Shown in pieces: positions 1 through 64,000 of a stretch of DNA of 64,000 bases. Source of the DNA: Pseudobutyrivibrio sp. OR37 (GTDB lineage Bacteria; Bacillota; Clostridia; Lachnospirales; Lachnospiraceae); NCBI RefSeq assembly GCF_900113655.1, contig NZ_FOQF01000002.1, positions 95,671-159,670 on the forward strand, given 5' to 3'. Under the pieces are notes generated by a model. It saw nothing but the letters and a program-made list of their open reading frames with translations, did no database searches and was not told the origin of the DNA. Made by a program: the position numbers and the translations under genes. Every line of letters begins with the position of its first letter. The stretch's first letter is position 1.

Positions 1-313
1 AAAGAATATTTGAATCAGTATGCTGTCTAGCAAGAGTTGCGCAAAGTGGGTCCTGGCAAACAGCTGCATAGCAACCGTTAATCTTGTTTGCAATAAGTGC
101 ACTGCCATAGCCTACACCATCACAGAAAATTCCCCTATCACACTCTCCCTTTGCTACTGCAAGAGCGGCTGGATAAACATAATCTGATAGGTCGCAGCTA
201 TTTTCATCGTATGTTCCAAAATCTTCTACTTCATAGCCTTCGCTTAAAAGATATGCCTTAATTTCTTCTTTCATCTGAGTTCCTGCATGATCATTTGCCA
301 TTGCAATTTTCAT
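1..313 (-). CDS. rpiB: Ribose-5-phosphate isomerase B (RpiB/LacAB family), 5' part only
   Basis: Translation of the minus strand from the ATG at 313 gives a protein starting MKIAMANDHAGTQMKEEIKA and running off the window edge after about 104 residues. The N-terminal NDHAG motif, the VEDFGTY segment and the CDRGIFCDGVGYGS loop with its catalytic-type Cys match the RpiB/LacAB fold, which interconverts ribose-5-phosphate and ribulose-5-phosphate in the pentose phosphate pathway. A clear GGAGGTG ribosome-binding site lies 6-7 bases before the ATG. The phosphate-loop residues differ a little from the usual GTGIGMS, so it may act on a related sugar phosphate. It is divergent from the cellulase gene and is chromosomal context left of the ICE. 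Confidence 0.85.
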   Translation of the reverse strand, partial: MKIAMANDHAGTQMKEEIKAYLLSEGYEVEDFGTYDENSCDLSDYVYPAALAVAKGECDRGIFCDGVGYGSALIANKINGCYAAVCQDPLCATLARQHTDSNIL

Positions 314-428
314 AAGAACACCTCCATATAATCTTTATGAACTAATTTTAAATGACATGAAGTTTTTTTACAACCAGCTTAATATGTGAATCTTCTTCAA
401 CAGTAAAAGATATGATATTATAGGTATA

Positions 429-440
429 GAAAACGTTTAA
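429..440. promoter_or_regulatory. CG-centred palindrome upstream of the cellulase gene
   Basis: AAACGTTT at 431-438 is a perfect 8-bp palindrome 39 bases upstream of the GH9 start codon. CG-centred palindromes of this type are typical operators of LacI/CcpA-family sugar regulators. It does not fit the full catabolite-response consensus well, so sugar control is only a suggestion. Confidence 0.3.
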
Positions 441-476
441 GTAACATTAAACTTCATATTTAAGGGGGACTATAAA

Positions 477-2687
477 ATGAAAAAACGGTTTTTGGCAATG
501 CTACTGGCCTTGTCAATGGTGGGGGTTGGCTGCAAAAGCGCCTCGCCAGAAGAAACACCTGTAGAAACTGAGGAGGAGGAAGTTGTTCAGGTGGAGGAGG
601 AAGAAACACCACAGGCCCAGGGGAATCTTTTGGAAAATGGGGATTTCACAAGTGGACTCTCCCAGTGGGATACTTACTGTTTTGATGGTGAGTGCGGCCT
701 GCTAGTAAATAAGGATGGTGCTTTGGATTGCGGCATCAACAGTGTAGGTTCCGTTGACTATGGTGTGCAATTGTTCCATGATGGCTTTGCTTTGGATGAG
801 GGCTGCGTATATAAGCTGACCTTTGATGCCTACAGCGATGTAGCAAGACCTATTCAGATGCGTTTTCAGATAAACGGTGGCGACTATCATGCATATTATG
901 AAGAAGTTGTAGATTTGACCACCGAAAACCAATCCTACGAATATACCTTTACTATGAATGAAGCCTCTGACCCTGCTCCACGCTTTTGCTTGAATATGGG
1001 TGTCATGGGTGATATGGGTGAGGATTTTCCAGCTCATCACGTGATTTTTGACAACTTCGAGCTTACACTGGTAGATGGTTCAAATAAGATTGAAAGCACT
1101 TCTGAAGTGACGATTCCAGATATTGCTGTGAACCAAATCGGATATCTTCCAAATCAGCTAAAGACTGCCACTATAAAAGGTACCGGTCTAGAGCAGACTA
1201 CAAAACTTATAGATGAAAAATCCGGTAAGGCTGTTTACGAAGAAGCTATAGGAAAAGGGGAAAAGAATGCAGATACCGGTGACCGTGAAGCGGTGTTTGA
1301 CTTCTCTTCTATTAAGAATGAAGGCACTTATCATGTAGAATCAGGAGATGCTGTTTCACCATCATTTGTTATCTCTAAAAATGTCTATGATGATGCACTG
1401 GCTGCTGCTGTAAAAATGCTTCACTATCAGCGATGTGGGTGTGAATTAACTAAAGACGAAGCTGGGGATTTTGCACATCCTGTTTGCCACAACTCAAAAG
1501 CCATTTTATATGAAGACAATTCTAAAAAACTGGATGTAACTGGTGGGTGGCACGATGCTGGTGATTATGGCAGATATTCTGTAGCTGGTGCAGTTACCGC
1601 CGCAGATTTGTTACTTGCCTATGAAAATTATAGGGATGTTTTTGATAAGAAGAATATGCCCGATGTTCTTGAGGAAGCAAAATATGAATTGGATTGGCTT
1701 CTAAAAATGCAAAGAGCAGATGGTGGCGTTTACCACAAGGTTACCTGCCGAAATTTTCCTGGTGAGGTAATGCCACAGGATGAAACAGACGAGCTTGTTA
1801 TCATGCCTGTTTCTACCACTGCAACTGGAGATTTCGCTGCAGTTATGGCCATAGCAGCTCGTGTTTATGAAAAAACTGACAAGACTTATTCAAAGAAATG
1901 CTTGGATGCTGCAATTAAGGCTGCTTCCTATTTAGATGAAACACCGCACGATTCAACTGGCTACCGAAATCCATCCGACATAACCACCGGAGAATACGAA
2001 GACACCTGCGATGTGGACGAACGTTTTTGGGCTTATGCAGAATTATATAAAACCACAGGGGACAAATCCTACGAAGAAAATATGGTTTCAGAGCTTCCTA
2101 ACAATGGTTATACTTTAGGCTGGCAAGGGGTTGCTGGATACGGTGCTTACGCATATCTTACGAGCAAAAACGCCTCTCTTCTACCTGATGTAAAAAAAGA
2201 GGCTGCTGCCACTGCTAAAGAGATACGTGGCTTTGCTCATTCAAATGCCTACGGCTCTTCTATCATCACCAACTATCCTTGGGGAAGTAACCTGACAATC
2301 GCTAACAACGGCGAATATCTTTTAATGATGAAGGATGCCCTTGGAGAATACGATAAGGAAACTGTAGATAAGCAAATGAACTACCTATTTGGAAATAATG
2401 CCACTGGATACTGCTTCATGACTGGATTTGGAACTTTGTATACCGACCATCCACATCATCGACCTTCACAGGTAATGGGCAAGACTGTTCCTGGTATGAT
2501 AGCAGGCGGCCCTAACAATGGTCTTAATGATCCATATGCAGCTAATGTACTAAGAGGTGTGCCTGCTGCTAAATGTTATGTAGACAATGCGCAAAGCTAT
2601 TCAACTAATGAAATTGCTATATACTGGAACTCTCCTGTTATATATCTCATTGCTGGAGAAATTGCAGAAAACGGAGGAGGTCGCTAA
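477..2687 (+). CDS. Glycoside hydrolase family 9 endoglucanase, lipoprotein with N-terminal carbohydrate-binding module
   Basis: A 736-residue secreted cellulase. The signal peptide ends in a lipobox (VGVGC, Cys19), so the protein should be tethered to the outer face of the membrane. Domain order: acidic linker (20-48); a CBM4/9-like beta-sandwich beginning NLLENGDFTSG (about 50-200); a CelD-type Ig-like domain beginning VNQIGYLPNQ (about 215-300); and the GH9 alpha/alpha barrel to the C-terminus. Family signature residues are visible: GGWHDAGDYG near 356 (base/water-activating Asp), HHRPS near 659, and NEIAIYWNSP near 710 with the acid Glu. GH9 enzymes invert beta-1,4-glucan linkages. Start supported by AAGGGGGA 8 bases before the ATG. 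Monocistronic, with its own terminator. Confidence 0.93.
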   Translation: MKKRFLAMLLALSMVGVGCKSASPEETPVETEEEEVVQVEEEETPQAQGNLLENGDFTSGLSQWDTYCFDGECGLLVNKDGALDCGINSVGSVDYGVQLFHDGFALDEGCVYKLTFDAYSDVARPIQMRFQINGGDYHAYYEEVVDLTTENQSYEYTFTMNEASDPAPRFCLNMGVMGDMGEDFPAHHVIFDNFELTLVDGSNKIESTSEVTIPDIAVNQIGYLPNQLKTATIKGTGLEQTTKLIDEKSGKAVYEEAIGKGEKNADTGDREAVFDFSSIKNEGTYHVESGDAVSPSFVISKNVYDDALAAAVKMLHYQRCGCELTKDEAGDFAHPVCHNSKAILYEDNSKKLDVTGGWHDAGDYGRYSVAGAVTAADLLLAYENYRDVFDKKNMPDVLEEAKYELDWLLKMQRADGGVYHKVTCRNFPGEVMPQDETDELVIMPVSTTATGDFAAVMAIAARVYEKTDKTYSKKCLDAAIKAASYLDETPHDSTGYRNPSDITTGEYEDTCDVDERFWAYAELYKTTGDKSYEENMVSELPNNGYTLGWQGVAGYGAYAYLTSKNASLLPDVKKEAAATAKEIRGFAHSNAYGSSIITNYPWGSNLTIANNGEYLLMMKDALGEYDKETVDKQMNYLFGNNATGYCFMTGFGTLYTDHPHHRPSQVMGKTVPGMIAGGPNNGLNDPYAANVLRGVPAAKCYVDNAQSYSTNEIAIYWNSPVIYLIAGEIAENGGGR

Positions 2688-2703
2688 TGCGACCTCCCTT
2701 TTT
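2676..2703 (+). terminator. Intrinsic terminator of the GH9 gene with the stop codon in its loop
   Basis: A perfect 9-bp stem GGAGGTCGC/GCGACCTCC encloses the loop TAAT, followed by a short T run. The loop contains the TAA stop codon of the cellulase, so the last codons (GlyGlyArg) form the stem. It also lies between convergent genes and may serve both. Confidence 0.85.
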
Positions 2704-3277
2704 ACTCCTGAATTGGAATTCTTATGCCTATTCTACTTACATTACCATCTTCAAATGTTTCACCATATTCGTATTCTATTTCCATTTCTAAATATGCAAT
2801 TCCCTTAGCATATGTTAATGCGTATGTATTACTATTAAAAGATCCTTCCTTAACCAACGTAAATCCTGCCTGCTCAACTAATTCTTTGGCCTTAGTATAC
2901 TTTTGACCATATTTAACCCCAAAGATACTATAATCATCTGAAGATTTAATAATATAAATGTCTGTCCTTAGTGGAGCATTTTTTTCTGGTACATCCACTC
3001 CATAGCTTTTTACCTCCCCGTAGCCAGGACTATATTCTACATAAGGTCCTTCGTCAGGTTTGCCGTCAACATCCATTTCTTCCAAAAGCTTAAAATTACA
3101 ATCTATATTTTGATTAATATTATCTATTAGCTCCATATCATCAGCTTTTAGTTCAGAATACACAATAGATTCCTCCACATTTTTAGTCTTACTACAGGCG
3201 GGCAATAATACACAACTCATTATGACAATAGCTGTAAACATGAGCTTACAGGGGCTTTCCAATATAAATCTTTTCAT
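2702..3277 (-). CDS. Putative lipoprotein of unknown function
   Basis: 191 residues with a basic start, a hydrophobic stretch and a lipobox LLPAC near residue 29, so it is probably anchored to the outer membrane face. The mature part is acidic and beta-rich with no motif I recognise. AAGGAGA lies 7 bases before the ATG. Convergent with the GH9 gene, sharing the terminator between them. Part of the chromosomal flank. Confidence 0.75.
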   Translation of the reverse strand: MKRFILESPCKLMFTAIVIMSCVLLPACSKTKNVEESIVYSELKADDMELIDNINQNIDCNFKLLEEMDVDGKPDEGPYVEYSPGYGEVKSYGVDVPEKNAPLRTDIYIIKSSDDYSIFGVKYGQKYTKAKELVEQAGFTLVKEGSFNSNTYALTYAKGIAYLEMEIEYEYGETFEDGNVSRIGIRIPIQE

Positions 3278-3301
3278 GGTATATTCTCCTTATTTCTAAT
3301 G

Positions 3302-3632
3302 CTAGACTACATCATCATGAGCCAATGCTGCAAAGGCCTTTGCATCTTCTTCAACTTTTTCCCGCTAGTTTTCAAACAACCATTCCATTATAAGCATTCT
3401 GATCATCCTCAGCAGCAAAATATATAAATGTCTGGTCTTCTAATGATGAAAGTGTACTAACATCCCACTGTCCATCAACAAACATACATGCTGCATATAA
3501 ATCAGGATATTCTGAGGCTAAAATGAGAGTGGTCATGCATCCCATAGATTGACCTGTACCGTAGATTCTATCAGTATCAACTGCGTACTCCTCTGATACA
3601 TCATCTGCAAGTAAGCTCCTACGTCCTAGATA
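3302..3632 (-). pseudogene. Remnant of an alpha/beta-hydrolase (esterase or peptidase) gene
   Basis: The minus strand encodes a fragment with the nucleophile elbow GQSMG inside RIYGTGQSMGCMTTL and the following PDLYAACMFVDGQWD, typical of secreted alpha/beta-hydrolase esterases. There is no start: a TGA stop is immediately upstream at 3633-3635. The frame also breaks at a TGA after NAYNGMVV, with further homologous-looking coding (EKVEEDAKAFAALAHDD) in another frame. A broken fragment of a larger gene; the catalytic Asp/His region is missing. Confidence 0.65.
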
Positions 3633-3946
3633 TCAAAATCATATACTTCAGACGTAGTGTATCAACATTTAATACCCTTAGTGTGTATTATCTCGATGGA
3701 TTTCACCTTATAAATATGAATTAAATAGGCCTTATTAGTTTTTTCAGCACTCATTTTCTAAAGCCATATTCTAATATAGCCAAAATTCTGCAAATCCTAC
3801 GGCTATTATATAATATCTCCACTGCCTAGACGTAGGACTATAAATTAAAAATTGAAGTTATGCCACACTTGTATTCTTCATCCTCATTATCTATATCACA
3901 ACAGGCCCCTGCAAATACTGGGTCCTGTGCATTTAAATACATATCA
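3633..3946. other. Gene-free stretch
   Basis: About 310 bases with stops in all frames and no convincing ribosome-binding site. I see only short repeated pieces around CTACGTCCTAGA (3620s) and CTAGACGTAGGAC (3826-3838), in inverted orientation, which may mark old insertion edges. Confidence 0.4.
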
Positions 3947-4037
3947 CTACTTTTCTGCGATTTTGTTCCATGAGTATGGTGTCTGCTGTTACACATAGTA
4001 GCACGGGCAACGACAATTTTTAGGGTCCACAAAGCCA
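3947..4037 (-). pseudogene. Degenerate copy of a small Cys-rich peptide (KNCRCPCYYV family)
   Basis: Minus-strand translation reads GFVDPKNCRCPCYYV, a TAA stop, then in the same frame QQTPYSWNKIAEK and a stop. It is clearly related to the intact copy at 5668-5802 (KNCRCPCYYVYQNTPYEWNK, then ISEK and stop) and differs by the internal stop. I do not recognise the family. Its presence on both sides of the Abi_2/DUF1016 segment suggests duplication or recombination around the ICE edge. Confidence 0.55.
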
Positions 4038-4067
4038 TTCTCTATACACCTAATTTAGCGCATAATA

Positions 4068-4111
4068 ATAGACCAGTCAGTCACTGGGCTCCACCAGAGT
4101 CGCTGGTCTAT
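4068..4111 (-). terminator. Strong hairpin downstream of the Abi_2 gene
   Basis: Perfect 9-bp arms ATAGACCAG/CTGGTCTAT flank an imperfectly paired interior. It sits 24 bases after the Abi_2 stop on the minus strand. There is no long T run, so termination is probable rather than certain. Confidence 0.5.
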
Positions 4112-4134
4112 GTGTATTTCTTCAGTGAACACAA

Positions 4135-5055
4135 TCATTTAATAATATAACGCACCGTAGATTTCCAATTAGTAGGAAACCCCATTTGAACAATTATTTC
4201 TTCGCTTGGATTATATTTTCTAAAGCAAGTTGATAACTCTTTTTGAAAATCTTTATAATCATCTTTATCCAACAAATACTTTAATATAATAACCTCAGAG
4301 AAAAGATCATTTTTACCACATTCATAACGTCCATTTCTCTGTGCTATTCTAAGTTTTTTGTGAATAATCGTATCCGATATACTATCTTTTGTTTTGTAAT
4401 TATAGAATCTATCTCCATGAGCACACACATTACGATGTTTTGTCATCACCGATAAAAAAGAATGCATCTGATTTCTTGATATACCATGAAAATCTATGCA
4501 AGTTCTTATAGACGCCTTTGCCTTAATATAATCAAAAAAATGTGCAAATTGTCCTAGTGTCAATACCTGAACCATAATCCATAACGGAACGTTATTGTGC
4601 GCTTTAAGATAATGGTTTATATATACATAATCAGTTTTGCCTGACAAGTTATATTTAAAAATATCAATAAACTTATTTATAGCCTTGCTATTCTTTTTAT
4701 TCAAATCGTAATTTGCCAGATTACAATACTCAGATTGATTTTCACCATATATTTCACAAAAATGATATGCAAAAGCAGTTTTAACACTTTTTTCAGCAAT
4801 TAGAATATATTTTAAAAAAATACTTCGTAATTCCCTATCAAATTTATAAAGGTTATAAATATCTCCGAATTCTATACCCTTCTTATAGTAGCCCGTTGTT
4901 TTATCTTTGAATATATCCTTATATCCAGTAATCAACGAATAGTAGCTTATTTTAGCCAATATTTTTCTTGCATAATCTCTATCAGGAACAGCTAATTCCT
5001 TTTTGCTCTCTAGAAAATCAAGCAACTCATCATATGTCTTGAACGGTTTATCCAT
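4135..5055 (-). CDS. Abi_2 family abortive-infection protein (AbiD/AbiF type)
   Basis: 306 residues. The N-terminus (KPFKTYDELLDFL, then YARKILAKISYYSLITGY) and the C-terminal RNVCAHGDRFYNY match the Abi_2/AbiD-AbiF family. That last segment is a HEPN-type RNxxxH signature, so RNA cleavage during phage infection is the likely activity (family knowledge; the target is unknown). Length is normal for the family. GGGAG lies 4 bases before the ATG. The gene has a structured upstream leader (5060-5150) and a downstream hairpin, so it looks like a stand-alone defence unit. It may be ICE cargo or a neighbour at the insertion hotspot. Confidence 0.85.
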   Translation of the reverse strand: MDKPFKTYDELLDFLESKKELAVPDRDYARKILAKISYYSLITGYKDIFKDKTTGYYKKGIEFGDIYNLYKFDRELRSIFLKYILIAEKSVKTAFAYHFCEIYGENQSEYCNLANYDLNKKNSKAINKFIDIFKYNLSGKTDYVYINHYLKAHNNVPLWIMVQVLTLGQFAHFFDYIKAKASIRTCIDFHGISRNQMHSFLSVMTKHRNVCAHGDRFYNYKTKDSISDTIIHKKLRIAQRNGRYECGKNDLFSEVIILKYLLDKDDYKDFQKELSTCFRKYNPSEEIIVQMGFPTNWKSTVRYIIK

Positions 5056-5150
5056 AATTCTCCCATAAATAACGAAAGGCCCCCTCAGGAGCCTTCCGGA
5101 CCAGAGGCTTCACAAGTTTCTCCAGTACGTTCACTAATAAAGATATTAGC
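5056..5150 (-). ncRNA. Structured leader or small RNA upstream of Abi_2
   Basis: On the minus strand an 8-bp stem AAGGCTCC/GGGGCCTT with loop TGAG is followed by TTTCGTTATTT, just before the ribosome-binding site. An alternative stem AGCCT/AGGCT uses the 5' arm of that hairpin, so two mutually exclusive folds are possible. The stretch is more GC-rich than its surroundings. Structured RNAs upstream of abiF genes have been reported in comparative RNA surveys (an abiF motif); whether this is one needs a covariance-model search. Confidence 0.45.
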
Positions 5151-5154
5151 ATCA

Positions 5155-5445
5155 TTAAAACAAATCGTCAACATCCTGTCGACGATTTACCATAGTTTCA
5201 AAATCATCAACAGGCTGTTGACGATTCTGAGCCGTTGGATACATTTCATAGAAATATCTCATATATTTAAGATTTGTAATCGAAAAAGATTTTATATCTG
5301 GAAAAATATCTTTTAAATCATCACTAATAGATTTATAAAATCCGGAACCATAATTATTCTTCTCGCTTAGTCCAACAATATCTCTCCCAAGAGACCAATA
5401 AAACCTGAGCATATCACTATTAGTCTTCACTGCTGCTTTATGCAT
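5155..5445 (-). pseudogene. Truncated DUF1016 (YhcG-type) gene, N-terminal domain only
   Basis: 96 residues containing LRFYWSLGRDIV, FPDIKSFSITNLKYMR and FYEMYP, the core of the DUF1016 N-terminal domain. The C-terminal PD-(D/E)xK nuclease domain is missing because the frame stops after RRQDVDDLF. The usual first 20 or so residues are also missing: upstream the frame joins a 23-bp repeat (5450-5472) shared with the Cys-rich peptide gene, then hits a TAG. No good ribosome-binding site precedes the ATG. I read this as a fragment left by recombination. Confidence 0.65.
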
Positions 5446-5498
5446 ACTTCTAATCTTATTCCACTCATAAGGCCAACCCTATCCCCCACAGCAAAGTA

Positions 5499-5620
5499 TT
5501 TATCGCAACCATACGAAAGATAGCGGGCTGACAAACTTGCTGCGATAAAAAAATGAAGATCAACCAAAATTTATCACAGCCCAACAGGATTTAGCAGGCT
5601 TATAGACATCTTGTGATAAA
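5499..5620. repeat. Two tandem 51-bp hairpin repeats
   Basis: Copies at 5499-5549 and 5570-5620 are both exactly 51 bp, 71 bp apart, and each begins TTTATC(G/A)CA and ends with its inverted complement TG(C/T)GATAAA, giving 9-bp closing stems. The interiors are similar but diverged and the stem changes are compensatory (G-C in copy 1, A-T in copy 2). Lying at the ICE edge, they could be recombinase arm sites or a small REP-like element. Confidence 0.6.
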
Positions 5621-5649
5621 AAAAAGTGCCGCAGCCTTTGCCACGACAC
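5616..5649 (-). terminator. Intrinsic terminator after the Cys-rich peptide gene
   Basis: A 10-bp stem GTGTCGTGGC/GCTGCGGCAC (three wobble pairs) with loop AAAG, followed by eight Ts on the minus strand. Confidence 0.75.
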
Positions 5650-5667
5650 TTAGCATCACCTAAATCT

Positions 5668-5802
5668 TTATTTCTCGCTAATCTTATTCCACTCATAAGG
5701 GGTGTTCTGATAAACGTAGTAACACGGGCAACGACAATTTTTATAGCCCAAAAAGCCCGAAAAATCAATATACTTGATGGAGTGGAGAGCTAACCACACC
5801 AT
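5668..5802 (-). CDS. Small Cys-rich peptide, possibly the 3' end of an interrupted gene
   Basis: Open frame of 44 codons starting MVWLALHSIKYIDFSG and containing KNCRCPCYYVY and NTPYEWNKISEK, directly followed by a terminator. No convincing ribosome-binding site precedes the ATG and the frame is open a few codons further up to a TAG, so this may be the surviving 3' end of a longer gene cut by ICE insertion. A degenerate copy lies at 3947-4037. No known family recognised. Confidence 0.4.
   Translation of the reverse strand: MVWLALHSIKYIDFSGFLGYKNCRCPCYYVYQNTPYEWNKISEK
5678..5700. repeat. 23-bp direct repeat, second copy at 5450-5472
   Basis: The same 23 bases, starting CTAATCTTATTCC and ending ATAAGG, occur at 5450-5472 and 5678-5700. 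One copy encodes the PYEWNKI end of the Cys-rich peptide; the other is fused to the DUF1016 fragment. They bracket the two hairpin repeats. Confidence 0.8.
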
Positions 5803-5856
5803 TTCCACGCCATTTTTGATGGGCTATTTTTCTTCATTATACGCATTATTTTTCCA

Positions 5857-5884
5857 TTAAAAAATGCCCTGATTTTCCAGGGCA
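5857..5884 (-). terminator. Intrinsic terminator of the integrase gene
   Basis: Perfect 7-bp stem TGCCCTG/CAGGGCA with a six-base loop, followed by six Ts on the minus strand, about 70 bases after the integrase stop. Confidence 0.85.
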
Positions 5885-5955
5885 AATTGTTATAACTTGA
5901 TGTATCTTATTATTCAACCATCTAGTTCTTGGAATTTTTACTTTTACTTCTCCAA

Positions 5956-7209
5956 TTAGCCAAATGAGACAACCTTTCTACTATCAAGAACAGCCTTTCT
6001 AAAGCTATCTTCTATATTGATTTCCTTTTGCTGCTCTATATCAAAATAGTAATCATTAAGAGCAACCAAAGCCTCTTCTTTTTTATCTTCTAGTACATGA
6101 GTATAAAGATTCATAGTCATATCCAATGTTGCATGACCTAGAAGAACCTGAACCGTCTTTGGTGGTATACCAGCTTCAAAACATCTAGTTGCAAATGTAT
6201 GTCTGAAACAATGTGGTGACACACGTTGGAACTGCTCTCCTTCGTCTCGACTGTAATTAATCTCATTAACTATTTTATCCATTGCATCAATTACAGTCTG
6301 ATCACATAATGGCCAGCCATTTCTCGATACAAATAAGACATCCTCAAAACCTTTGAGAGGCTTTGCCTTTGGTCTGGACATTATATTATTTCGTAGAATG
6401 AACTGTTTCTTTAATGCTTTCTCGCATGCAGAACTAATTGGGATTTCCCTATTACTTGTCGTTGTTTTAGGTGGACCAATATGAAAGGTTCTCTTTTTAT
6501 CTCCCTCTAACTTTCTATATGATAAAGTTTTATTGACTCTAATTCTCTTTGCCTTCAAATCAATATCATCCCAAGTTAGAGCACATATTTCGCCAATTCT
6601 CATACCTGTATTTACAGCCACAACAAACAGATTGTCAAAATATGTACCTTTGGAACATTCAAAGAAAGTAATTTGTTCCTCTTTAGAAAAAACTCTTCTC
6701 TCAAAATGGTCTTTTCTAATAATGCGAATTCCTTTTGCTGGATTCTTAACTATCAAATCATCCATAATTGCCTTATCAAACATATCAGTCAGCATCACCT
6801 TGACCCTACTTTGTGTAGCATATCCAAGTCCATCAGCTTCAAGCTTATTAATTAATCTCCTAACGTCAGAAGTTTTGATTTCACCAAGGTCATAATATCC
6901 TAAGAATGGTTTTATATGCTTTTCAAAAACTAATATATAACCTGTTTTGGTTCCAATTCTAACTGCGTTATTTTTATATACTTCAAGCCATTTATCGAAC
7001 CACTTGCTCAATGTAACATTTGATTGCGTAATAAATCGATTTTCTTCTTCGAATTTTGCTACCTTAAGCTTCTGTTTTATATCATTAACAGTAGATGCAT
7101 ACAAAGATTTTCTAACTCCATATCGATCTACATATCTAGCTGTATAAGAGCCATCTTTTCTTTGGCTAATTCCTTTGCCTAATTCCCGGCCATTCAAGCT
7201 TTTTCCCAT
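5956..7209 (-). CDS. int: Tn916-type tyrosine recombinase/integrase
   Basis: 417 residues, the usual length for Tn916-family integrases. An N-terminal arm-binding domain (KGISQRKDGSYTARYVDRYG, 13-32) is followed by a SAM-like core-binding domain (about 60-165) and the catalytic domain. Catalytic residues are visible: Arg in NTGMRIGEICAL, Lys near PPKTTTSNREIPI, HCFRH, LLGHATLDMT and the nucleophile Tyr in NLYTHV. It should catalyse excision and integration of the ICE, assisted by the excisionase just upstream. It is the last gene of a minus-strand run (MazF, Xis-like, Xis, Int) and is followed by its own terminator. Confidence 0.95.
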   Translation of the reverse strand: MGKSLNGRELGKGISQRKDGSYTARYVDRYGVRKSLYASTVNDIKQKLKVAKFEEENRFITQSNVTLSKWFDKWLEVYKNNAVRIGTKTGYILVFEKHIKPFLGYYDLGEIKTSDVRRLINKLEADGLGYATQSRVKVMLTDMFDKAIMDDLIVKNPAKGIRIIRKDHFERRVFSKEEQITFFECSKGTYFDNLFVVAVNTGMRIGEICALTWDDIDLKAKRIRVNKTLSYRKLEGDKKRTFHIGPPKTTTSNREIPISSACEKALKKQFILRNNIMSRPKAKPLKGFEDVLFVSRNGWPLCDQTVIDAMDKIVNEINYSRDEGEQFQRVSPHCFRHTFATRCFEAGIPPKTVQVLLGHATLDMTMNLYTHVLEDKKEEALVALNDYYFDIEQQKEINIEDSFRKAVLDSRKVVSFG

Positions 7210-7231
7210 TTATTTGACCTTCCTTCATAAT

Positions 7232-7420
7232 CTATAATTTATATTTCCTACATTCTTTTTGTATCCACTCATCGAGTTCTTTCTTATTTACGTACCATTT
7301 ATTACCAATCATAAGACTAAAGTTATTACGCGGATCTCTTACCAATTCCCTAGCCTTGGTCTCACCAATGCCAAGATACTCACGGAACTCCTGTAATGTT
7401 AATAATACTTTTTCCATAAC
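7232..7420 (-). CDS. xis: Excisionase (Tn916 Xis family)
   Basis: About 62 residues from MEKVLLTLQEFREYLG with a MerR/Xis-type winged helix and the family's KWYVNKKELDEWI ending. I use the ATG at 7420, which has AGGTGA 5 bases upstream; an ATG 15 bases earlier lacks a site. Small DNA-bending protein that directs the integrase towards excision. Sits 22 bases upstream of int. Confidence 0.85.
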   Translation of the reverse strand, partial: VMEKVLLTLQEFREYLGIGETKARELVRDPRNNFSLMIGNKWYVNKKELDEWIQKECRKYKL

Positions 7421-7506
7421 TTCACCTACCTTCATCTTATTATTTAACTAGCGCTTGTTATGGTTATATTAAATACAATTACAATATTTTCGTCTATGAT
7501 GCCAAA

Positions 7507-7686
7507 TTAGTACTTGTCACATTCACTCTCTAACCATTTATCTAACCGTGATTTGTGAACGAACCATTTATTTCCTATTTTCATGCTAAACCCATTATGA
7601 GGTCGTTTAACAAGTTCCAATGCCTTGTTTTCTCCTATTCCTAGATATTCCCGGAATTCATCCAAGGTTAATAATGCCTTTTCCAT
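7507..7686 (-). CDS. Second Xis-like DNA-binding protein
   Basis: 59 residues, MEKALLTLDEFREYLGIGEN near the start and KWFVHKSRLDKWLESECDKY at the end, clearly a paralogue of the Xis at 7232-7420. It overlaps the 3' end of the MazF gene by 19 bases. Two adjacent Xis-like genes suggest either a duplicated excisionase or one copy turned regulator. Confidence 0.8.
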   Translation of the reverse strand: MEKALLTLDEFREYLGIGENKALELVKRPHNGFSMKIGNKWFVHKSRLDKWLESECDKY

Positions 7687-8051
7687 TTCTCTTTATCCTC
7701 CACATAAAAGCCTAACTGTATTAAAATCTTAGGGTTAACAAACTTGCTCATAAATCGTTTGTCAAGGATGCCAAGTTTCTTAATCAATTTCGACTTATCT
7801 ATAGTAGTAATCTGTTCAGCCATAATCGCTGATTTTTCTGATAGACCATTTATATCATCTAGAATTACATGTGTTGGCATCCCCTCACTCTTATGAATCT
7901 TTGTAGTGATAGGAAGCACTGTAACTGTAGGTGAAAAGATATTACCTTTATTATTCTGAACAATGAGTACTGGTCTTTCGCCTTTTTGCTCAGAACCTAC
8001 ACCTTCACCTAAATCTGCTAAATAAATATCTCCACGATGAACTACAAGCAT
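7668..8051 (-). CDS. mazF: MazF/PemK-family endoribonuclease toxin, no protein antitoxin seen
   Basis: 127 residues with the PemK/MazF core: RGDIYLADLGEGVGSEQKGE, RPVLIVQNNKGN, VTVLPIT and the C-terminal QITTIDK. Family members cut mRNA at short motifs. AAGGAGG lies 8 bases before the ATG. There is no MazE-like gene upstream; instead a terminator and a GC-rich structured stretch (8114-8435) precede it, with the sigma-like gene beyond. Solitary mazF genes next to xis occur in other Firmicute ICEs. It may help maintain the element or act as a regulator of excision. Confidence 0.85.
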   Translation of the reverse strand: MLVVHRGDIYLADLGEGVGSEQKGERPVLIVQNNKGNIFSPTVTVLPITTKIHKSEGMPTHVILDDINGLSEKSAIMAEQITTIDKSKLIKKLGILDKRFMSKFVNPKILIQLGFYVEDKEKWKRHY

Positions 8052-8075
8052 AGAACTCCTCCTTTCTTCTTATGT

Positions 8076-8113
8076 AAAAAGAGCGCCTTCACATAGATAT
8101 AAAGAAGACGCTC
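8076..8113 (-). terminator. Intrinsic terminator ahead of mazF
   Basis: 10-bp stem GAGCGTCTTC/GAAGGCGCTC (one G-U pair) and a TTTTT tail on the minus strand, 25 bases before the mazF start codon. It ends the structured RNA or attenuates read-through into mazF. Confidence 0.85.
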
Positions 8114-8435
8114 CATAAAAATCATTAAATGTAAGTATCTATTTGCCACGCACCCCGATACTAGTCAGGGATTCAATCAGGCGGCTGCAACACAGCTCCA
8201 TAGGTTCTATCCTCCCCGCGGTTCTCGCCGGGCCGCTCCCATTACGATAATTGTGGCTAAGCGGAAGTATCATTATACCTGCATGTATCATGGCCAGTTT
8301 GGTGTTACCAATTTTCCAGTGAGGCTATATCGCACATGGCGTACCTGTTGGGGCTCCACTATGCAGGAACGTACCTGATGAATGTATATTCAGTTGTAAG
8401 TTTCTAGTGAAAGATAAAATACCTTTCACTAGTTC
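8076..8435 (-). ncRNA. Candidate structured RNA of about 350 nt upstream of mazF
   Basis: The stretch is far more GC-rich than the genome around it, has stops in all frames and many local hairpins: CTAGTGAAAG/CTTTCACTAG (perfect 10 bp, 8404-8432), TTGGT/ACCAA, CCCG/CGGG, GCTG/CAGC. It ends in a strong terminator (8076-8113). The octamer CAGGTACG occurs twice in the 5' half. These are the features of a folded non-coding RNA or long leader. I cannot assign it to a known class. Confidence 0.55.
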
Positions 8436-8462
8436 TAACGAATGTCGGACAAAATATGCGCC

Positions 8463-8978
8463 CTAGAATAATTTTTTTATGTTTTCTATCGCCTTGGCTA
8501 ATGTACGAGATACATTAGATTGATCTACACCTTCTATACGAGCTATTTCTTCCTCTGTAAATCCATGATAAAAATACAACTTACATCTTCTTTTTTGTAC
8601 TTCAGGAAGCTTCTCTATCATGTCCCTCAAAAACTCATAATCCTTTGAAATAGCTGGCTCATTTAATTCATACTTAGTCATCAAATCGTAATAAGTTTCC
8701 TCTGTAACACTGTCTTCATATCCAAGAAATTCGTAAGTACGATAATTCCTCATAAGATGCTTACTTTCATTTTTATGGAAATCCTTAAAAGCTTTCCCCT
8801 GTTCAACGGAAAGAAGAATAACTGGGGAATACTTCAATAACTCATCTGCATATTTCTCCATCAGCTCATCCATAGAAAGATCAGATATAACAGCCCAAGT
8901 AACTCCGCCATTCATACCTGGATATTCAAATTTAAGATTTATAAGTTCATATTCCTTGTTTTCATTATTTGTATTCAT
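8463..8978 (-). CDS. Sigma-70 region-4-like regulator (ICE sigma factor type)
   Basis: 171 residues. The C-terminal third (LPEVQKRRCKLYFYHGFTEE, EEIARIEGVDQSNVSRTLAK) is a sigma-70 region 4 helix-turn-helix, as in the small sigma-like proteins of Tn916-type elements. The first 100 residues have no clear match and lack regions 2 and 3, so it may bind promoters with a partner or act as an anti-repressor. GGAGG lies 7 bases before the ATG, directly at the base of a hairpin (8989-9022). Likely controls ICE gene expression. Confidence 0.75.
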   Translation of the reverse strand: MNTNNENKEYELINLKFEYPGMNGGVTWAVISDLSMDELMEKYADELLKYSPVILLSVEQGKAFKDFHKNESKHLMRNYRTYEFLGYEDSVTEETYYDLMTKYELNEPAISKDYEFLRDMIEKLPEVQKRRCKLYFYHGFTEEEIARIEGVDQSNVSRTLAKAIENIKKLF

Positions 8979-8988
8979 TTTTGACCTC

Positions 8989-9022
8989 CGAATTTTGAAA
9001 AATTAATAAGTTTCAAAACTCG
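8989..9022 (-). promoter_or_regulatory. Hairpin touching the ribosome-binding site of the sigma-like gene
   Basis: 12-bp stem CGAGTTTTGAAA/TTTCAAAATTCG (one G-U) with a 10-base loop ends at the first base of the GGAGG. A stem here could limit ribosome access. The 90 bases above it contain further pairing (GGGAAACC, GGTCGATACCC), so this is a candidate regulated leader. Confidence 0.45.
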
Positions 9023-9111
9023 AAAGTCATGGGTATCGACCTACATAGGTTTCCCAATCATGCATTACTCGTTACTCTCAGAGCTCCAGAAGGAAGCTAT
9101 AAAAGAGCAAC

Positions 9112-9168
9112 AAAAAAAGACGAAGCAAAACAGAATATCTATTTAATAGATACTTCCTTCTGTTTTGC
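9112..9168 (-). terminator. Intrinsic terminator
   Basis: Long stem GCAAAACAG...CTGTTTTGC with inner ATCTATT pairing and a TTTTTTT tail on the minus strand. Confidence 0.85.
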
Positions 9169-9290
9169 CCCGCCTTTCAATACTCAATGATATTCATAGC
9201 CGTGCCACAAACTCTTACTAGCTGCCTGCGAACTTGAAGTTCCATGACTAATTCAACGCTACCACAGCTAGCTCATTCTATGTAATTAAA
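9112..9290 (-). ncRNA. Candidate small RNA of about 180 nt with terminator
   Basis: A closing stem CTAGCTG/CAGCTAG (9265-9271 with 9218-9224) encloses an inner hairpin GAACT/AGTTC; further 3' a GCAAAACAG/CTGTTTTGC hairpin ends in seven Ts (9112-9168). No coding frame or ribosome-binding site. It lies just after the zinc-ribbon gene and before the sigma-like gene, so it could be a 3'-derived or independent RNA. Confidence 0.5.
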
Positions 9291-9298
9291 TTCAAATT

Positions 9299-9457
9299 TT
9301 AGGATAATTCACTAAAAATAGTCAATCCTATGTCGTCGACAATAACCTTCAGCCCTCTTTTGCAAAATGGACAATTGTTTTCCATAACACCCATTAACCG
9401 TCTAATAATCACCTTACCGCAGCAGGGGCAATAGATTTTCTCATCTGAATACATCAT
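9299..9457 (-). CDS. Small zinc-ribbon protein
   Basis: About 52 residues with two CxxC knuckles, CPCCGKV and NNCPFCKRG, typical of small zinc-ribbon proteins. The start at 9457 (MMYSDEKIYCPCC) has AAAGGAG nine bases upstream; a GTG at 9487 is possible but its ribosome-binding site is only one base away. Function unknown; other short zinc-ribbon proteins of the same ICE lie at 12297 and 12650. Confidence 0.65.
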   Translation of the reverse strand: MMYSDEKIYCPCCGKVIIRRLMGVMENNCPFCKRGLKVIVDDIGLTIFSELS

Positions 9458-9487
9458 AACCATTTTCTCCTTTCCAAATTTCTTCAC

Positions 9488-9691
9488 TCTCCCCTTCTGC
9501 TATAGCATTTAAAACCCTTGCGCATAAAGTATATTAACATAATCAAATTGTAGTGACCCATAACAATACTACAAACATTGTCTAACTGTAATCTAACAAT
9601 CATGTAAACGACTACTATCAAATTCCTAGCAATGCTATAACAATCATGTAAGCTGCATCTAAAAGATATAGAAAATCTATATACCGAACTA
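9488..9691. promoter_or_regulatory. Intergenic stretch with a repeated 13-mer upstream of the zinc-ribbon gene
   Basis: No coding signal. AACAATCATGTAA occurs at 9595-9607 and 9639-9651, 44 bp apart (about four helical turns), a spacing often seen for paired operator sites. Confidence 0.35.
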
Positions 9692-9726
9692 ATAAAATAA
9701 TGCCCACGGTTTATATAACCGTAGGC
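9692..9726 (-). terminator. Intrinsic terminator after the 177-residue gene
   Basis: 10-bp stem GCCTACGGTT/AACCGTGGGC (one wobble) followed by ATTATTTTATT on the minus strand, starting about 10 bases after the stop codon. Confidence 0.75.
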
Positions 9727-9736
9727 ATATACCACA

Positions 9737-10270
9737 CTATTCTGTATCTTCCTCTTCAAGCTTGGCAGCATATCGATACATCATAATCCCAAAAAGCTTT
9801 ATAGCTTCTCTTTTCTTATTTTCAAGACTTGCAACTGAAAATCCTAATTCATTAGCAAGCACAACCATAGTCTTTTTATCCTTAGTCATATATCTGTTAT
9901 TTATAATAGATACATATATAGGGCCAGAATTACCATAATCTTGCATTCCCTCTAACACATAATTCTTTGGTGCTTCCAACCATTCATATTCTGATACTTG
10001 CCAAAGCAACTTTCGTTGCATTTCTTTTGACTCTTCTATTGGTAACTTCATAATTTCCAAAAAGTCCTTACGCATCTGCCTTTTATTTTTTTCCTGATCA
10101 GATGCCTTGGTCATACTAGAAAGAATTTTGCCAGCGACAACACTACGGCTATACTGTTCTAACATCATTTTGGTAAGCTCATAAGCCACTTTGGGATCAA
10201 ATCCCATTCCTTCGCAGATGATATTAATACCCTCTTCATCTTTCGAAATTCTTTTCATTTTTTCAAACAT
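9737..10270 (-). CDS. ICE-associated protein of unknown function
   Basis: 177 residues, helical and charged. The C-terminal part (NNRYMTKDKKTMVVLANELG, then SVASLENKKREAIKLFG) resembles a sigma-like or HTH segment, so a regulatory role is possible, but no family is certain. GGAGG is one base before the first ATG and 12 before the next Met (residue 5), so either may be used. It is transcribed separately from the XRE gene above, which has its own terminator. Confidence 0.6.
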   Translation of the reverse strand: MFEKMKRISKDEEGINIICEGMGFDPKVAYELTKMMLEQYSRSVVAGKILSSMTKASDQEKNKRQMRKDFLEIMKLPIEESKEMQRKLLWQVSEYEWLEAPKNYVLEGMQDYGNSGPIYVSIINNRYMTKDKKTMVVLANELGFSVASLENKKREAIKLFGIMMYRYAAKLEEEDTE

Positions 10271-10313
10271 TCCTCCGTCATAACTAAAAACAATTGCTAG
10301 TTCCCCTAATATA

Positions 10314-10344
10314 ATAAAAAGACCAAGGCCGAAACCTTGATCTT
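10314..10344 (-). terminator. Intrinsic terminator after the XRE gene
   Basis: 10-bp stem AAGATCAAGG/CCTTGGTCTT with loop TTTCGG and a TTTTTATT tail on the minus strand. Confidence 0.85.
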
Positions 10345-10360
10345 AGTATTACCATTCATA

Positions 10361-10705
10361 TTAAAATAATTTAATAACTTTTTGTTCCATGTAATCAATG
10401 ATGTCTCTTATATATTGTGTCCTTCCTTCTTTTGACATAGTAGATAAATGCTCACTGAAGGTCTTCTCCTCCTCTGCACTTTTACCAGTTAATAAATACT
10501 TTACATCAAAGTCTTGTTGTTCTAATAATATCGTTAACTTATGTGATGGTATCTCAGAAATACCTTTAAGATATTTCCTATATTGTTCCTTAGAAACATC
10601 CATCATTTCAGCCATTTGCTCTTGTGTGTAACCAAGATTATTTTGTATAGTCTCAAGCCGTAATCCGACTTCATGAATTATTGTCTTTTTCTCTCTCATA
10701 AGCAT
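10361..10705 (-). CDS. XRE-family transcriptional regulator
   Basis: 114 residues from the ATG at 10705 (AGGAGC five bases upstream). A Cro/C1 helix-turn-helix spans about 10-65 (GLRLETIQNNLGYTQEQMAE, then MMDVSKEQYRKYLKG). The rest is a helical tail ending YIRDIIDYMEQKVIKLF. It is a good candidate for the ICE switch repressor or activator, given its place between accessory genes and the sigma-like gene. Confidence 0.8.
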   Translation of the reverse strand: MLMREKKTIIHEVGLRLETIQNNLGYTQEQMAEMMDVSKEQYRKYLKGISEIPSHKLTILLEQQDFDVKYLLTGKSAEEEKTFSEHLSTMSKEGRTQYIRDIIDYMEQKVIKLF

Positions 10706-10802
10706 TACCCGCTCCTGATAAAATTTTATCAATTTTATTTTAGGAGTAGGAGTAACTCTCATGAGGAAAAACGCCTCATATAATGAGGTTAGTTTCAACA
10801 TC

Positions 10803-10982
10803 TTAAGAACAATTAATGCTTATTGTCTGTCCCTCATTATTATTGAGTTTATTTTCATTGTAATTATTGTAAATTGCTGCAATCTCATCCTTAGAAAAAT
10901 CTGGAAAGCAAGTATAAAGAGTCTCCAGCTCCATACCCGTGCTTACAAAGTTTTCTACTGTCATTTGATCTTTTTTATTCAT
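10803..10982 (-). CDS. Small acidic protein, unknown function
   Basis: 59 residues starting MNKKDQMTVENFVSTGMELE. GGGAGA lies 7 bases before the ATG and the gene fills the gap between the lipoprotein and XRE genes in the same direction. CFPDFSKDEIAAIYNNYNEN suggests a short helical protein. No family recognised. Confidence 0.6.
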   Translation of the reverse strand: MNKKDQMTVENFVSTGMELETLYTCFPDFSKDEIAAIYNNYNENKLNNNEGQTISINCS

Positions 10983-11003
10983 GCCTAATTCTCCCAGCTC
11001 ATT

Positions 11004-11924
11004 TTAATAATATGGTGCCACATAAAAATCTGATTCTGAATTCTTTAAATTTTCGAAGTATTCTTTATCACCAATTCTCTCAACAGTTTCATTAGTAATT
11101 CTATAAAAATCAAGCGATATCTTATTAGTACCATCTGTATATTGATTCAACCATTTCTGATAGGCTTCATCGTCTACCGGCTCAATCTTTTGATAATCTT
11201 CTAGTCCATTCTCATAAATGTAATAAACAAACCCATTTCCATCTTTATCCGATTCTGCAGGGAAAGGACTCCCACTAGCATCAAGTACTTCTTTATTGCA
11301 TTCATATAACCCCTTGTCGTATGCATCAACAGAGCCAACTGCATCATATTCATTGGTATTAGGATTATAATAGTATAAATTATATGGCCAAAAGTCTCCC
11401 GCATATCCTTGATTATGTGACCATCCTGCCTCTATTGTACCATTCTCATAAATACTAAGATTCGGGAATTCCATGAATTTATACATAGCTTGACCATCTA
11501 TAAAATCATAAATGACAGCTATCATGCCAGCCATACAAGCATCATCATAATATACAATTAGTTCATCAATATCATCATTATCAATGTCCTCCACTGCAAA
11601 ACTTGAATATTTTAGTACAGTATTCATTTCCGCTTCTGGAGTTTCTATATCCCGATCATCCATATGTAAAACTCCAGATTTCATAAATTCAACCAAAATA
11701 TCTTTATACTGTCGGTATACATCATCTAAATTTATAGCTTCCGCGGAATTATCGTTAACATCAGCTTTTACTTCAACAATATCAATATTATCTGCTGTTT
11801 GAGTATTCACTGCTTCATTACTAATTGAATCATCTTTAATCTGCACACAACCAATTAGCAAGCAACCAATTAATACTATAATTGATACTCTAATTACCTT
11901 CATCCTCATTATCCTCTTCATCAT
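11004..11924 (-). CDS. Putative ICE lipoprotein
   Basis: Up to 306 residues, with a basic N-terminus, a hydrophobic core and lipobox LLIGC (Cys26 in the long form). The mature part is acidic, with YIYENGLEDYQKIEPVDDEA-type beta-rich sequence and no known domain. Several in-frame ATGs (11924, 11909, 11903) lie close together; GAGG-type sites exist for the inner ones, so the true start may be 11903. The first codons overlap the small acidic ORF at 11890-12000 in another frame. Probably surface-exposed, perhaps in entry exclusion or mating contact (speculation). Confidence 0.7.
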   Translation of the reverse strand: MMKRIMRMKVIRVSIIVLIGCLLIGCVQIKDDSISNEAVNTQTADNIDIVEVKADVNDNSAEAINLDDVYRQYKDILVEFMKSGVLHMDDRDIETPEAEMNTVLKYSSFAVEDIDNDDIDELIVYYDDACMAGMIAVIYDFIDGQAMYKFMEFPNLSIYENGTIEAGWSHNQGYAGDFWPYNLYYYNPNTNEYDAVGSVDAYDKGLYECNKEVLDASGSPFPAESDKDGNGFVYYIYENGLEDYQKIEPVDDEAYQKWLNQYTDGTNKISLDFYRITNETVERIGDKEYFENLKNSESDFYVAPYY

Positions 11925-12000
11925 CGGTGAGTAAATCTAACGTAATAAGATCGTCAATAATATCCACATCATCATCTAGGTTCCAATCTATTCCAAACAT
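11890..12000 (-). CDS. Very small acidic protein
   Basis: 36 residues, MFGIDWNLDDDVDIIDDL near the start and TDDEEDNEDEGN at the end, with AAAGGA six bases before the ATG. It overlaps the start of the lipoprotein gene and may couple its translation. Its MF start and Asp/Glu-rich body resemble the acidic proteins at 13178 and 53305. Confidence 0.5.
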   Translation of the reverse strand: MFGIDWNLDDDVDIIDDLITLDLLTDDEEDNEDEGN

Positions 12001-12013
12001 ATCTTTTCCTTTA

Positions 12014-12283
12014 TTAATCATTCATAATACGTTTATCTGTTAAAAGCGCATACACATATGGATTACCATAAATACCATTTTGCCCTAATTCACCTGGTCC
12101 TTTAACAGGCATTAATGAAAACGCTTTCTCGAAATTTTTCTGTGTTAATGTAATTTTCCCACGATTAGTAATAAATCCATTTGAATTTAAATTCATTTGA
12201 TAAGTAAATTCTAGATTACTAACAGTATGAAATATTTCTCCTTCATGCTTAATAATATTTGCCCAAGCCTTATTTACATCCAT
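12014..12283 (-). CDS. ICE-associated small protein of unknown function
   Basis: 89 residues from MDVNKAWANI (ATG at 12283, AAGGAGG eight bases upstream); longer frames above it belong to the zinc-ribbon gene in another frame. The segment LMPVKGPGELGQNGIYGNPY, followed by VYALLTDKRI, recurs in small proteins on mobile elements, but I cannot name a function. Confidence 0.65.
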   Translation of the reverse strand: MDVNKAWANIIKHEGEIFHTVSNLEFTYQMNLNSNGFITNRGKITLTQKNFEKAFSLMPVKGPGELGQNGIYGNPYVYALLTDKRIMND

Positions 12284-12296
12284 GAAAATAACCTCC

Positions 12297-12425
12297 TTAA
12301 ACTGGTTTGCCACAAAATGGACATTTAGGTGGCTTGCCACTAACCCATGGAATCTGATTACCACACCAGACACATAAACTGGTAACAACACCATTTACCT
12401 TACAAACTTTTATTTTCCTAAACAT
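12297..12425 (-). CDS. Small zinc-ribbon protein
   Basis: 42 residues, with CVWCGNQIPW and CPFCGKPV knuckles. GGAGG lies 7 bases before the ATG. It is a paralogue of the 40-residue protein at 12650-12772 (CGWCGKEIP, CPYCGMTL). It sits directly downstream of a structured leader and 13 bases upstream of the 89-residue gene, so the two are probably co-translated. Confidence 0.7.
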   Translation of the reverse strand: MFRKIKVCKVNGVVTSLCVWCGNQIPWVSGKPPKCPFCGKPV

Positions 12426-12429
12426 ACTG

Positions 12430-12612
12430 GGGCCTCCAATATTCCATCTCTATAATAACAGAGAAACTGTTTACTTTAGAAAGTGCTCCTGCTGACCTCG
12501 TATAACTATTCCCCTACAGGACTGAGCCACAGCCTATGAAGTAACCGTGGACAGATACCGTACTACCCAGAGGAAGGATCATTTCATTCCGGCATCTGCG
12601 TATTATAAACAA
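12430..12612 (-). ncRNA. Candidate structured leader RNA upstream of the zinc-ribbon gene
   Basis: About 180 bases, GC-rich for this genome, no open frame. Pairings include CCACGG/CTGTGG and, close to the ribosome-binding site, two mutually exclusive short hairpins: AACAG/CTGTT and TCTCT/AGAGA. Such competing stems just before GGAGG are what a translational switch would look like. No known riboswitch class recognised. Confidence 0.45.
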
Positions 12613-12649
12613 ACAAAACAATCAACAACAATTGTTTTAGAAATAAGCT

Positions 12650-12772
12650 TTATAATGTCATGCCACAATAAGGGCATTTAGTTGGTCTTGTAGTAATTAC
12701 TGGAATCTCTTTTCCACACCAACCGCATTTTATATTAACTGTAAATAATCTAATCTTAAAATAGCTTTTCAT
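12650..12772 (-). CDS. Small zinc-ribbon protein
   Basis: 40 residues from MKSYFKIRLF (ATG at 12772; AGGAGC eight bases upstream). Two CxxC knuckles (KCGWCGKEIP, KCPYCGMTL) about 15 residues apart form one zinc ribbon. Paralogue of 12297-12425. Confidence 0.65.
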   Translation of the reverse strand: MKSYFKIRLFTVNIKCGWCGKEIPVITTRPTKCPYCGMTL

Positions 12773-12795
12773 ATTTATAAGCTCCTGCAATGTAT

Positions 12796-13065
12796 TTAGT
12801 ATCTGCCTATAGAGCAAATAATTGCATCTAGCAAGCAAACCACAAATATGATTACAAACCATTTAATTAGTTGAGCAACAACATCCGAACTTCCCGAAGA
12901 CCTTCTTTCATGTCCAACTGTCGAGCCTTCTTTCTTCATTACCTGGTCATATGTATCACAGTCATGCAAGAAACATTCTGCATGGTCTCTTTCAAATGCA
13001 TTGAGATGTCCATCGTGATTAGAATCAAACATTGAACTTCCACCAAATCCTGAATCATCAAACAT
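12796..13065 (-). CDS. Small membrane protein with an EF-hand-like loop
   Basis: 89 residues. DSNHDGHLNAFER (14-26) fits a calcium-binding EF-hand loop (Asp-Asn-Asp-Gly-x-Leu, Glu at the end). The C-terminus holds one membrane span (FVIIFVVCLLDAIICSI). GGAGG is 7 bases upstream of the ATG. Its promoter carries the shared CGGACAGCTCAA box (13141-13170). Function unknown. Confidence 0.7.
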   Translation of the reverse strand: MFDDSGFGGSSMFDSNHDGHLNAFERDHAECFLHDCDTYDQVMKKEGSTVGHERRSSGSSDVVAQLIKWFVIIFVVCLLDAIICSIGRY

Positions 13066-13111
13066 AATAGAACCTCCTCGACTATCAAAATAATGGTTTA
13101 CCTGTTCCTTG

Positions 13112-13170
13112 ATTGTATATTATCAATTGATATTAACTTTTTAACGGACAGCTCAACACCTTAATTTTAC
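13112..13170 (-). promoter_or_regulatory. ICE box promoter, copy C
   Basis: The 12-mer CGGACAGCTCAA (13145-13156; TTGAGCTGTCCG on the minus strand) lies 27 bases before a TACAAT -10 hexamer (13112-13117), with no -35 match. It is about 76 bases before the start of the EF-hand-like gene. See copies at 14324-14379 and 44537-44592. Confidence 0.6.
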
Positions 13171-13177
13171 AGCTTTT

Positions 13178-13393
13178 TTACCAATCATCGCTGTCAAAAT
13201 CATCCCCATCATCTAGATCCCAATCATCTTCATCCTCATCTTCGAGCTCTTCGTCAAAGTCATCATCTTCGTCTTCCTCGTCATCATCAAGATAACGCGC
13301 CATTTCGGCTTCCTCTGCAGGATCAAGATAATCATCGCCATCGAAGTCAAAAGCCATTTCATCTACATTTCTTACCGGTCTTCCTGGAAACAT
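13178..13393 (-). CDS. Highly acidic small protein
   Basis: 71 residues, MFPGRPVRNVDEMAFDFDGD at the start, then long Asp/Glu runs ending DDFDSDDW. FDGDDYLDPAEEAE is EF-hand-like. GGAGG is present 7-8 bases before the ATG. A shortened copy with a lost start codon lies at 14398-14484. The charge suggests DNA mimicry or a chaperone-like role, but that is only a guess. Confidence 0.7.
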   Translation of the reverse strand: MFPGRPVRNVDEMAFDFDGDDYLDPAEEAEMARYLDDDEEDEDDDFDEELEDEDEDDWDLDDGDDFDSDDW

Positions 13394-13422
13394 AGGGATA
13401 CCTCCTCAACAATACATTTTAA

Positions 13423-13608
13423 TTAATGTCCTCTTTTTGCTATTAGTAGAGCTTGGTCATATGAACAGCCATGTTGCATCACATATACCTGAATTGCATC
13501 GTCTAAATAAAGATACTTTCTTGGATCAACGAACCCTCGATTTGCCTCAAGCCATGCACGATGATATAATGCCTGAAGTTTTTGTTCATCCACATCAAAT
13601 AGTCCCAT
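13423..13608 (-). CDS. Small protein of unknown function
   Basis: 61 residues (MGLFDVDEQKLQALYHRAWL start) with GGAGC nine bases before the ATG. Helical, no family recognised. Part of the run of small genes 12.6-14.3 kb, all in one direction. Confidence 0.6.
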   Translation of the reverse strand: MGLFDVDEQKLQALYHRAWLEANRGFVDPRKYLYLDDAIQVYVMQHGCSYDQALLIAKRGH

Positions 13609-13630
13609 GATTAAGCTCCTCTACCCAAAA

Positions 13631-13918
13631 TCAATTAAACGGTATCTCAAAATAAAATTTCAATTCATCTTCATTAGAATGATTCAAAAGTTCTTCTGGT
13701 ACATCATCCAAAATCTCAGGTATTTCATCATCATAATGAAAATCTGCAGGCATGACAGTTTTTTCAACTATAGCTGCACTGTATTGAGTTTTTATGTCAT
13801 GCTTCAGTGCTCTTAGCTCTCTAGTAGTACAGCATTTCATGAATTCCCATACCTCTTCCTCATTTTTTGCTTCAAGCACATATTCAACTGTTTCTGTTTG
13901 TGTAACTTTATATCTCAT
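13631..13918 (-). CDS. Small protein of unknown function
   Basis: 95 residues (MRYKVTQTETVEYVLEAKNE start) with AGGAGC five bases before the ATG. The first 45 residues look like a small alpha/beta fold; the C-terminal half is acidic. No family recognised. Confidence 0.6.
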   Translation of the reverse strand: MRYKVTQTETVEYVLEAKNEEEVWEFMKCCTTRELRALKHDIKTQYSAAIVEKTVMPADFHYDDEIPEILDDVPEELLNHSNEDELKFYFEIPFN

Positions 13919-13929
13919 ATCGCTCCTAA

Positions 13930-14274
13930 CTAATCATTCATATCGTGCCAATAATCTACTGCGCCATCATAAGCATCGTCATCATCTTCGTAATCTTCGT
14001 AGTCGTAAAACTCCTCGTAATAATCCTCTGCAAAGCTATCTGCATCTTTGTAGCGGCTGCTATTATACGAATCATGCTTCTTAGATTTGCTCGATGATTT
14101 ACTTTTAGACTTACTTTTAGCCTGGCTACTCTTAGATGACTTACTCTTGCTTGTAGACTTTGACTTAGATGTAGAATAACTAGTGGAACTCTTTGTCTTG
14201 GCCTGAGCTGGTATAGGTGCAAGAAAAGTAAGAGCTAATGCGATTACAAATACGCTAATAATTGTCTTTTTCAT
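13930..14274 (-). CDS. Secreted Ser/Lys-rich protein
   Basis: 114 residues with a classical signal peptide (cleavage likely after APIPAQA, residue 25), then a low-complexity Ser/Lys/Thr tract of about 45 residues and an acidic Tyr/Asp-rich end (YYEEFYDYEDYEDDDD). GGAGG lies 7-8 bases before the ATG. Its promoter carries the CGGACAGCTCAA box. Probably extracellular and wall-associated, possibly helping cell-cell contact during transfer (speculative). Confidence 0.75.
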   Translation of the reverse strand: MKKTIISVFVIALALTFLAPIPAQAKTKSSTSYSTSKSKSTSKSKSSKSSQAKSKSKSKSSSKSKKHDSYNSSRYKDADSFAEDYYEEFYDYEDYEDDDDAYDGAVDYWHDMND

Positions 14275-14323
14275 GTTACTACCTCCAGAATAATCTCCTT
14301 AATCAATTGGATGTTTCTTTGTG

Positions 14324-14379
14324 ATTATAGATTATCAAATCTTAGCGCGGTTTATCGGACAGCTCAAGGCCTTGAGTTT
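14324..14379 (-). promoter_or_regulatory. ICE box promoter, copy A
   Basis: CGGACAGCTCAA at 14356-14367 extends into a perfect palindrome CTCAAGGCCTTGAG. On the minus strand TGTCCG is followed 26 bases later by a perfect TATAAT (14324-14329). The position normally holding a -35 box has none. It is about 78 bases before the start of the secreted Ser/Lys-rich gene. Confidence 0.65.
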
Positions 14380-14397
14380 ACTAGATCTTATTGGATT

Positions 14398-14484
14398 TTA
14401 CCAATCATCTCCGTCAAAATCATTCTCACCATCAAAGTCAAAATCCATTTTATCCATATTTCTTACTGGTCTTTCCGGAAACGT
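14398..14484 (-). pseudogene. Short copy of the acidic-protein gene with ACG instead of ATG
   Basis: The minus strand reads (ACG)FPERPVRNMDKMDFDFDG and ends NDFDGDDW, parallel to MFPGRPVRNVDEMAFDFDGD...DDW at 13178-13393. The central acidic part is deleted. AAGGGGAT still lies 7 bases upstream, but the initiator is ACG. Either a decaying duplicate, or a gene using a rare start or the inner ATG. Confidence 0.6.
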
Positions 14485-14532
14485 ACTGACTATCCCCTTA
14501 AAACTACTATTATTAAAAGCATTTATACTCAA

Positions 14533-15963
14533 TTAAGTAAATAAAAGAATTACTATACCAATAATTGCAATTACAGATAGGAAATATAACCAAAATGAAT
14601 TATTAGTATTTGAAGAGCTATCTTTAACATCAACTTTGTTCGCGTAATCTGCTTGTTTAGCATTTGTTTCATTTGAATATATACTTGTATTGAGCCCAAC
14701 CCCATTTCGCTGTTTCATAACGTCTGCTGAAAGTGGTGGCTCGGTGTATAGTATCTTATTATTTTCATCTATGAATGGCATCGATACTTTTTCATTAACT
14801 ACGAGGCTTAATACATATGCTGTATAAATCTGCGCCACTGAACCAAGCCCGGTAAATTTATATTTATCTACTAAATGATTTTCTAAACTAGTCAAGAAGT
14901 TAACCACCGCATGAGATACCTTATCAACCTTATCCTTATCACCTTTCTTCTCTGCAAAAGTGCTTGCTCCTCTTAACAGCATTTCCCAGCCAAGTGGTTG
15001 TCGAGGATCAGTATATAAATGTGCATTAAGCTCAAACATAGTCATCTGTCCGTCAGGAATATTAGGATACTCATACAAGTTAGCCGTATAAAATGAAATT
15101 ATTTCAAGGTCATCAAATGTCTCTTGCGTGATTTCTATTTTCTTTTCTTTATTAAATGTGCTTCTGGAAATAAGCTGATATATTATCCCCGCTGTAAAAT
15201 GCTTAAAGAACCCCCTTGGGTTCAAATCTTCGTCGTCTTCATCCATTGTTAAGTTGAGAACATCCATCATTTCTTGCTTGTATATTTGGTAATGTTCTTT
15301 GTATGTTTTATCACCATATAAATCTATTTTATCATCTGGTAACGATCTGCAATTCTCAATTTGTAAACGAAGTCTTAAATAGAATAACTGCAAGATAGGA
15401 ACTAACGCAGACTCCGGTTGACCACTTAATGCAGAGAATTTCATTGTTAAGTCATCAAATGGATGTAAAAAATCACTTAAAACACTTTCATCAGCATCAG
15501 TTCGATACACAGTTTTAAAAAATTGAATCCAGAATTTCCCTGCCTTATCTTCAGAAACACCAACAATATCTAAAAGCTCCTGGCGCGCTTTATTATCCGA
15601 ATTAATCGCATCCATATATTCTGAATATGAAAACGGTATATCTCTTCTGAAACTGCTAAAAATACTTTGAACTATATAATCTTGATCCTGGGTAAGCTTT
15701 TTTCCATCGCCCATAACCAAGTAAAATCCATATAATGGTAGACAAATTATCCCCGTTTTCAAATCTGGGTGCAAATGTATACCCGTTTGTGGCTTTAATA
15801 AATCATCCAACTTTTTGGTCATTATAGTGCAGTCGCTAAGAATTTCTTGTACAGTTTTACTGCAATATTCTTCCCATCTAGATTCTTCTTTTCTCTTCTG
15901 TTCATAATATTCATGAATCAACGATGAACGTACTAACCAAGCTCTATCCCAAAAATCAAGCAT
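14533..15963 (-). CDS. Large protein with a C-terminal membrane anchor, partner of the helicase gene
   Basis: 476 residues, mostly soluble and helical, with one C-terminal membrane span (LYFLSVIAIIGIVILLFT). No domain recognised. It starts 12 bases after the helicase stop, so the two form an operon distinct from BREX (terminator at 18735-18762). Tail anchoring of a protein paired with a helicase-PLD protein suggests a membrane-associated effector or sensor, but this is inference. Confidence 0.65.
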   Translation of the reverse strand: MLDFWDRAWLVRSSLIHEYYEQKRKEESRWEEYCSKTVQEILSDCTIMTKKLDDLLKPQTGIHLHPDLKTGIICLPLYGFYLVMGDGKKLTQDQDYIVQSIFSSFRRDIPFSYSEYMDAINSDNKARQELLDIVGVSEDKAGKFWIQFFKTVYRTDADESVLSDFLHPFDDLTMKFSALSGQPESALVPILQLFYLRLRLQIENCRSLPDDKIDLYGDKTYKEHYQIYKQEMMDVLNLTMDEDDEDLNPRGFFKHFTAGIIYQLISRSTFNKEKKIEITQETFDDLEIISFYTANLYEYPNIPDGQMTMFELNAHLYTDPRQPLGWEMLLRGASTFAEKKGDKDKVDKVSHAVVNFLTSLENHLVDKYKFTGLGSVAQIYTAYVLSLVVNEKVSMPFIDENNKILYTEPPLSADVMKQRNGVGLNTSIYSNETNAKQADYANKVDVKDSSSNTNNSFWLYFLSVIAIIGIVILLFT

Positions 15964-15975
15964 AATACACCTCCA

Positions 15976-18651
15976 CTAAACCTCATCTGGCTTGAAGAAA
16001 TGCCCATTACTACACTTTACATACAAACCATACTTACTCACTCCGGCCTGAAGCATGCAATTACATTTGCTACATTTAACATTATTTTTATTCAAGTAAG
16101 CATTAGCTACATCTTTATCTAATAAAGCCGTTTCGCCACATCCCTTAGATGAACATTTCAAAAAGCATTTACCTGAACGGCTTCTAGTAAGATTCATAGG
16201 TGAACCGCATTTAGCACATCTAAGCTTATTATGTACATAGTCAGCCATACCCGCTTCGTCTTCAACATATACTACATTAACTCCATCTGTACTTGTTGTA
16301 TTCTTAATGCTCTTTGCATTTTGAATAGCAGTTCGTGATCCATCATAGACTTGCAATTCTAAATCAGAAAACGCCTTGATTAATTCAATTGTATGACTTC
16401 CTGATATTCTATAAATAGTTTGACACACAACATAAGATTCAGATGTACCATCTCTGAAAGTACCTTTAGACTTAGGCAATCCATACCACATTACTTTGTC
16501 ATCGATGAGAATCAATGGAAATACAGCATTATCCGAAGGCACACTAATTTTCTTCCAATTATCTGGCAAAGAATCAATATCTTTCGATTTACATAGTATT
16601 TTAATCCCATTCATCTTTGCATCGATTAGCGCATCAAATATATTTGCCTCAGTTTCTATATCAAGCTCACCATCAGGAATAGAAATAACGATTTGTTTCC
16701 TTGCTTTTGCAATATCTGTGCATAAATCATCCATGGCATACACAGCATCCATATAGTTTTGAATCTGCTTAGTCTCAGGTAATCGACTTAGGCAATCTTG
16801 AAGTCTACGCTCATTAGATGAAACTACATTACCTTTCTTCTGCAAATACTCTATAAGCTTATATAAAACATGATCAGATTTTCCGAAGCGCTTGTTCCAG
16901 TATTTTGCGTTTGCCACAACAACAAGCTTTCCTCTGGCTCTAGTAACAGCTACATTTATTAACCTTGTTACAGCATTAAAACTCTTGCCAAGTAAGAATC
17001 CAACCTTTGTTGATGGATAACTCTCAACAGCGTCGAAAATAATTACATCACGCTCTGAGCCTTGGAATTGATGTACTGTTGCGCATGAAATATCAGTTTC
17101 TTGTGATTCTCTATAATCTTGAATCATTGCTCGTACTAATCTCGTCTGCGCCGCATATGGAGTAATAATACCAACCGACTTCGTGTTATGCCTCTCTGCT
17201 TCCAATGCCAATAAGAAAGAAATAATTGCGCTAACAATATTGAATCTAGAGTTGTCATTATTTTTCATGCAAGCGCAATACGTGCCAGCCAAGTCAATCA
17301 AATTAATTGGCTCATCCTTAAATGGCGGTTTCTCTACAATCTCAATTCTTTTCTCAACAACTGATTCATGGTCTGCTAATAAATCGTTATATACATATTC
17401 ATTGGCAAATGCAGAAATATCTGGATACATACGTCGCTGCTCATTCAACATGACAAGCCAAGGATGCGCATGCATAGACCTGTCATCCTCAATCCCAAGA
17501 TATGAAAATACATCTTTTCCTAACGTCTCCTTAACATTAGATTGAACTATAGGAGCCAACTGCCTGAAGTCTCCAACGAGGACTAGTCTTGAATAAGCAT
17601 GTTTTGCTGCTATGAGAATCTGAGGCATATAAGCCATACTCACCTCATCAAACATAACAACAGAATACTTGTTATCTTCGAATAGCTTATCCATAGTGAC
17701 TTTTGAAATAGTAGTCGCTACCATGAGAGCATTCTTAACATAAAGCTTTTCTTCTTCTCGAATCTTTTTCCTAATATCCTTTAGTTCTTGCTCAACTTTA
17801 ACCCCTTCAGCAGTATTATATTTTCCTGATAAAACCTGATGATCTCGTTTTTTCCTTAGTTTTTCATATTCATTTTTTAAAGTCTGATTATTTTCTACCG
17901 CATAATTGTAGGCCACAACATCATTATCTTTTGCTAGCTCTTCATCCCTTACATAACCATATCTAAGAATAGCACCCATTTTTAAGAGCTTATCACCTTG
18001 CAAATCCCTAATGAGTGAAGCTGTTTGTTTTACAATACCATCCACTGAAATGTTACTATGCGAAACAACTAAAACTCTTTCCCTGTTCAACAATGAATGA
18101 ATTGCAATTTGTGCCATAGTATAGGTTTTACCTGTGCCAGGAGGGCCCCAAATAACAGTTATATCGTTATCAATTGCCATCTCTACAGCAGCATCTTGTC
18201 CCTTGGGAACCATAGATATAGGTTTCTTTGTTGCCAACTCTGGTCCTTCTTGCAACAGCTTGATAACCAATTTATCTGCTGTAGTTATAGTCTCTAGCTG
18301 ATCTACTATGCCTTCAAGTAATGCCCAAGGCTCAACACCAACGAATGCCTGCCCAATTGCATTTCCAAAATTCTTTGTGATACTAACTATAATCTGGAAT
18401 CCTTCACATAAGAAAACAACGCCTTTTACAACTTCCTTTCCCACAGTCAATGTAATAGGTGCATCATCTGGAAGATTTAATTCAGCCTCCATCTCAAAAC
18501 TATATGTACTATAGTCGTTCTTCTGACCTATAAGCCTTCCATTGACAAGCTTATACCTACGGCCACCTTCTTCCTGAAGATAGTATTTTTCACGTAATAC
18601 TTCACGTTTAAACTTATCAATTATTAATCCAACTTCAGAATTAGTATCCAT
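15976..18651 (-). CDS. SF1 DNA2/NAM7-type helicase with PLD-like region and zinc ribbons
   Basis: About 891 residues from the ATG at 18651 (GGGG ten bases upstream). Walker A WGPPGTGKTYTMAQ near 170, Walker B-type FDEVSMAYMPQ near 335, then HQFQGSERDVIIFDA and VAVTRARGKLVVV place it in the UPF1/DNA2-like SF1 superfamily. The region after about 620 (ARKQIVISIPDGELD, DAKMNGIKILCKS) resembles one half of a phospholipase D fold without a clear HxK. It ends in two four-Cys zinc ribbons (CAKCGSPMNL, CSKCNCMLQA). Similar helicase-nuclease proteins occur in defence islands. Starts a separate two-gene unit with 14533-15963. Confidence 0.85.
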   Translation of the reverse strand: MDTNSEVGLIIDKFKREVLREKYYLQEEGGRRYKLVNGRLIGQKNDYSTYSFEMEAELNLPDDAPITLTVGKEVVKGVVFLCEGFQIIVSITKNFGNAIGQAFVGVEPWALLEGIVDQLETITTADKLVIKLLQEGPELATKKPISMVPKGQDAAVEMAIDNDITVIWGPPGTGKTYTMAQIAIHSLLNRERVLVVSHSNISVDGIVKQTASLIRDLQGDKLLKMGAILRYGYVRDEELAKDNDVVAYNYAVENNQTLKNEYEKLRKKRDHQVLSGKYNTAEGVKVEQELKDIRKKIREEEKLYVKNALMVATTISKVTMDKLFEDNKYSVVMFDEVSMAYMPQILIAAKHAYSRLVLVGDFRQLAPIVQSNVKETLGKDVFSYLGIEDDRSMHAHPWLVMLNEQRRMYPDISAFANEYVYNDLLADHESVVEKRIEIVEKPPFKDEPINLIDLAGTYCACMKNNDNSRFNIVSAIISFLLALEAERHNTKSVGIITPYAAQTRLVRAMIQDYRESQETDISCATVHQFQGSERDVIIFDAVESYPSTKVGFLLGKSFNAVTRLINVAVTRARGKLVVVANAKYWNKRFGKSDHVLYKLIEYLQKKGNVVSSNERRLQDCLSRLPETKQIQNYMDAVYAMDDLCTDIAKARKQIVISIPDGELDIETEANIFDALIDAKMNGIKILCKSKDIDSLPDNWKKISVPSDNAVFPLILIDDKVMWYGLPKSKGTFRDGTSESYVVCQTIYRISGSHTIELIKAFSDLELQVYDGSRTAIQNAKSIKNTTSTDGVNVVYVEDEAGMADYVHNKLRCAKCGSPMNLTRSRSGKCFLKCSSKGCGETALLDKDVANAYLNKNNVKCSKCNCMLQAGVSKYGLYVKCSNGHFFKPDEV

Positions 18652-18734
18652 ACAACAATTACCCCGTTTTAATGTAACCTTCAGTAACGGATACATTTAT
18701 ATTAACAAATTAATGTGACTAATCTTTTAATAAC

Positions 18735-18762
18735 AAAAAAGAGGACACTCAACAGTATCCTC
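18735..18762 (-). terminator. Intrinsic terminator closing the BREX operon
   Basis: 9-bp stem GAGGATACT/AGTGTCCTC (one wobble), loop GTTG, six Ts on the minus strand, about 25 bases after the PLD gene. It separates the BREX operon from the helicase pair. Confidence 0.85.
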
Positions 18763-18786
18763 CATTCGTGTACCTATATTCTTTAC

Positions 18787-20052
18787 TTATTCAGATTTAT
18801 ATATTTTCCATCCATATTGCAATCCTAGTGTTTCTAAACGTTCATCAATGTACTCCTTTGCTTCCGGAGACAAAGCAAGCATAGCTTGCTGCCCATGAGC
18901 TTTTGCTACTCTTTCTTTTGGATACTTATCCGGATTATCTCTAGTGTGCATGTATGTCTTATATCCTAGATTATCTATCACTTCACGAAGAGGAATACCA
19001 CAATTAACCGGAGCATCTATAACTTTTGCTTCTGAAATAACACAATAAATTGGATATTCCTCAAGCCAATCATATTGCTTAATCCATGCTTTTTTTCGTG
19101 CATCATTATTTGAACTAAACGCTCTAAAATACCCTTTACCTACAATTACAGGACATTCTCTGCCTGTCTTGTCATAAGAGTGAACGCAGAAGAAAGTTTC
19201 GTCACCTTCTTCTATAGTTTTAGCACTCTTTAATCTTGCTACGGAAAAATTTGAAATATATACAGATTTTCCATTATCGACAAAAGCGTGCATATACATA
19301 GGTTCATCACCATTCGCTCTTTTTTTTGCTGATGCTGAGAATTTTAAAATTATATTTCTTAGACTTTTATGCGATACTATAGAAGTTTCTCCACCCAGTG
19401 CAGAATAAACGGGATCTGTAAGTCGTTCTGATGTATTATTATCAATTTCCCTAAATGCCTCGTTGATATCTTCTTTTATTTGTTTTGCTCTTTTATCAAG
19501 GGCTGCCCCCTTAACAAGAGCAACGATATGTTTTCCACCATCCAGTTTTGATTTTGATTCTTTCTGATTTTGGTATCTTAACTTAAAGTCATCAAGCATT
19601 TCCTGTGTAATACATCCATCTTCAGCAACATTTACTCTAGTAGAAATATCATCAAAATATTCCTGCAAGTCTTCAATAGCTGCTTCTTCGTTAAAATGTA
19701 TTGATAGTTCAATATTTCTGGACAAGCCACTTTCGGTAAAATTAGCACTTCCTACAATTGCGTCATCTTCATCAAATAAATATAGCTTTGTATGTAAACC
19801 AATAACAGCATATAATTTTACCCCAGAATCTAACATACTTTGCAAACCATCAAGTGTATTAGATCCGTCTAAAAAATCTTGAAGATAAAATCTTGTGATA
19901 AAAGAACATGCTATCCCTTTGTTAGCAGCCTCACATAAAAAGTCAGCTGTCTTATTTGATAAAAAAGGGCTTATTATCTTTATTTCTTTCTTTGCTTCTT
20001 TAAACAAAGACGTTATAGTTTCGGAATGTTCATCCGTCACGACTTCAATCAT
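18787..20052 (-). CDS. Phospholipase D-like nuclease, last gene of the BREX operon
   Basis: 421 residues. One HKD motif is clear: HTKLYLFDEDDAIVGSANFT (His87, Lys89), the core of PLD-family nucleases, which act as dimers when only one motif is present. The remaining 300 residues are a C-terminal domain without a recognised family. The start codon overlaps the stop of the preceding gene (TAATG), so translation is coupled. Position at the end of the BREX operon suggests an added effector, comparable in type to DrmC of DISARM, although I see no other DISARM gene. Confidence 0.8.
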   Translation of the reverse strand: MIEVVTDEHSETITSLFKEAKKEIKIISPFLSNKTADFLCEAANKGIACSFITRFYLQDFLDGSNTLDGLQSMLDSGVKLYAVIGLHTKLYLFDEDDAIVGSANFTESGLSRNIELSIHFNEEAAIEDLQEYFDDISTRVNVAEDGCITQEMLDDFKLRYQNQKESKSKLDGGKHIVALVKGAALDKRAKQIKEDINEAFREIDNNTSERLTDPVYSALGGETSIVSHKSLRNIILKFSASAKKRANGDEPMYMHAFVDNGKSVYISNFSVARLKSAKTIEEGDETFFCVHSYDKTGRECPVIVGKGYFRAFSSNNDARKKAWIKQYDWLEEYPIYCVISEAKVIDAPVNCGIPLREVIDNLGYKTYMHTRDNPDKYPKERVAKAHGQQAMLALSPEAKEYIDERLETLGLQYGWKIYKSE

Positions 20053-20387
20053 TACATTTCCTCCAAATACATTACTTTTTTGCCGTGAACTTTTGCATAC
20101 TCGATTTCGGATCTGGTGCTTTCTCCTATATATCCACCAACATTAATAACATAAATAGAATCAGCCATGTCTATCTTACGCTTATGCATATCATCAAGCA
20201 TTTCCTTGGTCTTAGTTAGGGTTCCCTCATCCATATTTTCCCAGACTTCTTGATCCCCAGAATGACCAAAGAGGCCAACACTGATAACAATGTTGCCCTC
20301 TAATGTAAGCCTCTTTTGAACTTCCATAAATTCATTTTTAAACCTGGTACTTCCACATAATGTTATAACAGGATAATTATTATTCAT
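20052..20387 (-). CDS. Nucleoside 2-deoxyribosyltransferase-like protein
   Basis: 111 residues, PVITLCGSTRFKNEFMEVQK at the start and INVGGYIGESTRSEIEYAKV near the end. This Rossmann-like family includes nucleoside deoxyribosyltransferases and nucleotide or NAD-binding relatives found in phages and mobile elements. It begins two bases after brxL and overlaps the PLD gene by one base, so it is part of the BREX operon. A role in nucleotide signalling or base salvage is possible; not shown. Confidence 0.75.
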   Translation of the reverse strand: MNNNYPVITLCGSTRFKNEFMEVQKRLTLEGNIVISVGLFGHSGDQEVWENMDEGTLTKTKEMLDDMHKRKIDMADSIYVINVGGYIGESTRSEIEYAKVHGKKVMYLEEM

Positions 20388-20388
20388 G

Positions 20389-22566
20389 TTAGTCTACCCC
20401 TAACGCTCTAAATACTGCTTCTTCCGGTGTACTATAAAATACTGGCTGAACAGCAGATAATAAATCAGCTGGTACAGCACCAAAATCTGCGGCGGAACTA
20501 ATAGGTATAAGCACCTTCTTCGCTCCTGAATCCACACATACCTGTAATATTGCTGCCAAATCTTCGACTTTATTAATAGTTCCAGAGATTGTTGTTTCGC
20601 CAATAACAACCAAGCCAGCTACTGTAGGCTTGTTAAGGGCTATAGAAGATATAGCAATTAATGTTGGCAGTGCAATATTTTTTGTCATGCCTAATCCCTG
20701 AATATCCTGGTAATCAATTATATAATCTTTCGTGGTAGTACTGATTGAATGACTAATTTTATTACCATTGAGTTTTAAATAAGAAAAACCTGTATCTGCA
20801 GAACTCTTACTATCCTTATCAAGGCTAAAACCTTTCTTCTCAAATTTTCCATTTCCAGGTAACATTTGACTCTCAAGTCTGAAGACACCGATAATACCAT
20901 TTTTACCACGAGCTATCGTATAAATATGACCAGCATTAACGATTCCGTCAGGGATAATTTTTCCACCACCTGATTCCTTTACACCTACAAAATGTTCATC
21001 GAATGTATCATTATCAATATATGAAAAATTAACATCGTAGAATTCCATTCCACCAATTTTCTTCAATTGCTCTTTTACTCTACGACGTAACTCAAGAGAT
21101 ATATCTAATATTTCTGCAATATCATCCTTAGTATAATCACCATTAGGATATAAAAGCTTAACAAATGCATCTACCAATCGCCTAACAGCTATAGTATCAC
21201 GCTGATTTAAATTTGAGCCAAGATGGAAATACTTATCTAATGAATCACCGTAAGATTCCTTTCTCATCTCCCTCATGAATTCTGAAAGGTAGTCAGTAAT
21301 AAAACCATAGTCATCTGTAAAGTGCTCTGGTCTATATTTTGGAATTTCCCAACCTGGAATGTAACCATGCATACGATCTAGAAACGCTGTATCATAGGCC
21401 ATTGCATCAGGAAATGGCTCAAATAAATGAGATGTCTTAAGAAGCACAGATACATCATGGTTAATATTACCAACAAAAACCATAGACGCAGAAGCTGCCT
21501 TTTCTTCTTTACCTCGTGCAAAAGAACCAGACGCCATGTAATCTTTCATTATCTGGACTCCATCTTTATCCTTAAATGTAATTCCGGCCACCTCATCAAA
21601 TGCAACACAATCCCACATTCCTACAAGACCAACAGTTTTTGTTCCCATATTGTAGAAAAGGTTTGCGACTGTTGTTTGTCCACCTGAAACAAGTATAGAG
21701 TTTGGTGAAATTTCTTTATATAAATGTGACTTACCTGTAGAACGCGGTCCTAGCTCACACATATTAAGATTATTTTCAACCAAAGGTAACATACGAGCTA
21801 AAAGCAACCACTTAGCTCTATCTGGCAATTTGTTTGCTTCCATACCTGTGGATCTAAGAAGCACAGTAATCCATTCAGCTTTCGTAAAGGACTTGCGGGC
21901 TTCTTTAAGCTCATCCATATCTATATGTGGCATCTGAACAGGTGTGAGTTTTCTTATTTGAATTGGACCGTACTCTCTATCTTCTTCCACATAATCATAA
22001 TCAAGCTGAACAATACACCAAATACCGCCACATAACAAACGGTCATAAAGTTTAGGATACTCATTTTCAATAGGAATTCCTTTTATTCCAAGATTTGAAA
22101 ACTCTGCTTCATATCTATCCTTTTTAATATTCAAATGAACTGAGATTTTGTCAATAACAGTATATGCACCTCGTTCTCTAAGTGCTGATAATACTTTTTG
22201 TGCCTCGTCTGGTCTCACATAATTATTAGCAAGTATTCTTTTAACATTTTCCACTCCCTCACTAATTATATTCTCATCTTCTGAATTGCAATACTGACCT
22301 AAAAGGTACTCTAATACGTAAACTGGTACATTTGCACCTTCCTTAATGTGTTTTGTTAAATCTTTACGCACTATCTTTCCATCAAAACATCTTCTAAGTT
22401 TCGCATTAAGAATGTCATTATCGACCTTATCATCAGCCTCTTCCATTTCTGCTGCAGCCTCAGGTTCTACTGCTGTTTCAGATTCAGTTTCAATGGTTCC
22501 AACAAAATCATCCACTGGAAAAAGGTCATCCTCTTGTGTGCCATTCTTTTTCATAAAATCAAACAT
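20389..22566 (-). CDS. brxL: BREX protein BrxL (AAA+ ATPase with Lon-like C-terminal domain)
   Basis: About 725 residues from the ATG at 22566 (AGGAGG seven bases upstream; the longer frame starts inside this site). An acidic N-terminal stretch is followed by the BrxL N-terminal domain, the AAA+ core (GPRSTGKSHLYKE near 275; DCVAFDEVAG) and a Lon-like domain with GAKKVLIPISS. I can place the Lon-type Lys but not the usual catalytic Ser: the expected GPSAG position reads MTKNIALPT. BrxL proteins form MCM-like rings on DNA and are effectors or maturation factors in type 1 and type 4 BREX. Confidence 0.9.
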   Translation of the reverse strand: MFDFMKKNGTQEDDLFPVDDFVGTIETESETAVEPEAAAEMEEADDKVDNDILNAKLRRCFDGKIVRKDLTKHIKEGANVPVYVLEYLLGQYCNSEDENIISEGVENVKRILANNYVRPDEAQKVLSALRERGAYTVIDKISVHLNIKKDRYEAEFSNLGIKGIPIENEYPKLYDRLLCGGIWCIVQLDYDYVEEDREYGPIQIRKLTPVQMPHIDMDELKEARKSFTKAEWITVLLRSTGMEANKLPDRAKWLLLARMLPLVENNLNMCELGPRSTGKSHLYKEISPNSILVSGGQTTVANLFYNMGTKTVGLVGMWDCVAFDEVAGITFKDKDGVQIMKDYMASGSFARGKEEKAASASMVFVGNINHDVSVLLKTSHLFEPFPDAMAYDTAFLDRMHGYIPGWEIPKYRPEHFTDDYGFITDYLSEFMREMRKESYGDSLDKYFHLGSNLNQRDTIAVRRLVDAFVKLLYPNGDYTKDDIAEILDISLELRRRVKEQLKKIGGMEFYDVNFSYIDNDTFDEHFVGVKESGGGKIIPDGIVNAGHIYTIARGKNGIIGVFRLESQMLPGNGKFEKKGFSLDKDSKSSADTGFSYLKLNGNKISHSISTTTKDYIIDYQDIQGLGMTKNIALPTLIAISSIALNKPTVAGLVVIGETTISGTINKVEDLAAILQVCVDSGAKKVLIPISSAADFGAVPADLLSAVQPVFYSTPEEAVFRALGVD

Positions 22567-22595
22567 CTTCAAGCCTCCTAGCATCGCCTAAAAAA

Positions 22596-23906
22596 CTAAT
22601 CAAATACCTCTTCAAACTCAATTTGATCATCTGCCACAAATTGATAGTTAGTAATAAGACTATGCCAATCTTCATTTTTATTTTGCAAATGAGAATCAAG
22701 AATATTTACAAAATCTCGTATCATTGTTCTTGGGGTTATTGCTATAGTTTCCCTTTTCATATAAGCATACTTTATAAAATCAAGCAACTCATCATCAGAA
22801 ATATCTGAAGTATAATTATATATCTGTGAATGAATATAAACTAAGTGCTCCATCAAAATAAAAGTTTCTTCTTTTGTCAAAGGTATAACCTTTACAATAG
22901 GAGTCATCATGTTAACTACATCGCCACCAATATATGACCCTGTACTTAATCGAGAGCGTAATGCCTCGTAGCTATATAATCCTTTATCTTTATCATAGAT
23001 ACTATCTGGAATTCCAGACATTATTATTCCTAGATTTGTGGCTCCGCCTTGCAATAAGTCATTGTACATCGACAGGATTTTTTCGTAATTTTTCTGACGA
23101 ACTGTTTTGGATGAAGTATTATAAACATAGGCCAACTCATCTATAAGAACTAAAAAGCCACTATACCCAGCAAGCGTAAACAACTTTGCCCATAATTTGA
23201 TGATATCAAACCAATTTTCATCATCGACCATAGAGCTAATTCCAGTCATTTTCTTAACTTCTTGTTTATTTGCATACTGACCATAAAACCATCTTAATGC
23301 ACATTCTTTCTTGTCAAAATCATTTTCACGTACTCCCTGCCAATAAAGCTTTAATGCTGCAAAGAAAGCAAATCCTTCTTTCATGTCCTGGAATAAATCA
23401 CATTCCTTTAGCATGAATTGATAAGAATATTCCTCAGGGTTTAGTTCAGTTATTCGTTGTTCAGAATAATCTACAACTGCTCGACTTATAGTTTTTGAAA
23501 CCCACTCATCTAAAATCTTTCTGAGGGCGTGACCACTTTGATTAGTTTTATTTGAAACATTTTCCATCAAAGTTTTGTAGGTTGCCAAACCCTTTTTTCT
23601 CGTATTATTTCCTAGCAAACCTCTCTCTGGTGACAAATCTACATTTGCGACAACCATATTTTTCTTCTTTACAGCGTTCTCTTTAATCGTTTGTAGAAGA
23701 AAAGTCTTACCGCTTCCATAACCACCAACTATAAATCTAAAAGAAGTTCCTCCATCAGCCAAGTCTTCCATATCTCTTAGAAGGGTTTCTAATTCCTTTT
23801 CTCTTCCAACAGCTATATAGCCAAGCCCCTCTGTAGGAACAGTTCCCTGTCCCAAAGATTTCATTATATTTTTGTACGTCCTAATAGGTCCTCTGGAATT
23901 TTCCAT
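22596..23906 (-). CDS. brxD: BREX ATP-binding protein BrxD (DUF2791 P-loop family)
   Basis: 436 residues. GYIAVGREKELETLLRDME, GGYGSGKTFLLQ (Walker A, 61-70) and NVDLSPERGLLG are typical of the BrxD/DUF2791 family; Walker B is LVLIDELAYVY. BrxD is known from type 2 (Pgl) and type 6 BREX, usually beside the helicase BrxHI, which is absent here. It lies 15 bases after the SMC-like gene and 29 before brxL, so it may load or regulate one of these. Only a weak GGAAG site precedes its ATG, so translational coupling is likely. Confidence 0.85.
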   Translation of the reverse strand: MENSRGPIRTYKNIMKSLGQGTVPTEGLGYIAVGREKELETLLRDMEDLADGGTSFRFIVGGYGSGKTFLLQTIKENAVKKKNMVVANVDLSPERGLLGNNTRKKGLATYKTLMENVSNKTNQSGHALRKILDEWVSKTISRAVVDYSEQRITELNPEEYSYQFMLKECDLFQDMKEGFAFFAALKLYWQGVRENDFDKKECALRWFYGQYANKQEVKKMTGISSMVDDENWFDIIKLWAKLFTLAGYSGFLVLIDELAYVYNTSSKTVRQKNYEKILSMYNDLLQGGATNLGIIMSGIPDSIYDKDKGLYSYEALRSRLSTGSYIGGDVVNMMTPIVKVIPLTKEETFILMEHLVYIHSQIYNYTSDISDDELLDFIKYAYMKRETIAITPRTMIRDFVNILDSHLQNKNEDWHSLITNYQFVADDQIEFEEVFD

Positions 23907-23921
23907 AGCAGACTTCCATCC

Positions 23922-26900
23922 TTACTTTAATAAACTCTTAATATCTTGCAAATAATCCTCATAAATAACCGGAGTATCGTTGTTATCATCAATAATAGTC
24001 TCACCGTAAAAATCTACAGCTTTACTATTTATGCCATCAACTATCTCCTGAATATTATATGCAGATGCCAAAGCTTCCAACTTATCAGATGATACAGTTG
24101 TTGCTTCTAAAACAGCATTTAATACATTTAACTCATCCCCGATTAACATTTGTTTAAAGGATGAAATATTATCTGCGGTTGGAGCATCGTTTAGATTATT
24201 ATTATCTTGTGCTAATGAATGCATTTCTTCAAGTTCTTCTGTAGATAAAAGCTTTTTCTGATTTCTAGTAAGAATATTTCTAATTTCTTCCATCTGAGAG
24301 AAATCTAAGATGATATCATCTCTAGATAAATCTTCTATAGTAGGCACATCATTAATTGAATGCTCTATAATTCGGACCGATGTGTTGCTTCTCTTTTGGA
24401 ATTCATACTCTTTATAGTCAAAATCAGTTTTACTGAATGCATTTTTAAATTCAGCAATCATCTCGCCGTTTGCAGTTGTAAAGAATATCTGAGTACCACC
24501 TTTAGCAAAATCAGCTAACATCTTAAGTACATGCCTTACCTGATCTTTATCCATGGTTGCAAGAGGTTCATCTAACAAAAGAAATCTAGGAGCAGTATCT
24601 GCGGCTATGTACAATGAAAGCATTGTAGCAAATGCTATAGTAGCTCTTTGACCTGTACTCATTTCATATGTTCTTGCCATGGAGTCATTAATACCACGAA
24701 TAGCATATATACCTTCTTCATCCACTCCGAGCTCCCTAAAATCGTCTGAATGGTGCATTTGAGTAAAGAAAGTACTTATATTACTTATATTATCTTTAAT
24801 CTTTCCCTCAACAAATGATGATAATGAAGGCATTTTTTCAAATGCAGCAACTGCTTTAGAACAACGTTCTAACTGCGGTGTCAATCGATTAACAGCCGCA
24901 GTATAATCACGTAATTGCTGTTCTTCAAATTCAACCATGCTAGCACGTTCTAATCTTTCAACCTCTAAATCAATTTTATCGGAAGCAGAATTGTACACTA
25001 GCAGCCATTCCTTAAGAGATATCTCATTGTTTAGGTCAAAGGCTTCTTTTACCATTTCAATAGACTGCAAGATATCATTAAGTTTATCTAAATTAGAAGT
25101 TTCAAGTTGTAAGTCATATTGTGAGATATTATTCTTTTCAATCTCAATATTATGCTCTAAGTCTATAATCTCTTGCGAAAGCTTATCCTTAGTATCCTCT
25201 AATTTCCTTCTCTGAGATTCATTGTCAGCCATTAACTTAGTAATGTAAGCTTCAAATGACTTTTCATTAGATTCCTTGAACGATTTATAGACAGAATCAT
25301 TTTCTTCAAAATCTTTGCAATACGAGATATTTTTCTCAGAAAATCCCTGACTATTCAAAACCTGTATCTGAGCTTTTATCTCTATTTCTTTCTTAACTAA
25401 ATCCTTTTTTTCGTCTAACAACTTAGCTAAACTTGAGTAATCATCATCTGTAAAATAGTCTTTTATAAGGATTAAATCATCAGCAATTTTATAGATTGTA
25501 CTTTTTGCTTCAGCAACCAAATCATCCTGAGAAAGCTTATGAGAAATATCCGCTATTTTATGCTCTAATGTTTGAATTTCTTCAATAAGCGCGTCCATGC
25601 CATCTTTTTCTGAAGTCTGAGCCGTTGCATTCTGGATTAATTCTAATAGTGCATCCTTAGATTTTTGCTTTGTACCACACAATGGACATTTCTCATCATG
25701 AATCAACTGCTGCCCTATTTTGCGCAATTCAATATAATTCTGTTCTTCAGAAGAGAATCTAGCTTTTTTAAGAGTGTATTCCAGCTCTAAATCCTTCTTT
25801 TTACTAGTTAAAGAATCCAGTTCTTCAGAATATTTTTCATAGTCTTCTTCTGACAGATTATCAAACGAAGGCATTTTCAGGAAATTAACAACTTTTGGAT
25901 ATCGTTCTATGGTATTAAGAAGCTTAAGTAAATTATTTATATGCTCTTGCTCTTCTAACAATTCAGAAAGCATTGCAATACTTTTTTGATCAGATAATAT
26001 TCTTTTTACATCTTCCCATTCTTCACTTTTATTTTTTAACAAAGTAGCACCATTCTCAATTGCAGAAATGGCCTTATCGTTTTCAAAAGAATGAGTCTTT
26101 ACGCCTTGTATTTTTGACATAAATAGCTGGATAGCCTCATTAGATTTAGCTTTCTTACTTTCAATATCAGCATTATCCAACTTCACTTGCTCAACATGTT
26201 TCAGAATATTACCGAGCTTATCTTCATTTTGCTCATATCGGTTAAGAACGCGACAGTATTTGCCCGTTAATTCAAAATCGCTCTGTATCTTCTTATATCG
26301 TTCAATACCCTTCTTCGGTATTTCTTCTAATTTTTTATAAAATGTCTTTGGTAAAATTTGCTCGATCTCACCTGAGTGATTAGTTCTATCTGCATGCTTT
26401 AACGAATCCTCATAGATTCTTTTCATGGTTCTAGCATTGTCAAGATTTTCTCTAATATCATCAAAGGATTCTTCAAAAGCTTTTTTGTATCTTGTCCATT
26501 TCTTTTCATAATCAACAACATCGTCACCAAATAACAAGTTGCCAAACATAACGGCAAAACTAGAATCAGTGTTATCAGATTCATGAATAAACTTATAAGC
26601 CGCCTCTGAATCAAACGCATTGAATCTTCCAAAATTCTGATTCAATGTTGTCTTATTACGTCCTGATGGAACACCATACCATACTCTTTCAATTTCTTTT
26701 GAATTCTTAGCTGAATCCCTTGGTGTGAAACGTTCTACACCAGCTTCCCTATTGTATACATAGACAGTAGGAACATGGCGCAACACATCCATTTTCTTGT
26801 TAAAATCTTTTATTCGACGTATTTCACCTGTCAGGGCAAATTCAATAGCTTCAAGCACAGAAGTTTTACCAGAACCATTAGCGCCATAAAACAGATTAAT

Positions 26901-28523
26901 TTGGCCAAAGTCCATCTTCATTCCATCAAAACAAAACTCCCTAAAATCTGAGGAGCTTAACGACTTAACCCACTTAATCAATGGAACTTTAGATACTGAC
27001 ATTTTTTTGTAGTCTTCATCAATCAGGTAATGCGAATCAAATCTATCTCCTGATAAATAGTTTTCTACATTTCTTTTTAGATATGTCTCAGTTAAACAAC
27101 CTGTCAAATGAACAGCTTCAAGTATCTTTCCCCATGTTCTTACTGGATCAATATTCTCATTATCCTGAATGCCAACAGTTTGCTGTACACCATTTATAAA
27201 TGTTATAGCAGATTCAGGCCTGAATACGTATTTTCTACCATTTACGCGATTGGCTTCTATTGCCTGTATAGGAATATTAAACGCATCTTCATCAATGATA
27301 TAAATCATATAGATGCTAGAATATTCACGTCTTAAAGAGTAAGCCACCTGGTAAATAGAATGATTCAAATTTGTCCATTCTTCTGAATCATCTGTAATGC
27401 TACTTAATACATCATCTGCCTGAAATATTAAAACATATATATCAGTCTCATCTTTTTTCATTGTAAAGTAACATGTAAATCCATTAACTTTTCGTTGCTT
27501 TATAATAGTTAAATGGCTCTTTCTGAGAATAAATTCTGGTACATTATTTATTCTTAGATTTATGAATTCATCTTTCTCATGAGACTTTTGTTCCTTTTCA
27601 CCACTTAGTGAGCTGTCTTCTGAATCAAAATTTTCTTCTAAATTATCCTCATCTTCATCGAAATCATCACCTAAAATTACATCATCTTCATCGAAATCAT
27701 TATCTTCTTCTCCATCATCTTCGATGATTTCATCAAGATCGTCGTCTTCTAACTCTACAAGTTCTTCAAGATCATCATCTTCAAATTCATCAATTTCAAT
27801 AAGATCTAAATAATCATCATTATATGGTAGATTATTGACTTCCTTAATTTTGTTTATAGAAAATGAACGGTTAAAACTTGTAGGTGCTATATTGAACTTA
27901 TATTTTTTTACAAATTCGCGCTGCTCTTCTATATTAAAGTTTAAAGACTCTGGACTAGCAGATGAAGCTTTTAATCCATCTAAAAATTTATCGAAATTTT
28001 CACAATCGTAGAGAACCTTAAAATCTTCTCTGTATTCAAAATTTGCGTGAACAGTATATGCAAGCGCCGTGAAATATGTAGCATTAATCATTAGCAGAGC
28101 ATTACCATATACGTCAGTAGATTCACATATTGATTTAATGAGCTTAGTACTTGTAAAGAAAATAGCTTCATATACAAGTTTTATGTATTTAGAATCACGC
28201 AGCTTCTCTATTAGAGCAATTGATTGTGGAATATACAATTCCTCATCCAAAGATTCATCATATTCCTTGTCAAAAAATCCTGTTAATTTTTCTAGCTCAA
28301 AATACTTCTCATATGCTCCAACGATCTTCTTTTGATAAGCATTGTCCATCTGCCCATAATAGGTGGCAGCAATCCTTAAAATATCATATCGAATTAACTC
28401 ATCAAACTCCTGCTTTGTAAATTTTTCTAGCAATTTATCGTAGTCATTGAATGTAATTTTCAATAGCTTTTCAAATTGCTCATTGATGTTAGGTGTCCCT
28501 GCTTTAATAATGTTATACTCCAT
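23922..28523 (-). CDS. SMC/Rad50-like ATPase with zinc hook in the BREX operon
   Basis: About 1,533 residues from the ATG at 28523 (GAGGA eight bases upstream; a GTG at 28559 is less likely). Order: unique N-terminal domain (1-240); very acidic linker (about 241-308); second unique region; AAA/SMC head start with GANGSGKTSVLEAIEF near 550; coiled coil; Rad50-type hook KCPLCGTKQ near 944; coiled coil; signature STGQRA near 1290 and FLLLDEPLATMDKDQ near 1315; and a 200-residue acidic tail. An SMC-type DNA-binding machine. Not one of the standard BREX genes. Sits between pglZ and brxD with short gaps, so it is made with them. Confidence 0.88.
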   Translation of the reverse strand: MEYNIIKAGTPNINEQFEKLLKITFNDYDKLLEKFTKQEFDELIRYDILRIAATYYGQMDNAYQKKIVGAYEKYFELEKLTGFFDKEYDESLDEELYIPQSIALIEKLRDSKYIKLVYEAIFFTSTKLIKSICESTDVYGNALLMINATYFTALAYTVHANFEYREDFKVLYDCENFDKFLDGLKASSASPESLNFNIEEQREFVKKYKFNIAPTSFNRSFSINKIKEVNNLPYNDDYLDLIEIDEFEDDDLEELVELEDDDLDEIIEDDGEEDNDFDEDDVILGDDFDEDEDNLEENFDSEDSSLSGEKEQKSHEKDEFINLRINNVPEFILRKSHLTIIKQRKVNGFTCYFTMKKDETDIYVLIFQADDVLSSITDDSEEWTNLNHSIYQVAYSLRREYSSIYMIYIIDEDAFNIPIQAIEANRVNGRKYVFRPESAITFINGVQQTVGIQDNENIDPVRTWGKILEAVHLTGCLTETYLKRNVENYLSGDRFDSHYLIDEDYKKMSVSKVPLIKWVKSLSSSDFREFCFDGMKMDFGQINLFYGANGSGKTSVLEAIEFALTGEIRRIKDFNKKMDVLRHVPTVYVYNREAGVERFTPRDSAKNSKEIERVWYGVPSGRNKTTLNQNFGRFNAFDSEAAYKFIHESDNTDSSFAVMFGNLLFGDDVVDYEKKWTRYKKAFEESFDDIRENLDNARTMKRIYEDSLKHADRTNHSGEIEQILPKTFYKKLEEIPKKGIERYKKIQSDFELTGKYCRVLNRYEQNEDKLGNILKHVEQVKLDNADIESKKAKSNEAIQLFMSKIQGVKTHSFENDKAISAIENGATLLKNKSEEWEDVKRILSDQKSIAMLSELLEEQEHINNLLKLLNTIERYPKVVNFLKMPSFDNLSEEDYEKYSEELDSLTSKKKDLELEYTLKKARFSSEEQNYIELRKIGQQLIHDEKCPLCGTKQKSKDALLELIQNATAQTSEKDGMDALIEEIQTLEHKIADISHKLSQDDLVAEAKSTIYKIADDLILIKDYFTDDDYSSLAKLLDEKKDLVKKEIEIKAQIQVLNSQGFSEKNISYCKDFEENDSVYKSFKESNEKSFEAYITKLMADNESQRRKLEDTKDKLSQEIIDLEHNIEIEKNNISQYDLQLETSNLDKLNDILQSIEMVKEAFDLNNEISLKEWLLVYNSASDKIDLEVERLERASMVEFEEQQLRDYTAAVNRLTPQLERCSKAVAAFEKMPSLSSFVEGKIKDNISNISTFFTQMHHSDDFRELGVDEEGIYAIRGINDSMARTYEMSTGQRATIAFATMLSLYIAADTAPRFLLLDEPLATMDKDQVRHVLKMLADFAKGGTQIFFTTANGEMIAEFKNAFSKTDFDYKEYEFQKRSNTSVRIIEHSINDVPTIEDLSRDDIILDFSQMEEIRNILTRNQKKLLSTEELEEMHSLAQDNNNLNDAPTADNISSFKQMLIGDELNVLNAVLEATTVSSDKLEALASAYNIQEIVDGINSKAVDFYGETIIDDNNDTPVIYEDYLQDIKSLLK

Positions 28524-28552
28524 ACCCTTATTCCTCATTAAAACTTTATTTA

Positions 28553-31069
28553 TTACCACCCAAAATCATCTGCGAATGTTAAATCCATAATAACTGGATG
28601 TCTAAATAATTCTAATCCCGTATTATCATCTATCACTACTAAATAATACTGCTTATTTTTGTCATATTTTTGATTTTTAAAATTAAATCTCAATCTAAAT
28701 ATACGCTTTGCAGAATCAGGTTCTCTGCTATCTGCAACGTAGATATTCTCGTTAGAAATACGCTCATCATCTTCAGAAACGAACACCAATCTATAGGTTG
28801 TTTCTTTAACACTATCACTAACTGGCTCTGACTGAATAAAGTCCATGCCAGTAATCAAATTTGTTATCTTCTGCACCATACTTACAAGGCTGATTGATGC
28901 AGGCTTTGTCTCCATATGGCCACGCTCCATCTTGATATCAAGTACCGGAATAATCATTTCCTGTGGTGATGAACCACCATGAACAAAGTTCTGACCTCCG
29001 CCAGAAACCTTGAATACATTGCTGCTTGTTGGGAATGAAACAACCTTGTCATCCTCATATCCGAGCACATATCCTAAGCCTATATTTGCTACACCATCTT
29101 CTGTAATAGCACTTTTAGATACGATATACCTACGGTTAATCCAAGCATCTTTTCCGTTCACACCGCCAATCTTATCACTCTCAGAAATCTTCTCTCTCTT
29201 ATAAACGAAGCCATGATCTGATGTGACTATGAATCTGTATGTATTTGCATTTGTAGAAATCTTTCTTATCAAGTCTGAGATCTCTTTAATTGCCTCTTCA
29301 CATGCAACAAATACCTCATCCTCTGTATTTGCCTTATCACCTCTGGCATCAATTTGATTATGGTATACATAAACAACTTGTTTACCGGTAAAGATATTTC
29401 TTAAATCTGTTTTCTTAAGATTTTTGATATCATCAAACTGTACACAGATGCTATCCTTGCAATGCCCCTGAAGCACTGTCTGTCTGCCGGCTAAATCGTT
29501 ACATAGCACATCATCAGCATAAACTTCATAATCATCTCTCATTTCAAGAGTCTTATGCGGTAAAAGTGCAGCCATGCCAAGTCTTGTATATGAAGGCAAT
29601 GAACTCATCATAGGCGAAAGCTTAGCCGTACAGCGTGGATCATCCTTCATTTGATTAAATAATTCTCTACCAACCTCATATCGCATCGCATCTGAAATAA
29701 TAACAACAGTTCTTTCCTTTGACTGATTTACAAATCCATTGTAGAAATTGCGCTGTAATGGAAGAACTACAAGACCATCCTCTCCGCAGAATGCAGTATT
29801 CCATCTTGGAATCAAGTCATTAAGATACTCGTTGGTATAAATATTTTCTACAAGAGTCTGCAACTCCTCGTAACCAGTTGTGTCTTCAATCTGATCATAG
29901 TAAAAGTAGAATTTTCTATACGCCATATCAATCAGACAATCTTCAGATTCATACTTTTTCACTATACTCTTCATATCATCACTACCGCCATAATTTGCAG
30001 CATTTACAATGGTTAATGCATTCTCAAGCATTTCATAGGCATTCTCATAAGCCTCTCCAAAATGCATCTTTGAACGCTTATCGCATATTTGAAGTAAATC
30101 CATTTCATCAAGCTTTGCTCCGACATCCTCTGATATTAAGCGTTCAGTAATCCACTTAAGAATAAGTTTATCAACATATGCAAAAGCATCCAAGTGAACA
30201 ATATCTTCTGGGTTGTATTTTGCTAAATTGTCTTCTACTTTAAGTCCTTTTGCTACATGAGCAGATAATCTATCATAATCTTCTTTGTAAAGCACACTAT
30301 TCATCAGGTTATCAAGAAATGCTATTACATTTCCCTGCTTCATAGATACAAAACTTCGCCAAGATGCTGGAACTTCGCCCTGCAGATATCTTGCAGCGTA
30401 TGTTACAAATAGAGTAACTATTAGCCTTTCCAAAGATGGATCTGCGTCTACATAGCCGAATTGCTGCTCACAAAGTTTCCAGAAAGCTCCAAGAAGCTCA
30501 TATTTATCCATTTCCTCAAGGTACTTATTATCTTCAACATCTCCCTCTGTGATAACAATTCGTACTACTTCCTCAAAAGAGCAGGTTCTTGTTTTGCAAA
30601 CTGCACTTAAAAGCCCCACAAGGATATTCTCTTCATTAAAATTCTCAATCTCAAGATCATAGAACCGCTGTGTTCTGTCCTTGTTGGCAAAAAACTTAAT
30701 ATGTTTTTCAATTACATGCTTATACTTTTCTTCAATTCCCAGATCCACAGATAAAAGCGATGCTCTATCTGCAAAGAATCTTTTAGAATAAAGCATTGTG
30801 TCTTCAAGGTGATTATCCTTTACTTCCGGCTTTGGAAATGGAGCATAAATCAGATAATTTGTTGTGGTATCTTCTCTCTCAAGAAAATACTTCGTATAAA
30901 ACTGATTATCCTTCTCAAGCCTATAGACTTTGGCATTCTCCAATTCAACGGAATCCATATCCTCTTCAAATTCCGCCTTGTCATCGTACCAAAACACAAG
31001 CTTACGGGTCTCTCCTGTAAACTCTGTGTTAAGCCTATCAATTATCTGTTTTAGATTTAATTCTGCCAT
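28553..31069 (-). CDS. pglZ: BREX alkaline-phosphatase-fold protein PglZ
   Basis: 838 residues. The PglZ domain shows IISDAMRYEVGRELFNQM and the metal-site TSDHGFVYKR. The N-terminal region (LKQIIDRLNTEFTGETRKLV) matches type 1 PglZ proteins. PglZ binds PglX and is required for BREX methylation and phage exclusion. It overlaps the possible GTG start of the SMC gene and follows the HEPN gene by about 20 bases. Confidence 0.92.
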   Translation of the reverse strand: MAELNLKQIIDRLNTEFTGETRKLVFWYDDKAEFEEDMDSVELENAKVYRLEKDNQFYTKYFLEREDTTTNYLIYAPFPKPEVKDNHLEDTMLYSKRFFADRASLLSVDLGIEEKYKHVIEKHIKFFANKDRTQRFYDLEIENFNEENILVGLLSAVCKTRTCSFEEVVRIVITEGDVEDNKYLEEMDKYELLGAFWKLCEQQFGYVDADPSLERLIVTLFVTYAARYLQGEVPASWRSFVSMKQGNVIAFLDNLMNSVLYKEDYDRLSAHVAKGLKVEDNLAKYNPEDIVHLDAFAYVDKLILKWITERLISEDVGAKLDEMDLLQICDKRSKMHFGEAYENAYEMLENALTIVNAANYGGSDDMKSIVKKYESEDCLIDMAYRKFYFYYDQIEDTTGYEELQTLVENIYTNEYLNDLIPRWNTAFCGEDGLVVLPLQRNFYNGFVNQSKERTVVIISDAMRYEVGRELFNQMKDDPRCTAKLSPMMSSLPSYTRLGMAALLPHKTLEMRDDYEVYADDVLCNDLAGRQTVLQGHCKDSICVQFDDIKNLKKTDLRNIFTGKQVVYVYHNQIDARGDKANTEDEVFVACEEAIKEISDLIRKISTNANTYRFIVTSDHGFVYKREKISESDKIGGVNGKDAWINRRYIVSKSAITEDGVANIGLGYVLGYEDDKVVSFPTSSNVFKVSGGGQNFVHGGSSPQEMIIPVLDIKMERGHMETKPASISLVSMVQKITNLITGMDFIQSEPVSDSVKETTYRLVFVSEDDERISNENIYVADSREPDSAKRIFRLRFNFKNQKYDKNKQYYLVVIDDNTGLELFRHPVIMDLTFADDFGW

Positions 31070-31090
31070 TATTATTCCATCCTAACCTTG

Positions 31091-32512
31091 CTAAATTGCA
31101 ACATTCTCGTTAAACAATTCCTTTATTCCTCGTCTCACTTTATCATCTGGGACGCCAGCTTTTTTCAATCGTATTGCATAAGTAAGCTCTTCTATAGTCT
31201 TTGTATCAGTAAGATGTATCGCATCTAATTTAAAATCCATCTTACTATGTGCAATACCATTACGAATCTCTCCAACTCTTCCGCATATAGCACTTATTAT
31301 TTCATCCGTATAACCGCCATAATTACGACTAATAAAAGGTTTTATGATAGCTTCGCAATCATGAATTGCTTTTTCAACATTTTGCGCATAACTATTATCT
31401 AAATTTGACACTGTCTTTTTGATACTAGCTGCATACTTTTTGGCATCTCCTGTGTGTGACTTTCTATATTCTTCGATTATCTCAACTATCTCTTGCTTTG
31501 TAGATATGTATAAATCCGAACGATCATAGTCCTGCCCATATATGTTTCTGAACTCTCTTTCAAATTCTGACATAATCATGATCATTCTACCTGATGAAAA
31601 ATGTCTTCTGTCATCAATAGAGTTACAAATATGTGCATATCCCATCTTTCCAAGCTTTATAGCTTTAAATAGATTAGCTGTTTTGCTTTGAAGTACATCA
31701 TATTTTATGATTCTATCTGCTGCCTTTTTGTGTGTCTCTTCCTCTTTATTTGCCGGAAATACTATTGTTCCAGCGAAATCTCTTTTACCCTCTTTGTTAT
31801 AAAAGGCTTCTATAGCGTTGAAACTCACATTATTTCTATAAGTAATAAACTTTAAAAAGCATCTCGCATGATAAACAACCGTTGTTAAATCATCAACTCC
31901 AATTGGTTTTGAGAAAGTAAAATACATATAACTTGCAGCATCAATCGGATTTAACGCTGTATTATAATGCATTGTAGCAAAGGCATCTAACTCAATAGCT
32001 GCACTTAGCCCTCTCTTTACCGAATAGCTTCCGCAATCTCTTTTTGTTTCCTCATCAGTAGTTGAAACCGTCATCTTCTCTATGTAATTATCCTCGCCAA
32101 ATTTTACGTCATTCCGTAATGCTATTTGCGGAGGAAAGAAATAATTAACTTCTGGTCCCGATACTCTAATTCCTTCAATCTGATCAAAACCGTACTCTTC
32201 TCTGCAATAGTAAAACCAATTTACTTCATAACTTTTAAATCCATGATAATTTGAAGGTGAGTCTTTTACCGAAAAAACTATCCGATAGTGTTCAGAGGTT
32301 ATACCCTCCAACTTAATGCTTTTTATCCATCCGCCAGACTTCGGCTTGTTCAGATTTTCAAAAAAGGCAAAGATATCTGCTGCCTCTTCCCATTCTTCTA
32401 AGTTAGGTGGATACAGGACTATGGAAAAGTCTTCCTCTATAAACTCAAATGGATAATCTATATCATTATATTTTAAATATCCCAATAGTCTTTCCGGCTT
32501 TTTTACAGACAC
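31091..32512 (-). CDS. HEPN-domain protein (ApeA-like) inside the BREX operon
   Basis: About 473 residues. The C-terminal helical domain contains GEIRNGIAHSKMDF, a complete HEPN RNase motif (RNxxxH). The N-terminal 200 residues are beta-rich, with FEFIEEDFSIVLYPPN, as in the ApeA family of anti-phage HEPN proteins, but the match is by eye. I prefer a GTG start at 32512, with GGAGG eight bases upstream; the TTG at 32518 is too close. It lies between the second pglX and pglZ, with gaps of about 15-20 bases. A toxin-type RNase here could be an abortive back-up if BREX fails. Confidence 0.8.
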   Translation of the reverse strand: MSVKKPERLLGYLKYNDIDYPFEFIEEDFSIVLYPPNLEEWEEAADIFAFFENLNKPKSGGWIKSIKLEGITSEHYRIVFSVKDSPSNYHGFKSYEVNWFYYCREEYGFDQIEGIRVSGPEVNYFFPPQIALRNDVKFGEDNYIEKMTVSTTDEETKRDCGSYSVKRGLSAAIELDAFATMHYNTALNPIDAASYMYFTFSKPIGVDDLTTVVYHARCFLKFITYRNNVSFNAIEAFYNKEGKRDFAGTIVFPANKEEETHKKAADRIIKYDVLQSKTANLFKAIKLGKMGYAHICNSIDDRRHFSSGRMIMIMSEFEREFRNIYGQDYDRSDLYISTKQEIVEIIEEYRKSHTGDAKKYAASIKKTVSNLDNSYAQNVEKAIHDCEAIIKPFISRNYGGYTDEIISAICGRVGEIRNGIAHSKMDFKLDAIHLTDTKTIEELTYAIRLKKAGVPDDKVRRGIKELFNENVAI

Positions 32513-32526
32513 CCTCAATACCTCCT

Positions 32527-35184
32527 CTAAATCAATGGATGCTTTTTAAAATCCCATGATGTCTCGAATGAATCCCAATCGTCTTTACTTATCTCTAAAT
32601 TATCTTTTGTTTTTTCCTCTACCAAATGCTTTTTGTTCTCATCAATGACAAACGGCAGTGATTCTACTGTACCAGGAACATAGTTCAATGTTGGGTTGAT
32701 TATATCCGCGCCAAATTGTGCTGTATTCGTGTTTAAATACCCCAATGCGTACATCATATTATCTGATAAGTTAAACACGCCTGGTCCTGCATCACTTGCC
32801 ATTATTCCCTTAGGTTTATACCTAAATGAAATCTTAGAGCTTGAAATCTTGGTCCAAGTAAGGCTTTCATTAAAGCCTATATCAATATTCACCAATCTTC
32901 CACCAGTAGCACCAACGACAGCTTTTCTTATATCTTCGCCGTCATTATACCAGTTAAACAAATACTCATTATTCCCATACCATCTCCGGAAATCTCCACC
33001 TTTGCTAAACGGAAACCACCTATATTTTTTATCTGATGTTTGCTCAATAGAACTATATCCAAATCCTATATTGGAATAATCAACTTCATGCCATCTTCTT
33101 AAAAATCTATTGTTGTCTGTTGTTGACATGCCACTTTTAGGTGCACCAACATCCTTTATTTTGAGTCCATCAAATTTCGAAATGTATTCGTTTCCAGCCC
33201 AATAAGCAAACGGAGCACCTGGTATTCTTTCAAAATCCACCTGTTTTGCAACATTCAGTCCTTTTCTTTCGAAAAACCACATCTCTTTTGTTTCCACAGT
33301 AACCACTTCAACTGTTTTGTTAAACAAGCGTAAGTACGTACCTTTATATAAGCTTCCTGCACCATTTCTGAACACAAATGCCGTCGTTCCAAAATCAGAT
33401 CCAAAAATTCCCCTTCCAAGATGCAACATATTTGTTACAGTATACTTTTCGATAATGCTATATCTCAACTGTTCATAACTTGAAATGAACATCCAAACAG
33501 GAATATTAATCATTGCCATGTTGCCATGTTTTTTACACATATGCATTGTTTTTTGCATAAACATTGTGCTTAAATCAGACTTAGTATCAGGATATTCTTT
33601 TTTAGCATATTCAGACAGCTTATTGTTCATATTATTACTACCCATGTATGGTGGGTTTGTAACAACAACATCATATTTCTGCACCATAAGTTTTGCCTGA
33701 AGCATCATAGGTACAACTTGGTTAAAGATAACTTCTGAATTGATAGCATCAAACATATTTTCATAGCTTGTCTTATTTCTAAGCTCTTCTACCTTTTGTT
33801 CTAATGTACCGAGCTCATCTCTAGTAATATCAATATTCAAAATAGATCCATATTCCTTGGCATCTTCAAAAACATCTATTAGTTTTTCACCTATTATTCG
33901 TGCATCCCCAAGGCATTCCAGAACCGACTTATCAAATCCGTTGCTTTCGCGGATAGCATAAACATTGCAAATAACATAATCACTTAAAATACGGCGATTG
34001 TACTGTCTGGCCTTCATGAGCACAGCAAAATAAGCGAGCTGTGCTGCTCGTTCATCAATATCTAATCCAAAAAGATTGTTTTCTAGAATGCTTCTTGCTG
34101 CATCTCTCTGTGTATAACCAGCAGACTCATAAATCTGCATAAGGACATCAAATGCGTAAACAAGTATATGACCGCTACCCATGCATGGATCAATAACCTT
34201 AATATCCCCAGGTGTCAGTTTTGCATATTCTTTTCTTATTTCCTCTAATTGTGCCTTTACATCAGCTTCTTGTTCAGCTTCATTCAAGTAGTACTTCCAA
34301 CCGGATTTTAAAGTGTCATTTGGATGGCCTTCAAGCCATAATCTTCCAAGGCTGTTTTCAACCATGTAGCGAACAATCCAGTCTGGTGTAAACAGCTGAG
34401 TTGCAGATGGAATACGTTCTTTTGTAACCTTCACATTGTTCTTAAGAAGCGCAAATGTTTCATCCTTAAGCTCAGCGTTATAATACTGATAAAGCCAGCC
34501 AATGATCTCAACCTGACCGCCTTTTTCAATATTAAAATCATCCTCTTCAATGTCATGCACAAGATGATAAATTACACCGTCCTGATCTACAAATGAGACA
34601 TTAAGAAGTAACTCTGAATAATCACTTGTATTCTCAAATAGTCTTGGAAGCATAGAATGAAGGGTATTGCACTGCATTATAAAGAGCATTCTAAAGCATT
34701 CATCAAGTTTATTATCATTCTTAAGCTCGATTATCTGCTGTTTCTCAGATTCTGACAGTTCCAAGTCAGCATCAAATGGAGTTGTTACAATATCTGGCTC
34801 AAGCTTTCCTGTTTCCGATGAAAGCACTCTAATATGCGCAGGCATATAGTCATTTACTTCCATGAAACGTACAGCAATCAGTCGATTAAACCATGTATAA
34901 GCAACCTCTTCAATAACACTACTATAAGCAGTAGCGTAGTCTGATTCCTTCTCTTTTTGTCTAATGATATCTACAAGCCCTTTACGCTGCTTAATTTCTT
35001 CACCACGAATGGCATATGGCTCCGCTGTTCCTATATCATAAAACTCTACATCAAGTGTAGACTGAAAAAGTGCATCAGAAATCCCTTCTGATGTTATTCC
35101 CATAAGACCTGCTTTATAACTAACATCTGCTATTAACTTGTTTCTTGCCCATATAGCAAAATTTCTGATTGCTGTTTTATTCAC
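32527..35184 (-). CDS. pglX: Second PglX-type adenine methyltransferase, C-terminally short
   Basis: 885 residues. It keeps the methyltransferase motifs DPCMGSGHILVYAFD (motif I, near 334) and NPPYMGSNNM (motif IV, near 511), and its first 600 residues are closely similar to the PglX encoded just upstream. The last 300 or so residues of full-length PglX are missing: the frame ends TSWDFKKHPLI. The middle/C-terminal part (600-885), where target recognition is expected, has diverged. It starts with GTG (GAGGTGA four bases upstream). A tandem duplicate with probably different specificity. Confidence 0.9.
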   Translation of the reverse strand: MNKTAIRNFAIWARNKLIADVSYKAGLMGITSEGISDALFQSTLDVEFYDIGTAEPYAIRGEEIKQRKGLVDIIRQKEKESDYATAYSSVIEEVAYTWFNRLIAVRFMEVNDYMPAHIRVLSSETGKLEPDIVTTPFDADLELSESEKQQIIELKNDNKLDECFRMLFIMQCNTLHSMLPRLFENTSDYSELLLNVSFVDQDGVIYHLVHDIEEDDFNIEKGGQVEIIGWLYQYYNAELKDETFALLKNNVKVTKERIPSATQLFTPDWIVRYMVENSLGRLWLEGHPNDTLKSGWKYYLNEAEQEADVKAQLEEIRKEYAKLTPGDIKVIDPCMGSGHILVYAFDVLMQIYESAGYTQRDAARSILENNLFGLDIDERAAQLAYFAVLMKARQYNRRILSDYVICNVYAIRESNGFDKSVLECLGDARIIGEKLIDVFEDAKEYGSILNIDITRDELGTLEQKVEELRNKTSYENMFDAINSEVIFNQVVPMMLQAKLMVQKYDVVVTNPPYMGSNNMNNKLSEYAKKEYPDTKSDLSTMFMQKTMHMCKKHGNMAMINIPVWMFISSYEQLRYSIIEKYTVTNMLHLGRGIFGSDFGTTAFVFRNGAGSLYKGTYLRLFNKTVEVVTVETKEMWFFERKGLNVAKQVDFERIPGAPFAYWAGNEYISKFDGLKIKDVGAPKSGMSTTDNNRFLRRWHEVDYSNIGFGYSSIEQTSDKKYRWFPFSKGGDFRRWYGNNEYLFNWYNDGEDIRKAVVGATGGRLVNIDIGFNESLTWTKISSSKISFRYKPKGIMASDAGPGVFNLSDNMMYALGYLNTNTAQFGADIINPTLNYVPGTVESLPFVIDENKKHLVEEKTKDNLEISKDDWDSFETSWDFKKHPLI

Positions 35185-35200
35185 TGTCTCACCTCAATAA

Positions 35201-38200
35201 TTAATTCTTTTTGAAGTCGTTAAACTTCTTGTCATCCATCATAATAGCTTTGCTGTCTGCAAGAACTTCATAAAGCTTGCCATCAGTTCCAAGTTGTACT
35301 TTTTTGTAGTTGTACTTAACACCATCGTCAAGATCAAGCTCTGTTCTAGCCAATGCCAAGTGACCAATCTTTTCATCATAATCACGGCACTCTTTGAGCT
35401 GCTTCTGAAGCTTTTCTTTACGTTTTGTTGCAGCACCAACCTCACGGCTATTAGTACTATGATCAATCATATCCTGCATACGTCCAATCTCTGACTCATA
35501 TACACGCTGCATTCTATGAAGATAATCCACACGCAAGTTACCGATTGTATCAGCATTATATCTATGAAGATAAATAAGTGCCTTAAAACCATTCTGCTTA
35601 CCACTGTCAAATAGCCAGTAAATAGGTCTTTTACCTGAGCCAGTAACAGAGTACGTCTGGCAATGATCCTTAAAGAAATCAGAAACAAAATAATTTCTGA
35701 TAATCTCTCGTGAAGAATTACCTTTGTTTCCAAGAGCTTGTGCTATGAAATCTAAATTCTGCTCTAAAGTATCTTCGCCATATACCTTCTTGAGCCAGTC
35801 TATAAAAAGACCAACAATGTCATCCTCAAAGTATTCTTCATCAGTGATTGGAATGATATTGTCAGCATCAGGGATAAATGTCTTATATTTGCTTGCATCC
35901 CATTCGCCGCCTGCATAAGCAAGCCCTTCAACATCTAATGAATAGCGTCCAAACATACAACCAACTGCATATGAAAGAAGGCTTTTAATGTCACGTTGTA
36001 AATCAGCTTTACGTACTGTAACATCCTTATCCTCAACCTCAGGAGTAAGTTCATCCTGTAAACCATAAATATCTATGAAAATACGGTTCAGCTCTTCCTC
36101 GTTTGCCTTAAGCTGATTGAACCTGTTATCACACTCAGCTTCCCATTCTTTGTATTTATCTGAAATTAATCTTCCCATTGTGTCTCCTTTTGCAATTGGA
36201 CTTTTCGCATACTCATATGAAGTCTCAACGTATTTCAAATCATCCTTCGAGTTCTCAATACACTTATTGACTAATATTTCCACACTAACTTTGTTCATTT
36301 CTATAATTGGCATTGATCTTACATCTTTGACTTGGAAATGCAAAGTTGGATTCATCATTGCAGCAATTCTTGAATATACAACAGTATTTAGCAACCCAAG
36401 CACATAGTAATAAATGTCATCATTTACAATTATTGTAGAGCCATTCTTATCATATGTGGCCCCCTCTGGCATAACTCTAAATCCAGGAGTAGTAGTGGCA
36501 ATAATCCCCCATGTTATCCCCCTCTTATACCAATATGCCTCATTTATTATTTGTGAAGCATGTTTTCCATCACCATTCTTATAAATATTTCTTGCGATAG
36601 GTGACCAATTAACAACATATTCTAAATTTCCCCACCATTTACGATATGATCCGCCTTTCGCATAAAAAATCCATTTTTCTTTATTTCCTACATCATTATT
36701 ATTAAGTTCCCAATAACAACGAACGAACCGATCATTATTTCCTGTAATGTTTTGCGATGGAGATACTGACTTGCTAAAAAGCGTATCATGATCAAAAATT
36801 GATAACATGTTTTCACTTGCCCAATAGGCTATAGTTTTCCCTGGAAGCCTCTCAAATTCAGATTGAGATGTAAAAAAGGCATTGCTACCCTTTAAAAAGC
36901 TAAGTTCCTTTTCTCTTGTATTCGGCTCATCAATCAATCTCAAATATGATCCTTTGTATTTTTTCATCTGATTTTTCATAAATACAAATGCTGTTGATTG
37001 AACAACTTCACCAGCTATATCATCAAAAGCTCTTGGTCCCAAATGAACCATATTAATAAAACAATCTTCATCAATTCTTAATCTGAGTTTTTCAAAACTT
37101 GAAAGAAACATCCACGCTTGCTGAGTTATCATTGAATAATATGCATTTACTCGGCATAACTTACTACATTTCATTATAAACGCAGCAAATAAATCCCCTT
37201 TTCCTTCTGAATAGCTTTTTGAAAGATAACCTGACAACTTTTTATTCATGCCTGATGCACCCATGTATGGTGGATTGGTAATAACAATCTCGTACTTCCT
37301 TGCCATTGTCTCGCCAATTGCAATTATATCTAGCAATCTATCTTGTGTTTCATCAATACCAATAGTATCTAATGATATCTGACCTTCTACACTGTTCTTA
37401 GCAGCAAATCTTCTAAGCAGCTTCCAATCATAATTTTTCACGTCAAGAATAGAACCATATTCCTTGGCATCTCTAAACGTATCAAGGAGCCTTGTTATCT
37501 GGTTCATTGCATCATTTTTTTCAATTTCATTTAAATCAGCACCAAAATACTTAAGCTGATTTCTGTTTATACTATTACTATCTTGAATAGCATAAACATG
37601 GCATGGTGTTTCTGCAGACAGTATTCTCCTGTTGTACTGTCTTGCTTTCATCATGACAGCAAAGTAAGCCATCTGATATGCTCTGTCATCAATGTCTAAA
37701 CCATATAAGTTATTCTCTAAAATGCTCTTAGCAGCATCTCTCTGCGAATAACCAGCAGACTCATATATCTGCATAAGCACATCAAATGCATATACTAAGA
37801 TATGTCCACTACCCATACATGGGTCTATAAAATGAATATCTTCTGGATTAAGCTTTGCATATTCAGCATGAATCTCATCAAGTTTTTCCTGAACATCAGG
37901 CTCTTGCTCTGCCTCTTGAAGATAATACTTCCATCCTGCCTTTAGAGAATCATTTGGATGTCCTTCTACCCAAATACGGCCAAGGCTGTTCTCCACCATG
38001 TAACGAACAATCCAATCCGGTGTAAAGAGCTGTGTTACTGCTGGAATTTCTTCTTTTGAAATCTTTCCATTCTTCGCAAAGGCTTCATTCTTAGGCTCAG
38101 TATTGTAGTACTGATACATCCATCCAATAATCTCAACCTGACCACCCATCTCAATATTAAAGTCTTCCTCAGGAATATCATTTACAAGATGGTAAACTAC

Positions 38201-38809
38201 ACCTTCCTTATCTATAGCAGAAATATTAAGAAGAACTTCTGTGTAATCAGATGTCTTTTCAAAAAGCGCAGGCAAAATTTCATTTAAAGCATTACATTGT
38301 TTGATGAAAAGCATTCTGAAACATTCATCAAGCTCATTATCATTTTTGAGTCTGATGATTTCTTGCTTTTCGTCATCTGTAAATGGCAATTCTGCATCAA
38401 ATGGAGTTGTAACCAAATCCGGCTCCATCTTGCCGCTTTCAGATGAAAGCACTCTGATATGAGAAGGTAAATAATCATTTACCTCCATGAATCTAACCGC
38501 TATAAGTCTGTTAAACCATGTATAGGCTACACCTTCGATGATATATTTATATGCAGTAGCATAGTCTGTTTCGTTAGCCTTTTGATTAATTGCATTTACA
38601 AGGCTGGCTCTCTGCTTAATGGCTTCACCTGTAATTGTATAAGGCTCGGCTGTTCCTATATCAAAGAATTGTGTTTCTCTTGTAGACTGAGGCAATGCCT
38701 CTTTGATTTCCTCAGATGTAATACCCATAAGTCCAGCACGATACTCTATATCAGCTATTAACTTATTTCTTGCCCATATAGCAAAGTTTCTTATAGCAGT
38801 TTTATTCAT
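35201..38809 (-). CDS. pglX: BREX adenine-specific DNA methyltransferase PglX (BrxX)
   Basis: 1,202 residues, the usual full length. Motif I DPCMGSGHILVYAFD near 331 and motif IV NPPYMGASGM near 512 mark a gamma-type N6-adenine methyltransferase; flanking regions with YMVENSLGRIW and NLYGLDIDDRAYQMA are typical of PglX. It methylates a non-palindromic site on host DNA, allowing BREX to tell host from phage. GGAGA lies nine bases before the ATG. Followed 16 bases later by the shorter paralogue. Confidence 0.95.
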   Translation of the reverse strand: MNKTAIRNFAIWARNKLIADIEYRAGLMGITSEEIKEALPQSTRETQFFDIGTAEPYTITGEAIKQRASLVNAINQKANETDYATAYKYIIEGVAYTWFNRLIAVRFMEVNDYLPSHIRVLSSESGKMEPDLVTTPFDAELPFTDDEKQEIIRLKNDNELDECFRMLFIKQCNALNEILPALFEKTSDYTEVLLNISAIDKEGVVYHLVNDIPEEDFNIEMGGQVEIIGWMYQYYNTEPKNEAFAKNGKISKEEIPAVTQLFTPDWIVRYMVENSLGRIWVEGHPNDSLKAGWKYYLQEAEQEPDVQEKLDEIHAEYAKLNPEDIHFIDPCMGSGHILVYAFDVLMQIYESAGYSQRDAAKSILENNLYGLDIDDRAYQMAYFAVMMKARQYNRRILSAETPCHVYAIQDSNSINRNQLKYFGADLNEIEKNDAMNQITRLLDTFRDAKEYGSILDVKNYDWKLLRRFAAKNSVEGQISLDTIGIDETQDRLLDIIAIGETMARKYEIVITNPPYMGASGMNKKLSGYLSKSYSEGKGDLFAAFIMKCSKLCRVNAYYSMITQQAWMFLSSFEKLRLRIDEDCFINMVHLGPRAFDDIAGEVVQSTAFVFMKNQMKKYKGSYLRLIDEPNTREKELSFLKGSNAFFTSQSEFERLPGKTIAYWASENMLSIFDHDTLFSKSVSPSQNITGNNDRFVRCYWELNNNDVGNKEKWIFYAKGGSYRKWWGNLEYVVNWSPIARNIYKNGDGKHASQIINEAYWYKRGITWGIIATTTPGFRVMPEGATYDKNGSTIIVNDDIYYYVLGLLNTVVYSRIAAMMNPTLHFQVKDVRSMPIIEMNKVSVEILVNKCIENSKDDLKYVETSYEYAKSPIAKGDTMGRLISDKYKEWEAECDNRFNQLKANEEELNRIFIDIYGLQDELTPEVEDKDVTVRKADLQRDIKSLLSYAVGCMFGRYSLDVEGLAYAGGEWDASKYKTFIPDADNIIPITDEEYFEDDIVGLFIDWLKKVYGEDTLEQNLDFIAQALGNKGNSSREIIRNYFVSDFFKDHCQTYSVTGSGKRPIYWLFDSGKQNGFKALIYLHRYNADTIGNLRVDYLHRMQRVYESEIGRMQDMIDHSTNSREVGAATKRKEKLQKQLKECRDYDEKIGHLALARTELDLDDGVKYNYKKVQLGTDGKLYEVLADSKAIMMDDKKFNDFKKN

Positions 38810-38827
38810 GCCTTATTATCTCCAATC

Positions 38828-41800
38828 TTAAAATTCTACATTTACGATGTCATTCTCATTTAATTCATCAAGCAATGACTTCTTAAGCTGATCAATATAT
38901 TTATCTACATCCTCAGCCTTTTCTATTCTCCATGATGAAGTATGTGCAACAGTCTTGATTGTTACATTCTTTGTCTTCTTCTTAGGAACCTTAACTACTA
39001 CATCAGGTGTTGGCACATCTCCACTTGCTGCATTTTCAGCTGCCCTCTTTGCAGCAATAGCAGCATCTAACTCATTCATTTCGTCTAACAAACGAATCTT
39101 AAGAGCACTCGCTTTATCCGCATAAGCTCTAAGTCTAGAAACATTGTTACATGTATCTGCACCATTCCAAATTTCAACAAACATTTCCTGATACTCAGGC
39201 TTCTTTTCATCTTTATATTCCTTAGTATCAACTACCTCTATAACTCTATCTCTATCAGCTTCGATAGATTGTTTTACTGGTACTGCAGCCTTTTCAAGAA
39301 TGTCTGTATAAGCGTTCATGAACTTATTTCTAAGGTCAGGAAGCTTTGGAATCTCTCTGTATGGAGCCTGCATCTCAACAATTGATTTAATCTGAGCTAC
39401 AATGTCCTCCAAGGCCTTATCTACAATGTATGTTTTACTATCATCATATATTTCAAGCATATCGAGAGCTCTTGTGAATATCTGCTGTTGCTCACCACCA
39501 AAGAATGTTTTTACCGGCTCGTAATCCTCCGCATAATCAAGTAAATCATCCTGGTGCTTAGATACATACTCATAAAACTCTTTAGGCTCTGTTATCTGTA
39601 CAACTGCCTGCATGAGTTTCTTTCCATCATCAATAACCTTCTTTCCTGGATATACGTACTGATTGTAATTAACTAAAAGAGTATTCATCTCACCAATTCT
39701 GTTCTGTGAATACTTTTGGAATGTTCTCATACCACTATCTTCATCTTCCGATGTAAGTGAAGTTCCAAATAGTTCTTTAATTACGGTCTGTACTGCCTTC
39801 TTTTCTTTTTCAGGTACACGGACTCTAACTTCCATGAGAAGCTTGTCTACGTACTGCTTTTTAATAATATAATCAACAATTTCATCTGCCGACTTATTCA
39901 TTACAGTTACAACAGATCCGTTGACCGTAAATGTTAAGTCGCCACGCTTATATAATCTAGCTACCAACCAATGAACGTCATCCTCTACGAATCCATATGG
40001 AGCAGACATAAATCTGTCTTTAATAGTCTTCATGGATGTCTTGATATGTATCTGTGAGTTACCTGATATAAAATTAAGTACATCGTCAAGTGCGTGTTGG
40101 TTAGACTCACCTTCACTACCTAAATCAAGCTTTAACTGATTTGTTGCAGCAAACATCTTTCTAATATTGGTCTCATCAAATGCTGCATCAATATATGAAA
40201 GCTTGTGATAAACTGTCTGAACCAGTCTACCAATAGCCTCATTGATTCTAGATGTAACTTCCTTTGATGAAAGGTTTGCCACATCGCCATTTACATATAT
40301 TGTTGATTCTTTAAGTGCTTCTGTAAGGTAAAGCTTTGCATTAGAATTACGTTCACGCATCTCAACGCGCTTAGCTTCTTTAATAGTTTCATACTTAGTG
40401 AGCTGCGAAGATGTATTAAGTCGAAGGAATTTCTCAATCTTCAAATATGTCATAAGCTCTTCAAGGAAAGCTGCATCGTTTGGAAGAAGTACTACTACTT
40501 CCTGGCTTGTTCCTGACATCATACGAAGAGTCGCATCATCATTGCCACCATCATACCAAGGAGTAAGAACACGAAGTCCTATATCAAAATTCTGATTAGA
40601 TTTGTATGGTCTATCATCAACTATCTGATTAAATGAGAATGCATATCTACCATTAAATGCTGGATAACGATATCTCTTATCGGAAAAGATATCCTCAAAA
40701 ATCATTTCCGAAACTTTGTTAATGACCTCAGCCATTTCAACATTCTGGCTTTCAATCTCTCGATTAATTTCCTGCTCTTCATCTGTAAGGAAAACAAAAA
40801 GGCTACCATTCTTCTGCACAAGCATCTGCTGCTGAAGGACCTTAAGTGCCTGCTCAACCCTTTCCTTTAGCTCGATACGATCATTATCAATGTTATCAAT
40901 CATAAGGCTAGTGATATTCTCTACATTAGCCTCAATCTCAAGTATGTACTTAATCATAAAAAGAGTCTTGAGAACATTAATTGCAAATACATCCTCAGTC
41001 TGTCCCTCTGGATTAATCTTTGTGTTATCAAAAGCCCTAATAATTACACTTCTATGACTATGATCCAAGAAGTTTTCAAGAGCGTCATAGAATCTATGAA
41101 ATGGCACAATTGCACCTTCTGATTCTTCCATGATTTTTACTGCGGATTCTTTGAATAGTGCAAGCATTGAGCGCTCACCTTCTGATAAATGCTTGCCTGA
41201 TGCACCATGCGTCCTTATCGATGTAAGTACACTCGCCAAAATATTAAATTGATATGGTACGAACGGATATACACAAGCAAAATCATTTTCATCTGAGTAA
41301 AGCTTTTTCTCTACGCCATCATTAAAAACAATAAGATTCTTGATGATAGTAGCCTTCTGCTCATAGAGAAGTCTAAGTGTCTGTGCGCCAGTCTCATTCT
41401 TATCCAGAATTCTCTTCTTGATAACCTCATCAACATTTGCCGATGAAAGAGCAAGTCGTGTGGCAAAACGCCCCTGAATCTTAGAGAAGTCATTTCCCTT
41501 AACTTTCATAATAGAATCAACATCCTGCTGGCTAGTAACAACAACCCATGCTTTACCGTAACAAGCTTGACTCAACTCATGTCGTACTGTTTGTAAATTC
41601 AGCATCAAACTTGAATCATCACCTATATACTGTCCTACTTCATCAACCATAAAAACGACGTGGTGATTATTTCCCTTCTTCTCAATATATTCTTGAACTC
41701 TTTTTGCAAATTCTTCAATACTTATTCGATATGGCTCAGTTGCCTTTTCACACCAGTTGCGAGCAGCAGCTTCACTCATGAAATCAATCTTTACAAGAGC

Positions 41801-42433
41801 CTCAACAACATCGTCCTGTATAAAATCAAACTTATGACGCGATTCTTCCCAATCTGAACCATATTCATCTGCGAATGCTCGTTTAAAAACTTCATACTTG
41901 CCTTCATCTGTAAGCTGACTCTCTAAATCTGCAAGATGTGGTAAGCTTCCGCAAAACCCACGTTTTTCGTTAAATACTTTTAAGAAAACATTTACTATTG
42001 CATCTTTATTTTGTTTGCTGTTGCTATCACTCTTTGCATCAATATCAAACAAGATAACATCTGTTGATGTTTCACTAGCCAAACGCATATCTGCAAGAAC
42101 CATCGCATCAGAAATCTTATTATCATCAACAAAATAATCAATTGCCTTTTTACCACCAATTTCTTTGTTATCCAGGATATATGATAGTATCTTTAAGAAA
42201 TGAGATTTACCACTTCCAAAGAAACCTGAAATCCATACTCCCACTTCTACAGTATTGCCAACGATTCCCTTTTTATATGCTTCAAAAAATGTTGCAAAGT
42301 GTTTCTGTAATTCCCTTGTAACAACATATTCTTCTAATTCCTGTGCTGGATTACTTGTTTCACCCTGTCCAACCATCACTACGCCTTGAATATCTCTATC
42401 AATACTCTTAGCAAACATATCTTTAATCTGCAT
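38828..42433 (-). CDS. brxC: BREX ATPase BrxC/PglY
   Basis: 1,201 residues. MQIKDMFAKSIDRDIQGVVM is the characteristic BrxC start. Walker A GFFGSGKSHFLK (71-82) and Walker B VVFMVDEVGQYIG are intact. The rest is the long helical region of the DUF6079/BrxC family. BrxC is a core BREX component, thought to act with BrxB, PglZ and PglX. AGGAGGAG lies 7-9 bases before the ATG; 18 bases separate it from brxB. Confidence 0.95.
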   Translation of the reverse strand: MQIKDMFAKSIDRDIQGVVMVGQGETSNPAQELEEYVVTRELQKHFATFFEAYKKGIVGNTVEVGVWISGFFGSGKSHFLKILSYILDNKEIGGKKAIDYFVDDNKISDAMVLADMRLASETSTDVILFDIDAKSDSNSKQNKDAIVNVFLKVFNEKRGFCGSLPHLADLESQLTDEGKYEVFKRAFADEYGSDWEESRHKFDFIQDDVVEALVKIDFMSEAAARNWCEKATEPYRISIEEFAKRVQEYIEKKGNNHHVVFMVDEVGQYIGDDSSLMLNLQTVRHELSQACYGKAWVVVTSQQDVDSIMKVKGNDFSKIQGRFATRLALSSANVDEVIKKRILDKNETGAQTLRLLYEQKATIIKNLIVFNDGVEKKLYSDENDFACVYPFVPYQFNILASVLTSIRTHGASGKHLSEGERSMLALFKESAVKIMEESEGAIVPFHRFYDALENFLDHSHRSVIIRAFDNTKINPEGQTEDVFAINVLKTLFMIKYILEIEANVENITSLMIDNIDNDRIELKERVEQALKVLQQQMLVQKNGSLFVFLTDEEQEINREIESQNVEMAEVINKVSEMIFEDIFSDKRYRYPAFNGRYAFSFNQIVDDRPYKSNQNFDIGLRVLTPWYDGGNDDATLRMMSGTSQEVVVLLPNDAAFLEELMTYLKIEKFLRLNTSSQLTKYETIKEAKRVEMRERNSNAKLYLTEALKESTIYVNGDVANLSSKEVTSRINEAIGRLVQTVYHKLSYIDAAFDETNIRKMFAATNQLKLDLGSEGESNQHALDDVLNFISGNSQIHIKTSMKTIKDRFMSAPYGFVEDDVHWLVARLYKRGDLTFTVNGSVVTVMNKSADEIVDYIIKKQYVDKLLMEVRVRVPEKEKKAVQTVIKELFGTSLTSEDEDSGMRTFQKYSQNRIGEMNTLLVNYNQYVYPGKKVIDDGKKLMQAVVQITEPKEFYEYVSKHQDDLLDYAEDYEPVKTFFGGEQQQIFTRALDMLEIYDDSKTYIVDKALEDIVAQIKSIVEMQAPYREIPKLPDLRNKFMNAYTDILEKAAVPVKQSIEADRDRVIEVVDTKEYKDEKKPEYQEMFVEIWNGADTCNNVSRLRAYADKASALKIRLLDEMNELDAAIAAKRAAENAASGDVPTPDVVVKVPKKKTKNVTIKTVAHTSSWRIEKAEDVDKYIDQLKKSLLDELNENDIVNVEF

Positions 42434-42450
42434 ATTAGTTCTCCTCCTAA

Positions 42451-43029
42451 CTACTTCACTAACTTAAATGCACGATAATAATTATCATCTTTTATTTCGC
42501 CAAACAAGATAAGTTCTTGTTCGTTATATACTCCTGGGAAAAACATAACTACAGGAGCTTTTACAAATGATTGATGCAAATTGTTCAATACCTTATGTGA
42601 TCTAAGAATTGGAAAGCACTTTCCAACTCCTGTAAGGAATACAACAGCATTATCTGGTGTATTATCCTTGATGTGCTGAACAATAAGACTGTCATCGTCA
42701 TTAATCTTCATCGAATTACTAACAGCTTTTGTTATTTTTTCAAGTCCCTTTTTCTTTTCGAACTTGTAGCAATCCTCTAGAAAATCATTCTCCTTAAGGA
42801 AATCAATGATAATGTCGTAAAGATCAAAGACTACTAATTCAAATTCTTCGTTTCCTTTAGAATTTCTATTTTGCATGTATTTGATTCTCTCTCGAACTTC
42901 CAATTCCTGTTCTGGCGGATAATCAAACACCCAATAATTAACTTCGTTTGCTCTACCGCTACTCTGACGGAATGTTGGCTTCTTAATCGCCTCTTCCATC
43001 TGATCTAGACGCTCTGCTAAATCTGCCAT
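42451..43029 (-). CDS. brxB: BREX protein BrxB (DUF1788)
   Basis: 192 residues. VVFLTGVGKCFPILRSHKVL and the C-terminal APVVMFFPGVYNEQELILFG are the DUF1788 signature. Its ATG overlaps the brxA stop by one base (TAATG). BrxB is required for both methylation and exclusion in studied type 1 systems. Confidence 0.92.
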   Translation of the reverse strand: MADLAERLDQMEEAIKKPTFRQSSGRANEVNYWVFDYPPEQELEVRERIKYMQNRNSKGNEEFELVVFDLYDIIIDFLKENDFLEDCYKFEKKKGLEKITKAVSNSMKINDDDSLIVQHIKDNTPDNAVVFLTGVGKCFPILRSHKVLNNLHQSFVKAPVVMFFPGVYNEQELILFGEIKDDNYYRAFKLVK

Positions 43030-43655
43030 TATCTAACTCCTTCCAACGCCTTAGCTATCTGTCCATATCCATAATCGTCAAGCCAATGCTTTAAAATCGG
43101 ATCAAGAACGGGCTTCAAAATCTCACGCTCTGTTCCTCTATTATTGTCATCAAGTAATCCTGCCTCAAAAAGCATTGTCTTATAGCTTCTAGAAAGCCTT
43201 TTAACTGTAGCTTCAGTTAGCTTTTCGACATCCTCATGCTGTTCCTGCTTATTCTTAAAATAGATACTAAGATCAGCATCGGTTAAAACATTATTTCCAA
43301 TAATCAGCTTCTCTCGAACTACTTCATATACAAAATCAAAGAACAATGTATCATGTGCTAGTGTTCCTGCTAATGCAAATAGTTTCTGAGTAGAAACATC
43401 ACTATCCATAAACAATGGATAAAAGCTCTCATCCAAGGATTTGATTCTCGCTGTACAAGTTGAATAAATCATCTTGGCTCTAGCTGGTGTACTAGCTCCA
43501 AATATATTCTCTTCTTCACTGAGCTTTTTTATCTCCTCAAAAGATTTTCCAGACGATAACATCTGGACCTCTTTCCTAAACTCCATAAACCAAAATGAGA
43601 ACTTTACTGCTCCTGCGCTATATTTATTTCTCTTCAACTGTGTTTCCTCCGTCAT
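43029..43655 (-). CDS. brxA: BREX protein BrxA (DUF1819)
   Basis: 208 residues in the ATG form. YSAGAVKFSFWFMEFRKEV and the following helices fit the DUF1819/BrxA family, small helical DNA-binding proteins. The first ATG (43655) has no good ribosome-binding site; a TTG at 43637 has GGAGG eight bases upstream and gives MKRNKYSAGAVKF, closer to other BrxA N-termini. It overlaps the end of the regulator gene in either case. Confidence 0.9.
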   Translation of the reverse strand: MTEETQLKRNKYSAGAVKFSFWFMEFRKEVQMLSSGKSFEEIKKLSEEENIFGASTPARAKMIYSTCTARIKSLDESFYPLFMDSDVSTQKLFALAGTLAHDTLFFDFVYEVVREKLIIGNNVLTDADLSIYFKNKQEQHEDVEKLTEATVKRLSRSYKTMLFEAGLLDDNNRGTEREILKPVLDPILKHWLDDYGYGQIAKALEGVR

Positions 43656-43854
43656 CTGGAATCATTTCCATAATGTCGCCAACATCACACTTGAGGAATG
43701 CACAAATTCGAGAAATTACATCCATAGATACATTCTCATTTCTGCCCATTTTTGCCATAGTATTAGGACTTGCTTTAATCGCATCCTGCAAGTCCTTTTT
43801 TTGCATGTCTAAATCAATTAGCATCTTCCATAGTTTCTTATAACTTACTTTCAT
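43624..43854 (-). CDS. XRE-family regulator at the head of the BREX operon
   Basis: 76 residues from MKVSYKKLWKMLIDLDMQKK (GAGGA six bases before the ATG). Short Cro/C1-type helix-turn-helix (KDLQDAIKASPNTMAKMGRN). It overlaps brxA, so it is co-transcribed with and probably controls the operon. Many BREX loci carry a WYL regulator (BrxR) instead; here a WYL gene lies upstream at 45002 and this XRE gene is the operon's first gene. Confidence 0.85.
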   Translation of the reverse strand: MKVSYKKLWKMLIDLDMQKKDLQDAIKASPNTMAKMGRNENVSMDVISRICAFLKCDVGDIMEMIPDDGGNTVEEK

Positions 43855-43865
43855 ACTTATTCCTC

Positions 43866-43980
43866 GCCAAATGTAAACAACGACTGAAAATTGCTTATAA
43901 AAGCACTGTTTATATGATAACATTTGGCTAGAGAAGTAGCAATGAAATAACTTCACAAACCTATAGTTGAACTTCACAAA
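43866..43980 (-). promoter_or_regulatory. Promoter and operator region of the BREX operon
   Basis: On the minus strand TTGCTA (43937-43942) and TATCAT (43914-43919) are 17 bases apart, a plausible sigma-A promoter. Just upstream AACTTCACAAA is directly repeated at 43949-43959 and 43970-43980, 21 bp apart (two helical turns). Downstream a perfect 9-bp inverted repeat GCCAAATGT/ACATTTGGC (43866-43874, 43920-43928) spans the leader, its 3' arm ending at the GAGGA site of the XRE gene. Confidence 0.6.
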
Positions 43981-44168
43981 GATATATCCCAATTCTTATG
44001 CTTTTTTCTAGTTAATCACCCTATTATTCTAATAATTTAGGCTTAATTAAAATTATTAAAACACACCATCTTTTACACATTCACTAAAATATGAACAGGT
44101 AATACAACACTGCCCACAACTTCTCTTTTCAATCCTTTTCTTTTTCTGTAACCAATAAATAAGTTTCC
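43981..44168. other. AT-rich gap
   Basis: No coding frame, hairpin with T run or repeated motif that I can support, apart from the promoter region to its left. Confidence 0.4.
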
Positions 44169-44495
44169 TCATAAACATCCTTCTCCCCCTTTTCCGCTAT
44201 AGCACATTTCATATAGCTTATAATTGCATCGATTCAAGATAATTGTCTCCTCTACTGAATCGCCCATCGTCCAGTAATAATATCCTTCATAGTAGTAATA
44301 AATATGTTCTTCCCCCCAGAATATCGCTGGAAATCCGAAATGTCGTATATAAGTCACTATTTTAGGAAATTCCGACATATCGTTTTTATCTAGCTTGTCC
44401 TTAACTATATACTCATGCGGTGCTCTATCAGCATACGTTTTTGCAAATATCCAGTTTTGTCTATTTATAAATTCAGCAAAATCTTTTTTCTCCAT
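44169..44495 (-). CDS. Small mobile-element protein of unknown function
   Basis: 108 residues, MEKKDFAEFINRQNWIFAKT at the start, and WTMGDSVEETIILNR near the end, a pattern seen in small proteins on Firmicute mobile elements. AGAGGT lies five bases before the ATG. Its promoter carries the CGGACAGCTCAA box (44565-44592). Function unknown. Confidence 0.7.
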   Translation of the reverse strand: MEKKDFAEFINRQNWIFAKTYADRAPHEYIVKDKLDKNDMSEFPKIVTYIRHFGFPAIFWGEEHIYYYYEGYYYWTMGDSVEETIILNRCNYKLYEMCYSGKGGEGCL

Positions 44496-44536
44496 ATAAA
44501 ACCTCTACATACTAAGATTTTCCATTTTTTATCTAT

Positions 44537-44592
44537 TTTATATTCTACTCATGACATTGTAGTTTTATCGGACAGCTCAAAGCCTTGATTTT
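44537..44592 (-). promoter_or_regulatory. ICE box promoter, copy B
   Basis: CGGACAGCTCAA at 44569-44580, with TCAAGGCTTTGA beside it; TGTCCG is followed 26 bases later by TATAAA (44537-44542). About 70 bases before the start of the 108-residue gene. Same geometry as copies A and C, 30 kb away. Confidence 0.65.
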
Positions 44593-44608
44593 GCTGCATT
44601 TTTACATC

Positions 44609-44649
44609 AAAAAAGCAGCATCTAGTCAACTCTTTAGACCAAATGCTGC
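44609..44649 (-). terminator. Intrinsic terminator after the 69-residue gene
   Basis: 13-bp stem GCAGCATTTGGTC/GACTAGATGCTGC (with wobbles) and six Ts on the minus strand. Confidence 0.8.
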
Positions 44650-44747
44650 AAATCTGCATCAAATATAACACCTAAAAGGCTCATAATATTATTTTCTGTT
44701 GAAAAAGTCAGAACTCCCCTCTTTTTCTTTAAACGCGCTTTTGATAA

Positions 44748-44957
44748 TTATTTCATACTGTTTTTCATGGACTCCATCATAATATCCAATAAATGTTGCT
44801 GTAAATCTGTCAGCTTCTCAGTCTCCTGTTCATAATATGTACCGGCCTTATCCTCAGAAATCATTCCCTTTTCTATCATGTCATAAAACATCCAGAATTT
44901 GAAAAACCATTCTGCAGATTTTTCAATATCTTCCCTGGTGCATTTAATTTCTTCCAT
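44748..44957 (-). CDS. Small helical protein of unknown function
   Basis: 69 residues, MEEIKCTREDIEKSAEWFFK at the start; acidic and helical. AGGAGG lies nine bases before the ATG. It follows the WYL gene by about 45 bases and is closed by the terminator at 44609-44649, so it may be the last gene of the WYL operon. Confidence 0.65.
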   Translation of the reverse strand: MEEIKCTREDIEKSAEWFFKFWMFYDMIEKGMISEDKAGTYYEQETEKLTDLQQHLLDIMMESMKNSMK

Positions 44958-45001
44958 GGTGTTTACCTCCTGAATGAAATTAGACTAACATATTTCTATG
45001 T

Positions 45002-45988
45002 CTAAACCGTTAACCTATTCTGAAGTTCTTTCTTATACATCTCTACTACAGCCTCTGGTCCCGTAATCGCAACATCTTTTCCAAGGCTGAATATCCATCC
45101 AAAGAATTGTAAACTAATGGCAACATCAACAGCTATCTTGCTTCTTCCGTCATCTACTGGACGAATACTTATATCTTTTCCGAATCTATCTATAAATATA
45201 CCTACTTTTTCATTAGGAAACTCAATATGTACACGTTTGATTTCACCACCAAACATTGAAAAGTTCTCAAGGGCATATGTAGTCATATCAAAATTTTTAA
45301 AATGTTCCTCCCCATCTCGCTTTTTGTCAACAACGGAAAGTTTCATCATCTTATCTACACGATAATGCTTTACCTTACCATCCTCTGAATCATAAGCTAC
45401 TAGATAATAGTTCTCATCTGCCCACGTAAGAGCCCATGGACTCACCTTATATTTTTGCCCGTCTTTGCGTGGCTCCAGCTTTTTGTCAATAGTCCATGAA
45501 CAATACAAAAACTCTATCTGCTTATTATTCATTAGCGCTGTATGAATCGAATCCACAGAATAATAAATACTTTCATTCATAGTCTTGATTCTGTCATTGA
45601 CGTAAACCTGTCTTTTCAGCTGCTTCGCCTGGTACTCGCTAACAAAAGCATTCATTTTTTTAATTAAAACATCCGATTTACTTTTTGATATGAACTTCGA
45701 AGACTGAATTGCATCAATCAGTAGCTTTACCTCTGCTAACTCAAAAGTACGACTGCCTACATGATAATAAGTCTCACGACCTTCCTGTTCCTTAATAACC
45801 TCGATACCAAGCTCATTCTCCATAACTTTAAAATCATCGTAGAGACTCTTTCGTTCCGCGGTAATATCGTACTTCTGCAGTTCCTTTATAATTTGAGGCA
45901 GAGTAAGCCGATGCTCATCATCTGTCTTTTCCTGCATTATTTTACATAGATAACTTAATTTTAATTTTTGATTAGCCCCTTTAGACAT
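45002..45988 (-). CDS. WYL-domain transcriptional regulator (HTH-WYL)
   Basis: 328 residues. N-terminal winged helix (KLSYLCKIMQEKTDDEHRLT, then LPQIIKELQKYDI), central WYL domain (KYKVSPWALTWADENYYLVA) and a C-terminal WCX-like extension. WYL proteins, including BrxR and CapW, sense nucleic-acid ligands and repress defence genes. GGGGG lies seven bases before the ATG. A perfect inverted repeat directly upstream (46005-46028) is a likely operator. It may control itself, its own operon and perhaps the BREX locus 1 kb downstream. Confidence 0.9.
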   Translation of the reverse strand: MSKGANQKLKLSYLCKIMQEKTDDEHRLTLPQIIKELQKYDITAERKSLYDDFKVMENELGIEVIKEQEGRETYYHVGSRTFELAEVKLLIDAIQSSKFISKSKSDVLIKKMNAFVSEYQAKQLKRQVYVNDRIKTMNESIYYSVDSIHTALMNNKQIEFLYCSWTIDKKLEPRKDGQKYKVSPWALTWADENYYLVAYDSEDGKVKHYRVDKMMKLSVVDKKRDGEEHFKNFDMTTYALENFSMFGGEIKRVHIEFPNEKVGIFIDRFGKDISIRPVDDGRSKIAVDVAISLQFFGWIFSLGKDVAITGPEAVVEMYKKELQNRLTV

Positions 45989-46004
45989 AAAGATACCCCC
46001 TATT

Positions 46005-46028
46005 TATACTCAATCTTTCTTGAGTATA
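46005..46028. promoter_or_regulatory. Perfect inverted repeat upstream of the WYL gene
   Basis: TATACTCAA and TTGAGTATA, 9 bp each, separated by six bases; the distal arm overlaps TATACT, a possible -10. Position and symmetry fit a dimeric regulator, most simply the WYL protein. Confidence 0.65.
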
Positions 46029-46087
46029 GCATAGGAGGGATGATTATTGGACATATTCACATAATCTAATTCTTAAAAATATTCTGT

Positions 46088-46651
46088 CTAGTATATTCCG
46101 TTATTAATCTTATCTTTAATCTCATCAGCCTTTTTTTGACAAGATTTCATCATCTCAATAAGCTTCCTATGATTTTCCCAATGAGATGACCATAGTTCTT
46201 TACCAACGACTTTTTCAAAATCAACCTTAAGTGGCGTGTACTTTTTCTCAAAGTTCGACAATCGTTCTATTCTCGCTGCTAAATCTTTTATGCCCCTAGA
46301 CTTTGGAGATAATTTGGCATCGCCTAGCATCCACTCTTTCCAATTCTTGTTTCCTTTACTCTGATTACATTTGCCGCAAGCAGGCACAAGATTATGGATT
46401 TCCGAAACATAGCCCGTAGGAGCTTTATTAATTATTAACGGTCTAAAATGATCCCACTCTGTATATTTGTCACCACAGTAAGCGCAACAAATTGTTTCCC
46501 TAGTCATCCCTAAAGTTCTTAAAACGTCATCAAGTTCTTCTTCCGATGGTTCTATAGTTGGTATTATCCCATTTACAAACGCATTAGTAATGCTAGACGT
46601 TCTTCCTGTAATTTTCATCGGTGTAGGCATTCTAAAAACATCTTTAGGCAT
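46088..46651 (-). CDS. HNH endonuclease
   Basis: 187 residues. CCAYCGDKYTEWDHFRPL, HNLVPACGKCNQSKGNKNW form a zinc-bound HNH nuclease core with the catalytic His in WDH. N-terminal 45 residues and a helical C-terminus have no clear match. It starts 13 bases after the SseB-like gene. May be a defence effector within the WYL-linked operon. Confidence 0.85.
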   Translation of the reverse strand: MPKDVFRMPTPMKITGRTSSITNAFVNGIIPTIEPSEEELDDVLRTLGMTRETICCAYCGDKYTEWDHFRPLIINKAPTGYVSEIHNLVPACGKCNQSKGNKNWKEWMLGDAKLSPKSRGIKDLAARIERLSNFEKKYTPLKVDFEKVVGKELWSSHWENHRKLIEMMKSCQKKADEIKDKINNGIY

Positions 46652-46663
46652 ATTCTGTACCCC

Positions 46664-47785
46664 CTATTTCTCGACAAGTCTAGACTTCATATTACCAATT
46701 ATATCAAACAATCCCTTATCAATCACAATTGGATTAGAAAAAGCATCAACAACAATACCAACAACATCGGCATCATTTCCTAGCGCCAGCTTCATTGCTT
46801 CAAAAAAATGCTTCTGGACTTTAGAAAAATCATTGCCGTAATCGCCCATTTCCTCCCTACTTGAGAATACAGGGAAGTAATACTTGTCACCATTCTTAAG
46901 TATATCTGGAATCATCCTGATATCATCAAGTGCTGAAAATGTTTTGCCTACAATTTCTTCCTCATCCCTCTCTGCTAATTCTTCGAGGAATTTCTGATCA
47001 GCTTCTCCCATTACTACATTACATGGAATCCAAACTAGACTATCCCTCAGTAGTTCAAGCACATCGATGAAGTTACTTTCAGTCTTATCATCATTGAATG
47101 CTGCAATAGCTTCTCTTAACATACTGCCATCAGCCAAATCTTCAGGTGTAAGTTTTTGACTAGGATTCATATCACATAGTAAATGCTGTTTATTATCCTC
47201 ATCCGTATATACGAAGAATGCAACCTTCTCATGCAGATGATATCCAAAATCCTGATCAGGCTCGTTTAAAAGTTTGCCGATAATGACTTTATCTCCAAGG
47301 TCTTCAATGCGTACCCAAACTTGTTCTGGCTGCAAGCCGTCTTTCAAGAGCACAACCTGGACATCATCTATGTATTCTTCATGTCTAAATGGATCAAGAA
47401 AATCAAATCTACGACTCTTGGCAACATTCTCATTTTCTTCATAGGTTTCCAGGCTAGAAATCTTATCCTTGAACAGCTCCATATATTCATCGTAAACATC
47501 TTCACTAAACAAGCACTCACACTCTTCTACTGCATCAGCTCGAAGCTTATACGTGATATCATTTGGTAAATCATAAAATTTAAAACCACCTTCATCTCCT
47601 TGCAAAGCTAAAGAGAGAATCTCAAATGTGAAGCCTGCCTCGTGGTCTACATAACCATAAACTAGAACACCATCAAACACCTCGTTCACATCTAAATCAG
47701 CTACAATATCCATTATGTTGTCATTGTTAAGCAATATGCTAAAGTTCTTGTAAAATGGCCTAAAGCCTAAATTCTTGTAGTTCAT
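46664..47785 (-). CDS. Two-domain protein with C-terminal SseB-like domain
   Basis: 373 residues. The C-terminal 120 residues (YYFPVFSSREEMGDYG, VVGIVVDAFSNPIVID) match the SseB N-terminal fold. The middle (VQVVLLKDGLQPEQVWVRIE, IIGKLLNEPDQDFG) resembles DUF2314/DUF2185-like domains of immunity proteins. Start overlaps the stop of the ADP-ribosylglycohydrolase gene (TAATG, GGAGG upstream). Possibly an immunity or accessory protein. Confidence 0.7.
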   Translation of the reverse strand: MNYKNLGFRPFYKNFSILLNNDNIMDIVADLDVNEVFDGVLVYGYVDHEAGFTFEILSLALQGDEGGFKFYDLPNDITYKLRADAVEECECLFSEDVYDEYMELFKDKISSLETYEENENVAKSRRFDFLDPFRHEEYIDDVQVVLLKDGLQPEQVWVRIEDLGDKVIIGKLLNEPDQDFGYHLHEKVAFFVYTDEDNKQHLLCDMNPSQKLTPEDLADGSMLREAIAAFNDDKTESNFIDVLELLRDSLVWIPCNVVMGEADQKFLEELAERDEEEIVGKTFSALDDIRMIPDILKNGDKYYFPVFSSREEMGDYGNDFSKVQKHFFEAMKLALGNDADVVGIVVDAFSNPIVIDKGLFDIIGNMKSRLVEK

Positions 47786-48669
47786 TATTGCTCCTCCTCA
47801 TTAAAATAAGCATCCCTTATCTCTTTTGGAAAATATTCTATAGGCTCAACATATATTAATGGTATTAATCTAAAATCCCTGTCAAACTTGTCCAAAATAT
47901 CTAGAAACTCCTTATCTAGTCTCTTCACCGCCTCCGCTTTCATGGAATCAGGCACTCCGTAAAAGGCCTCAGCGATGCTACCGGCGATGCAGGTAAGTGT
48001 GTCACAATCTCCTCCTAACGAAACCGCTGTCCTGATAACATCTTCAAAGTCTTCGCCCTCAAGAAAGGCTGTGATTGCCTCAGGAACAGTCTCTTGACAA
48101 CTCTCCACATGATGATAAGTTGGTCGAATCTCATCACAAGTCCTGCTAAGATCATAGCCAAACTCTGAAATGATATATTCTTTAATTTCGTCCTTAGTGC
48201 ATCTATTTCTAGCCATAAAGATTGCACTAGCTACAGACTCTGCGCCCTTGATTCCTTCAAGATGATTATGAGTCACCTCAGCAGACCAGCGTGCCACCTC
48301 TCTGGTGCGCTCCAACGTATCAAACATCCAACCTACTGCAGAAACCCTCATAGCAGAGCCATTGCCAAAGCTTCCATAAGGTTGAGGATTGCTAGATTTC
48401 AACCAGCCTGCGAAGCTGCCTCCATATTCTCCTTGAGCATATCTTCCGCCAAAGTCCTGCATGCGATCTACAAATGCCGCTTTCATTGTCCGTTCATCTG
48501 CATCTGTTCCTACTAGCATAATGGACTTTGCAATAGCAAGCGTCATTACACTGTCATCAGTGTATCTAATCCATTTTCGGGGATCAAACAAAATAAAATC
48601 CTTTGTCTTATCCCCCCTGTCGAACTCATATGGTGCACCAATCATATCACCTAAAATTGCTCCGTACAT
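47785..48669 (-). CDS. ADP-ribosylglycohydrolase family protein
   Basis: 294 residues from MYGAILGDMIGAPYEF, with AAGGAGG about eight bases upstream of the ATG at 48669; the longer frame would begin before a terminator. Metal-binding motifs RYTDDSVMTLAI and GGDCDTLTCIAGSIAEA are intact. The enzyme removes ADP-ribose from arginine or other acceptors (family knowledge). First gene of a coupled run with the SseB-like and HNH genes. Confidence 0.92.
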   Translation of the reverse strand: MYGAILGDMIGAPYEFDRGDKTKDFILFDPRKWIRYTDDSVMTLAIAKSIMLVGTDADERTMKAAFVDRMQDFGGRYAQGEYGGSFAGWLKSSNPQPYGSFGNGSAMRVSAVGWMFDTLERTREVARWSAEVTHNHLEGIKGAESVASAIFMARNRCTKDEIKEYIISEFGYDLSRTCDEIRPTYHHVESCQETVPEAITAFLEGEDFEDVIRTAVSLGGDCDTLTCIAGSIAEAFYGVPDSMKAEAVKRLDKEFLDILDKFDRDFRLIPLIYVEPIEYFPKEIRDAYFNEEEQ

Positions 48670-48719
48670 ATATCGCTCCTCCTTACTACTCGGCATTAGT
48701 CTTTTTCTGATTCTATAAT

Positions 48720-48752
48720 AAAAAAAGAGATGTACTTTAAAAAGCACACCTC
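48720..48752 (-). terminator. Intrinsic terminator before the ADP-ribosylglycohydrolase gene
   Basis: About 11-bp stem GAGGTGTGCTT/AAGTACATCTC (wobbles) followed by seven Ts on the minus strand; it ends the DUF4238/70-residue transcript. Confidence 0.75.
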
Positions 48753-48793
48753 ACAAACGTAGATTTTATGTAATTTTTAGTCTTTTTTAGTCT

Positions 48794-49006
48794 TTACAGT
48801 TCCTTGAAAATCTCATTATCCTTATCAAAGAATACCCAATCACCTTCATTGATATCCTTGGCCAATAACTCTGCATCTGCCACCTCCATATCAATCTCCT
48901 GTCCTGTCTCGTCACGTAAGCGAAGCAACACTTGTGGCAAATAACCTACTGGTCGCTCCTCGCATCCATAGTCTGCTTCTTGGATTTTCTTTACTATGTA
49001 CTTCAA
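48794..49006 (-). CDS. Small protein of unknown function
   Basis: 70 residues, beginning with TTG (AAGG eight bases upstream). Sequence MKYIVKKIQEADYGCEERPV and EGDWVFFDKDNEIFKEL; a small beta-rich domain. It lies 22 bases after the DUF4238 gene and before a terminator. Confidence 0.6.
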   Translation of the reverse strand: MKYIVKKIQEADYGCEERPVGYLPQVLLRLRDETGQEIDMEVADAELLAKDINEGDWVFFDKDNEIFKEL

Positions 49007-49028
49007 GCTAGTAACCTTCTTTCTAACA

Positions 49029-49949
49029 TTAATCTTCTATAATATTATGTATTCGCTTTTTATCTATAAATGCAGCTCCTTCTGACGCACACCCAAATAA
49101 TGTATCATTTATGTTCCTAACTTCATTTTCATATATCTTCTGCATTCTAAATACTGCTGTTTTCCCGTCACGTTTTATAATTGGCTTTCTAAAGAAATTC
49201 TTATCGAATCCTGATGCGTATGATGGTGCATTTTCAACACCATCAGCCATTAAAAACAACGCCCTTTTAGGAGATATAGGATATACAGAATACATTGGAA
49301 TACTTGTCATGCCATCCTCACTGATTCCATCAAATACAGCAGGATAACAATCACTTATCATAAAGTCTTCGCCACCTCTAACCTCAACAGGAAGAAAGTA
49401 TAAACCTGTTAGTATCAACCCGCATGTATCTCTTACCATAAACGCCTTAACTGGAGAATCAATATTAGGATTATCTAATACCTGCTTCAATGATCTGCAA
49501 TTCACAAGAATCCCTAGATTTCGTTTCCAGAAATCGGTTAAATCACCATCTTCCTGAAACATCGAATAAAATTCTTTAAACTCATTATCAGTTGACTCAC
49601 TAAACATTTCCTTAACTCTATCTGCACGAAATCCCATAATAGCAAGAAATAACTTTAGACTATCATCTTCTTCAACAGAAAGAACTACTTCATCTTCTTT
49701 CAAAAACTTGTTAATAATCTGAGATGCTTCATTTTCGTATCTAGCCAAATCCTTTTCGATCTTAACAGGCTCATCTGGGTGATTAATTGTATCTCTATAA
49801 AGATTTCTTGTCATAAAGATTTCTTCAGTTCTTTTACTCTCAACAGAACCTTTACTACAATCATAGTATGATACATATCCGTCTTCTCTTTTAAAATTTC
49901 TAAGTATAAATTGAGGAATATAATGATGTCTAACTGGTTCCTTCATAAC
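49029..49949 (-). CDS. DUF4238 protein, directly downstream of tRNA-Pro
   Basis: 306 residues from MKEPVRHHYIPQFILRNFKR, the hallmark start of DUF4238 (HHYIPQF). AAAGGA precedes the ATG at 49949 by 5-6 bases; an upstream frame would start inside the tRNA gene. DUF4238 proteins are frequent in mobile and defence regions; their activity is not established. Only 13 bases separate it from the 3' end of the tRNA. Confidence 0.8.
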   Translation of the reverse strand, partial: VMKEPVRHHYIPQFILRNFKREDGYVSYYDCSKGSVESKRTEEIFMTRNLYRDTINHPDEPVKIEKDLARYENEASQIINKFLKEDEVVLSVEEDDSLKLFLAIMGFRADRVKEMFSESTDNEFKEFYSMFQEDGDLTDFWKRNLGILVNCRSLKQVLDNPNIDSPVKAFMVRDTCGLILTGLYFLPVEVRGGEDFMISDCYPAVFDGISEDGMTSIPMYSVYPISPKRALFLMADGVENAPSYASGFDKNFFRKPIIKRDGKTAVFRMQKIYENEVRNINDTLFGCASEGAAFIDKKRIHNIIED

Positions 49950-49962
49950 AATCCTTTCTAAA

Positions 49963-50035
49963 TCGGAGTGACGTGATTTGAACACGCGGCCCCTACATCC
50001 CGAATGTAGTGCTCTACCATCTGAGCCACACCCCG
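49963..50035 (-). tRNA. tRNA-Pro (anticodon CGG)
   Basis: 73 nt with a 7-bp acceptor stem CGGGGTG/CACTCCG (one wobble), D arm GCTC/GAGC, anticodon stem CTACA/TGTAG with loop TTCGGGA, and T arm GCGTG/CACGT with TTCAAAT loop. Discriminator base A; CCA is not encoded. The minus-strand TTGAAA and TATGAT upstream (19 apart) may be its promoter. Unusual inside an ICE. Confidence 0.93.
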
Positions 50036-50149
50036 AAAATACTTACTTCATTTTATCATAACAGATTTATATTTTGTCATTTCAACATCCCCAAATAATC
50101 ACAATTATATGGTATCTTAAATGGACAAAAACTCTTAGAAAGAAAAATT

Positions 50150-50788
50150 ATGGGAATACTAAGCAAACTATTTAAAACAAATAATACATCAATACAAATG
50201 GAACCTAGAAAATCATTATATGATGAAAACTCAGTATATTTTGCTGTCATAGATACTGAAACCACATGGTCTGATGAAGTTATGTCTATTGGTATTGTAA
50301 TTGCTGACGCTAGCACAAACAAACCAATAGGTGGACAATACTATATTATCAGCCCTACATACAGAAAAGGTGGCATGTATTCTGGTGTTCTAAATATCCT
50401 GAAAACACAAAACACTATAACTAATTCTAGGCGAAATGTATTAGCTGATATCAAGAGCTTATTATCTGAATATCACATTGAAAAGATACTAGCCTATAAT
50501 GCAAAATTTGATTTCAACCATTTGCCAGAGCTTAGAAATTATGAATGGTGCGATATTATGAGACTGGCTGCATATCGCCAATACAATTCATCTATTCCTA
50601 CACGAGTAGAATGCTGTAAAACCGGTAGGATAAAAAAAGGATACGGTGTTGAACCCATCTATCAAATGCTAAGTGGTGATAGAAAATACCGCGAAATCCA
50701 CAACGCATTTACTGATGCCGTAGATGAGCTAAAAATAGTGGAAATGCTAGGACATGATATTTCAACTTATGAAATAGGACGTATTTAG
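50150..50788 (+). CDS. DEDDh-type 3'-5' exonuclease
   Basis: 212 residues. FAVIDTETTW (Asp35, Glu37), YNAKFDF and HNAFTDAVDE supply the DEDDh acidic and His residues of the DnaQ/RNase T family. CGFxSH-type zinc sites are absent. 15 bases separate it from the helicase gene, so they form an operon divergent from the tRNA/DUF4238 unit. Weak AGAAAGA site before the ATG. Confidence 0.85.
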   Translation: MGILSKLFKTNNTSIQMEPRKSLYDENSVYFAVIDTETTWSDEVMSIGIVIADASTNKPIGGQYYIISPTYRKGGMYSGVLNILKTQNTITNSRRNVLADIKSLLSEYHIEKILAYNAKFDFNHLPELRNYEWCDIMRLAAYRQYNSSIPTRVECCKTGRIKKGYGVEPIYQMLSGDRKYREIHNAFTDAVDELKIVEMLGHDISTYEIGRI

Positions 50789-50803
50789 ATAAGAGGTTAA
50801 GAT

Positions 50804-53287
50804 ATGGGATTATTCTCCAGCTTTATAAAATCATTATTTCCCACTCCAGAAAATAAATATATAGAACAAGAAAAGACTCTTCATAAGGCGCTCTTTGACA
50901 ATATCGATGGACGCAGTCTCGATGATAATCAAAGAACTGCTGTTGTCGATGATTCTCCTCGTCAGCTTGTTGTTGCAGGTGCTGGTAGTGGTAAAACACT
51001 AACTATCTCCGCAAAGGTCAAATATCTAGTTGATGTTAAGGGCGTTGCGCCAGAGGATATATTGCTTATTTCATTCACCAAGAAAGCAGCAGACGAAATG
51101 CATGAGCGTATCAAAAGATTGGGTATTGATATTGACTCATCTACTTTCCACAAGTACGGCCTTGGTATATTAACTGAAGTAGATAAAAAGCAACCTGATG
51201 TAGTTGACAACATAAGCGATTATCTTGACAAATACTTAAATGAAATTATTTTTTCAGATGAGCGTAAAGCCAAAGAGTTTCTTTCTCTTATCGGTCTTAT
51301 GATGCTCCCTATTTCCTCTGAAGAAACCACTGTGGGCGATAAGATTCAGATGGAGAATCTGCAGAACTTTACAACTTTACGTGATATGGCTCGTGGCTCA
51401 GAGAAACGAACTCTTAGAAATGAACGTGTTAAAAGCGGCGAAGAAGTTTACTTAGCAAACCGCTTCTATTTAGATGGAATTGACTATGAGTATGAAGCGG
51501 CTTATCCATATGATGAAATTGACAACTACCGTAAAAAATACCGTCCAGATTTTTATCTCAAAGAATTTGATGTTTACTGGGAACATTTTGGTGTAAATAA
51601 AAACAATCGTGCGCCACAATATGACAAGTTCCACGAACAACAATATATCGAAGGAATGAAATGGAAGCGTGAGCTTCATACAAAGAATCACACAAAGCTT
51701 GCTGAAACTTTCTCTTGGCAATTTAGAGGTGATGAAATAGACAATGCCATAAAGGCAAACTATGCCAAATATGGAGTAAAAACAAAACCTGTTAGCTACC
51801 AGGATATTATTGCGCAGATTGAAGACAACAACAAATACAGCCAGTTTTCTAATTTCAAATCTTTAGTAGTAACATTTGTATCTTTATATCGCTCTTACGG
51901 ATATAACATAGACCACTTTAGTTTAATTCAGAACGAAGCAAAACGAGGAAACTTTATTCCTAAAAACTATGATGTTAACTGGAAAAAGAAATGTTCTTTG
52001 TTGTTTTTGGAGTTTGTAAAAGGATTTTATGAGTACTATATCAATGAGCTCACAAGCGAGGGAATGATTGACTTTAATGACATGATTATTAAAGCATCTG
52101 ATTACATTTCTCAGGGGCTCTATAAGCCTGCCTATAAATATGTCATCATAGACGAGTTTCAAGATATATCCTATAGCAGATATATGTTAGTCAAAAATAC
52201 CTTAGATGCTTCTGGAGCCAAACTTTTCTGTGTTGGCGATGATTGGCAATCTATTTACCGTTTCTCTGGCAGCGACATAGATTTATTCATTAACTTCAAG
52301 AGATACTTTGGCTCAGTTTCAAGAACAGATATTACAAAAACATATAGAAACTCCCAAGAATTAATTGATATATCAGCACGTTTTATTCTTCAAAATAAAT
52401 ATCAATTACATAAATCACTGCGTAGTGATAAACATCAAGAGTGTCCCATTAGAATTGTGTATTATGCAGGTAGCTTTGAACCTATCATTGATGGAAATGA
52501 TGATTTCGCAGCTAAAAATGTTGGGCAAGCATTAGATCTAGCATTAGAAGACATAAATAAAAATGCTGATGGAACAAAAATGGACGTTCTCGTCCTAGGA
52601 CGTATCAACAATGATATAAACATGCTCAGTGATAATCCTAACATTAGCATCAATCAAATTGGTGGAGAAATGCGAATCTTGCATAAGCTTTATCCTGATT
52701 TGAAAATAACATTCAGAACTGTCCATTCCTCTAAAGGACTTGAGGCAGACCAAGTCATTGTTCTGAACTTACTTAATGGAGAATTAGGGTTCCCTAGCCA
52801 AATAATTGATGATCCAATACTGTCGCTAATTCAAACTAATCAAGAGTCTTATTTATATGCAGAAGAACGAAGGCTCTTTTATGTAGCACTTACTAGAACA
52901 AAGAATTGCACTTATCTTCTCTCGCCTGAAATTAACGAATCAATATTTGTAAAGGCTATAGAGGAACTAAAACACTCATATGAAGTAAAAGTTATCGTGC
53001 CTGATAATAACGTAAATGCGTTTATCAAAAAACCGGTACTTCAGCATTGTCCAATATGCAAAGCTGGAATTCTTTCTATTCGTCAGGCTAATAATGGTCG
53101 TAAGTTCGTCAGTTGCAGTAACTACCCAAAATGCAGTTATGCAAATTGGGATTTAGCCGCTGCTAGAAATAATATTCGCTGCCCAGAATGCGGTGATTTT
53201 TTAGTGCAGCGCCGCGGTAAATACGGAATCTTTTTAGGCTGTTCAGGATATCCAGCATGTAAATATACCAAGAATTTAGATAAGTAA
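50804..53287 (+). CDS. UvrD/HelD-type SF1 helicase with inserted nuclease-like domain and zinc ribbons
   Basis: 827 residues. Walker [13 protein letters not shown] (56-67), [36 protein letters not shown] and FYVALTRTK are SF1A motifs. Around 229-262 an insertion reads [20 protein letters not shown], then VYWEHFG, similar to a PD-(D/E)xK core. The C-terminus has two topoisomerase-type four-Cys ribbons ([17 protein letters not shown]). With the exonuclease gene it may process phage or transferred DNA ends. Confidence 0.9.
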
Positions 53288-53304
53288 AAGAAAGGAGTCG
53301 CTTT

Positions 53305-53532
53305 ATGTTCCGTAATTTCTTCAAAAATATTTTCGATTATGATGATGGAGATTTTATCCACTCTACTGGTGGAAATACTGGCATCGATGATGAAGGCCAC
53401 ATGCACATGCGAATGGGTGATAACATGTCTATGGATATGGACTCTGGAGATATTCATTTTACCTCTGGTTGGCCTGATGACAATGACACTTTTAATAATG
53501 GCTTTAATGACGACTTTAATAATCCTTGGTAA
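53305..53532 (+). CDS. Small acidic Met/Asp-rich protein
   Basis: 75 residues, MFRNFFKNIFDYDDGDFIHS at the start, then HMHMRMGDNMSMDMDSGD and an Asn/Asp-rich end NNPW. AAGGAG lies about 8 bases before the ATG. Follows the helicase gene by 17 bases, then a terminator. Third acidic MF-start protein of this ICE; its Met/His content hints at metal binding. Confidence 0.6.
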   Translation: MFRNFFKNIFDYDDGDFIHSTGGNTGIDDEGHMHMRMGDNMSMDMDSGDIHFTSGWPDDNDTFNNGFNDDFNNPW

Positions 53533-53533
53533 T

Positions 53534-53563
53534 GCAAAAGGCTCCCACACGGGAGCCTTTTGC
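53534..53563. terminator. Bidirectional terminator between convergent genes
   Basis: Perfect 13-bp stem GCAAAAGGCTCCC/GGGAGCCTTTTGC with ACAC loop, immediately after the 75-residue gene and facing the 62-residue gene on the other strand. Confidence 0.8.
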
Positions 53564-53569
53564 CGACTA

Positions 53570-53758
53570 TTATGCTAATGAATTTATTTGTGCATCATGC
53601 CAGCAATATATTCCATAAATTGCCGTACCAGCCGCTAGTAATCCTAAAAAAGCAGTACAGGCTGCTCCTGATTTTCCTGACAGTTCAATATTCAATTTTG
53701 AATTTTTTCCAGCCTCCAACGTGGCTTCTTCTACTAATTTCAATAGTTCGTCTTTCAT
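53570..53758 (-). CDS. Small membrane protein
   Basis: 62 residues, with one hydrophobic span (ACTAFLGLLAAGTAIYGIY). GGAGG six bases before the ATG. Unknown function. Confidence 0.6.
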   Translation of the reverse strand: MKDELLKLVEEATLEAGKNSKLNIELSGKSGAACTAFLGLLAAGTAIYGIYCWHDAQINSLA

Positions 53759-53810
53759 TCTATTCCTCCGTTTTAATCTAATTGCAGTTAATATGTCTTG
53801 TTACAATATC

Positions 53811-53921
53811 AATGCGGACAACATTCTATATATTGTCGATTGAATAATTCCGACGTCGTTGGTATTATAATATCAAGCTATAATGTCCGCATCAACAGAC
53901 ACTTTAACTTAAAATGTCCGT
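53811..53921. promoter_or_regulatory. Operator-like TGTCCG sites upstream of the XRE-like gene
   Basis: TGCGGACA at 53813-53820 and its inverse TGTCCGCAT at 53884-53892, plus TGTCCGTTGCG at 53915-53925, all within about 110 bases. Probable binding sites of the regulator encoded at 53943. Confidence 0.45.
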
Positions 53922-53942
53922 TGCGTATAAAAGGAGAATATC

Positions 53943-54704
53943 ATGCCAAGAGGTCAAATATATAAAGAAAAAATAAATAAAGAAGTATTTCTAGAAATAT
54001 TAAAACAAAAGAATTATTCAATTGCTAAACTAGTTCGTGATGAAATCGTAGATTGTAACGAAAAAACGATTAGAAGATCATTAAACGAAGGTCGTATTAC
54101 ACCACGGTACTTAAACTCAATAGCCCAAAAATTAGATATAGATCCTAGATTTTTATCTGGTCAAATTCATATGGAATTTGATGATTTGGATGAAAAATTT
54201 AGAAAAATGTTCTACTCTTATTTAGATGTAAATGAATACCCATTTTCAAGAATGGAATTAGAAGAAAATAAGAAAACAGGAATAACTAATTTTATAACAG
54301 CAATATTAAACCTATATGACATTTCATATGAAGAGTATGACAAACTAGATTTTGATACTCAAACAAATATTGATAGAGATTTAATCACAAGCATAGGCGA
54401 TATATTAATCAAATATTTCAAAAAAGATTCTTATGGAAAAGCGGGCCTTCCGAAAGCAGATTTTTTATTATATGACTTGGATAATTATATTGAAAATCAT
54501 TATCAGCTAGTTTATGCAGATACCACTTTAAGGGATAAATATACTAATAATCCACCAAAAGGATTTTCTTCAAAAGATATTATAAATATGAGTGCTGAAG
54601 AAATATTCGATTTAGATGTAAAACTCGATTGGGAAGCTCAAAAAAATGATTATGACCCGATAGCTTCCAAATATAAAGTTATTAATCCTGACGGTAACAA
54701 ATAA
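53943..54704 (+). CDS. Helix-turn-helix regulator, XRE-like
   Basis: 253 residues. N-terminal HTH (LKQKNYSIAKLVRDEIVDCN, EKTIRRSLNEGRITPRYLNS) followed by a 180-residue helical domain without known match. AAGGAG lies six bases before the ATG. It is the only plus-strand gene here, opposite the transfer genes, with operator-like sites upstream. Candidate regulator of ICE transfer. Confidence 0.7.
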   Translation: MPRGQIYKEKINKEVFLEILKQKNYSIAKLVRDEIVDCNEKTIRRSLNEGRITPRYLNSIAQKLDIDPRFLSGQIHMEFDDLDEKFRKMFYSYLDVNEYPFSRMELEENKKTGITNFITAILNLYDISYEEYDKLDFDTQTNIDRDLITSIGDILIKYFKKDSYGKAGLPKADFLLYDLDNYIENHYQLVYADTTLRDKYTNNPPKGFSSKDIINMSAEEIFDLDVKLDWEAQKNDYDPIASKYKVINPDGNK

Positions 54705-54730
54705 ACAGCCATCTCTGTATTATTTAATAG

Positions 54731-54751
54731 GGGCAGTCACTGCTGCCCCCA
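54731..54751. terminator. Hairpin between convergent genes
   Basis: GGGGCAG/CTGCCCC 7-bp stem between the XRE-like gene and the first minus-strand transfer-region gene. Short T tracts on either side. Confidence 0.55.
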
Positions 54752-54757
54752 GCATAA

Positions 54758-55063
54758 TTACTTTCTTTTCTTTCCCTTACATTCCTTCCTCAAATTTTCT
54801 ATAGCCTCAATCTTCTCATCAGTTGTAAGCCACTTATCATGTAAAAGAATATGATACATTCTTTCTTCAACCTCAAGGTCCTCATGAGCTGCTGGTATAT
54901 ACCCATAAAACAGATCGAGCAACTTATCAATCTTTCCAAACGGAGAATCTGTAGTTAATGTAACAATTGAATGACCTAAATCAAATAAATCTGATATTAT
55001 TTCCATGGCTTCTCTAAGTCCTTCATACGCCTCAACCACAACAGCCATTTCCTTCTTTGTCAT
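54758..55063 (-). CDS. Small ICE protein of unknown function
   Basis: 101 residues, MTKKEMAVVVEAYEGLREAM at the start, GGAGG about ten bases upstream. Helical, basic tail (KECKGKKRK). Last gene of the leading-region run downstream of oriT. Confidence 0.6.
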   Translation of the reverse strand: MTKKEMAVVVEAYEGLREAMEIISDLFDLGHSIVTLTTDSPFGKIDKLLDLFYGYIPAAHEDLEVEERMYHILLHDKWLTTDEKIEAIENLRKECKGKKRK

Positions 55064-55078
55064 TTTTCAAAATCCTCC

Positions 55079-55261
55079 TCACAAAACCAAATCGTCCTTA
55101 TGTCTATTCCTATAAGCCGCAGCATCAAAAATCTCAATCCTATAAGGCGTATCCATTAGTTCCGCAACCCTTTTGAGAACTTCATCATAATCCTCCACCC
55201 TGAGTTTTTCCTTTGACACTCGCTTCTTACCATCAAATAATTCAATATAATATGTCTCCAT
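55079..55261 (-). CDS. Small ICE protein of unknown function
   Basis: 60 residues, METYYIELFDGKKRVSKEKL at the start; AGGAG six bases before the ATG. Small alpha/beta protein, lying between the ArdC-like gene and the 101-residue gene with short gaps. Confidence 0.6.
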   Translation of the reverse strand: METYYIELFDGKKRVSKEKLRVEDYDEVLKRVAELMDTPYRIEIFDAAAYRNRHKDDLVL

Positions 55262-55270
55262 AGCACACTC

Positions 55271-56497
55271 CTAAAGACTCACGTCATCAAGCTTCTTTTC
55301 ACGATGATTCTTTCCAGTAAACTTCTCTTTCAGCTGATCTAACACAGATGGCTTCTTATCTGCAATAGCATTTTCCATATCATAGGCAGCAGCATAGTGG
55401 GCATCCTCTTGAAGTGAATCAAAATCGATTTTCTTAACTCCTGCAGAAGTATCCATCAATTCACTTACAACAATATCAGCTACCACTATAGCAATAGATG
55501 CATTAGGTCTATCAATTACGCCTCCATCTTTTACACGCTTACTCTCATCATAGATTGTGTAATCGAAGCCGCCATCAGTTTTCTGAACTGCTAAATATTC
55601 TTTTCCAATCTTGAAAGCCACTTCATCATTAGTGGTTTCAAATTCCTTGGCATTTTCTTCTATTCTAATTTCAGCTTCAATGCCATGGATGATTTCATTT
55701 GCAGTACGTCTGATAGTTTGCATTGAAGATTTAAGCTCTTCCATTTCTTTTCCTGAGCTCCAGCCTGCAATATAGCCAAAAGAATAATCAGAAGTATCGA
55801 CACCGAAGTGTTGGCAAACTGCATAAGCTACAGATTCAGCCTCGACCTCTTTTGTTCTTCTATCCTTTTTATGAGCTTCACTTTCATCACCCTTTTCAAG
55901 ATTTCCATGCAAGATGGAATGAGCCAACTCATGTATCAACGTTTTTAAAGTTTGAGCCTGAGTCATATCCTTCTGGACAACAATTTTATTATTTTTCTGA
56001 GAATAGAATCCCTTGGCGCCACCTTCAATGTCTCTATACTCAATAGGCACTTTTGAAATATCAGCTACTGCTTTGGTGAGCTGATTGAACTTTTCTACCT
56101 GGCCTGAAAGCATATCTACACCAATCTTTGGAAGCTCTTTTCCCTCGGTATCTGATACATCAAATACCGTAGAAACCTTAAACTTTGTTACTTCTATAGT
56201 TTTCTTTGCTCCGTCTTTGTCAGTCTTGTCATCATCCACTTCGACCTTCACTTTCACTGGCGAGATAATCTTGATTCCTTTGGCGCCCTTCTTTACATGG
56301 CGCTCAAAATTTTTCTGCCATGCGCCATATCCAGCAACCAAACTAGCATCTGGTCGCTGCATTGCTATTAGCAAAGTGTTATTGAAACTGTAGTTATGAA
56401 ACTTTGACATTGTAGTAAGATAGGTTTTGTATTTCTCAGAATTAAAAAGATCACGGAGCCCCTGTTCGAGTTTTTCCGTGATCTCTTTTACTTCCAT
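55271..56497 (-). CDS. ArdC-like anti-restriction protein with zincin motif
   Basis: 408 residues. The N-terminal domain (FHNYSFNNTLLIAMQRPDAS, GYGAWQKNFERHVKKGAKGI) is the ArdC/DUF1738-type ssDNA-binding region; LIHELAHSILHG is a HExxH zinc peptidase motif. ArdC proteins protect incoming single-stranded plasmid DNA from restriction. Its position on the far side of oriT from the relaxase fits a leading-region gene. Start overlaps the SpoVG-like gene by 10 bases, with AAAGGAG upstream. Confidence 0.85.
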   Translation of the reverse strand: MEVKEITEKLEQGLRDLFNSEKYKTYLTTMSKFHNYSFNNTLLIAMQRPDASLVAGYGAWQKNFERHVKKGAKGIKIISPVKVKVEVDDDKTDKDGAKKTIEVTKFKVSTVFDVSDTEGKELPKIGVDMLSGQVEKFNQLTKAVADISKVPIEYRDIEGGAKGFYSQKNNKIVVQKDMTQAQTLKTLIHELAHSILHGNLEKGDESEAHKKDRRTKEVEAESVAYAVCQHFGVDTSDYSFGYIAGWSSGKEMEELKSSMQTIRRTANEIIHGIEAEIRIEENAKEFETTNDEVAFKIGKEYLAVQKTDGGFDYTIYDESKRVKDGGVIDRPNASIAIVVADIVVSELMDTSAGVKKIDFDSLQEDAHYAAAYDMENAIADKKPSVLDQLKEKFTGKNHREKKLDDVSL

Positions 56498-56784
56498 TCA
56501 AACTCCTTTACTTCACCAGATTCGTAAGAATCCAACACCTGCTTATAGAGCTCTTCTCTAAATTCCTTGGTTATCGGAAATGCGATATCCTTAAAAATAG
56601 GATTGCCCTCTTCATCAACAGTCTTGCTTTTGAAACAAGGCATTGATACAAAAAGATCTCCCTTCTTGCTTTCCACAACCGAAAGATTCTTTACAACAAA
56701 ACTATCTCCAAATGTTACTGAACAAAGTCCCTTGACGTTATTAGTTGAAGCTTCTAGCTTATTTGTTTTTACATTAATTTTCAT
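56488..56784 (-). CDS. SpoVG-like protein
   Basis: 98 residues from MKINVKTNKLEAS (GGAGG nine bases before the ATG at 56784; the ATG at 56790 is closer to it). VKNLSVVESKKGDLFVSMP matches SpoVG, a small nucleic-acid-binding protein family common in Tn1549-like elements. First gene after oriT. Confidence 0.75.
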   Translation of the reverse strand: MKINVKTNKLEASTNNVKGLCSVTFGDSFVVKNLSVVESKKGDLFVSMPCFKSKTVDEEGNPIFKDIAFPITKEFREELYKQVLDSYESGEVKEFEWK

Positions 56785-56818
56785 GTTCATAGTCCTCCTT
56801 AATTTTTCCATTCTAGTG

Positions 56819-56873
56819 TTGGCCTAAGGCCAATATTTTCGCGTGGCAAGCAATGCATTTGTCTGACAAATGC
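56819..56873. other. Candidate origin of transfer (oriT)
   Basis: Two perfect inverted repeats, TTGGCC(T A A)GGCCAA (56819-56833) and GCATTTGTC/GACAAATGC (56855-56873), flank GCGTGGCAAGC (56841-56851). On the minus strand the centre reads GCTTGCCACGC; GCTTGCC resembles the nick core reported for some MOBP plasmids (pC221 type). It lies just after the relaxase gene. Confidence 0.5.
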
Positions 56874-56885
56874 GTTATGCGGCTT

Positions 56886-58058
56886 TTACAACTCATTCTG
56901 CGAATGAGAGTTTCGGGTACGACTTCGTCTACCCTCTTTTTCAATTTCTTCATCATCCTTCTGATAAAGAATTTCTATATTTCGCTTCGCGATAAAGTAC
57001 TCATTCATATCTTTTTTAATTTTTGCATACTCATAAAACTCTTTTTTCTTTTCTGCCAGGATTTCTCCATATTCTTTTCTAAGCTCTGGCAATTTAGGTC
57101 TAACACCTTTTGGAAGAGTTTTATAAACTTCCTCAGCCGCTTTATAAAGCAAAAGCTCCGACTCATGTTCATCCCAAAACTTCTTGCTGTAGCCACTCTT
57201 TTTGTAATCTACAAACACCTGTCTGTTTTTCGCATAGTCAATTACAGCCTTCTGAAGCTTCTTATTTTCTGCCAAAAGAGCTTCCTTTCTTTTCATGGAA
57301 TCATTCAGTTCTTTCATTCTTTCTGAATGCTCATCAGTGATTTCTTTGAGCTGCACATATGATTCAATGTTATGCTCTTGTAAAAAGAGAATTGTTTTTG
57401 CCATCTGTTTTGCATTAAACCTCTTTGCCCAATTTATATAACCAGCACCTTTTCCATTCAAAACTTTGTTTTCAACATCCTTAATAAACTCCAACTTTTT
57501 CTTATCCATTTTCCTGATGCGATAGAAGTTGCCTTTGTTTTTTCTCTCAGCATAAGAAGTTGGATTTATAATTGATAATCCATTTTCAGAACATAGAATG
57601 TCTGAAATTCTTCTTATAGCATTAGATGAATAATAGAAATTTCTAAATTTCTTCTTCCCATCCAAAGCTATGGAATTGAAAATGATGTGATTATGAATAT
57701 GAGCCTTATCTGTATGAGTACAAACTGTAAAAGCATGCTTACCTTTAGTAAATCTCATGGCCAGCTCATAACCAATCTCATTTGCTTTTTCTGGAGTTAT
57801 CTCCCCTGGCTTAAATGACTGTCTTATCTGATAAGCAATGACTTCGTCTTTACGAACTGAACGAACCCTGTCGTGGTATAATTTGTTAGAAAGCAAGAAC
57901 TCCTCGTTTGCTGTTTCAATATCACAGCCAAAGGTTGTGACGTATTTTTTTTGTTCTGTCTTCAGCTCGTTTTCTGTGTAGTCCATTCTTTCCTGTAAGC
58001 ACGTAGCCAAATCTTTACCCTTTGTCACATGTAATGCCATCAGTCTTGTAGCTGCCAT
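56886..58058 (-). CDS. MOBP-type relaxase
   Basis: 390 residues. The VirD2/relaxase domain contains the three-His motif HTDKAHIHNHIIFNS and an N-terminal Tyr region (RMDYTENELKTEQ). The C-terminal half is a long charged coiled coil. It nicks oriT, stays on the 5' end and pilots the strand into the recipient. AAGGGAA before the ATG. About 430 bases downstream of mobC; the oriT candidate follows directly. Confidence 0.92.
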   Translation of the reverse strand: MAATRLMALHVTKGKDLATCLQERMDYTENELKTEQKKYVTTFGCDIETANEEFLLSNKLYHDRVRSVRKDEVIAYQIRQSFKPGEITPEKANEIGYELAMRFTKGKHAFTVCTHTDKAHIHNHIIFNSIALDGKKKFRNFYYSSNAIRRISDILCSENGLSIINPTSYAERKNKGNFYRIRKMDKKKLEFIKDVENKVLNGKGAGYINWAKRFNAKQMAKTILFLQEHNIESYVQLKEITDEHSERMKELNDSMKRKEALLAENKKLQKAVIDYAKNRQVFVDYKKSGYSKKFWDEHESELLLYKAAEEVYKTLPKGVRPKLPELRKEYGEILAEKKKEFYEYAKIKKDMNEYFIAKRNIEILYQKDDEEIEKEGRRSRTRNSHSQNEL

Positions 58059-58135
58059 AAGATTCCCTTTCTATCAAAAAAGCAGCCTCCTCCATTTACG
58101 GAAAAGACTGCCTTAATGATTCTTATAATATTTCT

Positions 58136-58420
58136 TTAGATTCGTCTTAAGTTATCCCGAAGAGAATCACATATTAATTGTAGATTTGCTACAAAGAATA
58201 AAATACCTAGAACTAACACGATAATGACTCCACTAATTGCAGCTAATGGGATGTCATGACCAATAAGGTTTACGATTCCTATTACAAGGAAAATATTGAT
58301 AATTATAGCTCCTACTCTTGCACCAACTTCTATAGAAACCTTAGCTAAAAGTGATCCCATAGTAAGAAGTGCCATCACTGGAACCAACATCAATTTCAAT
58401 AAAACTCTTAAAATAAACAT
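58136..58420 (-). CDS. Small ICE membrane protein
   Basis: About 94 residues from MFILRVLLKLMLV (ATG at 58420, GGGAGG nine bases upstream; the TTG at 58429 is too close). Three hydrophobic segments. Proteins of this kind sit between mobC and relaxase in Tn1549-like elements (CD1845-type). Confidence 0.75.
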   Translation of the reverse strand: MFILRVLLKLMLVPVMALLTMGSLLAKVSIEVGARVGAIIINIFLVIGIVNLIGHDIPLAAISGVIIVLVLGILFFVANLQLICDSLRDNLRRI

Positions 58421-58491
58421 AAGCCTCAACCTCCCAAATCAATCATTTTTCTAAAGTCTAATCTAGCAAATTAAAACATGCAATGATGTCA

Positions 58492-58824
58492 CTAATCAAT
58501 CGCTGCAAATTTCTGCATGATATCCCTTGTGCCATTCCAAATTTCATCAAGACGCTTTTGTAGCTCTTTTATATCTTGCTGGTAAACTACTCCCAGTCCA
58601 TTAGCTTTCTTTGCATATTGATTAAGATTGTTAGAACACATGCGAAGTAAATACACTAATTCATTTAAATCTTTAGTATCAATCTTAACGCAGTATCCAT
58701 CTAGAATCATCTTTCTCATGTAGGCACTCATGCTAGAGATTTCCAACTCATTCATCTTGAATTTCATTCTTTGAAGCTCATCATCTGTCAATCTCACAGT
58801 TACGCGGTTTGTGTATCTTTGCAC
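58492..58824 (-). CDS. mobC: MobC-type mobilisation protein
   Basis: 110 residues. RVTVRLTDDELQRMKFKMNE is a ribbon-helix-helix; the rest (LLRMCSNNLNQYAKKANGLG) is the MobC helical domain. It helps the relaxase open oriT. GTG start with GGAGG nine bases upstream. Overlaps the preceding gene by 44 bases. Confidence 0.9.
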   Translation of the reverse strand: MQRYTNRVTVRLTDDELQRMKFKMNELEISSMSAYMRKMILDGYCVKIDTKDLNELVYLLRMCSNNLNQYAKKANGLGVVYQQDIKELQKRLDEIWNGTRDIMQKFAAID

Positions 58825-59083
58825 TTTTCTCTGCCTCCAAAGCTATCTTCCTTTTCTCTTCATACTCTTTTCCTTTTTTGTAGGTTTGTTCTGAGATGCT
58901 ATCCTCTGGAAGATTGTTTATGATGCCATCAAAGTTATTATCATTTCCTTCAATGGCATCTTCAGCAGCCTTGAGATAATTCTTTTTTGAAAAAATCGTA
59001 TGTTGTTCTAGGATATTTTCCTCAATATCAGAAAGTTCCTCTTCTTTAGAAAGTCTCTCATTTGCAATATCAAGTCCATCCAT
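58781..59083 (-). CDS. ICE transfer-region protein (DUF4316-like)
   Basis: 100 residues, acidic then basic, MDGLDIANERLSKEEELSDI at the start. GGAGG seven bases before the ATG. Its position between the DUF4366-type gene and mobC matches small proteins of Tn1549-like elements; family assignment is tentative. Confidence 0.65.
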   Translation of the reverse strand: MDGLDIANERLSKEEELSDIEENILEQHTIFSKKNYLKAAEDAIEGNDNNFDGIINNLPEDSISEQTYKKGKEYEEKRKIALEAEKSAKIHKPRNCEIDR

Positions 59084-59093
59084 AGGCTACCTC

Positions 59094-59768
59094 CTATTCC
59101 ACAGGCACATCATCGTAATCCTTATCCTCTGACTCTGAAGGAATTTCAATATATTCCTCTCCATCATCAATGATTGGACCAGTCTTTTTCTTTATGAAAC
59201 TGCTCTTATTACTGTATAAATAAAAACCACCTACACCAGCCATTCCTAGCAAAATACAAATAACAAATATATTGCTTTTGCTTGATTTCTTTTCTGGTTT
59301 TACTGGCTCTTCATCAGTTTCCGTATCTTCATTATCAGGTTTTGATGTTTGTACTTTTGCAGCCTCAGCAGCTTCCTTCGCTTTTTCTAATTCTTTCTTT
59401 TCATCATCATCTAAAAGAGCCATTAAATCCTGCTCATCAACAAGATTAAGGAAATGAACTGTGTTTTCGCCATTATCATCTCTATCGATAATGATATAAA
59501 AGATGTTTCCATCTTTTGTAGTAACCGTAATAAACTGCTTTCCAGTTTTTTCTTTAGTTCCATAATCATCCACAATAGAAAGATTTCCATCTGGGGTAAG
59601 AGGCCCCATTTCGTCAACCTCTTCATCCTCAGATTCTTCATAATCTTCATCAATTACAGATGTGTCTACATTATCTGGAACATGAGCTTCTGCTCTTATT
59701 GGTGCAGATACTGCTGCAAGCACGCCTACAAGAGCAAGCATCATTATTTTAGTTTTAATATTCTTCAT
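59094..59768 (-). CDS. DUF4366-type membrane protein of the transfer module
   Basis: 224 residues from MKNIKTKIMMLALVGV (ATG at 59768, GGAGG nine bases upstream; an earlier ATG touches that site). Signal peptide to about 25, extracellular part with GKQFITVTTKDGNIFYIIID, acidic linker, one membrane span (IFVICILLGMAGVGGFYLY) and cytoplasmic tail. Typical of Tn1549-like conjugation operons. Confidence 0.85.
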   Translation of the reverse strand: MKNIKTKIMMLALVGVLAAVSAPIRAEAHVPDNVDTSVIDEDYEESEDEEVDEMGPLTPDGNLSIVDDYGTKEKTGKQFITVTTKDGNIFYIIIDRDDNGENTVHFLNLVDEQDLMALLDDDEKKELEKAKEAAEAAKVQTSKPDNEDTETDEEPVKPEKKSSKSNIFVICILLGMAGVGGFYLYSNKSSFIKKKTGPIIDDGEEYIEIPSESEDKDYDDVPVE

Positions 59769-60027
59769 CGAAATCATCCTCCTTTACAACATTCGTATTT
59801 GCGATTTCTTCAATAGGTTTATTCCCAGGCAAATTATCCTTCGAGTATGCAATCAAGTTAGCCAGTTGCTCAGGGGTTAACTCTGCTGCAACCATCATGT
59901 CATGAATACAGGTCTTTTCTATCTCAGCACATTTCTTTTGGAGATTCTTCACTTTGTTATCCCATTCATCTCTTTTGGCCTCAGCTCTTTTCAAATCACT
60001 TCTGACTTTATCTAATCTTTCAAACAT
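59755..60027 (-). CDS. DUF4315-type protein
   Basis: 90 residues from MFERLDKVRSDLKRAEAKRD (ATG at 60027, GGAGG four bases upstream). Coiled-coil start, ELTPEQLANLIAYSKDNLPG in the middle. Conserved partner of the DUF4366 gene, overlapping it by 14 bases. Confidence 0.85.
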   Translation of the reverse strand: MFERLDKVRSDLKRAEAKRDEWDNKVKNLQKKCAEIEKTCIHDMMVAAELTPEQLANLIAYSKDNLPGNKPIEEIANTNVVKEDDFDEEY

Positions 60028-60038
60028 AGTTCCTCCAT

Positions 60039-61367
60039 CTATGGCAATCTGCCATAACATAAAAAGTGTTTTCTATAGTAATTGCTTTCAATAGATGTGT
60101 ACTGGATTGGATTACCGCAATGTAACATGATTCCATTTCCACAGTAGATTCCTACATGAGTGGCACCAGCTTTGTTCTTCTGCGTACCTTTAAAGAAAAT
60201 CAAATCACCTGGTTTTGCTTCCTCTGCAGAAACGACAGTACATTTTGCTTTAAGTCCATTACAATCTGTTCTTCCAACACTCCAACCTGAATGGTTAAGC
60301 ACCCAGCAAACAAATCCACTACAGTCGAATCCCTGTCTTGGACTAGATCCGCCCCACACGTATGCTCTACCTAAATACTTTTCACCCTCAGCAATCATTG
60401 CTGCAAAAGTCTGATCAGTTAGAGCTTCAGGTGGCACTTCTAAATCATCTGGTATCTCTATATCTGTATACAGATCTTCAAACAAATCCGGCTTATTACC
60501 TTTTGTCTCAAGTAACAAATTATACCTGGCTCTTTGGACATCACTTAATGGTTTTGAAGCAATTACACTTCCCAGGCCTTTGTTATTTAGCTTTACTTTC
60601 AAAATAGAAACCGTATAGTACTCTATCTCCTGATAGGAATATACTTTTCCATTTTCTATTCCATATTTGGTAACTGTTCTAGACCTTGTTTCTGTTCTAG
60701 GTGTGTAGGTGAGATTATACTGTGCATCAAATAGTTCCTTTATTACAGGCTTCATATCACACCTAGTGAAATTCTCATAAGCTGCTGTTAAATAAGAAAT
60801 CAGCTCGTAGGGATTGTGTCCAATCTCTTCAAGCTGATACTCATACTCATCATAGCCAGGAAAATCTGACTCTGTATTATTTATTGTTTTCCTAAGTTCC
60901 TTCTCTAGTTTTGTATAATCAGAATTAACACCTATAATATCCTCATCGTACGCTGTATAGGTTCCAGCAACTACTGATTCACTCATGGAGCCGAACAGAC
61001 TAAGCAAATCTACCTTCACTACGTGAAGAACGATAATACATACCACAATAACTACTAAGATAACCGCGATAATAGGATTTTCTATAATCAGCTCCACTAA
61101 TGAAGATACCAATCTCCTACCGGCATCAAATAATGCCTTGGCGATTTTAGCTGCTTCCTCCGCTGCCTTCTTTGATACTTCTGCAGTAGCTTTTGCTGAT
61201 TGTTTTCCAGCTTCTGCTGCAGCCTTAGCCTGTTCTCTTTGAATCTGAGCTCGTTTGATTTTCTTCTTAATAAGTTTTTTTGTTAATTCATGAGCTTCAC
61301 TTACTGCAGACCTTCCATAATCCAGTGCATCTCCACCTACGTTTTCATCCTTATTGTAGTCATACAT
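60039..61367 (-). CDS. NlpC/P60 cell-wall hydrolase of the conjugation machine (CD1108-like)
   Basis: 442 residues. Cytoplasmic helical start rich in Ala/Lys, one membrane span (IIAVILVVIVVCIIVLHVV), an extracellular region, and a C-terminal NlpC/P60 domain with catalytic DCSGFVCW and ATHVGIY. It opens peptidoglycan for the transfer channel. Start overlaps the virB4 stop by one base (TAATG, GGGGAGG upstream). Confidence 0.9.
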   Translation of the reverse strand: MYDYNKDENVGGDALDYGRSAVSEAHELTKKLIKKKIKRAQIQREQAKAAAEAGKQSAKATAEVSKKAAEEAAKIAKALFDAGRRLVSSLVELIIENPIIAVILVVIVVCIIVLHVVKVDLLSLFGSMSESVVAGTYTAYDEDIIGVNSDYTKLEKELRKTINNTESDFPGYDEYEYQLEEIGHNPYELISYLTAAYENFTRCDMKPVIKELFDAQYNLTYTPRTETRSRTVTKYGIENGKVYSYQEIEYYTVSILKVKLNNKGLGSVIASKPLSDVQRARYNLLLETKGNKPDLFEDLYTDIEIPDDLEVPPEALTDQTFAAMIAEGEKYLGRAYVWGGSSPRQGFDCSGFVCWVLNHSGWSVGRTDCNGLKAKCTVVSAEEAKPGDLIFFKGTQKNKAGATHVGIYCGNGIMLHCGNPIQYTSIESNYYRKHFLCYGRLP

Positions 61368-63889
61368 TACATGCCTCCCCTCTGTTTAATCTGCGCAAGC
61401 TCCTCAGGTTTTGTTGTGAGATACTTATACAGTACGTTATCCTTAGGGAAGTTATCCTTAAATGGAAGAACCACATCACCAAAGAACATCAATCCTCTAC
61501 CAGAAGGAGCATTGGTTACATACTTAAGTTGGGCATCACTTATTCCAAGACTTTCCGCCAGGATTTGCTTGTCCTCAGCGCCCTGATTAAGCATATAGAT
61601 GAAATCGCAGTTCTCGAAAATATTACTAATCTCTGGACTAGCTAATACATCCTTAACATTCTGAGTAAGTGCTGTAGGGATACCTCCCCACTTTCTAAAT
61701 CGCTTATAGATTTCTACTGAATAAGCAGCTGTCTGTTCATCCTTTAACAAAAGGTGGAACTCGTCCATATAGTATCTGGTAGTCTTTCCTATATCACGAT
61801 TCATAGTTACTCGGCCCCATACCTGGTCATGAACAATAAGCATACCTACCTTCTTAAGCTGCTTTCCTAAATCCTTAATGTCATAGCAAACTATTCTATT
61901 ATTAATGTTTACGTTTGTACGGTGATTAAACACGTTTAGAGAGCCTTTAACATATAATTCAAGGGAAGTAGCTACCTCTTTAGCTTCTTTCTCAGATTGC
62001 TTCATAAGCTCCTTATAGAGATCCTCTAGAAGAGGCATACGCTCTGGTATAGGATTCTCATAAAACTGGGCATATACATTCCTAATACATCTATCAATAA
62101 TCGTCTTTTGGATACCAGTAAGACCATCCCTTTGATTAAGAATCAACTCACAAAGTGACAGTAGAAACTCTGCTTTAAGTGAAACAGCATCCTCACCATC
62201 AGAATAGTTATCATTAATATCCATAGGATTAATATACTGAGTAGACTTCTGACTAATATGGATTACCTGCCCACCAAAGAGCTCTACTAGAGGTGTGTAC
62301 TCTCGCTCTGGATCACTGATAATGATGTCGTCATTACTAGATAGCACTACATTGGCTATCTCTCTTTTTGCAGCCAGTGATTTACCTGAACCTGGCTTTC
62401 CAAAGAACATACCGTTTGGATTATTAGCCTTCTTTCTATCAGCAAAAATAAGCTCTCCTGTAAGTGCATTTTGGCCATAGTACAAATCGTTCTCATCCTG
62501 CTTTAAAAGCTCTGGAATTAAAAAAGGGATAAACACAGCAACCGATGAAGTGGTTACCTGTCTATCCTTTTTAATAAGATTACATCCCAGAGGAAGTACG
62601 CTCTTAATAGCTTTAGCTTGTCTGTATTCAAGAGGATACGTCTCGCAGCTAAACTGCTGAGCTATACTCTTTTGCTGCTTAACATTGTTCTTTAGGCTGT
62701 CTTTTGTGCTACCAGTAGTCATTAATACGAATGTCATATTGAACATTCTTTCATTCTGACTCTGCAGATTAGAAAGCATTGAGCTGGCATCAGCACCATA
62801 CAGATTAAGGTCATTAGGAATTAAATCCATATCATATCCAGCCTTTACTGCTTTCTTCTGCTCATCAATCTTGTTTGAATCAATATCAGTAATCTTTCTT
62901 TTAACTCCTTTGATGGCTTCATTCTGATTTACAGACTGTAAATGAATACTGATAAACTGCTGACAGTCTAAATCAAGAAGCTGCTCAAAGAACTGATCAG
63001 ATATTTCAGGAGCATCATAAGAGAAACAACTCACCTGACCATAGTAGCCTGGTTTCTTGAAGATATTCTTCATAGGATAATCAATATTATCCTCAAGACT
63101 TCCTGCTCCAAATTTCATTTGATTTAAGATATCAATCCTCTGCTGTCCATCTAAGATCTTTGCTTTAACTCCCATCTGTTCAAAGTTCTCTATCACCTTA
63201 TCTTCAATCTTATGAAGTCGCCCCTTTGCCTCTTTTAGTGAGCCAGCTCTTATACCGAAAGTTAGATACTTAGTCTTAACTAGCACATCATCAAGACATC
63301 CTTTGTGATCTATAAGCATCTTTGAATACTCAGCCCTAAGTGAATCCATATTATCGTCTTTACGATCTATGCTTAAATGTTCCCTTAGTTCTTTAGCGTT
63401 CGCATATACGTTAGCAAAGGTTAATTCAAACTCTACACTCGTATCAAAGTAATTTAGGAATGTCTTCCACTGTTCAAAAATCAAATCCTTATGCATATCA
63501 GAAGCGAGTTTATAATTGATATCACTAAATTCAACAGTCTTGGTATAAAGATCTCCATCCACAAGGCAAATGCCATTAGCATACATCCTATCATAAAGCT
63601 GTTTCTCCTGATTCTTTTTAAGCTTAAACTCCAATGCTCTCTGAATAATGATTTCAAATGTATCTCCGTTCTTCTCAAACATAGCCACAAAAAATAGCGG
63701 CATCATAACCGCCATCATCACAAAGGTAGGAACACTTATATCTACCTGTAACTTCTTAACCAGGAAGAATGTTGGGATACCAATCATAGCTGCAAGCGTA
63801 AAACAAATCACCTGCCTCTTTGTAAGCCCAAAAGCCACCTTTTCCTTCACTCTTGTTAAATCGCTGGGGACTTTTACATTTACTGCCAT
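61367..63889 (-). CDS. VirB4-type conjugation ATPase fused to an N-terminal PrgI domain
   Basis: 840 residues. The first 75 (VKEKVAFGLTKRQVICFTLA and a second hydrophobic segment) are a PrgI-like two-span membrane module. The rest is VirB4/ConE: RMYANGICLVDGDLYTKTVE, Walker A FFGKPGSGKSLAAK near 500, Walker B YYMDEFHLLL near 709. In Tn1549-like elements PrgI and VirB4 are usually separate genes. ATPase of the type IV secretion channel. AAAGGAA lies about six bases before the ATG. Confidence 0.92.
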   Translation of the reverse strand: MAVNVKVPSDLTRVKEKVAFGLTKRQVICFTLAAMIGIPTFFLVKKLQVDISVPTFVMMAVMMPLFFVAMFEKNGDTFEIIIQRALEFKLKKNQEKQLYDRMYANGICLVDGDLYTKTVEFSDINYKLASDMHKDLIFEQWKTFLNYFDTSVEFELTFANVYANAKELREHLSIDRKDDNMDSLRAEYSKMLIDHKGCLDDVLVKTKYLTFGIRAGSLKEAKGRLHKIEDKVIENFEQMGVKAKILDGQQRIDILNQMKFGAGSLEDNIDYPMKNIFKKPGYYGQVSCFSYDAPEISDQFFEQLLDLDCQQFISIHLQSVNQNEAIKGVKRKITDIDSNKIDEQKKAVKAGYDMDLIPNDLNLYGADASSMLSNLQSQNERMFNMTFVLMTTGSTKDSLKNNVKQQKSIAQQFSCETYPLEYRQAKAIKSVLPLGCNLIKKDRQVTTSSVAVFIPFLIPELLKQDENDLYYGQNALTGELIFADRKKANNPNGMFFGKPGSGKSLAAKREIANVVLSSNDDIIISDPEREYTPLVELFGGQVIHISQKSTQYINPMDINDNYSDGEDAVSLKAEFLLSLCELILNQRDGLTGIQKTIIDRCIRNVYAQFYENPIPERMPLLEDLYKELMKQSEKEAKEVATSLELYVKGSLNVFNHRTNVNINNRIVCYDIKDLGKQLKKVGMLIVHDQVWGRVTMNRDIGKTTRYYMDEFHLLLKDEQTAAYSVEIYKRFRKWGGIPTALTQNVKDVLASPEISNIFENCDFIYMLNQGAEDKQILAESLGISDAQLKYVTNAPSGRGLMFFGDVVLPFKDNFPKDNVLYKYLTTKPEELAQIKQRGGM

Positions 63890-63901
63890 ATCTATTCCTT
63901 T

Positions 63902-64000
63902 CTACTGTGCTGAAAATACTCTCTTTGATAGTGTGCCAGTCTTAAACAAACTGAATACCAGAAGTATGTTGTATCCCATAATGCCCCAGATAGTACCTAC
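63902..64000 (-). CDS. 3' end of a membrane protein of the transfer module
   Basis: The last 32 codons before a TAG on the minus strand read GIMGYNILLVFSLFKTGTLS and end KRVFSAQ; the 5' part lies beyond the window. Position upstream of PrgI-VirB4 fits the VirB6-like gene of Tn1549-type elements. Confidence 0.55.
   Translation of the reverse strand, partial: VGTIWGIMGYNILLVFSLFKTGTLSKRVFSAQ

Follow-up and report, generated by a model that had tools for sequence, protein, structure and literature searches.

A type 1 BREX operon of Pseudobutyrivibrio sp. OR37 carries between pglZ and brxL a two-gene module that seems to combine parts of two other defence systems, namely an SMC-like protein with an ABC-3C/Lamassu-type body and a SngA-type C-terminal tail, and a SngB-type ATPase of the Shango kind. 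The locus is best read as an operon of type 1 BREX in which a hybrid Shango/ABC-3C module is embedded, and we regard it as a new variant and not as an established subtype.

The window analysed here is a stretch of 64,000 nt (assembly GCF_900113655.1, contig NZ_FOQF01000002.1, positions 95,671-159,670 of the forward strand). The gene run occupies 18787-43854, lies entirely on the minus strand and has open frames throughout (Table 1). The XRE gene and brxA overlap by 32 bp, brxA and brxB by 1 bp, and the gaps from brxB through pglZ are, in order, 17, 18, 16, 8 and 21 bp. The pglZ and SMC genes overlap by 7 bp if the latter starts at a GTG; an ATG at 28523, preceded by GAGGA, is a likely alternative start and would leave a 29 bp gap after pglZ. 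The SMC gene and sngB are separated by 15 bp, and sngB and brxL by 11 bp, or by 29 bp if brxL is read from its second ATG, which has AGGAGG before it. The DUF4406-like gene follows brxL after 1 bp and overlaps the PLD gene by 1 bp. A terminator-like hairpin (18763-18740) stands directly 3' of the PLD gene; since the segment 14200-19000 contains 1 such hairpin versus 1.8 +/- 1.5 in shuffles, its position alone supports a terminator role. Within 20300-35300, terminator-like matches (7 on both strands, 6.0 +/- 2.5 by chance) and promoter-like matches (60, 63.3 +/- 7.1 by chance) do not differ from chance expectation. Frames, spacing and hairpin position thus agree with the first-pass annotation, which had described one tight co-directional run ending in a terminator.

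Table 1. Features of the operon and its flanks (positions in the window)
Feature	Coordinates	Strand	Evidence
XRE/HTH_26 regulator, 76 aa, first in run	43624..43854	-	Pfam HTH_26 65.8 bits, cut-off 22
brxA	43029..43655	-	Pfam BrxA 189 bits; PADLOC BrxA
brxB	42451..43029	-	Pfam BrxB 145 bits
brxC	38828..42433	-	Pfam BrxC 4th, helical and wHTH domains; PADLOC BrxC 1492 bits
pglX, full-length MTase, 1202 aa	35201..38809	-	NPPY at 512; PADLOC PglX 1490 bits
pglX', second MTase, 885 aa	32527..35184	-	NPPY at 510; PADLOC PglX 1064 bits
HEPN-like putative RNase, 475 aa	31091..32518	-	RNGIAH motif at 419
pglZ	28553..31069	-	Pfam PglZ 189 bits
SMC-like chimera, 1545 residues	23922..28559	-	Pfam SMC_N + AAA_23; ABC-3C-type body; TerB_C tail
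TerB_C tail of SMC, residues 1416-1545	23925..24314	-	Pfam TerB_C; hhalign vs SngA
SngB-type AAA+ ATPase, 436 aa	22596..23906	-	PADLOC SngB 419 bits; Pfam BrxC_BrxD
brxL	20389..22584	-	PADLOC BrxL 1083 bits; Pfam BrxL_N + BrxL_ATPase; NCBIfam BrxL
DUF4406/deoxyribosyltransferase-like small protein, 111 aa	20052..20387	-	sub-cut-off DUF4406
Stand-alone HKD (PLD-family) putative nuclease	18787..20052	-	PLDc_2 64 bits; HTKLYLFD at 87
Terminator-like hairpin, end of run	18740..18763	-	10 pairs + T tail
Upf1-like SF1 helicase, past hairpin	15976..18696	-	AAA_11/AAA_12; Cys-rich C-terminus by eye
476-aa protein, family unassigned	14533..15963	-	no profile match
WYL-WCX regulator, BrxR-like candidate, upstream of operon	45002..45988	-	WYL 43 bits, WCX 28 bits

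Judged by Pfam and PADLOC profiles, the operon core is that of type 1 BREX, as had been claimed: brxA, brxB, brxC, pglX, pglZ and brxL are all present, in order, after the XRE gene. Pfam Eco57I scored above its cut-off in both methyltransferases, as did the three BrxC domains in their protein. An additional ATPase of the BrxC/BrxD family and a gene for a zinc-hook SMC, also noted earlier, were both found within the same tight run, and profile scans recognised no BrxHI-type helicase beside the ATPase in the run.

The ATPase had been named brxD, and this name did not hold. Its best model is PADLOC SngB (E 4.8e-126), with BrxD at 142 bits, and it scored 141.1 bits with the NCBIfam BrxD equivalog, whose cut-off is 350. 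Three Shango SngBs scored 159-172 bits with the latter model, likewise below 350, and these values together rule out the candidate of a type 2/6 hybrid carrying its own brxD; the broad Pfam family BrxC_BrxD is above cut-off in the ATPase. In a tree the protein groups with Shango SngB (100/100), apart from two BrxD-like rows, on a long branch that makes its exact place unsure. Thus, by its profile scores and grouping, the ATPase is SngB-type and not BrxD. Nothing among PDB sequences matched it at E 0.1.

The neighbourhood of sngB in Shango loci is well defined. The protein upstream of it matched both TerB_N and TerB_C in 23 of 23 scanned loci (E 0.01); L063, L071 and L073, without a usable upstream gene, lie outside these 23 SngA proteins, and L044, L045, L075 and L076 lie outside the Shango set. 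A gene of 717-807 aa sits in the sngC position in 24 of 26 Shango-type loci, and the one checked was SngC. The SngC profile gave no match among the window proteins; in the two carrier genomes it gave one weak match of 27.6 bits (G000) and none in G009, and matches of the same weak kind occurred in 13 of 14 control genomes. None of the window BREX proteins was matched (E 1e-4) around the 26 Shango-type loci, in stretches of up to 19 kb.

The protein encoded before sngB is, by profile and alignment evidence, a chimera of an ABC-3C/Lamassu-type body and a tail homologous to the SngA C-terminus. Residues 345-1398 form an ABC-3C-type SMC body that starts with a candidate MComp1 segment; Walker A lies at 559 and the CPLC motif at 958. 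An HMM made from 8 relatives matched across this whole part (E 1.8e-128), PADLOC LmuB matched the protein with E 1.6e-23, and identity to family relatives was about 24-27% over long alignments. The MComp1 segment (345-528) scored 23.7 bits, below the cut-off of 27.3, and among relatives the same model gave 28.8 (L142), 23.9 (L087) and 14.6 bits (L081). Residues 1-345 contain an acidic stretch and matched no family; two candidates for this part, the missing effector of the family and the N-terminal half of SngA, were rejected, each with no profile match and hhalign below 1%. Single-sequence structure prediction of residues 1-528 reached pLDDT 37, and PDB sequences matched the protein with Rad50 fragments only.

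The tail (residues 1416-1545) scored 27.0 bits with Pfam TerB_C when the segment was searched (cut-off 26.3), and hhalign against SngA alignments gave 98.2-98.4% (E 1e-14 at best), versus less than 1% for four other profiles. By our own HMM the tail was matched at E 1.6e-12 and that of the sister locus, described below, at 7e-13. In the genome search TerB_C lay at the cut-off of 26.3 (26.2 bits, 26.5 with neighbours) and slightly below it in the sister (24.4), and whole-protein Pfam scans did not list it for the SMC; none of 14 control genomes had TerB_C above cut-off, and neither carrier genome had a second match, the own-genome search being run at E 1. TerB_N had no match in the SMC. The tail was absent from all 16 other family SMCs tested (12 + 4), of which eight are about full length and several are cut N-terminally by locus ends; the SMC of L145 has an in-frame stop, so that its end may be early, and L082 gave no SMC to test. 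The SMC had been thought to take the place of a helicase; its position before sngB together with the TerB_C tail puts it in the place of SngA instead.

The first-pass annotation had asked whether the order recurs. It does, in a second species, Pseudobutyrivibrio sp. 49 (G009), but as the same insertion and not as an independent recurrence: SMC and sngB are kept at 99.6-99.8% nucleotide identity, and identity is 99.6-100% across the entire stretch from SMC to PLD and in three genes upstream. The two loci have diverged by recombination in brxA and brxB, in brxC towards its 5' end, in pglX and pglX', and in pglZ, there mainly in the 5' part. Two genomes of a single genus were the only carriers of the SMC-SngB pair found, and since their copies are nearly identical, the pair represents one evolutionary event. 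The SMC with its tail occurred in 2 of 195 relatives, and in its own genome only among 391 class, 397 family and 398 phylum genomes (overlapping sets). Of the 13 stretches returned by a pattern scan of genome contigs, one was the sister, 11 carried other family SMCs and one (L082) had no recognised SMC; the pattern fails on profile-found relatives whose motif residues differ (L142, L143, L145), so its recall is low. Viral contigs yielded no relative, and plasmids yielded 3 weak partial SMC matches. The available parts of the main text of PMC12839542 contain neither 'TerB' nor 'Shango' and 'SMC' once, and the SMC-TerB_C/SngB pair was not found in those parts.

The contents of the slot between pglX and pglZ differ between the two species. 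The second methyltransferase, pglX', is without the C-terminal ~300 aa (its PADLOC PglX match covers profile positions 1-869 of 1174). Residues about 532-867 of pglX are 26-50% identical to the sister, versus 90-100% before 472 and after 867, and the same region of pglX' is 23-47% identical. The HEPN assignment of the next gene rests on an Rx4-6H motif, RNGIAH, aligned with RNNYAH of L146, the sole homologue found (23% identical), and makes the product a putative RNase. Pfam (E up to 2), PADLOC and NCBIfam gave no match for it, nor did Pfam at E 0.1 for the homologue; PDB sequences gave nothing at E 10, plasmids and phages nothing at E 0.01, and the single-sequence structure prediction (pLDDT 37) was unusable. 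Among 195 relatives the protein turned up twice, in its own genome and as one 24%-identical case. In the sister an AbiJ gene stands in its place, which rules out the HEPN-like gene as a fixed part of the operon and as a member of a conserved set; on this comparison it is exchangeable cargo of the pglX-pglZ slot. A precedent for this slot is the two-gene insertion of StySA, where, according to the available parts of the report, neither inserted gene is required for methylation (PMC9009780). HEPN and HKD-type nucleases in or beside BREX operons are catalogued in the accessible parts of Rakesh and Krishnan 2026 (PMC12839542).

At its N-terminus BrxL is extended by an acidic segment of about 40-45 aa, relatives aligning from residue 42-59, and its C-terminus is Lon_C-type (23.1 bits). 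The small gene after it, called deoxyribosyltransferase-like before, is indeed there; the family name has behind it a DUF4406 match that, at 17.7 bits, does not reach the cut-off of 22. Its relatives stand beside another BREX (L118, 81%) and beside an SMC cassette (L089, 50%). The HKD protein is DrmC-like in PADLOC. Past the hairpin, the Upf1-like helicase gene (96% nucleotide identity) and the 476-aa protein (99.9%) are also present in the sister locus, and the WYL-WCX regulator on the other side is 99.8% identical at the nucleotide level.

Both slots hold cargo in other operons as well. BrxL was matched in 23 genomes, and 14 loci were fetched besides the window and the sister. The pglX-pglZ slot is filled in 5 of 10 assessable operons (L119, L121, L124 and L127 fall outside this count), and the pglZ-brxL slot in 3 of 13, the other 10 having no gene between (L119, which has no pglZ, is outside). 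Family scans of ten slot or flanking proteins revealed YhcG-type nuclease, DUF4268, TIR/SpbK-like, Schlafen-like and SF2 helicase proteins.

Sequence comparison establishes the core, the SngB identity, the chimeric SMC, the lack of TerB_N and of a recognisable SngC, and the HEPN exchange. The explanation that we favour, and consider probable as a whole, is a type 1 BREX operon with two-slot cargo in which the SMC-SngB module serves as a second defence layer. The first slot holds the second methyltransferase and an exchangeable candidate effector of HEPN type, the second the zinc-hook SMC with its SngA tail and the SngB AAA+ ATPase. The tail may dock the SMC on SngB as in SngA, and the SMC body may, as has been proposed for Lamassu, detect abnormal structures or ends in phage DNA. 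The assembly would then restrict, or pass a signal to effectors expressed along with it: PglZ, the HKD protein, HEPN/AbiJ and perhaps BrxL, which would replace SngC as the motor. It would act once methylation-based BREX had been evaded.

There is some chance, clearly below even, that the pair is instead a complete stand-alone two-gene defence system with its own target, one that merely sits within the BREX operon and has no functional connection to it. In related operons this slot is occupied by defence genes of other kinds, which is in line with this reading, as are the dispensability for methylation of the StySA insert (in the parts of PMC9009780 considered) and the closest core relative fetched, L122 (BrxC 85%, PglZ 84% identical), which does without the pair. 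However, gaps of 11-29 bp leave no room for an intergenic promoter, though intragenic ones may exist. Moreover, the usual effector of the SMC family has no counterpart (a profile of 8 against 15 window proteins gave a best E of 0.024, 2.9 bits) and the Shango helicase is missing, so the pair seems to need partners.

It is unlikely that the module is integrated, SngB having swapped SngC for BrxL so that SMC-SngB-BrxL works like SngA-SngB-SngC. The position of brxL directly after sngB, which is that of sngC in Shango, would fit, as would the acidic BrxL extension that relatives lack and the AGGAGG before the second ATG. But in ordinary type 1 operons, too, brxL comes after pglZ, without an intervening gene in most of those counted above, and an insertion between these two genes explains where it stands. 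SngC is a DEAD/SF2 helicase, and its profile matched no window protein, whereas BrxL is described in the available parts of PMC12839542 as an MCM-like AAA+ protein, which counts against the swap.

The earlier view, that this is a BREX subtype of its own with the SMC in the place of BrxHI beside BrxD, now appears decidedly improbable. The gene order is the same in two species, but these carry a single lineage of the pair, the ATPase is under the BrxD cut-off, and the SMC has the tail of SngA and no helicase feature; moreover, the core is near to type 1 operons without the pair, L122 being of type 1 and filling the same slots with unrelated cargo. A decaying Shango or ABC-3C remnant without function, suggested by the failure to find SngC, TerB_N and the ABC-3C-family effector, is very improbable given the open frames, the Walker A motifs of SMC and SngB, the CPLC hook and the codon changes to the sister (3 synonymous and 0 nonsynonymous in sngB; 10 and 9 of 1545 codons in SMC), although so few changes make a weak test.

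Under the favoured two-layer explanation, the natural swap kept only the last ~130 residues of SngA and put an SMC in place of the others, which suggests that coupling resides in the tail and that the remainder is a sensor open to exchange. With a chance clearly below even, TerB_C could be a portable docking plug for SngB-type ATPases by which an ABC-3C SMC replaces the TerB sensor, the pair driving BrxL, PglZ, HKD and HEPN of BREX in a three-way Shango/Lamassu-type/BREX hybrid. The locus suggests that bacteria combine the sensor of one defence system with the motor of another. An SMC-based module adds to the cargo known within BREX operons, and a further slot, pglZ-brxL, joins the one already known between pglX and pglZ. 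The sister operons, in which the specificity regions of both methyltransferases as well as the effector have been exchanged, indicate how a BREX operon may be re-targeted in nature.

Compared with known systems, the locus resembles Shango in a SngB-type ATPase preceded by a protein with a SngA-type TerB_C tail, but here the TerB_N part is replaced by an SMC, the SngC helicase is lacking and the pair lies within BREX. With Lamassu/ABC-3C it shares a Rad50/SMC-like ATPase with a zinc hook, here preceded by a candidate MComp1-like domain; it differs in the unmatched N-terminal extension and the TerB_C tail, and no eff584-like effector gene stands beside the SMC. Like type 2/6 BREX it has a BrxC/BrxD-family AAA+ ATPase inside the operon, although one that is SngB-type, under the BrxD cut-off and without BrxHI. 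HEPN and HKD-type nucleases also occur among the auxiliary effectors of BREX loci in the available parts of PMC12839542. Finally, it has the six core genes of type 1 BREX in the same order after an XRE gene, and differs in the truncated second pglX', the HEPN-like gene, the SMC-SngB pair between pglZ and brxL, and the DUF4406-like and HKD genes after brxL.

The operon is a real, well-formed type 1 BREX with a rare, informative hybrid cargo module. It is a minus-strand run from an XRE gene to a PLD-family gene, with gaps of at most 21 bp or short overlaps; two junctions depend on the start codon, pglZ and the SMC gene overlapping by 7 bp or lying 29 bp apart, and sngB and brxL being separated by 11 or 29 bp. 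A terminator-like hairpin stands 3' of the PLD gene. Curated profiles match XRE/HTH_26, BrxA, BrxB, BrxC, two PglX-type methyltransferases, PglZ, an SMC/Rad50-like ATPase, a BrxC/BrxD-family ATPase (sngB), BrxL and a PLD-family protein. The tight co-directional run proposed in the first-pass annotation is confirmed. The second methyltransferase (PglX') ends about 300 residues before the full-length family model does and keeps the NPPY motif. The N-terminus of BrxL is prolonged by an acidic stretch of about 40-45 residues, absent from relatives that are otherwise 67-73% identical, and AGGAGG precedes the second ATG of brxL.

Coordinates of the features discussed, in the window and in stretches (L-numbers) fetched from other genomes
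Feature	Stretch	Coordinates	Strand
BREX run, XRE to PLD gene	window	43854-18787	-
SMC gene	window	23922-28559	-
sngB	window	22596-23906	-
BrxL N-terminal extension	window	22440-22584	
DUF4406/deoxyribosyltransferase-like gene	window	20052-20387	
its relative	L118	18326-18661	
its relative	L089	1613-1927	
Terminator-like hairpin	window	18763-18740	
Upf1-like helicase gene	window	15976-18696	
its segment diverged from sister	window	16926-17425	
476-aa protein gene	window	14533-15963	
72-bp repeat, two copies	window	13323-13394; 14414-14485	
Upstream genes	window	45002-48747	
Mosaic compared with L044-L046 (sister)	window	28676-43650	
SMC/ThsA_Macro cassette	L081	780-6792	
SngA, N-terminally extended	L062	5852-8668	
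SngA, N-terminally extended	L067	10052-12721	

The ATPase following the SMC gene had been called brxD. This call is not upheld, as the protein scores 419 bits against the PADLOC SngB model versus 142 against BrxD, and 141 bits on the NCBIfam BrxD model, whose curated cut-off is 350; three SngBs of Shango, described as a TerB-ATPase-helicase anti-phage system (PMC10250203), reach 159-172 bits on that model. A 33-row tree groups it with Shango proteins, apart from two BrxD-like rows (100/100), on a long branch that leaves its exact place unsure. Since these two rows score 230 and 152 bits on the NCBIfam model, neither is a certified BrxD. Counting the window and its sister (Pseudobutyrivibrio sp. 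49), 32 of 195 related genomes have a match at E 1e-20 or better, and the stretches around 26 Shango-type loci were fetched for comparison. There, a gene of 717-807 aa lies 3' of sngB in 24 of 26 loci (the one checked is SngC and also matches BrxHI), TerB_N and TerB_C (E 0.01) are found in 23/23 scanned proteins upstream of sngB, and the window BREX proteins are unmatched at E 1e-4. The scores, the tree and the locus comparison place the window ATPase, on sequence grounds, with Shango's SngB. The next gene after sngB is brxL, and no SngC was recognised from there to the end of the run.

The SMC-like protein ends in a TerB_C domain (residues 1416-1545). Scanned alone, this tail gives 27.0 bits (cut-off 26.3), and whole-protein scans do not list it. 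It aligns with the SngA C-terminus (hhalign probability 98.4%, E 1e-14), and a tail HMM finds the SMC at E 1.6e-12, the next-best window protein at E 0.13 and the sister SMC at E 7e-13; it was not found in the 16 other family SMCs tested (best E 0.52). At E 1, TerB_C has a single match per carrier genome, at 26.2 bits in the window genome (26.5 with neighbours) and 24.4, under the cut-off, in the sister. The SMC is a chimera that carries SngA's tail and lies at SngA's place, and the proposal that it replaces a helicase partner is not borne out. Two Shango SngAs (L062 and L067; 938 and 889 aa) have long N-terminal extensions, their SngA match being confined to the C-terminal ~500 residues.

The sister operon has the same gene order; beyond these two genomes, no tailed SMC was found among 195 relatives, in overlapping class, family and phylum sets of 391, 397 and 398 genomes, or in a genome-contig pattern scan of low recall. 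At the nucleotide level the SMC, sngB, brxL, DUF4406-like and PLD genes are 99.6-99.8% identical and three genes upstream of the operon 99.8-100%, whereas pglZ reaches 95%, brxC 91%, brxA 85%, brxB 80% and the two pglX genes 80% and 69%. This contrast indicates that both SMCs derive from one insertion, and that recombination later replaced much of the brxA-pglZ part. The two PglX proteins diverge at ~532-867 (pglX numbering; 26-50% and 23-47% identity), which, judging from known PglX, is presumably the specificity part; identity is 59-91% at the 420-530 shoulder and 88-100% elsewhere. Along the mosaic, the upstream genes and the SMC-to-PLD part are near-identical, and the diverged parts are brxA, brxB, the 5' part of brxC, the specificity regions of the two pglX genes and, for the most part at its 5' end, pglZ, as if a BREX allele had been exchanged in place.

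The HEPN gene of the first-pass annotation stands in part. Its RNGIAH aligns exactly with RNNYAH of a 23% identical protein (L146, genome G149), but curated profiles give no support, so the assignment is a motif-level call; in the sister, AbiJ (PADLOC E 3e-79; Abi_C), with RNANSDAH, replaces it.

The DUF4406-like gene has relatives beside BREX in L118 (81% identity) and beside an SMC/ThsA_Macro cassette in L089 (50%), and may be a shared defence accessory because of these neighbours. Beyond the hairpin lie a Upf1-like helicase (best PADLOC match MkoA, 194 bits, helicase part) and a 476-aa protein without known family, which accompany the locus in the sister also; about 500 bp of the helicase gene are 79-83% identical to the sister within an otherwise ~100% stretch. 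Further downstream, a 72-bp stretch apparently occurs twice in the same orientation (~82% identity, seen as sister cross-matches), around small serine/lysine-rich ORFs. Upstream, genes for a WYL-WCX regulator and HNH endonuclease-like, 373-aa and ADP-ribosylglycohydrolase-like proteins have equal lengths and order in the sister.

Related operons carry cargo as well. Of the 195 related genomes, 23 have a BrxL match, and 14 of these loci were fetched and annotated: extra genes occupy the pglX-pglZ interval in 5/10 assessable loci and the pglZ-brxL interval in 3/13. According to family scans, which covered part of the slot proteins, L122 carries a YhcG-type nuclease and a DUF4268 protein, L120 has a TIR/SpbK-like protein and an SF2 helicase, and L118, L121 and L125 have Schlafen-like proteins; a 553-aa protein of L126 had no family match. 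Among the loci fetched, L122 has the closest core (BrxC 85%, PglZ 84%) and is without SMC-SngB.

Sequence shows composition, homology and gene order, and the composition is held with high confidence; the mechanism that we infer is held with moderate to low confidence. BREX, perhaps having two specificities, would methylate host sites and restrict unmodified phage. The SMC-SngB module, probably expressed from the same operon, would add a sensor that responds to unusual DNA whatever its modification, the SMC being coupled to SngB through the TerB_C tail, and the HEPN/AbiJ and HKD proteins could be back-up effectors.

Residues 345-1398 of the SMC match a profile of eight other SMC proteins (E 1.8e-128); these relatives have 1,030-1,132 aa, and their hosts include Defluviitalea, Paenibacillus and Brevibacillus. 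Residues 1-345 gave no match among the profiles tested, and 46 of the 86 residues at 245-330 are acidic. Several relatives have an MComp1-like start, which exceeds the cut-off in L142; in L087, L081 and the window SMC the score is lower than the cut-off. A partner gene adjoins the SMC in 9/14 loci, of ~570-660 aa and similar to that of L081 in eight (L142, L143, L047, L078, L081, L087, L088, L083) and shorter in L145; in L080, L084 and L089 the stretch ends on that side. A ThsA_Macro-like gene follows in 5/14 loci, L081 counted (Pfam check: L081 only). The Paenibacillaceae cassette (L081; also L078, L087, L084, L089) joins a ~585-aa protein, which had no family match, to MComp1-SMC-type and ThsA_Macro-type proteins, and may be an uncharacterised ABC-3C system whose macro component is Thoeris-like.

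Among the titles and abstract openings listed for BREX, Shango, TerB and ABC-3C/Lamassu, none describes an SMC-TerB_C protein or a type 1 BREX operon that contains sngB. The SMC relatives with their partner gene resemble the ABC-3C/Lamassu layout described in PMC10586767; Salmonella StySA is reported to have two genes inserted between pglX and pglZ, dispensable for methylation (PMC9009780), and auxiliary nucleases in BREX loci have been catalogued (PMC12839542). The operon, once proposed as a distinct subtype, is a type 1 BREX with a hybrid cargo module, a variant among known kinds that does not yet amount to a BREX subtype.
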